64,000 nt of DNA from Ulota crispa (Eukaryota; Streptophyta; Bryopsida; Orthotrichales; Orthotrichaceae), in NCBI GenBank assembly GCA_963920765.1, contig OY987243.1, positions 15,934,001-15,998,000 of the forward strand, in the 5' to 3' direction. Below the pieces are notes generated by a model. It saw only the letters and a list, made by a program, of their open reading frames with translations. It was not told where the DNA came from and searched no databases. This document shows, one piece after another, positions 1-64,000 of the stretch (position 1 is the stretch's first letter; every line of letters begins with the position of its first letter). A program made the translations under genes and the position numbers.

Positions 1-676
1 AAAGGTTGTTTGAAACATGCATCAACAAATGAGTTTGTAAGGGTGCACTCCTTAAATTCCAATTAACAATCTAATTTTTTTTGCTGAAAATCTATTAATT
101 GTTGTGAATCTATAGTTCATTTGACCTTGACAATATTTTTGTTTCATAAAATGACATAGTCTTCTTCCATACAGATTAAATAAGATTTGGTCATAAAAAG
201 TGCAGAGTGAATTATGTTACTAACATATCTAAGTTTGCAACAAATAGGAAGTAGTCATTCATTTGATTGTCCTTTTTGCAAGAATAGAATGTGTAGAATC
301 CTTATCAAAGGAATCCATAACATTCAATAGCTTTCAGCAGGCCTACCCTCCCTCCAACTGAAGAGTGTGGAATATTCCACACCCATTAGTAGATAAGAGA
401 ACACTTGCTTGAATTCATCAAAAAGTTTATGAAAAAGAGGCTCAATTTAGTGCACATACGTCAATGTGGGGGTAAGCCATGTCAGAAAATTTATTATTAT
501 AAAAAAATAAAAATAAAAATAAACTCTTTTTTTTTTTGTCATGATGAAGTTCATGGATGATGTTTGAAGAGAGGGAAAGGCAACCTCTCTTCAGGCTACT
601 GAATGTTATGCCAATCACTAATATGACTAAGTTTCAAAATGAGAAACTTTGATTGGACCCTTAATCACCAATTTTG
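1..676. other. AT-rich intergenic DNA, no gene seen
   Basis: No long open frame, RNA gene or paired terminal repeat was recognised. The stretch is AT-rich with poly-A/T runs near 500-535. Confidence 0.5.
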
Positions 677-904
677 TTAATCCCTAAAAGATCAAGCTGC
701 GTTTTTTAGCAACATAGCAAATTTGAGTTGAAAACTTTCATATTTTAGGCTCAATTATTTACTAAAGGTGGAGACAAAAAGCGTCTTTCATATGCACTAA
801 ATTTCACAACATTTGAAATTATGAATAAAAAGTTATGACTAGTACTAAAAATGACAATTTTGGAGCGATTTTGGTGAAAACTCAGCTTGGTCCTTTAGGG
901 TTAA
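677..904. mobile_element. piggyBac-type MITE, 228 bp
   Basis: Both ends are TTAA. The left end reads TTAATCCCTAAAAGATCAAG and the right end, reverse-complemented, reads TTAACCCTAAAGGACCAAG, so the terminal inverted repeats are about 19 bp with a few mismatches. There is no coding capacity. The same terminus (CCYTAAAGGAYCAAG) recurs at 53764-54718 and as a single end near 28185. Ends and size fit a non-autonomous piggyBac derivative, which targets TTAA. Confidence 0.7.
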
Positions 905-1261
905 AATGGCAATATTTTATTGAAAGTTTGCATGGATAAAAAAAACATCAAGATTCTAGAAGGCAAGGAGTGTGGGAGTGGAAATCATATTGATGGTGCA
1001 TGTTTATTAAAAATGTTTCCATTTCTTTGCACTTCAGACCATTGTCTGCCCCCTTTTCAACTCTTGTTTTTCCACTTTTCTTGCTCATGTGAAAATAAGG
1101 TCGAAAAATTGCTAGTTTTGACAAATTTGATGTCCATATTAAAACAGTTTTAATAATGTCATCGATGGCAAGAATACTTGTAAGATTGTTATCTCTTGCT
1201 TCTTGGTTACATTTAATTGTAATTGCATGTCATCATCAATTTCAAGGGATGATGTGTGTTG
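905..1261. other. Intergenic, no gene seen
   Basis: Short open frames here (for example 920-1153) have no recognisable domain or good coding bias. Nothing else was recognised. Confidence 0.4.
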
Positions 1262-1891
1262 TTAGGGCGGTTTCACACTATGGCCAAAGGTCTAGAGGTC
1301 GTCACCAATCAAATTGCACGAAATCGAGAGTCCGATCACTCAACCCTTCACACTAGAGGTCAAACTCTAAAGGTCGTCATCCTCCAAATGTCTGCATGGT
1401 AGTATTTTATCATCCAAGGTCCAAGGTTGACGACCTCTCGGTAATAGTTTGGGTCAAGCAAAAATGGAGACCCAAACTATGGTTGAGAGGCCGTCACATT
1501 GTTTTCATAAAATAATCAAAAGCTTACAAGATCTTGGCCATTGGATTTGGAAGGTCTAATAAATGCTATGGCTTTGGACTTTGAGCTTGGCCTTTGGAGG
1601 CTTCACACTATGACCATTCAAGTTGAGAGGCCATGAAATTTATGACTTTGGGCTTGGCCTTTGAAGGCTTCACACTATGACCATTCAAGTTGAGAGTCTG
1701 TGGAAGCTCATTGCCAAGAGTGTGGCCTTTGGACTTGGCCTTTGGAGGCTTCACACTAAGGGCGGCCAAAGGTGTCAAAAACAATAATTTAATACCTATT
1801 TTCAGCCCATTTTGTTGGCCTCTCACCAAAGTTTGGCCACTCCATCCCACGGCCTCTCGACTTGGCCAGTCATAGTGTGAAGCGGCCCTTA
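1262..1891. mobile_element. Tourist/PIF-Harbinger-like MITE with subterminal repeats
   Basis: A TTA trinucleotide flanks both sides (1262-1264 and 1889-1891). The left end is GGGCGGTTTCACACTATGGC and the right end, reverse-complemented, is GGGCCGCTTCACACTATGAC. A 3-bp TTA duplication with GGGC ends is the pattern of PIF/Harbinger (Tourist) elements. Inside, a segment with CTTGGCCTTTGGAGGCTTC followed by CACACTATGACCATTCAAG is repeated two to three times between about 1575 and 1765, as expected for subterminal binding repeats. No transposase is present. Family assignment is inference from ends only. Confidence 0.65.
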
Positions 1892-2302
1892 GGCTTCTTA
1901 GATCATCCTTATTCTAGCACGTAGTTAGGTTTTGTAACACCACTCTCACAAGGATCCCAAAGTTTGAATAGTAAACCTAATCCAATGCATCCAACATGTG
2001 GAACTTGATTTGAAAGGGGACAACAAAATCTTGACTACATCAACTAGTTTCAACATCCCACAAGAGTCCTTCAAAATGATATGTATCTGCTAGTCAATGA
2101 AATGATGAATATAATGCAAGTTAGAAATAGAGTAACTGTTAGGAAAGCCTAACAGCCTCAATGCTAGCTACAATCTAAGGATGCTCTTACCCCTAAGCGC
2201 CTAAGCCATTTTCACCAAGATTAGGGTTTAGGAAGACCTACAACTTTGATGCATTGTGTCTTAATCATTTGGATGATTCACAAAAAATGACCATTAAAAA
2301 AA

Positions 2303-2606
2303 AAGGAAAATTTCATGGATACCCTTGAAGTTTGCAATAATTTCATAGATACCCCTGCTTTTCCAAAAAGTTCACAAATACCCTTGACCAAAAAATTTAA
2401 CCGTTTTTTGTTATGCATGCCACTTCCCTTCTCCCTTTATGCGCACACTATTTCTTTCTTGTTATGCGTGTGCACAAAGGAAGTAACATGCACAACAAAA
2501 AAAACACTTGAAAATTTTGGTCCTAGGGAATATGTGAAATTTTTGGAAAAGTAGGAATATTTATGAAATTATTGCAAAATTTAGGGGTATCCACAAAATT
2601 TCCCCT
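2303..2606. mobile_element. Long-TIR MITE nested in a piggyBac-type MITE
   Basis: The first and last roughly 100 bp are inverted copies. The left begins GGAAAATTTCATGGATACCC and the right, reverse-complemented, begins GGGGAAATTTTGTGGATACC, and the match continues through TTTGCAATAATTTCATA and TTTTCCAAAAA. Flanking A-rich DNA (TAAAAAAA on both sides) may be an 8-bp target duplication, which would suit a hAT-like origin, but the A-run makes this uncertain. No coding capacity. Confidence 0.6.
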
Positions 2607-2916
2607 AAAAAAATGGGACGCCTACTTAGAAAATGGCTTGCAAAATTTGGGATGGGAGATATTAACATTTGATCAAACTATATATAATGACAATATCTCA
2701 TTTTTTGGGTCCTTGTTGATATTAAAAAACACTAAAGGCCCTAACTCACCTCAATAGCAAAATTAGATGTAAAAGCACACATTTGCAATTTTTTGAAGAT
2801 TGCGCTTCTTAGGATGTTGAGTTATAAGGCTTTGAATTGCTATTACATTCAAAATGGTGATAGGCACAATTGGTGAGGGTTGCCACAACAAAGGTTAAGA
2901 ACATGTTTGAACCCTT

Positions 2917-3364
2917 TAAGGTAGCAACATCCATAAGCGTGGGCGTCCCCAATGGCGTTGCCTACAAGCCTGACAGAGATTTATGTCACTATCAGGTACA
3001 AAAAAATTGGTTTTGGGTGACAAAGTGATGATTATGGGTGATAAAGTGATAGTTTTGGATGATTGACATGATGGCTTTGAGTACCCCATCTCACTATTTA
3101 AGAACTCCTCAAGTTAATATTGTGAGCGTAAAGTTAGTGTTATGAGTGTATGAGCACACTAAAAACTTCATTAAGAGTTGTTTTTAGCATCTCCGACTCA
3201 CAACTATACAATTTCAGTGATTTTGGACTTTTTTCAGTGATTTTGGACTTTTGAAAAAAAAGTTGTGACCAAATGCTTGCAATTGGAACTTTGAAATTGA
3301 TGCTAATATTTTTGGTTTCCTCTTTGTAACTTGACAATATTTGCTTATGGGAGTCGCTACCTTA
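2917..3364. mobile_element. TA-flanked MITE, AGGTAG family
   Basis: TA flanks both ends. The left end is AGGTAGCAACATCCATAAGC and the right, reverse-complemented, is AGGTAGCGACTCCCATAAGC. The body aligns with 57247-57645, for example GGGTGATAAAGTGAT and CACTATTTAAGAAC. A TA target duplication suggests Tc1/mariner-type mobilisation, inferred from ends only. Confidence 0.65.
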
Positions 3365-3366
3365 AG

Positions 3367-3417
3367 ACAAATATCTTGCCACCACAAATATCTTGCCACC
3401 ACAAATATCTTGTCACC
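3367..3417. repeat. 17-bp tandem repeat, three units
   Basis: The unit ACAAATATCTTGCCACC occurs three times in a row, the third with one change. It lies inside the interrupted MITE and probably arose by slippage. Confidence 0.8.
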
Positions 3418-3665
3418 ACAAAGAGTACATGCAAGGAAACTTGTCACGGTATTGACAGCTTGCAGCTTATAAGACACTGCTCGTCACCTTGACACTTGTT
3501 CTGCATTTGACTTACCATTACTACACTTGCATGAACCACATAACCATATAAAAACCTTGGTATTGCTTTGCTAATTGTAGTTTATAGCAAAGGTCCAAAA
3601 AATGAATCCGCTGCCTTAAAGAGATGTGAGGACAATTCTAGTTCCCTTGAACGATCAGGGATTAA

Positions 3666-3989
3666 AATAATGCGAAATAGAAAATGTTGTGCATGAACGA
3701 TCATTGATTGAAAAAACTATGTACAGTTTTTAAAACCGTTAACATTTCCACTTCATGCATTACAAAAACAATTGCAACCCGAAAGTTTAAAATAACCAAA
3801 TATTCAACAGGTGAAAAGGACGCAGCTTGATACATAAAACTTTGCACGTACAGAAACACCTTTGATACATTATTCTCCCAAATGTTTGATAGCTGAACTC
3901 CCATGTGAAAATTAATAACAACAACCCACCTCCGACTACCAACTGACGAAGAGTACTACTAAATACAGCGTCTACAGTAATGAAACCAA
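3666..3989. other. Short AT-rich intergenic gap
   Basis: No gene or paired repeat recognised. It may be the distal fade-out of the diverged HSP70 flank. Confidence 0.35.
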
Positions 3990-5631
3990 AACCATGTCAA
4001 ATAAGCAATGCCTGTAGACCGGCAAAATGATACTAGCACAATCATCGGACTTCCCGGCCAAATGCTAAATAAAATAGGACGAATATCTCTAAAATGGAAG
4101 TACGGAGGTAATAAAGGCAACCATCCCCTTTCGAACAGCCAAAAAGAAGACTAACATCGCGTACCGACCACCCGAAAAACCATTTCCAGATCTCAAAAAA
4201 ATCACACAAAGAACATCAAAAACCCAAACGTAGAAAGATACAGCATGAGCCATGAAAGACTCACCAGAGGCGGCCTCGGAAAGCCGCAGTGCTGCTACCG
4301 ACACCTCATATCAACCACATTCAATGACAGGCGGCAGGAACACACACCATTAAAATACTAGCAATTCGTCATTTCTAAGGACTGGCAGTTACAAGAAAAA
4401 CTGACCATGCACAACTCAAACCAGGCAACCAAAAATGCAAAGCCAGAATCTACCACAAATGTGGGGACAAGCAAGGACCAGCGGATAGCAAATTACCCAA
4501 ACTCAACAACAACCAGAGCACCGACTGAAAAAACTACCTGCGACATCGTACTCTACATCCCTAAAGTCCGATTACAAAGAGACAGCACAGAACATCATCA
4601 CCAGAAAGGGCAAGTCAGACCATATAACAAGATCCAACGTATCCTCAAAACAAGCAGCACGCACACCACGTACAGCAGCCACCAGCCAGCCCAATTTAAC
4701 AATAAAAAATGAATGCCACAAGAAGAAAAGCAAACACATGCGCAGACAACATCCCGTGGCGAAAAACACAAGACAATTCGAAGGCAAATGTTGGAAGGAC
4801 GTTCACCCTACCATAAATATCTATTCTAAGACCCGCAAAAGTAAAGCTCAACACAGCACAAAAACCGTGGTATTTACATTTCTGTAACGACTTAATCGAC
4901 AGCCTAAACAACGAAGCAGCAAAGCGTCGAATGCGGCCACCGGTCCAGAATTCCGAGACAAAGACGTGAGAACGCCAACGTCCCCGTCAAGGCCATCATA
5001 CAACGCACACTACAACAAAACAACTGCCAGCCAGCAGAGCACCATATCACGATCGCCCTCAACCCGAACTTCGCTTTACCACACACGAGCCCCGTCCGCC
5101 TTGTCGGCAAGACGGACCAACGCCGCTGCCGCAACCGCAGGGAGCGCACGGTACCTCCCAGAGAACCTGCCAGGTCAAACAATCTTGCTATGCTCCCTCC
5201 GCCTGCCCCAGAACTCCACTGGCAGACATGGCTCACGCGCGGTACGTTCCACGAAAACAAAGCCCTCACCCCTCCCAGAACAAACGCCCAAAACAGCCAC
5301 CGACTACAGTAAAAGGTCATCGTCATCCCAAATCAACTGCATGACCATTCCAGCCCCCCAGTAGCCCACGTTACGCAAATAAATCACCCCAGGCGACACG
5401 ACCGACCGTCAATATTCAAAAAACATGCCCCACATCAACAAGCGCAACCGACACTACATCCACGAGCTCGCTCACTCGCTCACTTACCACTCACATGCAC
5501 TGACTACACAACCGTGCTCGTCCACCGGCCCATCCACCACATCCACAGCTTCCACACCCAAAAACTCCCGCCACCAAAACACAGAAAAACCACACCCCGC
5601 AACAACATATACAAACACACACATGCACGCA
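3990..5631. repeat. Diverged left flank of the HSP70 inverted duplication
   Basis: Read in reverse complement, this stretch aligns in blocks with 32073 to about 35430. Shared blocks include CTTGCTTGTCCCCACATTTG (near 4470 and 34927), a segment around GTAGCAGCACTG (near 4295 and 35108), TTTTAGAGATATT plus GTCCTATTTT (near 4085 and 35310), GGAATGGTCATGC (near 5345 and 32341) and CGCGCGTGAG (near 5235 and 33859). Many substitutions and small indels separate the copies. It lies just downstream of the HSP70 3' end. Short open frames on both strands do not match between copies, so it is probably non-coding. End points are approximate. Confidence 0.75.
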
Positions 5632-5978
5632 CGCACTTAGCTTGTCAACCGTCCATGCGGGACATAAATTTCCTCAGGCCGCCTCCCGGTTCCAAAACGG
5701 ATCCCGCGATACCGCCCTCTCATCTTAACAGTACAAAATTCCAACCCCGATCCGGAGCTAAATCCAACTCGCCGCATTCCCCCTCTTCCAACCCTCGGCG
5801 ATACCCTACCCACTAATCTCGCCTACACTTCAGAAACCGCCCTGTCAAGCGCACCCCAGAATTCACACAACACTGGCACAGTCAAGGGCGCTCCTCTGCC
5901 TGCCTAACGCGTCACGTCCCAAACGATCCTCCGCCTTGTGTCGGGCGCCTATCACACAACAGACTCCCCACCCCCGGC

Positions 5979-8319
5979 TTAGTCCACCTCCTCGATCTTC
6001 GGCCCCGCTCCCGCCGGCGGCGACTCGTCCCGCGCGTACGACGGAGCCGCGCCCTCGCCGCCTCCCGCACCTCCCCCCTGGTACATGCGCGCGATGATCG
6101 GGTTGCACACGCCCTCCAACTCCTTCATCTTGTCGTCGAACTCGTCGCTCTCCGCCAGCTGGTTCTGGTCCAGCCACTGGATCGCCGCCTCCACCGCGTC
6201 CTCGATCTTCTTCTTGTCCGCCGCGTCCAGGTTCGACGCGATCTTCTCGTCCTTGATCGTGTTCCTCATGTTGTACGCATAGTTCTCCAGCCCGTTCTTC
6301 GCCTCGATCTTCTTCTTGTGGTCCTCGTCCTCCGACTTGTACTTCTCCGCCTCCTGCACCATCTTCTCGATCTCGTCCTTCGACAGCCGCCCCTTGTCGT
6401 TCGTGATCGTGATCTTGTTCTTCTGCCCCGTCGTCTTGTCCTCCGCCGACACGTTCAATATGCCGTTCGCGTCGATGTCGAAGCACACCGTGATCTGCGG
6501 CACGCCCCGCGGCGCCGGCGGGATCCCCGACAGCTCGAACTTCCCCAGCAGGTTGTTGTCCCGCGTCCGCGCCCTCTCGCCCTCGTACACCTGGATCAGC
6601 ACTCCCGGCTGGTTGTCCGAGTACGTCGAAAACACCTGCTCCTTCTTCGTCGGGATCGTCGTGTTCCGGGCAATCAGCACCGTCATCACGCCTCCCGCCG
6701 TCTCCAGACCCAACGACAGCGGCGTCACGTCCAGCAGCAACAAGTCCTGCACCTTCTCGTTGCCCTCCCCGGACAGGATCGCCGCCTGCACCGCCGCCCC
6801 GTACGCCACCGCCTCGTCCGGGTTGATGCTTTTGCACAGCTCCTTCCCGTTGAAGAAGTCCTGCAGCAGCTGCTGCACCTTCGGGATACGCGTCGACCCC
6901 CCGACCAGCACCACGTCGTGGATGGCTCCCTTGTCCATCTTCGCGTCCCTCAGCGACTTCTCCACCGGCTCCATGCACTTCCTAAACATGTCCATGTTCA
7001 ACTCCTCGAACCGCGCCCGTGTGATAGTCGAGTAGAAATCCACGCCCTCGTACAGCGAGTCGATCTCGATCGTCGTCTGTGCCGTCGACGACAGCGTCCT
7101 CTTCGCCCTCTCAGCGGCTGTCCTCAGCCTCCTCAAGGCGCGCGGATTGCTACCGATATCCTTCTTGTACTTGCGCTTGAACTCCTGCACGAAGTGGTTC
7201 ACCATCCTGTTGTCGAAGTCCTCCCCTCCCAGATGGGTGTCTCCCGCCGTCGCCTTCACCTCGAAGATGCCCTCCTCGATCGTCAGAATCGACACATCGA
7301 ACGTACCGCCTCCCAAATCGAAGATCAGCACGTTCTTCTCGCCCACCGACGTCGCCTTCTTGTCCAACCCGTAAGCGATGGCGGCTGCCGTCGGCTCGTT
7401 GATGATTCGCAGTACGTTCAGCCCCGCGATCACCCCCGCGTCCTTCGTCGCCTGCCTTTGCGAATCGTTGAAGTACGCCGGCACTGTCACCACGGCGTTC
7501 TTGATGGTAGACCCGAGGTACGCCTCCGCGATCTCCTTCATCTTAATCAACACCATCGACGATACCTCCTCTGCCGCGAACGTCTTCGTCTCACCCTTAT
7601 ATTCAACGCTGATCATCGGCTTCTCTCCGGGCCCAGGCGTCACCTTGAACGGCCACAGCTTCATGTCACTCTGGACGGAGGCATCACTGAACCGCCTCCC
7701 GATCAACCTCTTCGCATCTACATCACGTCCACGTAAACAGCACAGTTAGCACTCCGCTTCCAAGGACATCACCACAGCTATCCCTCCAACTGACGCCCAC
7801 GGACTGTGCAGCAAAGAGAACCAACTTACTACACAACAATTTCAATGCAACTCCCGAAAAACAGCCCGGTCGCGCTACAAAAGCACCTACGACACACGAC
7901 CTTGCCAACGAAGCCGACCTTGCCGCGCCCCCACCCACACACACATCTAGCCTTCAACGAAACAAAGTAAACGCTTCGCTCCTGCCGCCGCGAAAAAACC
8001 AGCGAGGGATACACTGAACGACCTAACCTAGCACCCCGCGATGCAACAGATCCCAGCGGAAGAAACAATATCAAAATCACACAAGACCGGACTTTGCGAA
8101 CTCACCGAAGACCGTGTTGGTCGGATTCATGGCCACCTGGTTCTTGGCGGCGTCGCCGATGAGGCGCTCCGTGTCGGTGAACGCCACATAGCTGGGCGTG
8201 GTCCGGTTGCCCTGGTCGTTGGCGATGATCTCCACGCGGTCATGCTGCCACACGCCCACGCAACTGTACGTCGTGCCCAAGTCGATGCCGATGGCAGGAC
8301 CCTCGCCCTTGCCGGCCAT
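5979..8319 (-). CDS. HSP70: Cytosolic HSP70, left copy, 650 aa
   Basis: ATP-dependent cytosolic or nuclear chaperone that binds exposed hydrophobic segments with J-protein and nucleotide-exchange partners. On the minus strand, exon 1 is 8106-8319 (codons 1-71 plus one base) and exon 2 is 5979-7717; the GT-AG intron is 388 bp. The splice joins NTVF to DAKRLIG, the conserved plant HSP70 intron site. Visible motifs are IDLGTTYS near residue 12, [14 protein letters not shown] near 200, [17 protein letters not shown] near 335, the substrate-binding core, a Gly-rich tail and the terminal EEVD that binds TPR co-chaperones. The length of 650 aa is normal for the family. The start is the first ATG after the leader; no upstream in-frame ATG exists. 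It is identical to the copy at 29385-31725 and transcribed away from it. No defect is visible. Confidence 0.97.
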
Positions 8320-8553
8320 GGCTGCGCTCTTTTCCAAATCCCTCGGTCGAATGCTGGCGGCAATAAAATCCAAATCTCCTGCTTCTCGCCCTACAACTCA
8401 ACAGGCCGCAAAAACTTCTCTCTGCAAAAACGTCTCTCTCTGCAAAACGTCTGACTCTCTTTGCAAAACTCACAGCGTTCGGGAACCTTGTTACACAGAA
8501 ATGAAATGAAATGAAAGGAGGAGGAGGAGCAGCGAGACCTAAGTATCGCAACG

Positions 8554-8653
8554 GCTGGGAACTTCGGAAGCCCTCGGAAGGTTTTGGAAACCCTGCGAAG
8601 CTCTGAGAAGCACCGGGAAGCTCCGGGAAGCTCCGGGAAGCTCCGGGAAGCTC
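8554..8653 (-). promoter_or_regulatory. 10-bp periodic heat-shock-element-like array (left copy)
   Basis: Mirror image of 29051-29150, about 235-335 bp upstream of the HSP70 start codon. Ten consecutive 10-bp units each carry TTC at the same phase, and five bases later a GAA-like triplet (GGA, AGA, AGG, AAA). This is the alternating nTTCn/nGAAn geometry bound by heat shock factors, though most GAA half-sites are imperfect. Confidence 0.6.
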
Positions 8654-8838
8654 CGGCGGACTTCCGAGCCTCTCTGAAACTGTCCTTCCTTCCGCCCCCG
8701 TCGCTCAGATCCTGGTCGTCCACGTGGACGACGCTTGAATCGACGGCTCTGCCCTCACCGGAATAACTTAAGCTTACTTGTGGCGGAACCCTGTGTTGGG
8801 AAGGTGCGTAGTTCCTGCTGCCGATTTTCTTACCGAAT

Positions 8839-8967
8839 TAAGGTAGACGCACCCATACCAGACTCCTCAATTCCGACCTTATGTATCCAGGGAGAACTGA
8901 AATGTACAGTCTGGGTACATTAAGGGTCAGCCAAGGGGAGGGGTCGGTTTTGGGTGTGTCTACCTTA
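8839..8967. mobile_element. 129-bp TA-flanked MITE upstream of HSP70 (left copy)
   Basis: Mirror of 28737-28865. Its ends are AGGTAGACACACCC and AGGTAGACGCACCC, flanked by TA. It is the smallest member of the AGGTAG family and lies about 520-650 bp upstream of the HSP70 start codon. Confidence 0.65.
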
Positions 8968-9083
8968 GGGTATTTTGGAGCGGTTTGATACAAAGTTTAG
9001 CCGGTAAAAATGGCAAAAATAAATAAAATAAGTGTTTTTTTTGGTACATCCCAAAAACATTCCAAGCAGCCGAAGGTTATTCC

Positions 9084-10011
9084 GAAGGCTCAATTGAATT
9101 GTTTCCGAAATATTTACAGGCAGCCAAATCAATTGGTTGAGATGTGTCTTTTTATGAAAAGTTTTGTAATTAAATAAACGAAGAAGCTATGGATTTTTTT
9201 TCTATCAGCATTCTTGTATTCATGTGCAGCCTAAGTATAAGACATGGCTTACATTTCTTGTGCCTGAGTTTAACGAACTGGCCATCTACAAGTATTGTTT
9301 CAAAAACAAAGAAAAAAGGTTTTTTCTCTAAAAGTTCTATTAATTTTAGTCACCAACAAAAATTGCGTCTTTTTTAATCAATGGAAGACCAGTTTTTAGC
9401 CAGGATTTTAAAAGAAGATACATGTTCCAAAACGTAGGTTTAGACCCAACAAAAACATATGAATTCTCAGAACTTTTAGAACTTTCTAAAATATAGTTGT
9501 AGAAATCAAAGAGTAGAGGGATAAGTAGTATGAAGCTTGAAGTTGCCATTTTTGTCAAGAGGTTATAGGCCTCATGTGTGCCCATCTCAAAAACAAAACA
9601 GATCAATGTTGTGTTAGTGAGATTACACTAGGTGTCTACAATCCATAACAGGTGTTGTTGCTTTTACAAAGAAAAATGGAGATAAAGCATCATTGTTACT
9701 ACAAAATAATCTCATAAGAGCAAAAACTTATATAGCTTTGGATTGAATAATTACTATGCTTTGAAAAAAGTCCCTCTCTTTCTAGTGACTTTGGTCCAAA
9801 ACTCTAGAAGTAGATATTGTCAATTTTTTGAGTATTTGTGAGTATTTTGGTGTAGACTAACGCAACAGAGTTATGCTAATAAGGCAAGGTCTTCTCATGT
9901 ATGTGAGTGCTATAGTGAGGGGACATGCTTACTTAGTCAACTCCTAGTCTTAATGTGTTTGTAAGAGCTTAGGGAAATTGGAGGAAGAGGACAAAAGGTT
10001 GACTCCCTTAC
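9084..10011. other. AT-rich spacer, no gene seen
   Basis: First part of the DNA between the HSP70 arms. Short open frames (9189-9377, 9346-9606) show no domain or coding character. Confidence 0.4.
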
Positions 10012-11292
10012 TCAACCCCTAAATGCCCAAGGCACCAAATTTTGGTATTCAACCAACTTCAAGAAACTTTGAAACTATGTTGAAGGCATAGATTTTATTG
10101 TTTTCAGGTTTTTTTTTTGGAGAAGTTGCGTGCTAAAGTTAGCTTTACCATTCAAATTTAATTTCTTCCATATCTTATTTCCATTGTTTTTGGTGGAAGG
10201 TTGGTTGTGAGCATACTTGTTAAATCATGAATAGTGTCATGAAAAGTATCGTGAAAGCAATGTTGTTGATAGTGTCATGAATAGTGTTGTGAATAGTGTC
10301 ACAAAGCCTAAACAAGTTGCCACATTGAAAAGACATGCATTAAGTTGAGAAAAAGGTGAAGATTTCTCTTGGGCACTCCCTTGGATAGTAACCAGATAGT
10401 AAGGTTCCTTTTACTAAAATTTTGACATTTAACAAAATCTAAAAGTGCTTTTGGACTAATTTCACTTAGGATGTCTCTGTTGAAAACTAGAATTCATTCA
10501 CTATTGAATTTTCTTTTAGTTGTGATGATTTTTGGTCAATAATTGAAGCTCAAAAAATTCTTTGCATTATTCAATTGCTCTTTGACAGTTGCATTGCAGG
10601 CTCATTTGTGAAATTGTGGTCATGGATATGAGAGAAGAGCCATTGGTTTTGAAGTAACAAAAATAAATACAATATCATCCTAAGTGGTTATTTCCCAATT
10701 TTGTATCGAAAAGTTGCCAATTTGCATTATAAGTATTGGGCAACTCCAAAAAAAGCAAAAAAATTCTATACTTGTCATAATTCAATCACAAACAACTATG
10801 GCCTTATGTCATGGCCCAATTTTCATCCTAATTTAATTGTGGTTTTCTTTTCATTTTTCTTTTTTGAATAAGAACACCACCAAAATAAAAGTAAAAATAA
10901 TTTTCTAAATTGTTAATCCATAAAAAACTTCAAAATTCAATAACTTTCTCACTGTAGGCCCAAATGTCATGAAAATGAAACTAAGCTTTGTGCACCCCTT
11001 CTTGTCAAGAGCTTTCCAATGATACCATGCACGCGTTGAGAAGACACACAATTTTGGAGATGACAAATAAACAAACAAACAAACATATAGCCTCATTAAA
11101 AATATTAATATCTTAAAATGCTTGTAGCCATTTTGGATTTTTTTGGGTAGCGCCATCTAGAAGCCTTGAAGTTCAAGCTTCTATGGTTAAAACTTTATTG
11201 TGATGTTTTATAATTATTTTACAAGGACAATTCAAAACTTTAAAACTACCTTCCAAAAATGAGGAAAACACCCTTGGGCATTTAGGGGTTAA
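10012..11292. mobile_element. piggyBac-type MITE, 1,281 bp
   Basis: The right end, reverse-complemented, is TTAACCCCTAAATGCCCAAG. The left end has the same sequence except that TTAA has become TCAA. The terminal inverted repeat of 17 bp after the target is perfect. No transposase domain is visible in the 1.28 kb body. Confidence 0.75.
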
Positions 11293-12687
11293 TGTTCCGA
11301 CTAATTTCATAAATGAATTGTAACCCAAAAGAAAATTGATTGGCTGATTGTTGGCAAAGTATAGAATTAGGTATAAAACTTTAAATTAATCCTTAATCCA
11401 TATGACTAATTATGTAGTGACATTCTAGTTCAAGCCCAAATTTATGAATCCGCTTCAAAACCGTCAAATCATTGCTAGTCATGTACTTGTTCACATAATT
11501 GTTGCATGAACCAACCTTGGAATTGTGTGCAAATTACAAACTCATGCACAAACAACTCAATGATGCTACCATAACTAAATTTAAGTGCAGCAATTACAAG
11601 CGCACAATCAAGCTTGAATGCAAAATGCTCACATGCACAGCCAAGTACAAATGCGGCAGCCCCAAGCGCAAGGCAACTTCAAAGCTTGATGGAGGTTTCA
11701 CCGCGACTGCTAGGAAGAAAGACAACTACTCTTGAATTGGAAAAAAATAGTATCAAATGTAGCAATTTAATGGAGACTCCAACAGTGGCATTTATGATGC
11801 TAGTTTGATTTCCTCGCTTATGCCTACAAGACATCCACAAATGTTGTGAAGATGAAGAAGACAAGGAGCTTTGTGGCTTCAGTTTAGGATTAGCCATATA
11901 CTCATGTTTTGACAATGTCACAAAAGAAGAGCTGTACTTTGTTGTGATGAACAACAAAACTATAGTTGCTCTACACAAAACCTTGAATGTGCATCCAATC
12001 TTGTCCAATGAACCCAATTGTGACATGGACAACCCTAGTTTTGATGGCAACATAGATAGCACATACAAGGGTTGTAGTGACCCTATATACCAGAGTAGCT
12101 ATGAAAGCAACAACAACAACAGCCAGGACACACTAAACCAGAAAGAAGACAAGCATGGCCTAAACTCAAAGGACCAGCATGAAATAGAAGAAGAAGGTGA
12201 CTACTTTGATATACGTACGTCCCCGAAAGCCTCCCAAGTTGACTCAAATTGCCTTCAAAACCCTATCAATGCCAATCGGCAAGGCGACTTCATCGTCTTG
12301 CAAATGCGTCCACAGCTGCAAACCAGTGCTGCAACACAAGAAGAAATCAAATGTCAACAGACCCTTGCTAGCAATTTGCACAAAGCATCAAAGTGTGAAT
12401 AAGAGAAAAAAGACAATGGCGGGTAATCCTATGGAAACAAAGGCAACATCGCTTAAAAAAAAAGAAGTTGTCAAACCTTGCCAAAGTTGAGCAACAAGCA
12501 ACAACATGAGGAAGCACTTCCCAACAGCTACCTGTAGCAGCGCAAAGACCACGCATCATAGGCAAGGGTTGAGGTTGTGGGAGCCAAAATTGCTAGGGAG
12601 ATGATTGTACAAGAGTTGCAATGCAAGGAATAGAAAAAATTGAAGAATACTATACCTCCGCCATATGAACCCATAGGTACAAAAGCT
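11293..12687. other. Intergenic stretch with one low-confidence open frame
   Basis: A plus-strand open frame at 11944-12402 (152 aa) is rich in Asn, Ser, Asp and Glu and has no domain I recognise. Another at 11499-11735 has many Cys and Lys. Either could be a remnant of the acidic amino-terminal part of the nearby piggyBac transposase, but nothing shows this. Confidence 0.3.
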
Positions 12688-13667
12688 TTAACCCCTCATT
12701 GCCAAAGGGGACAGAAAGTGTCCTCTCACACTTTGCTTGTATAATTCAAACTGCTGTAACTTTTGCATTGATAGTTTGAATTCAATAAATTTTCTTGGTA
12801 AAGTTGCACATACAAATCTAGTTGCTATGCAAAAAAATTCAGAATAATCTAAGATGTATTAAGTTTGTGAAAGCCATTCAAAGTTCCCTAGTTCAATTTG
12901 AGTTCACCACATTGCATTGTAATGGCTGCAACTTTGGGGCCTTGTATCTTTTTCATCAAATATATTTTTTCAATAAAATTAGTTGTGTATTGTTTTCCTT
13001 GAATTCTACTAATAGTGGTAAAATTTTCATGTCAACCCAAGTTGTTATGAATGTTTGGGAGCAACTCAAAGTTCAAAATCCACACACTTTTTCATTATTG
13101 TGAACTTTGGTGGCTTGTAACTTCTTCATACAACTTTTGTTTTTGATCATTTTTATTGTAAAAGTTGCGCATGTTAGTCTAGCTGTTGTTGTTAAAATTT
13201 CATTTCAATCCAATGAGTTATAAGTGAATGAGAAGCATTCTAGTAGAGGGAGGATTGGCCATAGATGTGATTTTTTGCTACTTTTTTCACTATTTTTTGA
13301 CACTTCAAAACAATTTTGCAAACATAATGAGTCTATTAAGTTAAAAAAATTTCACCAATGTGTATGTATACTAGTTTTGTATCACTTTGTAATTTAAGTT
13401 TTTTTCATTTGAGCAAGTTTAGAAATCAAAATTCACCTCCAAATGTGTTTTTTAGAAAATTTTAGCATCTTTTTTTAACACTAAAACATTATAATTTTTC
13501 AATCTATGTGGTCAAATGACCTTAAATTTGATCTACATGATTTGCAACAAGCACACTAAAAGATTGTAAGGTTGAAGCTTTCATAGTTTATAAATATTTA
13601 GACTTACAACAAATAAATTGCAAAAAGATTGTTAAGGATCTTTGAACCTTAGGCAATGAGGGGTTAA
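12688..13667. mobile_element. piggyBac-type MITE, 980 bp
   Basis: TTAA stands at both ends. The left end is TTAACCCCTCATTGCCAAAG and the right, reverse-complemented, is TTAACCCCTCATTGCCTAAG. A subterminal palindrome-like stretch, GGGGACAGAAAGTGTCCTC at 12707, matches the palindrome in the 80-bp element at 34347. No coding capacity. Confidence 0.8.
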
Positions 13668-14738
13668 CCTCCATGTGAAAGCATTTGGTGGTCCATCTCA
13701 TGGCTTGGCTCAAAATTGGGACAATTTCCCTTCAATTCTTTAATCATTTGGCTAATTCTTATCTGTTCAAACTTTAAGACGTATTTGTGCGGAAACAAAG
13801 AGATGCGCCATTGAGAAAAGGAGAAGGATGAAGAGTGGGATTGTAAATACTATATGCAATGATAATTATAAGACATACACACATGGAAGCATTGGGTAGA
13901 AAGCAATAGATGTTTGCAAATTCAATTTTGTAAGAATCCGGTTGGGGTATCACTTTCTAGACACACTAATTAGGTTATTTTTGTTTAAAACCTCCAAAGT
14001 TTATCTAATTTGTTCATTTTAATCAAGTAAAAAGACCCTAAAATGAGAAAAAATAAATTGTGCACCTCAATAGAATCAAGATTTATATGTCTAAAGAATT
14101 TTTATTAAATTTATTAAATTTTTTGGATCCATTCATAGGTGTCAAAAAAAATCCTAAATTTTGGGGTTTTCAGGCATTATATTGCACAATTTATTAAATT
14201 TTTACTGATAAAATAAATTATTTTGTACTCTACACAATTAATTGTAGGTCATATTCAAAAACAATATTAAAATAAAATTGCTTGATATTTTAAATGCATG
14301 ATTTTGGGGATTCAAGGTAAGTGTGACAAAACTTATTTTTTCAACTAAAAAATCAAATAAAATTACTCAAAAATCTTTGGTTGTAATCAAACTTTTTTTC
14401 TTGATATGTTATGTGTAGAAAACTAAAACCACATTTGGTGAAGTCTTACTTTATTGTAATAAAAAATTGGATGTGTTTGACACACCAACACATAGTGGCA
14501 TTGTAAGTTGGACAGCTTTTTGGGTACCCCAACTAGAAACTTGCCATTGTAATATCTTTATACATGGGATTGAAGAAACTTTTAAATGTACATATGTATT
14601 GGCAAAAAGCAAAACCATTTTTTCATTGCCAAATTATATCCCAACTTCTATCTTGCAACCACTTTTTACTTCTATCAAAGTGCCTTCACATCACCAATCC
14701 ATGTTCTATGTGCATGAATTAGATATCTCTATCTTATG
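13668..14738. other. AT-rich DNA upstream of the transposase relic
   Basis: No gene is supported. The open frame at 14467-14739 could be an eroded upstream part of the piggyBac transposase because it lies directly before the recognisable domain on the same strand, but I see no conserved motif in it. Confidence 0.35.
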
Positions 14739-15845
14739 ACAAGGTGAACAAAGTGACGTGGTTGTTTAGTGAAATGTGTGATTGTTGCAATGCATTATGG
14801 AATAATGGGGAGAAAATCACCATTGATGAGGTGATGGTTTGTTGTAAAGGAGTAAATTTTCCTCCACGATAGTACATGCGTAAGAAGCCCGAGAAGCGGG
14901 AAATCAAAATTTATACCATACTGATACCGTGACAGATTTTGTTAGCAACTTTGATGTATATTGTTGAGCATTTATTGAAACTATGGAGGCCCTTAAGTCC
15001 AAGAAAGGAGAGTCAAAAATATGGTAAAGGGTGGTTGAGACGTTGCTTCAAGGGTTGGAGGGTCTAAGGTATGTAGTTGTGATGGATAATTTCTTTACAA
15101 GCAGAGAATTAATTTGCAATTTAGAACATGGTGGTACATAGGCAAGAGACACTCTTTACAGCAACCGCATAAGACTTCTTGATTTTATGAAAGATAAAAA
15201 TAAATCATGAAGTCCCCACAATGAAGTCTGTAGTGGGCAATGCATGACTCTCAACAAATGTGTGTAGTGATGTGGACAGATAAAAAATTGTTCCTTCTAT
15301 TATCTACTAGCGCATTGCCATTGGCCTTTCCATGTGAAGTAGTGGAATTCTTGCGCTGAGTAGGTGGATCTATCCATAAAATTAAAACGTCACTGGTTCA
15401 TTTTGAGTATACATCACACATGCGTGGCGTGGACGTGGCCGATCAACTGTGCGATTCTTACTCTCGCCAAGTGCGTTCTCATAATTGGTGGCATTGCTTG
15501 TTCTACTTCCTCATTGATACTAGTGTTGTGAACATGTGAATTATTTATAAGAAGACTATAATGAAGAATGGACGTGGAAGAAAAATTTTATCACATTTCA
15601 ATTTTAAAAAGGCATTATGCAAGGGACTTACAAGCAATTGGGCTAGATAAAAAACAACAATTTCACTATTATTGAAGGACATGCTTCAAATTTGTTGCCC
15701 TCAAAAAAGTCAATTACATCGAGTATGCATTGTGTGCAAGAAAAGAAAAAATAGTTTTTGTGCACTATGCTCATATCAATGGATGTGCTACACATGCAAA
15801 TGCTACATGAAAATGCACCACCGTCTTGGCATATTTTAGATGAAT
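14739..15845 (+). pseudogene. piggyBac transposase (DDE_Tnp_1_7) relic
   Basis: Translation on the plus strand across interruptions gives the piggyBac signature in order: KITIDEVMVCCKG and YMRKKPEKREIKIY near 14809-14920 (family: IDE-MV-FKG...YMPKKP-KWGIK), an FDVYC stretch near 14950, VVVMDNFFTSRELICNL near 15073 with the catalytic Asp, MRGVDVADQLCDSYS near 15420, HNWWHCLFYFLID near 15480, and a Cys-rich tail (C-x2-C pairs ending MHH) near 15725-15830. Several stops and at least one frame change break it, for example stops within VNFPPR*YM and GT*ARDT, so it cannot be active. These enzymes cut and paste at TTAA. The surrounding TTAA MITEs are its plausible former clients. Confidence 0.85.
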
Positions 15846-18737
15846 AAAGGTACAATTAATTATAATCTTGTATATTTTTTCCATTTATTTGTCAATTTGC
15901 ATTTATTTGGCTTTATAGTTCTTGTGCTTTATGCTATATGTAATAATTGTACATTTACATGTGATCTTATAACTCAAATAGAGTAATTCATGAGATCTAA
16001 TCTTCCATCAACGTATTCTTAGCTTTTAGCCACTTGTTAGAGCTTTAGATTGCCTAAACTTAAGCACGCCTTGTGTAGATTTAGAACTCATTGATAATGT
16101 ATTAATAATAGATTGATAGTGGACTTGTAGTGATTTCAAGAGCATTTTAACCATGATATGATGTTTTTTTTGAATGTTTTTACTAACACTTATACATCTG
16201 CTATATTCATGTCAAATTTTCATGATTGGGCCAAAATTTTTGAGCTTTCAAATTATGTAATTGTTAGCTTCAAACTTGGTGAAATATTGTTTGCTTGAGA
16301 GGGATTTAAGGAATGGATCATTTGGTGCCTTTTCTAATGAAATTTCATGCATTGATAAACCATAAAAAAATTAAAAAAAATTAAAAATTAAAAATAATAT
16401 ATATATATATAAATATAAATATAATATTACTTTCAGTTTTTATATTTTTGGAGAGGCTGAGTTTAGATAGATGAAAAATTATTGTTGTGGTACAAGTCAT
16501 GCAGTAGTTTATTTGTTTTTTGAAAAAAAACCCACGTAACAAAGAAGGGAAGGTGTTATACAGCAACAAGGTTCCAAGAGGTGTAATGAGATAGGAGTTA
16601 AGTTTACATCATGGAGGATGGAAGTTGTTGAATAGATGCAATTAATTGAAGCATGCGGAATTGATGGATGAGGACATATAGGGGATTATGGGATGCATAG
16701 CAAAAGCAAGTTTGAAGTAATAATATGGAGGACATCTGCAATCAATTTTTTTTTTTGTCTTTACGTTGTCTTGATGGAGATGTCTCCATTATGTAAATAT
16801 ACATTTATTATTTAGTTTGGTTTGGATTTCTATAAATGTAGAGTTGAAGTAAAAATGGCGGCTAAAGACCAATAGTTTTCCAACTAACCAAGTCCACGAC
16901 TTGACAACTGAAAATAAGTTTTTAGCGCTTTTGTATGGCCATGAGAGCACGTGGTCACCTTATGGTGGTATTTGTTTTATCTTTGTTTTTTTTATTAAAA
17001 AATATGAAAAAAATGAGGTTGATATCTATGGTGTAGAAGTAATTTTGGAGAAATTCTAAGATAGTTTGCCTTTAATCTAAAATTTGAGGTGGAATAACCT
17101 CAAGATAATGGTAATGGTAAATTATGAGGTCCAATTGGAATAGGCCCACCCATTTGAGAGGAGTATGGGCTAACCCATGTACCCAAAGCATTTTAGGAAG
17201 TTTCCCAACTTTTTGGAGGATAATGGGGAGTTGGAGTTAGAGACCCAAATGTTGGAGGAGTCATAATTTATGCTTTGTGAGGAATTTTTAAATGAGATTT
17301 GGTGGAGTTGTGTATCTTTGTGTAAGGTTTTTGAAAATTCTATGCTTGCTTGATTTAGAATTAACATTCAAAAATTATATTTGTTTGAGTGGGGGAAGGT
17401 TTGTTGCCTCCCATGTGAATGGGTAGAGATTTTGATCAATCATAGAGAATAGACAACTCATTAGTTTGCTACAAAATTTTGAGAGAGTGAAGATCATTGT
17501 ACAAGCTTTCTAAGAAACTACTACACTTGAGAATTGAAGCTTTGAGAAGGAACATTAGAAGCAAAGTTGACCTTCTGTGAGACCTTCAATTTTGGTACCT
17601 GCCTATCATGTTTTTGCATGTTGCCCAAATTACTCAATTGCATACGCCTTGCCAAGGTTTTTTTTTGTTTGGGATTGGATGCTAGATCAGCTCCGTAGAC
17701 ATAATTTGTGGAACTAAACTAGCTTTTTTCAAGGTAGATTTTTTAAAGTTTTGGAAAAAGCAACTAGCTTTTTCTTTTCCTTTTAGGTCTAAAAGACAGT
17801 ATTTTTGGCCACTCACAAGTTTTGCTTGTGGCATGGTTTGGCCACGTCCAATTTTAGTTTGTATTAATTCTGGCTACACATGTAAATTATTTGTGTTACT
17901 GTAGGCTACTTGTGTATATTTCTTGGGTTGCTGCAGACTCTATTTCTTAAAGAATTTAATAATGATGTAGAGAGTTGGGCGACAAAGCAAAATCATTCAC
18001 CTTATACATGGCGATTGCAACATCTAAGTTTCAAAATAAAAAAAATTGAGAATTACAAACACTGAATACAATAAACAGTGTTTGGTAGGAATTTGTGGTA
18101 AAGCAACAATTGCAGAAGTAACAACAAACTCAAATGACCCTCTCCTTGCCCCTTTTGATATAGGAGTGCCAAAAACAAGACCTGCAAAACAAACACAAGT
18201 ATTTTGATAGTTGATTTAGTTCTATGCAAAAAATAATAGAAATGGAATGTGAAGGTACAAGGTTTAATACCTGATGTAGAGAATAATTCTAAGTGAAGAG
18301 GTTCACATTAGGGCCACCGCTGCTCCGGAAAAGCTATCAAAGAAAATTAGAACAAGAGATAATACTTTTGGTGAGGAAGGACATGCTATTCTATCCATTT
18401 GCATCTAATCAAGAACACAATCTAATCACATGAATGTAACAATAAGGAAAGACAAGACAAGTAAGAGAAAACATTTTGAAAAATAGTACAATATGTAGTG
18501 CACTTGGAGTGAACTCACAAGCAAATGTGAAGTGCAACAACAAATGAGCTGGAAATAGTATACTATCACTTGCCCACTCAATTCAGCAGCTACGGATTTG
18601 TAGCAAAACCAAGCTACTTTGCAATATGCACTATCTTTGCCACCTGCAAGTGTAAGTACCTAGAGCTACAAAATATGCGTAGTCCAACTTTTGGTCATTG
18701 TGTCATGCTAGGACACAGTAACGCTGCTGCTCTGTAG
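15846..18737. other. AT-rich intergenic DNA, no gene seen
   Basis: Low-complexity tracts include an AT microsatellite near 16398 and a poly-T near 16745. No domain, RNA gene or paired terminal repeat was found. The TTAA end of the autonomous piggyBac element could not be located. Confidence 0.4.
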
Positions 18738-21700
18738 CTAGCACCCATTGCTTGTAGCAATCATTGTAGCGAAAGTTCCTAGGGTATATACATTTTGGCA
18801 GTGCATCCCCACAACAACTCTGAGGTGTTGGTCTAGCCGATTACGCAACTTGTCTTTCAAAAAAGTCAACACTGAGAAAGTTCTCTCATCTTCAATGCTG
18901 CCAAGAACATGAACCATGGCAATGTGGGCCAACTTCAAGTACTCCCCAAAGTGCTTGCCAAGTGCGGTATTGACATCCAAGGTCCTCCAAAGTTTCGTGA
19001 GCAAATTCACAATTTGATGCGCAAGAGCATTCAGTGGCGGCATCATCATGGTTGCATGTACATTGGCTATCATTGCAATCTTGAAGAGGGACTGCTCTGA
19101 CTCTAACATAAATTTGTCAAGTACGGGAGGAACAAGTCGCTTGCTCTCTCCCTCTTTGATCCACTTTAGCTCACAATAAAAACTGCGTATCACGTCGAGG
19201 TGTTTGCAAAAGCTAGTGTCATATTCCCCCTGCAGCCAATACTGCGGGTATACTATACTCAGAGCATCCATGAGGCCATGGTTGGGAAATTTAGTGGCCA
19301 TCTCATCCATTAGTTTAGCTGCCGCCACTGTGTCCAACGAAAAAGAAGTTAGACAAGCCACCAGCAAACAAGTGATCACTGCAGGGATTGCAAGAGAAAG
19401 CAATGCAATTACACTCACGTGGATTACACAACAAAGCAAGAGCAAACAGAGCTATAGCAATGACGGAAATAGAAAATTGAAAGCAAAGACAACAAGGTGA
19501 AAGCACTCTCATCCTTGCAATCACGCTGCACCGTATCTACAATCCCAGCATAAACCTCCTGATTCATTATGTTGCCGTTGTGGAGGGCATACAGTGATTG
19601 CCTCCCCACCATAAATGCTAAGTTCTCAAACCCCATGTTCAAGTTAGCTTCCCACTTCATTAGGATTTGCTCATGAGAGCATTGCACAACTTGGTTAAAT
19701 GCATGGAATTTGTCCCTGCGGAAAGCTGTTTTTGCATTCAAATAAAATGTGAAGAGGCTAGTTTGGCATGTGCCAAGTGCCCCCACAAAATTGCATATAA
19801 ATGCGTCTTGTTTCTATGCCCACTGAATCAACAAATCAATGGCTTTGAGCATTGATACCATCGCCAACATACCAAGGAGGACATATGGATCCACCAAGAG
19901 AGCCAAGTTAGCCTGCAATCAAGAGAGACCTCTCGTCCCAAATAAAGAAAGTCAGAAAATAATCTAAACCGCAAATACAAACTCGCAGACTTAAAAACCC
20001 AAAAACCTGAACTTCCAACCTCAATAACTTCAACCCCAATATGGAATCCAGAAAATGAATGCAGATAAACCAATACACAGGGGAAAGACAGAAATTAACT
20101 AACCCCAGCCTTTTGACCCCACTTTCGATCATCTTTGTCCTCCAGCATCATTCCAATTACACCCTTGTACTCAACCAAGAGCCTTCTAATTAGGCCAAGG
20201 CAGCTCATCCACCTTGTCTTAACATTCTTCAGCATCTTGAGCCCTTTAGATTCTAGTTGCTTTGCCAATTTTCTGAACTCGGTAGCTTTCTTTGGAGAAT
20301 GTGCAAAGTACGTATGTGTCATGCGGGGAACCTCCTCCACAACATGCATTACAGTCAATGACAAAAGTGACTGGGCATCCAAATTCAAACGATGAGCTCA
20401 GTAGTGAATTCTTGTTGCAAAAGGAGCGTATTTCTCTTTTATTTGCGTTGTTATACCTATCTTCAGCCCTTGGAAGGTGCTCACCTTGTCCGCCCCAAAA
20501 CAAAGCAATTTCACTTGCAGATTAACATTTGTGACACCACTTGCAACACACACAGCGTTTGTAATCAGTGTCATTTGTTTGTTTGCTTTGGCACCATCAA
20601 AATCCAGTCTCTGAATAGACAAAAGCAGTGGCAAGTGACACCAGTTCACAACGACGTAACCGTGAATGGCAAGCCAACTTGTGTTATCACAAGTAGTTGT
20701 CTCATCTGCAGACAACAAGAAGTAGGTGGTAGTCAAAATCAAGGTCTTTATGCGTTGCTTCACGAAGTCATAAAGATGCTTTGCCATGATCCATCCAGAC
20801 CCATCCGCCCAGTGTTTACAGGGAAGGTCAGGAACCTCAAGGAACTCATACAATTCAAATCAAGCCTCAAATTTAGCCATTGGCCTTCCATTGCTGAGCA
20901 ACTGGAATAACGAGGCAAATTGCACACGTTTTCTTGCAAGACTTTGCAATGCTACAGCCCTGCAAGAGTTCATCAATAGACAGTGGACCACAAGCGGCAA
21001 ACAATAGCAAACACTTCTTGTGAATTTCACGCTAGCCGTGCTTAGAAATCGTATCCCACTTCACAGTCATGTGGATGGATTTTCCCCGCACTACACTGCA
21101 AGGCATGCAGCGGACCAAGTGCTGCACACCATCTTTTGCCAATACTAACTCACTCCATGGCTCTTTTGTAGACCACTCTGTGTGAAGTTTCCTTTGCAGG
21201 TCATATTTTTTCTTGAGTGTCGTGAGAGTCTTTGCAGTGGAAGGTAACGCAGAACTCGCACCCTGAAACTTCTGCTTCTCACTCTTCTGTTTCTTCCCAA
21301 CAAGAGGAGGAGCATCCATGAAGGCCTCGTCATATGAGTCCACCATGTTGTAGTTGCTGAAGTCTAAATTGACCTCTGAATTTGAAGTATCCCCTTCTTC
21401 CTCTTAGAGAGGCACAATTGCAGGGGATGATAGTATGATCTCTATATCCATAGATTGGGAATCCAAAAATTGAGTGTTGTTCAAATTGGAAGGTGAAGAC
21501 CCCGTGCCAACCCCTCCCAAAAGTGGACCATGATTTAAAGAATTCTTGCTAGAGGAGTAGTAACTTCTCAACGTGGAGCCGGACTTTGCCTTCTTCCTCG
21601 CCTCCGCCTCAACCGCCCGTTTTGTGGCTTGGGCCTTCTTCTGAGCTGCCTTTGCTTGCTTCTACAACCAATGTAGTTTACACTGCTGTTTCTTTGCAGC

Positions 21701-21778
21701 CTTTGTCATTGTTGGTACCGGCACCTTCGCTAAGGCAGAGCCCTTGACGCCCTCTGCACTGGAAAGACCTCCCTCCAT
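18738..21778 (-). pseudogene. hAT-type transposase with introns, decayed
   Basis: The minus-strand frame starts at ATG 21778 (MEGGLSSAEGVKGSALAK). It runs through a Lys/Ala-rich region and a BED-like zinc-finger region (PWSELVLAKDGVQHLV..C..C, DTISKHG..REIHKKC near 21040-21190) into a hAT/DUF4371-like core: HWADGSGWIMAKHLY, LLSADETTTCDNTSW, LCFGADKVSTFQGLK and AHRLNLDA. It ends with the carboxy-terminal dimerisation-type motif SIEDERTFSVLTFLKDKLRN. Two GT-AG introns are plausible at 19913-20103 (joins KAG to ANLALLVDPY) and 19328-19506. Stops occur after CKLHWL, in SKHG*REI and HY*AHR and elsewhere, and a one-base frame change lies near 20920, so it is inactive. Terminal repeats and target duplication were not found. 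Confidence 0.75.
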
Positions 21779-23299
21779 GTTCACTAACCCTACCTCCCCT
21801 CCAACACCCTGAACCACACAAACTGATGCAAATGCAACAGACCAAAATCCTCACCAAAGAGACCCCAAAAGACTCACGGAATAGCAACCACTTCAATTAA
21901 GCCAAACGGTATGGACACGAGGAGAAGAAGGATACTGAATTACAACTTCCCCAAGAGAATGCTACGCAAACACCAAACCCTACATTGCAGCTTGCAATGT
22001 CTGCTCTCCGCAGCCACCCTCCACTACCGCACCATTGAAAGCAAAGACTAATGACTAAGGGATTCAGCCACTAAATTTGCAACCCCCCCATTGTGGAATT
22101 CAATGTGGCTCCCTTGAATTTTCAAAGCAACGTCCCTGGCTGTGAATGCTGCAAGATGAATGGCTGCTGGCGACATCCACCGCTGAGGAGTGGCGGAGTG
22201 CGCTATAAACCCTCCAAGCAAAAATAGAAGTTGGTGCCAGGACAACTTAAACGCACAGCATAGTAGCCTTCAACAGCAAAGTATTGAGAGAGAGATGGCG
22301 ATTTCATCCTCCAAAACCTTGAGAAAGAAGAAGGAGATGGCGTCTCCAACGGCTAGAAGGGGGCGCGCTAAGGTGAAGTAGGCGACGCGACATGGTGCCT
22401 CGCGACGTGGGGGTCGTGGGCAGATGGCAACGTCGAGTCCTCTTCAGCGACAATTCTGTTTGTAATTGGCACCATGGCCTACAACCGCGCGCAGCCATGG
22501 GCCCCAAAGGCCCTATAACCTCATAAATTTTCGTATAGGGCTGGTGTTGGACGTAAAAATTTGGCGCTAAATCACAACAAATTGCCAAAAAAAAAAAGGC
22601 TACGCCTTGCTGGATAATGATCATATATCATTGAAAGTACATATGTCGCAACCAATAAGAATTGAGTGCTTCCAATCATCGTTGGCAAAGACAGAGCTGT
22701 TTATGATGAGTAGACAAGTCACTCAATGGCTACATGGCGGGAACTTGTTATATGGCTGCTTGGCTTTTTGTTTGATAATGTAAATTTTTGAACAAGAACT
22801 TGGATGCAGGCATTGCTGGAGAGTGGCAAGTTCTCCATTTCTGTAGTATAGATTTCTCCAATTCAATATTGCTGGTTATGCTAAACTAGAATGCAATCTT
22901 ACCATTCTATGTTGAACTATTTTTTTCTCTTGAGTGAACGGCTGCTTGTTTTTTTGTTCTCTTCTGTTCTGCTAAGCAGTGAGCGGTGGAGTCTAGCATC
23001 ATGAATCAAGTTTAGGCTGTGCTTTTAAATAATCAAGATGCAACTCTAAAATTAGAAGTCAACTCTTGGATTACTCTTATGCCAGGGACAAGAGGTGGGC
23101 ATGCAAGGGATGCCATGAAGCATGGTGGAAGCAATATAAGAAGGAGCTACAAAGCAAGGATTTTAAAATTTAAAATTTGAGCAGTTCATGTTTCTTCGAT
23201 GCTGGAGGAACATGTGTATATGAGACGTCAATTGCACCTTGATCCAGCAGTGCTATTTACTCAACAAAGTGCTTGCAATAGTAAGTGTTTCATTTCCAA
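21779..23299. other. Mixed-composition DNA upstream of the hAT relic, no gene seen
   Basis: The part 22040-22540 is more GC-rich than its surroundings and has short frames on both strands (22190-22381 plus, 22304-22624 minus) without recognisable domains. It may be the 5' end of the hAT element. Confidence 0.35.
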
Positions 23300-23407
23300 C
23301 CTAACCAACAATTACAACCTAACCAACAATTACAACCTAACCAACAATTACAACCTAACCAACAATTACAACCTAACCAACAATTACAACCTAACCAACA
23401 GTTACAA
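23300..23407. repeat. 18-bp minisatellite, six units
   Basis: The unit CCTAACCAACAATTACAA is repeated six times with one substitution in the last unit. The 18-bp period keeps a frame open that would read NLTNNY repeatedly, but no gene is supported. Confidence 0.9.
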
Positions 23408-23460
23408 CCTCAAGCTTGATTGACAAGGTTAAGTTTGATTAATAAGGTCCAATTTGATAA

Positions 23461-23774
23461 TAGGGGGATTCAAACATAAAATCTGGCCTACGAGTTTCTC
23501 ACCTTTTACGATCCCTGCTCACTAGTGAATTATTTTTCTTCACTCGCACGCCTAAAATCTGACACACCCGTGAGTTGGCAATTAGGGTTTTGTGCACAAG
23601 TCGGGGGTTTGAGCGTTTGAGGCACCAGAGAAGATGAGCCGCGCGAAAGTGAGTTTTTGAAGTTCACTCGTAACATAGGAGTGAATTCCAAAAGTGACTC
23701 ACCTTGCTGTTCACTAGTGAAATCATTGATATGAATTGCAATGTGTCACCTAAAATTGATGTTGGAAGCCCCTA
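23461..23774. mobile_element. TA-flanked MITE, GGGGGCTTCAA family
   Basis: TA flanks both ends. The left end is TAGGGGGATTCAAACAT and the right, reverse-complemented, is TAGGGGCTTCCAACATC. The body, with GCTCACTAGTGAATT and paired TCACTAGTGAA motifs, aligns with 33511-33838. Confidence 0.7.
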
Positions 23775-24351
23775 ATATCTTCATAAGAGTTTAGTATTCC
23801 ATCTGAATGAGATGCAATTGCACTAGTTCACTCAAAGTTGGATTGGGTAGTTAAGATATTGCAACCAAAAGAAAGATGTTGCTGAAAACTTTTCTTTTGA
23901 AACTGAAGTATGCCTCCAAAAATACTAAATTGGTACTAGATGAGTGAAAACACCACCCTTTTTTGAGGGTTTATTTGAGTATATGTTTATGTTCTTAACA
24001 TAAATCTGCTCTTGTTTTTTTCATTCTTTGGTTGATAACATCAAGTTTGATATGTTTTATGCAACAGTCTTATAGTTTGATCACATTACAATTTGAAAAG
24101 AGATTACAGTCAAAGGGTTCTCTATTCAATTTTTTGTATAGTGAATGGGCATAGACATGCCTTTGGCTGTTTTTAATGCACAAGCTAATAAGCCACATCT
24201 GAATGGCAACCTGAGAGATTCCGTGGAAGCTTCAAAACTTGAGGTTTAAATCAAAAAGCTTATTGTTTGTAACTCTTTTGGATGTCCAGATTTATATCTT
24301 TTTGGTTGTGAAGACTAGTTTGATCCGCTAAGCATTCTTGGAGTCATAGTT

Positions 24352-25050
24352 GTGATTCCTAGAGGAATTGGGGAACTCACTCGTGGAAGTAGGACACATG
24401 TAAAGCTGTTAGACAACATCATCTTCTTCTACAACGCAAGATATACACAAGATGGATGCTATGGAAGGCTGGTGCCTATTGCTTTGCCATTGTTTGACTC
24501 CATAGAGTGGCAGCTACTAGACATGGGAACAACTGAAGCTTCTTGTGCCAAACTGCGTCAAGACTTTCAAATAACGATGCGGCCAAACATTGGAAGCAAA
24601 TTGACACACATTTCTTGGTTCATGCCAATTGGCATTTTCATCAACTTGTTTGCAGTAGCAGAAGAACACATGCATAGGACGCCAACAATGTTTGTCTTTA
24701 GAAATGTCAATAAAGACTTATGCTCCTCATTAATGGATCAGGGGTGGGACAAAAAGATTACCATTAGAGCAGACATAATTAGAACAAAGGTACATCTTCC
24801 TTCCCTTTGTTTCCATTATCAGTTGGGCAGATCTACATTATACTCCAATTTTGTATACAACCGTAGCAAGATGGTATCACAAGGAGTATTTGAAGCTATT
24901 GACCAAAACTTAAACAAGACTATGGTTATTGTGCATTGTGAAATGGGTGACAACAAAATCAACATTGAAGTAGGCTTATCCTGGTCACTTTATGATGCCA
25001 AAAAAGAAACTGCAGTTCAAATAGAACTTGCTTTAGAGTCCGAATTCTAG
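24352..25050 (+). CDS. Unrecognised 232-aa open frame, possibly an exon of a broken gene
   Basis: I do not recognise this protein. The frame begins IPRGIGELTRGSRTHVKLL and ends ETAVQIELALESEF. It is well balanced in composition, with no signal peptide or membrane segment, and looks like real coding sequence. Its first codon is GTG, so it is more likely the inside of an exon than a true start. A short upstream stretch from ATG 24145 (MGIDMPLAVFNAQANKPHLN and 13 more residues, ending before a GT at 24247) could be an earlier exon. After the stop the same frame continues for about 36 residues (MYIISDGQATKVNTRKEK) to 25161, which suggests a stop within an older, longer gene. It may belong to a mobile element or be a host pseudogene. 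Confidence 0.4.
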   Translation: MIPRGIGELTRGSRTHVKLLDNIIFFYNARYTQDGCYGRLVPIALPLFDSIEWQLLDMGTTEASCAKLRQDFQITMRPNIGSKLTHISWFMPIGIFINLFAVAEEHMHRTPTMFVFRNVNKDLCSSLMDQGWDKKITIRADIIRTKVHLPSLCFHYQLGRSTLYSNFVYNRSKMVSQGVFEAIDQNLNKTMVIVHCEMGDNKINIEVGLSWSLYDAKKETAVQIELALESEF

Positions 25051-26313
25051 ATGTACATCATCAGTGATGGTCAGGCTACGAAAGTCAATACTAGAAAAGA
25101 GAAGATGTATATTGTTTCTATGGTCCTACCACCAAAGAAATTTGAGTTTAGAATTAGGTAGAAACTTCAATCATGGGCCCTACGTTTGGAACCCATCTGC
25201 TTCCTACGCGGGTGCACTTGGCACGCCACATGGCACTATGTAAAGCAGCAGAAGAATTCAGAGATGCTTCGCGCCTTGCAACGATTGCTTCTTCTCCTTA
25301 TAATGCATCAAACTAAGCATTATCAATGGCAGCTTCTTTATTTTGGAATATATGTGCAATTATTTGATACCAATGTTGGATTGTCTGGATGAGAGGACTT
25401 TTCTTGTTTTTTCCACCTGAATGTTGTGTGTGTTTCTGGTATGTAATCTTAGCGGCATGGTGTGAATTTTCCATTCCCTGGCAGCTCCACATTGCCAAGG
25501 AACCATATTTTTCCACAAAATATGGTGCATGGCGGATGAAGCTATGCTACAATGACATAAAAAATATGTGGTATTAGTATACAATGAAAAAATTTAAGAA
25601 TTTTGTTTTAATATATAACATAAAGAGAAAGTGCATGTTGGTAACACATAACTAGTAGATTTAATGTTTTCTTTAGAAAAGAGAATCTTTCTTGCCAGAA
25701 ACAAGCTAAGGACATTTCTACCGATGGCTCAGACTCACTCAAAGTGGATGAAAAGTGTTGAGGCCCCTCTCAAAATACTCTCAAACATTTTGTTTTAGCG
25801 AGTCTAGTAAGCCACTCTTCAAGCCACTATTCATTTACTATTCATCCTAAGTTTAGTGAGCTTTATCCTCTGCTTTCCTTGATAAGTGGTCAACTACTTA
25901 TTTATGGGATGTGTTGGAGTGTCAAGCCACCTTTTCAAATAGTACGGGTGGAGATCAAGGGGCTTGAAGCCTCGCCAAAACAGGAGAAAAACTTTGAGAG
26001 AGCCCGGACCGGTAGAGATCCCTAAGTATACATATATGGCACTCAAGGTCCACCATTTCCAAACCATGTGAAAGATCAACTTGTATTACATGAATTAGAC
26101 AAAAACCTAGACTTTGCAAAGGCCTCATATTTCATCATGAAGCTAAATTAAGTCCTGTTAGGGGTAGATGAACAAATAGTGGACATTGAAATTTAGTAAT
26201 GCATAGCAATAATCAGCAAAAATTGTCAATTAATGATGGTTTAGAGCAATCTCACCATATTGTGGGTTACTTGGTGTTCACAAAAGCATTTTATGTAAAG
26301 CCAACCCTGTGCT
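25051..26313. other. Intergenic, no gene seen
   Basis: Besides the in-frame tail of the preceding open frame, nothing was recognised. The stretch 25750-25860 has CACTATTC/TACTATTC motifs like those of plant Tourist-type elements, but no paired end was found. Confidence 0.35.
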
Positions 26314-27365
26314 TCAATTTTGTGATTGAAATCTCCTGACTCCTGCTGATTGCTCATTTGTCAGCCTCATTTTGGTGAAGTACAATTGCATTGCATCTAG
26401 TACATGCCACAACTCAAGTCTATCTCTTTTGGCTAGGCCTCTATTTAATGTGTTCTTTTCAGCATTCACAACGTCCATGTAAAACTTTTTAAGTGGATTT
26501 CCTTGGGGATTTGGATTCACTTTGAAAAGTTTGAGGGCATGCGCTCCACTAAAACATGGCTTGTTAGGTACGCTATTGCTTTTGCCACAAATGTCTTCAT
26601 CTTTGAAAATGGTCACATTGTCACCGTGAGCACCTATTAGTGATACTACTTTCTCCATTTCTTCTACAGCTGACTTCCTCAAGACATCATTGCGTATGGT
26701 CCAGATATGAATAAAATGGAGGTGGACTATCTTCTCTACAATTCTATTCAAACCATGCAGAGTGCAAATATGCACTCTATCTAATGGAATTGCAAAAATT
26801 GGTCTTCATTGTTCTTTTGTGGCTTCACCTATCAAAGGTTTGGTTGTAATTTTTTTTGAGAATAAACCTTCATTCCAAGAGTGCTTGCATCTATTACGGC
26901 TTGCAGCTTCAGCATCCACTATTGAGCCAATTCTTGGTTTCACTCGCTCCTGGGAACAGTAGATACATGAATGCAAGCTATTGGTACCATGTTTCAATCC
27001 ATAAACACAGTTGATCGGTTTCATGTCTGCAACAAAATGCCACTCAACTGAGAAATCGCCAATTCCTAGAACATTCAGCAACTGACCTTCACCTTGTAAT
27101 TTAATCAAACTAGGGATCTGGGTTTGATCAAAAACCCACTTTAGAATCTCATGTGATTCTTTTGGCACTTGAAATGATGCAATGGTCAGATCTCTCTCTG
27201 AGTGTACAAAGAAATATCGCTCACTATTAAAGTCGATATTGTTATCTAAAACTCAATTCATTAATGTGATAGATACTCTTTCCATATTTTGTGCGTGTAT
27301 GATCTCCGCTTCATCAAATTTGAGTACAAAGATCAAAGGTTTCCCATTCAATTTTGAAACAAAAT
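26314..27365 (-). pseudogene. Interrupted unrecognised protein with a CxxC motif, mobile-element-like
   Basis: One minus-strand frame stays almost open over about 350 codons and is interrupted twice. Visible stretches include LIFVLKFDEAEIIHAQNMER, VLGIGDFSVEWHFVADMKPI followed by NCVYGLKHGTNSLHSCIYC, then ICTLHGLNRIVEKIVHLHFI, and ending KRDRLELWHVLDAMQLYFTK. The D-K...G-x7-C-x2-C layout followed by a Leu/His-rich segment reminds me of uncharacterised multicopy proteins in repeat-rich eukaryotic genomes. I cannot name the family. A role as a mobile-element protein is inference only. Confidence 0.4.
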
Positions 27366-27642
27366 TAATCAGTGAATCAGAAACAAAATTAGAGTAAATT
27401 GATAATCAATAGACAAAACAATTCCAAAAGATTGATGACATACTAAGAGCTCTTCATAAATTTGGGTTGAATATAAGTAGTCTTTCATATGATAGTACAT
27501 AGTAAACACTACCTCTTTGAGTGAAGATTTAAAATAACAGAGCTTTGCCATATGTAATATAATGAAATGAGATGTAGACTATCAAGAATCCTAGTACCAT
27601 TGAAATGGACAAGCTAGAGTAAATCACTTGAAGATTTTTCTA

Positions 27643-27853
27643 TAGTGCATGACACTTATAACCAACAACTTCCAATTAAAGTGATTAACCTAAGGCTTTG
27701 TCAAAACAAAAGTTATCAAAAATTCAAGTCCACCAAGATGAAGCTTAGGATTTGTCCCACTTGGTGGTAGAATTATTTTTGAGCTAATGAATATATGTGT
27801 TGTGCTTATTTCTTGTTTAACCAATAGTTATTGGTTATAAGTGTCATGCACTA
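27643..27853. mobile_element. TA-flanked MITE, 211 bp
   Basis: TA flanks both ends. The ends are inverted copies: GTGCATGACACTTATAACCA on the left, and the same sequence on the right after reverse complement. No coding capacity. Confidence 0.7.
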
Positions 27854-28620
27854 CAGAACAAAGAAAAGCAAGAATTTTACTAAGTTGTAATCAAATGCAA
27901 ACCTAAGACGTGAAACAAATCTTTCATTTATTCAACTTTTAGAATTATATTTTTGAATGCCGTAGTTTTATCAATTCTGGTATTCAAAAACCCTCTCCTC
28001 AAGCTGTATTATTAGAAGGTTATTGGAAGTCCTTTAAAATTGGTCAAAAAATTACCAAACTAAAAACCAGAGAAAGTGGAGATAAGTTTAAATTCCATTT
28101 TCTTTGTAACTCAAAGCTTGCAGACCTCAGAGTGCTCATATGCAAACCCAAGCATGCAAAAGGAAGTGAATGGTCCTTTAGGAGTTAAACAAGATCCAAT
28201 GGTTGAATTTTGTAGAAACACATTTTGAAAGTTGTTGAGCTGGTTATTCCGGAACTCCTGTTTTTAGAGAAACTTTCAATCAAGACCCTCTTTGGGCGTT
28301 TAGGGGATAAGCTTGTTTCAAATGCAAGCAAAGTCACTTACACTTCCAATACATCAAATGAGATTTACTTCATGAATAAGTATAGCAACTTGAAATTCAA
28401 ACAACCATGTTAGAAATGGCTTGAGCTTCAAACATGGTTTACTAACATAAATCTACTATAGAAAAGACGTAAGAGATATGGTTTCTATCCTCATCAACAC
28501 CAGTACTAATCAATCCTTGACAAATAACATAAATTTGTAATTAAAATATTGACATCAATTTTAGATCTTATTCAAGGCATCTAAACCTCAATTCTGATTT
28601 TCATAATCTTGAAAACTAAA
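27854..28620. other. AT-rich spacer with two orphan piggyBac-type ends
   Basis: Two right-hand termini without partners are visible: GGTCCTTTAGGAGTTAA ending at 28188 and TGGGCGTTTAGGGGATAA ending at 28310. Otherwise no gene was seen up to the sharp inner edge of the HSP70 arm. Confidence 0.4.
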
Positions 28621-28736
28621 GGAATAACCTTCGGCTGCTTGGAATGTTTTTGGGATGTACCAAAAAAAACACTTATTTTATTTATTTTTGCCATTTTTAC
28701 CGGCTAAACTTTGTATCAAACCGCTCCAAAATACCC

Positions 28737-28865
28737 TAAGGTAGACACACCCAAAACCGACCCCTCCCCTTGGCTGACCCTTAATGTACCCAGACTGTAC
28801 ATTTCAGTTCTCCCTGGATACATAAGGTCGGAATTGAGGAGTCTGGTATGGGTGCGTCTACCTTA
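28737..28865. mobile_element. 129-bp TA-flanked MITE upstream of HSP70 (right copy)
   Basis: TA flanks both ends. The left end is AGGTAGACACACCCAAAACC and the right, reverse-complemented, is AGGTAGACGCACCCATACC. It shares the AGGTAG...CACCCATA ends of the 399-448 bp elements at 57247 and 2917, but its body is much shorter. Its presence in both arms means it predates either the duplication or the last conversion event. Confidence 0.65.
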
Positions 28866-29050
28866 ATTCGGTAAGAAAATCGGCAGCAGGAACTACGCAC
28901 CTTCCCAACACAGGGTTCCGCCACAAGTAAGCTTAAGTTATTCCGGTGAGGGCAGAGCCGTCGATTCAAGCGTCGTCCACGTGGACGACCAGGATCTGAG
29001 CGACGGGGGCGGAAGGAAGGACAGTTTCAGAGAGGCTCGGAAGTCCGCCG

Positions 29051-29150
29051 GAGCTTCCCGGAGCTTCCCGGAGCTTCCCGGAGCTTCCCGGTGCTTCTCA
29101 GAGCTTCGCAGGGTTTCCAAAACCTTCCGAGGGCTTCCGAAGTTCCCAGC
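29051..29150 (+). promoter_or_regulatory. 10-bp periodic heat-shock-element-like array
   Basis: Ten successive decamers: GAGCTTCCCG four times, then GTGCTTCTCA, GAGCTTCGCA, GGGTTTCCAA, AACCTTCCGA, GGGCTTCCGA and AGTTCCCAGC. TTC stays at one phase for nearly 100 bp, and the triplet five bases later is GGA, GGT, AGA, AGG, AAA, AGG or AAG. Heat shock factor sites are alternating nTTCn and nGAAn pentamers, so this looks like a long array with weak GAA half-sites. It begins 334 bp before the start codon. A separate TTTCAGAGAGGCTCGGAAG lies just upstream. No clear TATA box was seen. Confidence 0.6.
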
Positions 29151-29384
29151 CGTTGCGATACTTAGGTCTCGCTGCTCCTCCTCCTCCTTTCATTTCATTT
29201 CATTTCTGTGTAACAAGGTTCCCGAACGCTGTGAGTTTTGCAAAGAGAGTCAGACGTTTTGCAGAGAGAGACGTTTTTGCAGAGAGAAGTTTTTGCGGCC
29301 TGTTGAGTTGTAGGGCGAGAAGCAGGAGATTTGGATTTTATTGCCGCCAGCATTCGACCGAGGGATTTGGAAAAGAGCGCAGCC

Positions 29385-31725
29385 ATGGCCGGCAAGGGCG
29401 AGGGTCCTGCCATCGGCATCGACTTGGGCACGACGTACAGTTGCGTGGGCGTGTGGCAGCATGACCGCGTGGAGATCATCGCCAACGACCAGGGCAACCG
29501 GACCACGCCCAGCTATGTGGCGTTCACCGACACGGAGCGCCTCATCGGCGACGCCGCCAAGAACCAGGTGGCCATGAATCCGACCAACACGGTCTTCGGT
29601 GAGTTCGCAAAGTCCGGTCTTGTGTGATTTTGATATTGTTTCTTCCGCTGGGATCTGTTGCATCGCGGGGTGCTAGGTTAGGTCGTTCAGTGTATCCCTC
29701 GCTGGTTTTTTCGCGGCGGCAGGAGCGAAGCGTTTACTTTGTTTCGTTGAAGGCTAGATGTGTGTGTGGGTGGGGGCGCGGCAAGGTCGGCTTCGTTGGC
29801 AAGGTCGTGTGTCGTAGGTGCTTTTGTAGCGCGACCGGGCTGTTTTTCGGGAGTTGCATTGAAATTGTTGTGTAGTAAGTTGGTTCTCTTTGCTGCACAG
29901 TCCGTGGGCGTCAGTTGGAGGGATAGCTGTGGTGATGTCCTTGGAAGCGGAGTGCTAACTGTGCTGTTTACGTGGACGTGATGTAGATGCGAAGAGGTTG
30001 ATCGGGAGGCGGTTCAGTGATGCCTCCGTCCAGAGTGACATGAAGCTGTGGCCGTTCAAGGTGACGCCTGGGCCCGGAGAGAAGCCGATGATCAGCGTTG
30101 AATATAAGGGTGAGACGAAGACGTTCGCGGCAGAGGAGGTATCGTCGATGGTGTTGATTAAGATGAAGGAGATCGCGGAGGCGTACCTCGGGTCTACCAT
30201 CAAGAACGCCGTGGTGACAGTGCCGGCGTACTTCAACGATTCGCAAAGGCAGGCGACGAAGGACGCGGGGGTGATCGCGGGGCTGAACGTACTGCGAATC
30301 ATCAACGAGCCGACGGCAGCCGCCATCGCTTACGGGTTGGACAAGAAGGCGACGTCGGTGGGCGAGAAGAACGTGCTGATCTTCGATTTGGGAGGCGGTA
30401 CGTTCGATGTGTCGATTCTGACGATCGAGGAGGGCATCTTCGAGGTGAAGGCGACGGCGGGAGACACCCATCTGGGAGGGGAGGACTTCGACAACAGGAT
30501 GGTGAACCACTTCGTGCAGGAGTTCAAGCGCAAGTACAAGAAGGATATCGGTAGCAATCCGCGCGCCTTGAGGAGGCTGAGGACAGCCGCTGAGAGGGCG
30601 AAGAGGACGCTGTCGTCGACGGCACAGACGACGATCGAGATCGACTCGCTGTACGAGGGCGTGGATTTCTACTCGACTATCACACGGGCGCGGTTCGAGG
30701 AGTTGAACATGGACATGTTTAGGAAGTGCATGGAGCCGGTGGAGAAGTCGCTGAGGGACGCGAAGATGGACAAGGGAGCCATCCACGACGTGGTGCTGGT
30801 CGGGGGGTCGACGCGTATCCCGAAGGTGCAGCAGCTGCTGCAGGACTTCTTCAACGGGAAGGAGCTGTGCAAAAGCATCAACCCGGACGAGGCGGTGGCG
30901 TACGGGGCGGCGGTGCAGGCGGCGATCCTGTCCGGGGAGGGCAACGAGAAGGTGCAGGACTTGTTGCTGCTGGACGTGACGCCGCTGTCGTTGGGTCTGG
31001 AGACGGCGGGAGGCGTGATGACGGTGCTGATTGCCCGGAACACGACGATCCCGACGAAGAAGGAGCAGGTGTTTTCGACGTACTCGGACAACCAGCCGGG
31101 AGTGCTGATCCAGGTGTACGAGGGCGAGAGGGCGCGGACGCGGGACAACAACCTGCTGGGGAAGTTCGAGCTGTCGGGGATCCCGCCGGCGCCGCGGGGC
31201 GTGCCGCAGATCACGGTGTGCTTCGACATCGACGCGAACGGCATATTGAACGTGTCGGCGGAGGACAAGACGACGGGGCAGAAGAACAAGATCACGATCA
31301 CGAACGACAAGGGGCGGCTGTCGAAGGACGAGATCGAGAAGATGGTGCAGGAGGCGGAGAAGTACAAGTCGGAGGACGAGGACCACAAGAAGAAGATCGA
31401 GGCGAAGAACGGGCTGGAGAACTATGCGTACAACATGAGGAACACGATCAAGGACGAGAAGATCGCGTCGAACCTGGACGCGGCGGACAAGAAGAAGATC
31501 GAGGACGCGGTGGAGGCGGCGATCCAGTGGCTGGACCAGAACCAGCTGGCGGAGAGCGACGAGTTCGACGACAAGATGAAGGAGTTGGAGGGCGTGTGCA
31601 ACCCGATCATCGCGCGCATGTACCAGGGGGGAGGTGCGGGAGGCGGCGAGGGCGCGGCTCCGTCGTACGCGCGGGACGAGTCGCCGCCGGCGGGAGCGGG
31701 GCCGAAGATCGAGGAGGTGGACTAA
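29385..31725 (+). CDS. HSP70: Cytosolic HSP70, right copy, 650 aa
   Basis: Same gene as the left copy, in the opposite orientation. Exon 1 is 29385-29598 and exon 2 is 29987-31725, with a GT-AG intron of 388 bp. The protein starts [19 protein letters not shown] and ends GPKIEEVD. It therefore belongs to the cytosolic/nuclear plant HSP70 group rather than the BiP (HDEL), plastid or mitochondrial groups. Signature motifs of the ATPase domain, the substrate-binding domain (starting near residue 390) and a lid with a Gly-rich tail are intact. The leader holds a run of CTCC repeats and three purine-rich GCAGAGAGA-type repeats. The first ATG of the leader is the chosen start. Regulation by heat shock factor is likely from the upstream array. 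Both copies look functional. Confidence 0.97.
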
Positions 31726-32635
31726 GCCGGGGGTGGGGAGTCTGTTGTGTGATAGGCGCCCGACACAAGGCGGAGGATCGTTTGGGACGTGACGCGTTAG
31801 GCAGGCAGAGGAGCGCCCTTGACTGTGCCAGTGTTGTGTGAATTCTGGGGTGCGCTTGACAGGGCGGTTTCTGAAGTGTAGGCGAGATTAGTGGGTAGGG
31901 TATCGCCGAGGGTTGGAAGAGGGGGAATGCGGCGAGTTGGATTTAGCTCCGGATCGGGGTTGGAATTTTGTACTGTTAAGATGAGAGGGCGGTATCGCGG
32001 GATCCGTTTTGGAACCGGGAGGCGGCCTGAGGAAATTTATGTCCCGCATGGACGGTTGACAAGCTAAGTGCGCACGTGCGTGTTTGTATCTAGTAGTTGT
32101 AGCGGAGTGTGTCGTGTGTTGCGGGGTATGTGGTTTGGCTATGTTGTGGTGGTGGAAGTGGTTGGATGTTGGAAGCTGTGGATGGCTAGTCGGCCTGAAC
32201 GTGGGTTTCGCTCAGTGGCGAGCGAGCCCGTGGTTGCATCGCTTGTTGTAGATGTGAGGTATTTTTTTTTTTCCGATTTGGAATCGTCGGCCATGTTGTG
32301 TGTGGTGTGATTTATTCGCGTTTTGGTGATTGGGGCGCCGGAATGGTCATGCCGTGGATTGGGGTTACGTTGGGGCTGTACTTATAGTTGGTAGCTTTTT
32401 TGTGCGCCTATCGTTGGAAGGTTGTGGGTTGTATTGGCGTTAGTGTTCGGGAATTTTTTTCTTTCACCAGCTAAAAACGGGCATCTTTTGTACTGAACCG
32501 GTTTTCTTGCATACTGTGCCGGATATATTTCTAAATTTACATAGTAATATACTGTGTTTAGATCTTTTAGTAAAATTTAACCGGGTTTTTTTTGTTGGCA
32601 ATTTCAAATTGCAACCGAGTTTTTAGCCATTTCCG

Positions 32636-33177
32636 TTAACCCTTAGCTCCTCAACGCCCGAGGGCCGTTTATTTCGCCCGTCTGAATTTTGTTCAGGGAT
32701 ACTGAAAGTTTTTTGAAGATTTTTTGTGTGATTATTATATCTAAATTGTTGTGGAAGTCTAATTTCAAGTCTAATTTCAAGTCTAATTTCAGCATCAAGA
32801 GTCTCAGTAACATGATTTGTCTACTCAAGATTTTGTGCAAGGGTGTCCATTGCAAATCTTCACTTTCTAGTGTTTGAAGGATAGATTTTGAGAAGCCATA
32901 AATTGATTGGGGTTATGCATGTTGTATTTTACATATTCTTATTTTTTTGGTACCCTCAATTTTAGGTCTGAGATGCAAAAAGATGATAGAAAGACTTCAA
33001 ATCACTTTCCTAGTTTTAACAGCGTCATGATCAAACTTTATAATCTTTCAATCCATAAGTGAAATAGTTGTGATTTCTTTTTGTATGCAAGCTATAACAT
33101 GTCTACTTTGAATATGTACGATTACATTTCAAAGAAAATTGGTATACTCCAAAATTCTAGGGGTGTTGAGGGGTTAA
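32636..33177. mobile_element. piggyBac-type MITE, 542 bp
   Basis: TTAA at both ends. The left end reads TTAACCCTTAGCTCCTCAAC and the right, reverse-complemented, TTAACCCCTCAACACCCC; they align if the left carries a few extra bases. A further single end (GGGCATTGAGGTGTTAA) stops at 33405 and may belong to a second, adjoining copy. The left HSP70 flank has no counterpart. Confidence 0.6.
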
Positions 33178-33510
33178 GCGCCCCTTCGAGGGTATATTGT
33201 CAATGGGGCCTACAATGTCATTTCATTTAAAAAAAAATTTGTACGGTGAAATTAGCCATGGTTGGTCCCCATCTGCAGAGAATATAGTCCTTTTGCAAAT
33301 CTCATAGTCACTTTTTTTGGATGTAATTTTCCAAGCTGTAGTGGCCATTAAACCCCCCATTTTCTCCCAAATCCAAAATTAGTTCTGGGCATTGAGGTGT
33401 TAATGCCTTGTAAGGTTTTTGTGGGGTCACCCACCTTGGACCCACCATTGCTGATTTTTTGCCATTTCCACCAGCTAACAATCAACTAGCAGTCGGTTTT
33501 TCCCGCACAT

Positions 33511-33838
33511 TAGGGGGCTTCAAATATGAAATCTGGCCTTCAAACTTCTCACCTCACGGATCTCCGCTCACTAGTGAATTGTTTTTGTTCCCTAGCATGT
33601 GCAAAGTTTGAGACACCTGTGAGTTTGTGTAAATTTCTACGAAATAAATTTTGGGGTTTGAGGATGCAAGTGAATGAGCTCCGTGAAGCCACAAAAGTGA
33701 GTTTATGAAGTTCACTCCTCACGTGAATCACGTTAGGAGTGAAGTCCAGAGGTGAGTCACATCAAGGTTCACTAGTGAATTCACAAAGGTGAATCGTGAC
33801 GTGAGTCACCGAAAAAAGTTGATGCTTGAAGCCCCCTA
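33511..33838. mobile_element. TA-flanked MITE, GGGGGCTTCAA family, 328 bp
   Basis: The left end is TAGGGGGCTTCAAATATG and the right, reverse-complemented, is TAGGGGGCTTCAAGCATC. The interior is rich in TTCACTAGTGAA and GTGAGTCA motifs. It is the better-preserved partner of 23461-23774. It is absent from the left HSP70 flank. Confidence 0.75.
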
Positions 33839-33940
33839 TTGATTGGCGTGGAATGAGTCGCGCGTGAGTCATGTATTTTGTTGGTTTTTACTTGGAGAGT
33901 TGGAGGCAGCATTGGACGTTCTGCCACTCCAAATCACATG

Positions 33941-34171
33941 TAAGGTCAGAGGTTCTAATTCCAATTAGGCTCTAATTGTGATTAGCTTTAGGAACATCTG
34001 ACATTTTACAAGAAATATATATAACTATCATTGATGAGTTAGGTAGGCTTAGCAATATGCTAAGCCTACCTAACTCATCAATGACAGTTATAGATATTTC
34101 TTGTAAAATGTCGGATGTTCCTAAAACTGATCACAATTAGAGCTTGATCGGAATTAGAACCTCTAACCTTA
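33941..34171. mobile_element. Near-perfect foldback (hairpin) element, 231 bp
   Basis: Two arms of 113 bp flank a 5-base loop (AATAT at 34054-34058). The arms differ at about nine positions with no net indel. The ends are TAAGGTCAGAGGTTC and its near-inverse, so a TA target is possible. The transcript would form a long hairpin, a possible source of small RNAs. The left HSP70 flank lacks it. Confidence 0.85.
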
Positions 34172-34346
34172 GTGGCACTCTTTGGCGCAGTAGTGGAATA
34201 ATTGTGGTTTTGCTGCTTTGTTGAGTTTTGTTTGTGCAGTTGTTTGAACGGACATGTGTGGTAGGGTTGATGGTTTTTCTAGTATGTGCATTCAAATTAC
34301 TTTGTGTTTTTTTAGCTCTGGATGTTGTTTGCGCTTGTGTTCACTT

Positions 34347-34426
34347 TTAACCCTACATCGCCCAAGGGGACGGAATCTGTCCCCATTTGCGACTATTTTC
34401 ACAAACCCTAGGCGGTGTAGGATTAA
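34347..34426. mobile_element. Minimal piggyBac-type MITE, 80 bp
   Basis: TTAA at both ends. The left end is TTAACCCTACATCGCCCAAG and the right, reverse-complemented, is TTAATCCTACACCGCCTAGG. Between them sits a palindrome-like GGGGACGGAATCTGTCCCC, also seen in the element at 12688. The left HSP70 flank has an uninterrupted counterpart at this point (around GCTTTTCTTCTTGTGG, read from the minus strand near 4725). Confidence 0.8.
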
Positions 34427-34647
34427 TCTTGTGGCCCTCGTTGCTGTTGGTCGGATTGGTTTTGCTGCTGGCTGGTATACATGGTGTCTATGCTGCTTGT
34501 TTTGAGGGTACATTTGAGCTTGGTATAATTATGGTTTGACTTGTCTTTTTTGGTGATGTTGTTCTATGCTTTCTCTTTGTATTAGGACTCAAGGGACTTA
34601 AAGATTGGTGTCGCCGGCAGTTTTTTTAATCAGAGCTTTGTTTGTTG

Positions 34648-34895
34648 TTATCCCTTGAGTGCCCAACATAAGTTTGCTCAAACTCAAACCCTTTGGAATT
34701 CATTTCAATCAAACTTTCACCTAAAAGATATCCACATAAATTGAGTGTATTGATTAGTACAAAACATATGCTTGGAGCTCCACAAAAAGGGACATGTCCT
34801 TACACCATACCATTAAAAAGATTATAATGGTCAAACCTTGAAATTTTTCAAAACCAAGAGATCATATTTTGGCCCCTTGTGTGCTCAGGGGTTAA
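34648..34895. mobile_element. piggyBac-type MITE, 248 bp, with paralogous empty site
   Basis: The left end is TTATCCCTTGAGTGCCCAAC and the right, reverse-complemented, is TTAACCCCTGAGCACACAAG. The left HSP70 flank reads straight through, joining GTTGTTG to AGTTTGGGTAATTTGC (minus strand near 4500), whereas here GTTTGTTG and GTTTGGGGAATTTGC lie on either side of the element. This is a direct insertion polymorphism between paralogues. Confidence 0.8.
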
Positions 34896-35430
34896 GTTTG
34901 GGGAATTTGCTTTTTACGTGTCCTTGCTTGTCCCCACATTTGTGGTAGGTTGTGGCTTTAATTTGCATTTTTAGTTCTTTAGTTAGAGTTTTTGTGCATG
35001 TTCAAATTTTCTTGGAGCTTCTAGTGCTTAGTAATGACAAATTGTTAGTAGTCAAATGGTGTGTTCCTGCCGTCAGTGTTATTGAATACGAGTGATATTA
35101 GGTTTCAGTAGCAGCACTGTTGCTTTCCAATGCCACCTCTAGAGGGTCTTTCATGCGGTATCTTTCTATGTATGGGTCATGACGTCCTTTTTGTAAATTT
35201 TGTTTGAGATTCTGGAAACGGTTTGTTGGATGGTTGGTATTTAAGGTTAGTCTACTTTTAGGCATTGCAAAAGGGATGCTTGCATTTATAAATTCCATAC
35301 TCCTGTTTTAGAGATATTTGTCCTATTTTGCCTAGCATTGGGTTGGAATGTCCGATGATCATGCTGGCAAAGTTTTGCTGGTTTATGCTCCATATTTCCG
35401 CCAGACCTTTGATAAGTTCTTTCTTATATT

Positions 35431-38400
35431 TGACGAAAGTGCACATATGGTGAATTGTAGAAATTGTTGTTCTATTGTTTGAATGGTTGCTCTAAATAGC
35501 TTTCAAGGAGATTTTTGAGCTGAACCATCTAGCGGTCAGCATATTCTACCGGTTTCACGACATGCACCAAGTATTGCACATGTTCGTATCATACTTTTAC
35601 ATTTTCTTGATATTTTGCTCGGGTTCATTTTGCCATTTCCACGCACTAAGTGCATGTTCTCTCCCCCCGATGTCTTACAAGAAGGCAATGATTAGGACCA
35701 TTTATGGTTCAGGTTTTTGTGTTTTGTTGCTCTTGGTGATAAATTTTAATGGAAGAGATTTCTAGCCAGGTCTTGGTGGACATCTTCACACACTTTGTGC
35801 TTGGCCACTGCAGTTGCTAGTGTTGCTTTTGCTGAAGCTACCATGGACTCAAGAATGATTGTATTACCGTAAGTGAGGACTAAATGTTTGAGACCTAAGT
35901 GAACCTCTGCACTGTCAGTGTTCACTGCTGTAATGTTACCTGTCAATGGGTCTTGTCTAGAGTTTTGTCTTATGACATGCTTGTGTTTCTGTTTACCTCC
36001 TTGGGAAAGATGTTGTTGTCTTAGCTACAAATTTATATTTTGAGATTTTTACTGTTTTATTATGTCTTCCATATACGATTTTCATTGCGTGAGATCATCC
36101 AACCAAATTCTTTTGCCACTCACCAATGCTGACTTTATGTACAGATGCCGCTCTCTTACACCTTGTTGACCCAAGTTGTGAGCTTCTGAGAATGTTGAAG
36201 TCCTTGAATGTAAAGTTGGACACTATAATTTACATTTTGAATTGCTAAATAATGGTATTGGTTACATACACAATAACTGGTGGATCTTTTTGACATGAAA
36301 GTTTTTTTATCTAGTAGTGGAAGTTCATGGATGGCGATGGCGACAACTGCTCCCCAACTCAACCCTTTTGTGGTGGATCTACTCACAGTTTTGCGTTGCA
36401 AGATTGTTGGTTGGTTCTAAAGTTGTCGAGACAATAATAGCATATAATCTTTGAGCTTGCTTGTAACTAGATTGTTCTTGGGTTTGTTTAGCAAGACTCT
36501 CTAATCAGCCATTTTTGGCGCACATATTGACAAATTTGGAAACTTTGTTCATGGTGGGGAAGCAACAATTCACATTAGTCATACATGGCAAGCATTTGGA
36601 CTACTATATTAACGGCATTTTTACAAGCATTTAGTACACCCTAGCAATATAATGTATACCAAATTCTAATTTACCTACACGACCGTTAAGCATTAATAAT
36701 GTTCTTTGTAACTATATTGTGATCCCTTATTAGTACTCAAGGTTTTTTTTTTTTTTTTTTTTTTTGACCAATGGTTGTGTAGCATTCTTTGAAAATGGTT
36801 AGCAACTTGCTGGCTCCATCCCTATTTTTGGTTGGAATTGAAGGTGGCCCCTTGGATTTTTGAGCATTGTGGCTATTAATAATGAAATTAAGGACAAGTT
36901 AGCACAATCAACTTTTTTGACAGTGCTTTTGGATCTGTCTCATCATAAAATGATAGTATCAATTCTCAATTTGATAAGAATTTTAAATCCCAATTTGATA
37001 AGAATTTTATGAAAGCCTAGGCTACAATACAATTTTCATTATTTCAACTTGGCATTTTTTGAAACTTTTTCCCCTCTTTTCTATAGTCTTGAAGCTCACC
37101 TTTTTTTCCCAAGGCAATTGGGAATTTAATTGCCCAAAAAAAACCCTTGTTGTTACTAGAGTTTGCTAAGTTGCAATTAAGTATGAGTTAAAAGTAGAAA
37201 CTCCCCAAAACCTCTAAGAGATTTTTGAGATTGCTCTTACCTTTGCATTTTGTTAAAGTTGTGATTTTTCCTACCACTATATGGACTTACAATGTGTATA
37301 GTATAAGGGTCAATTTAAAAATTGCACTAGATCTGCCCTTTGAGTGTAAATATCCCTCAAGTTGCAAGTTGGTGAAAATAACTTTACCAAGACAAGTTTT
37401 GAAGGTAATTTGGTAGTTGAAATGAAGGTCTTGCAATTCCACTACATGACCAAGATTGAAGATATTAGCTCTCTAGACTAATTTTTTTAGTGCAGTTTGA
37501 TAATTGAGAACATCCATCATCATTGTTTCAAAAAAGAGGACAACTAAAGTTGCTTGGTGTCCAATTTTGAAGGAAAAGCCACCACTTATCAATGCAGAAT
37601 TTTGAAGCTTATGTGGAAGAGGTTTTTGTTTAAGTGGATGAAGATAAGAATCCATATTGGCTAACCCTTCTAACGTACAAAACACCTATCTTCCAAGTGG
37701 AGTTCCAAGTCAAAATTTGAAACAAAAAATCTTAATTGTTACGATCACTCAATATACTAAAGAATGGTTTGTTCCCACTTGATGTAAAATATAGTAGTTA
37801 GTAGCACATCAACGCAATTTGCAATTATTTTGCATCAATATTTGTAACAAATGTTTTTCCTTTTACAAACTTGTACTAAGAAAGTTGTTATGCAAAAACA
37901 TTATACAACATTTGTCTCAATCTAATCATTCTTTTTGGACTTTCTTTTCATTTTGAATTATGCAAAACATTGGGAAGTCTTCCACTACCTAGACAAAACA
38001 TCAAGATACATATGCAAAACATTGAGACCTACGTTACATTTATTGTTAACAATACTCTTTTCCAAAGTAGTTTTGAACTTGGAGACTATGCATTGGAACA
38101 TCAAGTAATTTTAAATACTTGAACTCGGTGAGGTATACCACTTTGGGTGTCACAACCCAAAAATGGAGGTAAATATGATTTTGTACTTGAAATTGCTCAA
38201 AGTTTAAAGGGTTTTTTTAGATTTTTTTTGTTTTCCTATTAACTATATGCATCAAGTACATAGGATCATAATTAAAATTGTTGAAAAAAACATTGTAGGT
38301 TGTTAAATTTGTCCTTTTGTGGACAATTATTAAAATGTCAAAGTACTAGAAAGTACTAGAAAATTATGGAAAAGTACAAAAAATTTAGATTTGGAGAAAT

Positions 38401-40200
38401 CATGTTCTTCCACCCTTACTTCACAAAAGACATCCATGGCTCTTCTATCCAAATTTGAAATCAAATTTCTAAATACATCACAAATTTTTCAAATATCTAC
38501 AAAAATAATGTTGATTTTTTGTTGATTTTTTGGCAAGGGATAATTTTGTGAAAATTTATGTTTTCCTTAATTGTGTTTAAGATTCCAAATGATTGCAACT
38601 AGGTCTAGAATGACTAATAAACAAATTTCCAAAACAATGCTTTTCACAAAAGTTATTCAATATTTTAGTGTTTTGATGTGTTTTTATATGCTAAATATAG
38701 TAAAAATTGTGCCCAAAGTGTTACACCTCTAGTGTACTCTCACCCAACTTTACAATGTAAGCAATCATAATGTTAGGTTGAAACTATTTACATTTAATGC
38801 TAGTAAATATGATTATTCCTTAAAAATTTGAAACATCACATTGGATATCAACAAGAAGTCAAAGTTAAATAAGACATTGGTTTTGTTTTGATGTGACAAG
38901 TCCTTTAAGTCTATTTTTGTATCAAAAATACTTTTAAGAAGATGGTGTTCATAAATTTATTATTTGCATTTTTCTGGTGTAGTTCATAACATGTATAATC
39001 ATTTATATCTTATAATTGGTTGATTACACCTTAGGATGATTGTAAACACTCATCAAAATTTGGCTTTTTGCTTTACTAAGATCATATCCAAAAAGGGTCC
39101 ATGACATTTAGGGGTCAACTAGATAGTAGTTTTATGGAAAATAAGTAATTTTAAAACAAGTATGCTACTATAGAATTTTTTTCATTTTTTTCAGTTTTTT
39201 TTTTTTTTTTTCAAGAATAAAAATTCCCTTGGAAGTGATTTTCTTAAATTGCAAACTATGCTTTACCAAACAGCTACATGACCAAAAAAAATAAATGGCA
39301 TTATTTTGTTTTCAAGTCAAAGCACCTAATTGTGACTCATCTAATCATGACACAAAGTACAAATATAGGAACATCAAGTCATCCAAATAAAAAACAAAAA
39401 CAATAAGAAAATTCATATATCACAAAATTAGGTCATTGAATCTCAAAGAGTATTTTAGATGTACTTATATCAATTGTTACTGATATCTAGAGTGTACTCA
39501 TAGTTGGAAATGATCTACACCACTTTGTAGCATATGCTATCTCTTTTTAACTATAAGAGCAATCTCAATGATAAGACTATATATGAGAGTAGTAAAAGAA
39601 TTTAGGTGTTGGTTTAGTGGGCTCATGTGAATACGGTGTTGTATTCAAGGTGGAGGGACCCAAGAGTCCATTTGCCTTGTGAGGATCCTCCTAGCATAAG
39701 GGGGCTGACACAACAAGTTGGCACTAGAGGGCCAATACAAATAATTGACTTACTCCCTAATACAAGGATGAACATAACATTGTTAACTAGTGCTGGGGGG
39801 CTCCCTTTTGCTCCCCGCACAAGCAAGAGGCCCCCCCAACACCAGCCACTCACAATCCAGCATCACTTTGTGACCAACCAATCACTGTGATATTTTATAA
39901 TTGAAATCCCCCCAGGTATCCAGGGAGGAATATACCTCCACCAGGGGGGAAATAGATCTACTGGTTAACAATGTTATGAAGTTGTCCAAAGATGAGGTTG
40001 TCCAAAGGTGTGAGACTCCAAGGGTTTTCAAGAGACTCCTATTAACTACACGTTTTTGCTTCACTTGGCTTGCGCAATAACCAACTACAAAATATTGCTT
40101 CAAAACTCATTTTTGGCACTCACTCCAACTAGATGTAGTAATTACTATTTCTATTGGTCTTCTATAGATCTTTTTTTCTCGTCACCTCCACCTTACTGTT
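35431..40200. other. Long AT-rich intergenic region, no gene seen
   Basis: Contents seen are a 22-base poly-T near 36750, another near 39197, a single piggyBac-type end (CATTTAGGGGTCAA) stopping at 39118 without a partner, and a G/C-rich patch at 39640-39960 with runs of C and G. Open frames are short and of random character. Confidence 0.4.
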
Positions 40201-41183
40201 ATGGTGGGTCCTACAGCTGCTCTAAATAGAAGGGTGAAGAACACTTCAGTAGGTCACATTTATGATGCATCTGCAGCAATGTTATCACACTTTACCGCCA
40301 AATTCTGCTTCAGTATAGTCCAGATCCATCCAAAACAACAGAGGAAAGAAAGAAAGCAACCGAGGGAAAGCAATCAAAAGCAGGAGTTCAAATAAATATC
40401 AACAATTAGAGCTCCGCACATACTTGCAACGAAACCTGCAAGAGTCCAACAAAAACCAATGCCCAGATAGCGCAATCAACTTCGCGATCAAACTCCAATG
40501 GAACAAAACGCTTGAACATTACTAGTTCCAACAGTAAAGATCAACAAATGCACAGCTTTGCAGTAGCGATGGCAAAGGGAAGGATTGTAAAAGCCACGAT
40601 ATCACTATCAAAAACAAGGAAAGGGGAGAAGTGCCAATGCCTTGTCAGCACAAGACAACTACGAATAATCATGAAGCACGAAGCCTGCTACTAGCATGCA
40701 CAATCACAGGTCCAAACTGCATAGTTCATGGTGTCTGTGCAGTCACAGGGCCACCACCCTGACAACCCTACAACAGCAAGGGTCAATTGATAGATATTCC
40801 AAGTATCCAAACTCAAGACAACCTTCTTGAACTGGCCCACTAAATACAAGCTCACAAAAAGCACACTTTTTCAATCGGGTTGCCCAGATCCCCAAATCGA
40901 GTTACCGTATATAAGTTACATAAGATCCTGGAGATTGAGCGACCACCTCCTATTCCTTTGTTTGAATGAGCTAAAATCTAGCCAGGTCGCCAAAGCAGCA
41001 GCCAAGATGGTCAGTCTTCAGCAATGTCTTCTCTTGGTGCCTGCAATCCACAAAGATGCAATCCGCTCTTGCCAACTAGGCGTCTGCTGCATGTTGTGTC
41101 TAATAATTACACTTTTCTCGAAAAAAACATTCTCCTCCCTTTCCAGGTGGTTGCACAAAATTAAATGGCTCAAATCACCTTGT
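40201..41183. other. Downstream region of INO80
   Basis: Less AT-rich than the DNA to its left, and directly after the INO80 stop codon on the minus strand, so it probably includes the 3' untranslated region. Short plus-strand frames (40201-40395, 40827-41264) show no domain. Confidence 0.35.
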
Positions 41184-51140
<9,957 letters not shown>

Positions 51141-52280
51141 TATGCCAAAACTAATCCCTTACACTCCAGAAAGCCTTCTCATCCCCTCGCAAATGCCGCA
51201 CCCTTCTCTCAATCCCACGAACGAGTATTCAATCCCCGCAACACGGTCAATTCGAACCAGAACATTGTCATCCTGTGCGAAACCCTAGTTTCCAGCAATG
51301 GAATTCCACAGCAACGCTCCGTTAATGTCGTCCCCCGAGAAATCTCTTCGCCTGCCGATACTCAGGGCAATTTCGACCAATGCATTGAAAACGAACCGAG
51401 AACAATCATAACTCCGTAACCAAAGAGGTCACACCGCCTCGACTACATGAGGAAGACCGAGCGGGCCAAACTAGGGTTCGGGCCTTCGTGCAGGGGTTAG
51501 CGGACGGCACGAGGGGGGAGGAACAGGCCGCAACTGAGTAGTAAAACATAGGTTGCGCCTCGTTATGAGGTGTATTGCTTTAGGACTGAGAGATGGCAGG
51601 TTACAAGGCGACGGGGGAGGAATAGTCGCCTGGTAATAAGCTTAGAGCTTGAAGCTGTTCCGGCAAAGCAGCGGCTATGGCTGCTGTTGCAGCTGTTCTC
51701 GGCGGGTAGGAGGGCGGGGCTGCTGGAGCCTGGGGGATAGGAAAGCGGCGGTGCCGTTGAGGTGAGGTATCCATGGCAGCGTTGGGGCAGGGCCACGGCC
51801 ATGGCGGTGGAGGTGCAGGGCAGGCAGGGCATGGCCGCCATGGCCAGGCTGCTGCAGCTGGCCACCCGAGCATAGCATGCCCCCGGCGTCGTGCCCTGTT
51901 CCGAGGGAGCTGCTGCTGCTGCAGTTCCATGGCTGAGTCGTTGGTTGGGATCATTTCCCTTCAATTGGCTCTCTCTCTCTCGTCTCTCATCTCCCTTTCG
52001 CCAGTCCTGAGCTTCCCCGTTTGCTTTGCTTTGCTTTCTCCTATTTGCATTTCGTTCCTTTCCTTCCTGCTCTTCCTCTCCAGTCTCCCCCCTCTCGCAC
52101 CCGCTTCTCATTGCCGGGTCCCGCCTCCGACAGGTCCCACTCTCGCCTCCGCTCTGCCTACCTGGCACCCGATCCCTCCTACGTGGCAAGCCACATAGAC
52201 GTCCAGGGTGTCTCTGTGCTACCATAGCGGTAGGGCAAGGGCAGGGTTCGGGACTTCGGGGCACAATCCGGGGAGTTTTT
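51141..52280. other. INO80 upstream region with GC-rich island
   Basis: 51141-51540 should hold the INO80 promoter and leader. 51540-52280 is GC-rich with CAGCAG/GCTGCTG and CTCTCT runs and long open frames on both strands (51563-52408 minus, 51773-52198 plus). These are low-complexity and show no domain. It may be promoter/leader DNA shared with a non-coding transcript, or part of an unrecognised repeat. Confidence 0.4.
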
Positions 52281-52432
52281 CTCTTGGGCCGGTTGTGTAG
52301 AGTATAGTCTTGGGCCAACCGATTGTGTAGAGTATAGTCTTGGGCCAACCGATTGTGTAGAGTATATTCTTGGGCTAACCGGTTGTGTAGAGTATATTCT
52401 TGGGCCAATCAGTTGTGTAGAGTATATTCCTA
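52281..52432. repeat. 30-bp minisatellite, about five units
   Basis: The unit GRTTGTGTAGAGTATAGTCT plus TGGGCCAACC repeats in exact 30-bp register from 52291, with a partial unit on each side. Later units drift (ATATTC for ATAGTC). The 30-bp period keeps the reverse frame open with a ten-residue repeat (YTLHNRLAQD), which explains the start of the long minus-strand frame there. Confidence 0.9.
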
Positions 52433-52797
52433 ACTAAGTTTTTTTCTTAATTTTTTGAATTCAATGTGGGTAATCCTCAAAATCAATCGGCTAGTTCGTA
52501 ACTAAACTTTGGCACTCCCCGCACACTTAAGGAGAACTGGCAGTTAGTGTATTGTTAGCTAGTTGATATAGCATAAAAATTCAATTGAAACTTGAAACAG
52601 TCAAATAAAAAACCGGTCATTTTTCTCCAATTTTTAAAACTATACTATTTTACAATGTAACTATAGAACTTTTATGAGAAGTAACCAATGCATGCTAGTG
52701 AAAATCCGGTTGAAATTGGGAAACGCCAGATTTTAGTTGGTGAAGCTAAAATTTCTCCCTAAACATTAGAGAGAGGGCCTCATGCAAGGACTCACGT
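52433..52797. other. AT-rich gap with a repeat-like motif
   Basis: Reverse-complemented, AGCTAACAATACACTAACTG near 52530 resembles AGCTAACAATCAACTAGCAG near 33472, and both are followed by a GCGGG/CCCGC-type stretch. This points to an unidentified dispersed repeat. No gene was seen. Confidence 0.35.
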
Positions 52798-53031
52798 TTA
52801 ACCCTTAAATGTTTGAGCGTGTTGCTATGGCTAGTACAATACAAGATTTTTTTCTTGTATTTGGAATGTATTCACACTTTCACTATACTTGAGATCAACA
52901 AAGAAGTTGGAATATAGATTAACATGGTTCTAGTGAGCTATTTGAGATTCCAAAATAAAACTTCTTGATGGTAGCAAATGCTAATTTAATGACAATGTAT
53001 CTATTATGCCCTGGGGATGTCTAGGGGTTAA
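52798..53031. mobile_element. piggyBac-type MITE, 234 bp
   Basis: TTAA at both ends. The left end is TTAACCCTTAAATGTTTGAG and the right, reverse-complemented, is TTAACCCCTAGACATCCCC. The terminal repeats are partly eroded. Confidence 0.6.
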
Positions 53032-53763
53032 GCCATTGGGAATAAGGGGGGAGCTAAATAATAGTGACACAAAAGTGAAATTGCTTATGCTTTAGGCCCT
53101 TAGCTTATGTAAATATTGCTTTAACAAAACACTACCATGTGTCTTTTTGCTAACAAAGGTGATGTGAAGTGTGGACAACATGACCCCACTCCACAATTTT
53201 TGTTGTTATGTTACGCTGTGTGACACCACTTAGCCATTTTCATTGGGGGAATGCTATATCATGAGCAGGATATTTGAGCCGTGAGCCATGAGCTCAGATT
53301 TTTTGTCAAAATACTCAACTTCACCTATAACCATGTACATATGGCCCTATAGTTCTGTATTTTAAACTTTTATCTTTTGAAAAAATTGCCCTTTTTTTAG
53401 TTTTCCCATTGATTTTGAGCTCCTAATTGGTTCTTGCTTGCCAAATCTTAACGCACCGCTCATAGGCCCACCGATTTACACTCATGAAATAGCGTCGTTT
53501 AGATAAGGGGTTTCAGAGTTAGGATTAATAAAACCATGTATCATTCAAATTTTATAAAAAAAACTACTCCTTGTTAGGTGATACAATAGCTTGATAATAC
53601 TCGTTTTTTTTATTCATTTTTACTCACTCGAGGGAAAATATTTGACAAAACTTGCAAGCTTGTAACAACAAGTAAGAGCATTAAGGGCAAAGAGTTCTAA
53701 TATGCGTGATTACAATGGCACGTTGTTGCTCAAGGTTCAAAAATTTAACTTTGCTGTGCAAAT
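53032..53763. other. AT-rich gap, no gene seen
   Basis: No domain, RNA gene or paired repeat recognised. Confidence 0.4.
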
Positions 53764-54718
53764 TTAACCCCTAAAGGATCAAGAGGTTGTTCGACAGTCA
53801 CTTGAGAACTTGGGTAGGGTCATATGGAGTTAATTTTTACTTGATTTTTTCAAAATTGTTACACAAGGTGTAGATAGGTATCCCTTAAGTGGAAATGTAA
53901 ATTTATCCCCCAATCAGATGCCTGGTTCAATAATTATGTTGCCCAAAAGAATTTGGACAACTTGGGCAATTTGGGCATCTTTAGAGAATCTTATGATAAA
54001 CTGTCATCAACTTCTGAAATTTGGCAAGTATATTACTAAAAAAATATGGTGTACAATTGCCAAAAAAAATTTTGGGCTCTTACATCACATTTTGAAGGGA
54101 GTCAAACTTTGTTAACTATGTTTGGGTAGTTTCAAGAAAAAAAATCCTCTAACTTTAGGCCCTATTATCTTTCAATTTATAAATCCAAGGCTCTTGAAAC
54201 CTTTTTTCATATGTTTCAAATGTTTGTCTCTAATTTTTCACCGTCTAGATTTCAAATAAAAAACTTCCTCATTGCACAAGAAATCATGAAAGAAAGTCTA
54301 ATGTATTGCCAATTTGCTTAGCCTCTTTGCATTGGAAGATGATTTAGAACAAGCTAGATTGTATTTTTGCATCTGAAAACTTACTTGAATGAACCTAACA
54401 TCATATACTTGTGAATACTCAAAAAGCTCAAATTTGTGTAGAGCAAAAAATTTACTCTAGGAAGGGTCAAAGTTTGATGACCTTATTTTGCAAGAATGAA
54501 AAAAGTAGTTTTTCTCACTTCACGTAGTTAGTTAGGCTAAATTTTTTTGCACATATAATCTTATCTGTTTTGCACATATTATTTTATCTGTTTTGCATAC
54601 TTTTATACGGTTGAAATTGAAAAAAAAGGTTTTTTATTTCAATTTTGGGCAATGCACTAAAAGTTGGCAATTTTTGAGATATTTTCTCAAAAAACACCCT
54701 TGGTCCTTTAAGGGTCAA
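53764..54718. mobile_element. piggyBac-type MITE, 955 bp
   Basis: The left end is TTAACCCCTAAAGGATCAAG and the right, reverse-complemented, is TTGACCCTTAAAGGACCAAG. It shares its ends with the 228-bp element at 677. No transposase domain inside. Confidence 0.65.
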
Positions 54719-55434
54719 CATCCACGACAAAGTTTTTATTATCATGATAAAAGATGTGCAAAATCATGCAATTTTTTGGGGATAAAATTTCCTAACATTG
54801 AATCCCGTTAGGGAATTTCAAAACTTGGTGGATTTCTTAGAAAAATATGTTTTTTTCTCCAACTCTTTTCGCCAGAGAATAATCATCCTTTTCTTGTGGT
54901 GGTTTCAAATTTAATTATTATCTTTCTCCTTAATGTCTAGCGCAAGAGAGCGCATGCTCACATTTTTTTGCATCTTGCTAGATGCAAAAAATAACTTTCT
55001 AATTCTTTCATGGGAAAATACAATTTTATTTAATAAAAACCCCACTTTACCTTGCAAAAAAGCCTCAGAAAATTTATATTTTTCTTAAGATTTGAAACCT
55101 TACAACAGGAGGTTTCAAACTTTGAAGAAATCCATTTTTTTGTAGGCATTTTTGCAAACGAAAACTAGCTTTTTTCACTCAAACTTTGGTTTTTACATGA
55201 GAAATCCAAAAGATACTTTACACATGGTCACGTGCAAAACTACATGAGGATTTGACAAGAAAAGACAAGAGACAACTAGCTCAAATTAGGTATTCTACTT
55301 TTGAAATATTTTGAGAAATCAGGAGTCTTTTCTTGCATAGAAAGGAATGAAATTGTATTTGCAAAAGACAAATATCACTTAGAAAACAACACGACTTTGA
55401 ATCCCCCTAATAGTTCAAATTTGAAAGTCTATTA
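54719..55434. other. AT-rich gap, no gene seen
   Basis: No domain, RNA gene or paired repeat recognised. Confidence 0.4.
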
Positions 55435-56762
55435 TACTACCTTTGTCCTAATATAAAGCTCCAAATTAGGCATAGTTGTTGTCCTGCTAAAAGGCTCCCT
55501 TTTGCTAACTTCAATTGTTGAAAAAGCATTTGTCATGTTCAATGATCTCGTGGGGGCAAGTTAAGCAATTAAAGAGCATTCCTCTCTTAACAAACTTGGC
55601 CTTGGTCATATGAGGTACTATTGTTGCAACTAATCTTTAAATCATCAGTAATGAGGAGCTAGCAACATGTACAAATATGGTATTTTTTGCATGGAATTTG
55701 GGTGCCCAAATGGCAACATCAAAGTTGGAGATTTTGCGCACATTTGGTAGATGATATATTGATTCTAGAAAGCATGTGTCATTAGCATAAAGACTAAAAT
55801 AATGAGGAGTCGGCAGCCTTCACAAACTATGCACAAATGGGTGATTGCAAGAATGACTTGTATTGCTTTTTGTCCCCTTGCTGCACGGCGGGTGGTTTTA
55901 GGGGTGTATCTTTTGCTTACTAACTTCTTTTCACATGAGAATTTAGAGGAAGGTTCACATTGAAGTTACAAACCTATTGTAATTTTTTGGATTTTTTCAA
56001 AATCACTCACTAATTTTAAACGGTTTATGATAATATATCTACCTTGGCTGTTTTGTGGGTTTTTAGTACTGCATTGAGCCAAAAAAAAGGAATTTGATGC
56101 CACAAATTTGGGAAGTTGTTCATTATGCATCATTACATGTATTTGCTGAGGGGTTTTAAAAAAATGTAAATTATATGCCCTCCACTTTCCCTCAAAGTGG
56201 GCATCCATTGGACAAGCATTAGGGTTTGGAAACAAACATTCTTGAAAAAGTACTTGCATTAGTTGATGCCCTTCACAATGGACCAAATTACTTTTTTTTG
56301 TTTTAATTTTTTGAATTTTTTTACTATTTTCTAAAAGTAAAAAAGGAAATTGTCTTTTTGTTGGTGATTTTTGCCCCTCTATTTTTGTGCATAACTTTTA
56401 GAATAAAATTTTCCTAGGTCTGAATTTTCACAAGTATGCTATTCTAAGTGCTTTACATTGTCTATATTTTATTTTACTTTTTTAAAATTTATTTCAAAAG
56501 CTCATAGTACTTTAGAGTACTACATAGTACTAAGGGTGTTTGACACAAAACTGGCAGGTCATTCTTGCAACTACCCAAATATGGTACTTTTTGCATGGAA
56601 TTCGGGTGTTTAAACGGCAACATAAAAACTTGAAATTTTGCAGATATTTGGTAGGTGGTATATTGATTCTAGAATGCATTTGTCACTAGCATAATGACTA
56701 ATAATATAGTTAATCCCACATGGACAAGTTTTTTGGAGCTTTATAATGGGACAAAGGTAGTA
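55435..56762. mobile_element. Stowaway/mariner-like element, 1,328 bp
   Basis: TA flanks both ends. The left end is TACTACCTTTGTCCTAATAT followed by AAAGCTCC and the right, reverse-complemented, is TACTACCTTTGTCCCATTAT followed by AAAGCTCC. These ends resemble the plant Stowaway type (CTACCT/CTCCCT, TA target). Two direct repeats of about 135 bp lie inside at 55671-55805 and 56573-56708 (TTTTTTGCATGGAATTTGGG, ATATTGATTCTAGAA), the second next to the right end. No transposase is visible. Confidence 0.75.
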
Positions 56763-57246
56763 ATTTGGAAGTTTGTTTGAGTTTATGCTTAGAATTTGAA
56801 CTTTTTAAACTTTTGAGTTATTTCTTTGCAGATTATAGAAGTGTTTGTTTGTTGACATTTTCTTTAGGCTTTTTGAAGTTGCATTTTCTTTAATTTAAGA
56901 AAAATGAAAAACTAAAATTTTGGATATTTTACAAATTGACTTTCCTGCATAATGTTGTTTTATGTCAATGGAAATTTGTTGCAAGGCATAATAGGAATTA
57001 AAGATTGTTCCTACATGGATATCATGGAAAATCTTAAAATGGATTTTATATCTTACACTAATGATTCTACATTTCGTATATTCATATGTTGTTCCACTTC
57101 TCTTTATGCATAAGACTTTCTAAGTGTTGATAAATTATGTTGTTTATTTAACTCTTGATTTTTTTTTTTATGTTTTGATTTAAGATATGAGTTTATAATT
57201 GTGATGTTGGCCTGATTATACCATCCCATTCATTCTAAAGTATATA
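56763..57246. other. AT-rich gap, no gene seen
   Basis: No domain, RNA gene or paired repeat recognised. Confidence 0.4.
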
Positions 57247-57645
57247 TAAGGTAGCAGCATCCATAAGCATTGCGTCCCCATGCTCGTCACCTGACAATGG
57301 TAGGGCTAATCAATAAAAAGACAAATGGTTGTGAGTGACTAAGTGATGGTTATGGGTGATGAAGTGATGGTTGTGGGTGATTAGCATGAGGTTTTGAGTA
57401 CCCATCTCACTATTTAAGAACCAACAAGCCTTGTGATTAGCATCTTTTACACATAATTCCTACAATTTCAGTGACTTTGGACTTTGAAAAATCTTTGTGA
57501 ACAAATGCTTGCAGTTGGAACCTTGAAATTGATGCCAATATTTTTGGTTTCCATTTCCTAACTTACAGTATGTTTTTCAAAGTTAGACAATTGTTTTACC
57601 TACTCCAAAACCCTTATTTCCACGCTTATGGGTGCACCTACCTTA
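57247..57645. mobile_element. TA-flanked MITE, AGGTAG family, 399 bp
   Basis: The left end is AGGTAGCAGCATCCATAAGC and the right, reverse-complemented, is AGGTAGGTGCACCCATAAGC. The body aligns with 2917-3364. Confidence 0.7.
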
Positions 57646-58127
57646 CACTTAGGGCCTTGGTAAGTATGGGGGACCTTCAAGATATAGTCCTTGCCAAGCA
57701 AGAGATTAGATAGGGAAGAAGTAAATAATCTTGAACAATTAAGACATTGTAAGGTGTAGTTGATGAATAAAATAACATGTCAAACTTTATACGCACAAGT
57801 ATGCCTTACACGCACTTTGATGCATACCTCTCTTTTCAAGTAAATTTTCACCATCTTTTCCCTAATTTTTTATTTCCCTCCCCCTCCCTTGAATTTCAAA
57901 TTTTGGGTGACTAAACAACACCCAATGCTTGAGACTTAGTATTTTATAATAGAAATTTCAAACTTATATAAAAAAAATTAGAAAAAAACTCCAATGACTT
58001 TTCACCCACTCATTGGGTGCATTTTCCTCTACCTTCTTCCCTCTCTAATAGAACTTGTGATGTTAATTGAGAATTAAACAATGAGTCATTATATCTTGAA
58101 ATAGACAACCCACTCTTTAAAATATAG
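57646..58127. other. AT-rich gap, no gene seen
   Basis: No domain, RNA gene or paired repeat recognised. Confidence 0.4.
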
Positions 58128-58540
58128 ACATAGTGCAAGACACCATAAACTAACAAACTTTTGGCCACAAAATGTCAAATAGTGGTCAACTATCAATGCT
58201 AATAACTATTTTGGCAAACAATAACTCCAATCCATTATTGTGACTTTTTTTCTTAAGATCTCCTTACTTATAGTTACAAAGAGTTTCAACTTATTGAGGC
58301 CTTGGGGGGTGTTATTATGAATAGCTTGTATGGTTGTTGAGTATTTGTTGTTTTAGGTTGCAGCACCCTTCAATAAGTTGAAACTCTTCAAAATTACAAG
58401 TAGGGAGAGCTGAGGGAAAAAGCCACAAAAACAAAATGGAAATATTATTTATCAAAAAGAAGTTAATAACACTCAAAGTTGACCACTATTTGATCTTTTG
58501 TGTCCAAAAGTTTGTTGATTTTTGGTGTCTTGCATTATAT
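58128..58540. mobile_element. Foldback element with arms of about 175 bp
   Basis: The left arm (from TGCAAGACACCATAAACTAA near 58134) matches the reverse complement of the right arm, which ends near 58534. Shared segments are ACAAACTTTTGG, TCAAATAGTGGTCAACT and GAGTTTCAACTTATTGA. Roughly 60 bp separates the arms. Divergence is higher than in the hairpin at 33941, so it is older. No coding capacity. Confidence 0.7.
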
Positions 58541-59329
58541 ATAGATTGGTGATGTCAAAACATGCAAGAAATTTAAATTGTTAAACAAAATTATAACTTT
58601 TTGAAGTTTACACTATTGTAATTAGGTTTACAATGATTGAACACACAAAAAAGAGTATAAAAAAAGAATCCTTACGAAAATATGACACGTACTAAATACA
58701 AACCTAGAAATTTATAAGGATTTTATATTGCCAAGGCTCATATACCACAAAACTATAAGTTGAAATTCATATCCAAACAAATGGTCATAATCTTAAACAA
58801 CTATATCTTCCAAGTGACTCTAATCTTTGGAAGGTAACAAGATTAATTTACAATATTGTTCAAAATAACATAAATGCAATGTATTATAATTACTTTTCAC
58901 ACAAGTTACAAAAATGATACTTCTTGCTTCACATGGGTATTTAACATAAAACTAAAATAAAGAAAAACCCAAAAATCCAAGGGAAGTCAATTTTGTAGCT
59001 GAAGCAAGAAAGTAATTGATCATTCATAAGAAAAACATATCTAACCAATGAGAAGGACAAACCAATTTTAAATTATAAGAAATTAGGCATGTGAGAATGA
59101 TCTTCATCCTCACACTCATATATTTTAGAAGAAATTTGTAACAATTGATTAAGAGTAAAGTTAATGTTTAACCTAAAATTGCTTTCACTTCATCGTGAGG
59201 TGTTACATAACTATAAAACTCTTGACACTAGTTTAGTGGTTTCAAGTTTCATGTGGCAACTTCCACTTATTGCATGCCATACAAATCTCAAAGAAAACGA
59301 ATAATGGACAAAGTTGGATCTGAACATCC
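58541..59329. other. AT-rich gap, no gene seen
   Basis: No domain, RNA gene or paired repeat recognised. Confidence 0.4.
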
Positions 59330-60091
59330 TTAACCACTAAGCGCCCTAGCGCCTCAAATCTAGCCTCCCATGATTTCAAAGCCTTGTTTGAGGCATTGGA
59401 TCTAACTTTTTAATCTTGTTTTAAACTACAATTATGAAGGCATTCAAGTTGTCCACGTCAATGGAGTAATGGCAAGGAAAGCCAAATGTTGTACAAGTGC
59501 TGCAAGAGGTTTGATTGGGTGAAACATCATATGGAGCGTGATGGCAAGCAAAGTTTTATAGGTTGCAACATGTTGATATCCCTTGCAAGCTTCCTTGTGT
59601 AAGCTTTATGGTAGCGTGAAACTTGTTGGCAAGGATTCAAGCATGTCCTAGACCCTTATAATGGCACTAATCATTGACTGGGCCAGTTATTGTTTTCCAT
59701 GCAATAGTGACTTGAAGACCTAAAACTCGAGATACGAAGAAGTGCAATCTTTAATAATTCATAAGTGTGTGCATTCACATCTAATCTTGCTTCTCATAAA
59801 ATCTAAGATGAATCAAGGGCTTATAGAATTTTGTAAAAATCATCAAATAGCAATTACCTACCAAAAATTGAGATTTTGTCATCACATATTATTTGATTGA
59901 ATGCTATAATTTCTTATCTCCCAAGGTCAATTGTTTCTAAAATTTGCAAGCCATTTTCTAAGTAGGTATTCTACAATTTTCAATGGTCACTTTTTGTGAA
60001 TCATCTAATTGATTGAGATACAATGCATCAAAATTGTTGATCTCCAAAAACTCTGATCTTGGTGAAAGTAGCTTGGGCGCTCAAGGGTTAA
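59330..60091. mobile_element. piggyBac-type MITE, 762 bp
   Basis: TTAA at both ends. The left end is TTAACCACTAAGCGCCCTAG and the right, reverse-complemented, is TTAACCCTTGAGCGCCCAAG. It is the uninterrupted relative, in reverse orientation, of the nested copy at 2187-3665. Confidence 0.75.
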
Positions 60092-61000
60092 AGGAAAGTT
60101 AGAACTAATGATAGGTATTATTAATCTAGAAGATTGAACATCATTGCATTATAAACTTTGTTCCATGTCACCAAGTAGTATGTCTTGTTGTCAATCAAGA
60201 ATTAGATCATACAACTCTTCCAATGAGCTTTTGATGAAATTAAGATGAAAGTCAACATCATGTGCACATGACATGAATTGTGCTAACATACTATGGCTCG
60301 TGAAAAAACAAATACAATTGAGTTGGACATATCAACAAGCTTTGTAAAAAAAAATGTCCATAAGCACAAAATACAATATAAACAAAGATGTGACTACAAA
60401 TTTTCAGTAATAATGAACAATTTCACTTGATCCAATGAAATAAAAAGAAATTTTGCAACTACTAAAGTAGATGTAGTTGCAAGAAATGTATGTACACAAC
60501 ATGCAAACTTCCAATTAATACATATTTTGTACTTTCAAATACATATTAGACAATTGATACACTATTGTATTAATGAATCTTTTAACACAATAATCACAAT
60601 CTATGAAAAATCCTAAAAAAACAACAAAACAAAAATGATAAAAAAATTTGTGGATATTTTGGTTAAATTTATGTTTGCAATTTGCGCTTTCATGTCCTCT
60701 TAATATTGTGGATTGCTTTTTGCATCTTTGACCTTGCAAAAGTTGAGAACTATGCGTGTTCAACAAATTTTAAGTTAAAGAGCTGTTTGTCCATGCCTTT
60801 AAATGTGATGACTTCAACAATGCTCCATCAATTATCGCTTCAATTGCATGTGAAATCCTTGCACTGCCACATCCTTACTTTCCTTTTCAAGCACAATTCT
60901 AATTCCACATCACAAAATCCTCTCTAGCTTTTGGATGATTCTTGCAATTTTCCATGCCTTGCAATGCAAAAACATTGAATAGATAAGATGTTATGTACAT
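60092..61000. other. AT-rich gap, no gene seen
   Basis: Short open frames at 60515-60927 on both strands have no recognisable domain. Confidence 0.4.
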
Positions 61001-61189
61001 TGTTGGAATTTAGAGAGCTTAAACATTTTGCTGTAAATTGTATTTTTAATAATATAACATCTATGACTTATAGTGAGAAAGACTCAATATTTAGTGTCTT
61101 TTGAAAGAGACACAACTCTTCTATCTAAGAGGCACAATTCTCTACTATACTATACATATGACTGTACTTATACACATGTCTAACACTTC
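61001..61189 (-). mobile_element. Possible short LTR (copia-like), fossil
   Basis: Read on the minus strand, the stretch begins TGTTAGACATGTG and ends AAATTCCAACA, the TGTTnGA...TCyAACA form common for copia LTRs, with a length of about 190 bp. No second copy is in the window, so this is either a solo LTR or the far LTR of the copia fragment at the right edge. Tentative. Confidence 0.35.
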
Positions 61190-63129
61190 CACTAATATAT
61201 TGTGAGAATTTCATCCATCTTGCGTGTGTCATCCGTTTAGACACGTTCATCCAAATTGGTCTTCTTCTTCTGTAGTTAGGGTTTTGTGACTCAATTGTCT
61301 TGTTGAAATTGCATCGTTGACCTCTAGAGCTTGTTCCGCTAGGGCCTTCTAATCTTTGTTTGCAACCGGAGCTTGAAAAGTTTTATGATTTGTATTTGCT
61401 ATGTGAGCTTCAAATGCTTCCTGAGCTTCAACTGATTTTTTATTTTTCTTTGCTACCAAAGAAGTAGCTTTTCCATCACTACTTTTTATTTCAGCTTTAA
61501 AGGCTTACAAATCTGTTTTTATGACCAAAGTTGTGAGCGCTTCCCAATCTGCGTTGGTGGTGGTAGTTGCAAGTGGAGCAATGGTGGGTCTTTGATTTGT
61601 TTTGGAGGCTTTGTGATTTGCTATGGAAGATTTTTTTTATCCAATTTGGTGATATGAGATGTGATTATAGCTTTAGAGGCTTTTTGATGAGCATTTGTGA
61701 TTGAAACAACTTTGGTGACAGTTTCAAAAGTGTTGTTCATGATTGTTTCAGCATGTGTAAGCTTAGCTTGTAAATTATATTAGTCTTCAATAATAGAAAA
61801 TCATGACTAAAACAATAGAAAATCAATAGTTTTTTGTTGATTTGAACACTTTTGGACACAACTTGACTAATTCACAGAATTTTATAGAAATGGTTCAACA
61901 TTCTGATGATTTAGATACCAAAATACATTACTGACAAAATCAACAATTTTTTTGGAATCTTTGGAGTCTTTTTAAAGTCTTAAGAAAAACTCAAAATTTT
62001 AAAAATAAAACAGAATCTTTTAAAATCATTTGGATCTTTTGGAATCTCAATTGTATAATTACAAGGATTTTTTTCATAATTTTCCATAATTTGGTGTCTT
62101 TTCAAGCTAGCAAACTATGGAGGCTATTTTAACCTAATAAAAAAGAATTAAAAAATAATAATCATATTTTTTTAGAAATGAAGCCGACTGTCACCTTTAA
62201 TAGTCTATTTGGCATTTTTGCATTCCAATAAAAAGTTTTAGACAAAAATTAGAAAGGGTGAAAATAAAATATATTTTTAAAATCATGAACATCCTCTTTA
62301 ACTTTTGCTTATAGCTTTTGATTAAAGAATGGAAATTTAAAAAAAATTATTGGAAGAAAAAGTTAATTTCGTGATCAATTACTTTTAGTTTGAAAAAGTT
62401 TGAAAAAGATTCATTCACTAGAACATGATGGCCTTCATAGTCTAATAAATTTACAAAAAAAGGCAAAATTTGGGATTAATTATACAAATCATCTTTTTAC
62501 ATTTTTCATGTACATGTGCACATATGTGTGGTGTAATGGTAAGAGTCCTCCAAACTAATCCATGAGGTCTAAAATTTAGACTTTGATGGTGACACTTAAA
62601 GTATATCCACGTGGCAATTGACATGCTTGTGAGGTCTTTTGCCACAAGAAAATTTCTAAATAATTGATTTTTTTTAATTTTAATTTTTTGTTATATTATT
62701 AAAAAAAATTAGTGAAAAAACAGCAGATGAACAACAAATAAATAACAAATAAGCAACATATAGACAACAAATGAACAATATATTTTTGTTAAAAAATGTC
62801 TTGAACAATGCAACCAAATCACAAAAAAATAAAAATAAAAAATAAATTTTTGTTGTTTTCATCCTAGATTTTTCTACTAGTATCTTTGTGTTGAGCAGCT
62901 GCAAAGATGCCAAGTTTAGCTTATAAAAGGTATGATCTTGCTTCTCAAATTTTAGCATTAACATTTCAATGTTTGTGTTTGTGTTGCTTTATTTATTCTT
63001 TTGATCAATTCATAAGAAGTTTTTGATATATTACCTTTTTGTAGAAGATATGGTCTCTCACTAAAAACATTTCAAAATGCTAAAAGCTCCCATATACGGA
63101 TTAAGTGTAAACTAAGAGTGCTTGAAATG
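61190..63129. other. AT-rich DNA, no gene seen
   Basis: 61260-61780 is somewhat less AT-rich and on the minus strand gives broken Ala/Lys/Glu-rich reading with no domain. 62150-63000 is very AT-rich. A tRNA-like A-box stretch near 62529 was judged too weak to call. Confidence 0.35.
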
Positions 63130-64000
63130 TTATATTTGAAGGAAGAGGGGAGGAAACAAACACATTCTAAGTTTAATCATATAATGAAAATGTTTCACAA
63201 GTGGTAAAGATTTGGTAAAGATATAAGTTGTCATATCAGCTGTAGAGATAAATTTCAGCTCTATGTTTTTAGCAAAGACTCTATCATGTGTAAAATGATA
63301 TTGGGTATCAATGTGCTTAGAGCAGAAATGATACTTATGGCTACTTGTCAAACTAATAGCACTTTGGCTATTAGAATATATAGGTGTAAGACTAGTTTAT
63401 AAAAATCTAAGTTCTTACAATAATCTTCTTAATTAAATAGCTTCAGCATGTAGTGGCTTTTGCTAAAGCCAAGTATTCAAATTTTGTAGAAGACAAAGCA
63501 ATTGATTGTTGTTTTTTACTACCCCAAATGATAATCCAATCGGTTAAAAAAATCTATAACTAGATGTGGAGTGACAAATATCTTTATAACCAGCCTAATC
63601 AACTTTGGAGTAGCCATGAAGAACATCTTTTTGTGCAGATTGTTTCTAGCGTATGCCAAAAGGTAAAGTGTTGTTAACATCCCTCAATGCTTTTTTAAAT
63701 GTGTAAATATGTGAATCATCTAGAGTAGTTATATATTGTGTTAAAGTACTAATTGTATAAGCACAATCAGGGCAAGTACTTACAACGGCATGCATTGGGC
63801 TACCAACTATTTGAGAATATAGATGTTGGTCTTGTTCAAAATACAAGAGGTATTCTTTACACAAATGACTCCCTAATTGCATAGAAATACTTATTGAATT
63901 GCAATATAACATATTGTATTCTTGAAACTTGGATGTAAGATACTTTTGTTGATGTATAAGAATCCTATCTTCAATTCTGTTTCTCAAAATCGCATTTCCT
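63130..64000 (-). mobile_element. Ty1/copia retrotransposon fragment, fossil
   Basis: Minus-strand reading shows the end of a copia reverse transcriptase (LIHQQKYLTSKFQEYNM, YSQIVGSPMHAVVSTCPDCA) and then the RNase H end (HKYHFCSKHIDTQYHFTHDR, TKSLPLVKHFHYMIKL). The order is that of the Ty1/copia pol 3' part. The element continues past the right edge of the window. It is broken and looks old. Confidence 0.8.

Follow-up and report, generated by a model that had tools for sequence, protein, structure and literature searches.

Identical inverted arms carrying two HSP70 genes

We analyzed a 64-kb stretch of the 274.8-Mb Ulota crispa genome (C2:15934001–15998000, referred to as the window, whose own numbering is used below for positions given without a prefix), which contains no N. 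The PsaL protein of this genome scored best against four photosystem I chains from Physcomitrella (7xqp, 8htu, 6l35 and 7ksq, at 331.6, 328.1, 321.6 and 310.7 bits, the next at 285.4), and a ribosomal protein SA fragment was equally different from wheat and tomato chains; a grass origin, at first suggested by the high GC3, was dropped on these grounds. Two HSP70 genes, copy B on the minus strand and copy C on the plus strand, lie in it head-to-head, with transcription directed outward and the 5′ ends facing a 19.5-kb spacer (9084–28620). Each gene sits within an arm, at 5632–9083 for B and 28621–32072 for C. Letter-by-letter comparison of the left arm with the reverse complement of the right arm revealed 0 differences over 3452 bp, at a coordinate sum of 37704, and the first base past either end is already mismatched. 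The original prediction, that the arms match without difference at this sum and that the identity takes in coding sequence, intron, promoter, a MITE and about 350 bp of 3′ DNA, was thus borne out: each arm contains the whole HSP70 gene together with 764 bp upstream and 347 bp of 3′ DNA. A MITE-like multi-copy element with inverted ends is present at 8829–8987 in the left arm, with its mirror copy at 28717–28875 in the right. The G+C content of the non-coding arm parts was 0.505–0.579, compared with 0.318–0.492 in the flanks measured, which is compatible with GC-biased conversion and also with mere gene proximity.

Copy B consists of a 214-bp exon 1 (8106–8319, minus strand, ATG at 8319), a 388-bp intron (7718–8105, GTGAGT...ATGTAG) and exon 2 with the stop codon (5979–7717), mirrored on the plus strand in copy C by exon 1 (29385–29598), intron (29599–29986) and exon 2 (29987–31725). 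The Pfam HSP70 domain (PF00012) spans residues 9–618 of the 650-aa product (E 1.6e-261), so the domain is full-length. The products of copy B and of a third copy, A, described below, terminate in IEEVD, and C is the same as B in sequence; we take the C-terminal EEVD to be the mark of cytosolic HSP70.

Upstream of each gene, nine TTC triplets occur at exact 10-bp spacing (8567–8649, minus strand, for B; 29055–29137, plus strand, for C). A five-unit version of this pattern matched at 10 overlapping positions of the window, each of them inside an arm, compared with a mean of 0.00 in 100 shuffles. We read the array as a candidate degenerate heat-shock-element array. Upstream of copy A the TTC run has only four units. 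Perfect three-unit heat-shock elements were found upstream of neither A nor B, and those with one mismatch numbered five in B and three in A. Judging from the promoter pattern, the chaperone encoded by B and C is probably heat-inducible, and two identical promoters and proteins would be expected to raise its output.

Nine ORFs of 120 aa or more lie in the spacer, and Pfam searches of five of them returned no match. Elsewhere in the window, an ORF on the minus strand (48200–48649) contains a DBINO domain (PF13892, E 1.6e-21), a domain known from INO80-type chromatin remodelers, and shifted self-matches revealed short tandem repeats at 23291–23410 and 52289–52429, with units of ~18 and ~30 bp, respectively.

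Diverged flanks and a third copy with an identical tract

To align the flanks, the arms themselves were left out of the comparison. The outer (3′) flanks matched in five collinear blocks in inverted order, at 65–75% identity with gaps counted and 70–79% ungapped (best E 2e-97, weakest 1e-3). The homologous span runs from 5604 to 4015 beside copy B and from 32117 to 35385 beside copy C, so that ~1.6 kb on one side corresponds to ~3.3 kb, insertions included, on the other, and the diverged homology begins no more than 45 bp from the arm end. Translated matches between the flanks were spread over 18 frame pairs, none of them prominent, consistent with non-coding DNA, and a coding gene as the explanation of the outer-flank homology was therefore rejected. 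Inward of 9083/28621, on the 5′ side, the search gave no alignment, and the ends of the spacer adjoining the arms share no homology; the identity of B and C is thus bounded by diverged homologous DNA on the outer side only. The original prediction had described the surrounding DNA as still homologous, heavily diverged and differing by insertions, and had named a pairwise alignment of the flanks as a check. That description holds on the outer side, where the alignment is significant, and fails on the inner side. No transposable element terminating at 9083 or 28621 was found among the matches listed, in which the repeats nearest to the two edges start ~0.4 kb away on the left and stop ~0.1 kb away on the right. 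The right outer flank also contains a 230-bp self-inverted repeat (33941–34171, 91%) that has no counterpart in the left flank.

Genome searches located copy A at C2:15801802–15804196 on the minus strand, 138 kb to the left, so that one chromosome carries three cytosolic HSP70 copies inside ~165 kb, two on the minus strand (A and B) and one on the plus strand (C). Elsewhere, at C1:37926503–37927815, the searches returned HSP70-like sequence interrupted by numerous stop codons, which is probably either a degenerate copy or an intron-rich gene read unspliced. Copy A is ~95% identical to B and C overall, and the differences are unevenly distributed. A 923-bp tract within exon 2 (C2:15801922–15802844 in A; 6061–6983, minus strand, in B; 30721–31643, plus strand, in C) shows 0 differences among the three copies and is flanked on both sides by differing sequence. 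In codons 1–316, 41 codons differ between A and B/C, all synonymously; differences restart at codon 624, and from there to the end 8 codons change synonymously and 4 with a change of amino acid. When the 43 differences in codons 1–628 were placed randomly 100,000 times, the longest run free of differences was 643, and 0 placements reached 923.

The same break is seen in the silent sites. The dS between A and B/C was 0.134 for codons 1–71, 0.243 for codons 72–316, 0.005 for codons 317–624 and 0.648 for codons 625–650, the sole change in codons 317–624 being codon 624, at the edge of the tract. The silent-site difference amounts to 12–21% upstream of the tract and 0 within it. Two other pairs served as controls. 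Against a cytosolic HSP70 paralog on C4, whose protein is 87% identical, both halves of the gene were saturated at silent sites, indicating that general silent constraint is absent; silent-site constraint as the cause of the identity of the tract was rejected on this ground. A BiP pair on C1, on the same strand and 860 kb apart, showed even divergence (dS 0.406 and 0.319), with a longest identical run of ~130 bp. Copy A and B/C therefore display what is looked for as marks of gene conversion, namely silent sites homogenized inside the tract and not outside it, and an identical tract set between diverged homologous sequence on both sides.

Probable gene conversion and its alternatives

The steps in identity, the third copy, the tract bounded on both sides and the silent-site controls all support conversion, and we consider it highly probable that nonreciprocal ectopic gene conversion has recently transferred sequence among three old HSP70 duplicates. 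The earlier reading of the locus as an old duplication with gene conversion is accordingly supported, and the internal 923-bp identical tract of A strengthens it. Old duplications would have produced A, B and C; at least one conversion event would have rendered B and C identical across 3452 bp, and another transfer would account for the 923 bp of exon 2 that A shares with B/C without a difference. The most economical account calls for two or more nonreciprocal transfers, one between B and C and one involving A. For B and C, conversion within homologous flanks is evident on one side only, since the inner edge lacks homology beyond it; this edge may reflect one-sided copying or an old rearrangement. 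From the orientation of the copies, we infer an asymmetry in the effects of crossing over: between the inverted B and C, a crossover would merely flip the spacer without loss, whereas between the direct A and B it would delete ~138 kb.

To estimate the ages of these events, we assumed a rate between 5e-9 and 1e-8 per site per year, a range of plant values not measured in mosses. At these rates, the 95% bounds from zero differences place the B/C event at less than about 80–200 kyr ago and the exchange of the A tract at less than about 0.7–1.4 Myr ago. The outer flanks, at a Jukes-Cantor distance of 0.24–0.38, would have separated about 12–38 Myr ago.

The chief alternative to such exchange is that a gene-sized piece was copied once, and recently, over an older relic in one of the arms, for instance by a one-sided break-induced or template-switch process, with no homogenization continuing afterward. 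One event suffices for B and C, and the abrupt drop from identity to no homology at the inner edge is what such copying would leave; any claim of ongoing exchange hence depends on the A tract. That tract, internal to exon 2 and bordered by differences at both ends, requires a separate transfer, and we regard a single event as unlikely, though with an appreciable chance of being correct. A recent simple inverted duplication, with the likeness of the flanks due to chance or to repeats, would likewise fit an inner edge with no homology beyond it, and the ribosomal protein SA pair nearby, described below, is sharp-edged at both ends. Five collinear blocks in the correct inverted order, the best with an E of 2e-97, and a third copy with an internal identical tract make this hardly credible. 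Purifying selection alone could account for the 0 amino-acid differences between the A and B proteins in codons 1–633. It has next to no chance of being the explanation, given that the identity of B and C extends to the intron, the upstream and the 3′ DNA and that silent differences fall from 12–21% upstream of the A tract to 0 within it.

An error of assembly, in which the arm was duplicated by the assembler or during curation or represents a second haplotype, had been named as the alternative in the original prediction. The genome note (PMC11803377) describes a haploid gametophyte with a genome of 275.00 Mb in 11 chromosomes, chromosome 2 being 36.98 Mb, assembled from PacBio HiFi data (21.28 Gb in 2.18 million reads, mean ~9.8 kb) with hifiasm and YaHS. 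The contig N50 of 0.6 Mb, 742 gaps and 50 curated joins given there, and the separate deposition of second-haplotype contigs, leave room for such an error, as does a 200-N gap interrupting one copy of an inverted HSP110-like pair on C6. However, the plant is haploid and the mean HiFi read exceeds the length of the arm (PMC11803377), the arms are in inverted orientation, and their four ends each adjoin a different unique flank. A, B and C moreover lie on one gap-free stretch (15796597–16028000 contains no N); the 264 kb examined include a single run of N (15796397–15796596), 5.2 kb beyond the copy A match. Finally, a simple error involving B and C would leave the internal tract of A unexplained. 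We therefore judge an artifact to be very unlikely.

Other inverted pairs and comparison with known systems

The original prediction attributed the arrangement to convergent selection for high HSP70 dosage. This idea is unsupported, as inverted pairs that are near-identical or equal-scoring are also formed by genes for ribosomal protein SA, HSP110, tubulin and rbcS; an explanation specific to HSP70 was dropped for the same reason, given the inverted close copies of ribosomal protein SA, tubulin and rbcS. The families compared (HSP70, HSP110, ribosomal protein SA, tubulin, rbcS and HSP90) were chosen by hand and do not amount to a census. Between A and B, ~41–70 kb to the left of the window, lies an inverted pair of 40S ribosomal protein SA genes (C2:15864374–15866634 and C2:15891181–15893441), 2261 bp long with 2 differences near one end and 24.5 kb apart. 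A DNA search of the genome returned these two matches only, and comparison of the ~0.6 kb beyond their ends gave one additional match, of 44 bp at 86%. The HSP110-like inverted pair (C6:18158001–18163000 and C6:18190201–18195200), whose copies are ~30 kb apart, shares an identical run of 2321 bp with a diverged 5′ edge, in addition to the 200-N gap inside one copy.

The tubulin and rbcS pairs were judged by equal HMM scores, which differ from DNA identity. By this measure, inverted pairs occur on C1 for tubulin at 5.047/5.058 Mb (C1:5047417–5047914 and C1:5057851–5058348) and for rbcS at 27.531/27.560 Mb (copies within C1:27491216–27560585), and three equal-scoring tubulin copies alternate in orientation on C3 at 2.894–2.923 Mb (C3:2894455–2922978). 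Direct equal-scoring pairs are also present (tubulin at C1:32.26/32.28 Mb and rbcS at C1:27.491/27.554 Mb), making it harder to argue that such copies are inverted as a rule, and HSP90 showed no close equal-scoring pair among the 43 matches listed. We entertained the idea that haploid-dominant mosses keep core, highly expressed genes as inverted near-identical pairs ~10–30 kb apart for the purpose of repair, the mirror copy serving as an intrachromosomal template in a plant that would have no homologous chromosome during most of its life, in the manner proposed for palindromes of the mammalian Y. If this were true, the HSP70 pair would be one among many self-repairing pairs, including those of HSP110, ribosomal protein SA, the tubulins and rbcS; we hold it to be doubtful and improbable.

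In mammalian Y-chromosome palindromes, gene conversion proceeds from arm to arm. They resemble the Ulota locus in that inverted copies are kept alike by conversion without a partner chromosome, and differ from it in their far longer arms and their location on a sex chromosome; the resemblance is one of working only. Among HSP70 genes, a close parallel in arrangement is found in Drosophila, where Hsp70Aa/Ab and Hsp70Ba/Bb form palindromic pairs for which gene conversion has been inferred (PMC3924832). As in those pairs, linked HSP70 genes stand in mirror orientation in diverged surroundings, a likeness of arrangement only and not of common descent. Unlike them, the Ulota pair has a 19.5-kb spacer and a third copy 138 kb away, and it rests on one genome, whereas the Drosophila case includes shared polymorphisms and comparison of orthologs (PMC3924832). 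Conversion tracts, an inverted pair and diverged flanks with indels are also reported among the clustered hsp70 genes of the dipteran Stratiomys singularior, where, unlike in Ulota, the cluster measures 29 kb and the evidence includes several alleles (PMC3071340).

Within mosses, cHsp70-1 and cHsp70-2 of Physcomitrella patens likewise form an inverted tandem pair of near-identical cytosolic HSP70 genes, arranged tail-to-tail rather than head-to-head as in Ulota (PMC5028893). That pair, with a Ka of 0.0008 and a Ks of 0.0030, was attributed there to tandem duplication, in a text where the term "gene conversion" occurs 0 times. For Physcomitrella tandem genes in general, neighbors are described as unusually alike and conversion has been suggested (PMC3045890, citing Lang et al. 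2008). That is a general suggestion, in contrast to the tract edges and silent-site controls available for the single locus in Ulota. In the literature searched, which included few subscription journals, we found no report of HSP70 gene conversion in Ulota or in inverted pairs of mosses. The locus is a clear, new and unusually well-resolved example of a process that is well established in flies and had already been suspected in mosses: a single plant locus bears the marks of two transfers, one of an entire gene and the other, to or from a copy lying 138 kb off, of part of a gene, and silent sites provide the controls. These findings favor the view that neighboring duplicates are homogenized in mosses, caution against the use of Ks to date moss duplications of this kind, and predict that spacer orientation and tract edges vary among individuals.
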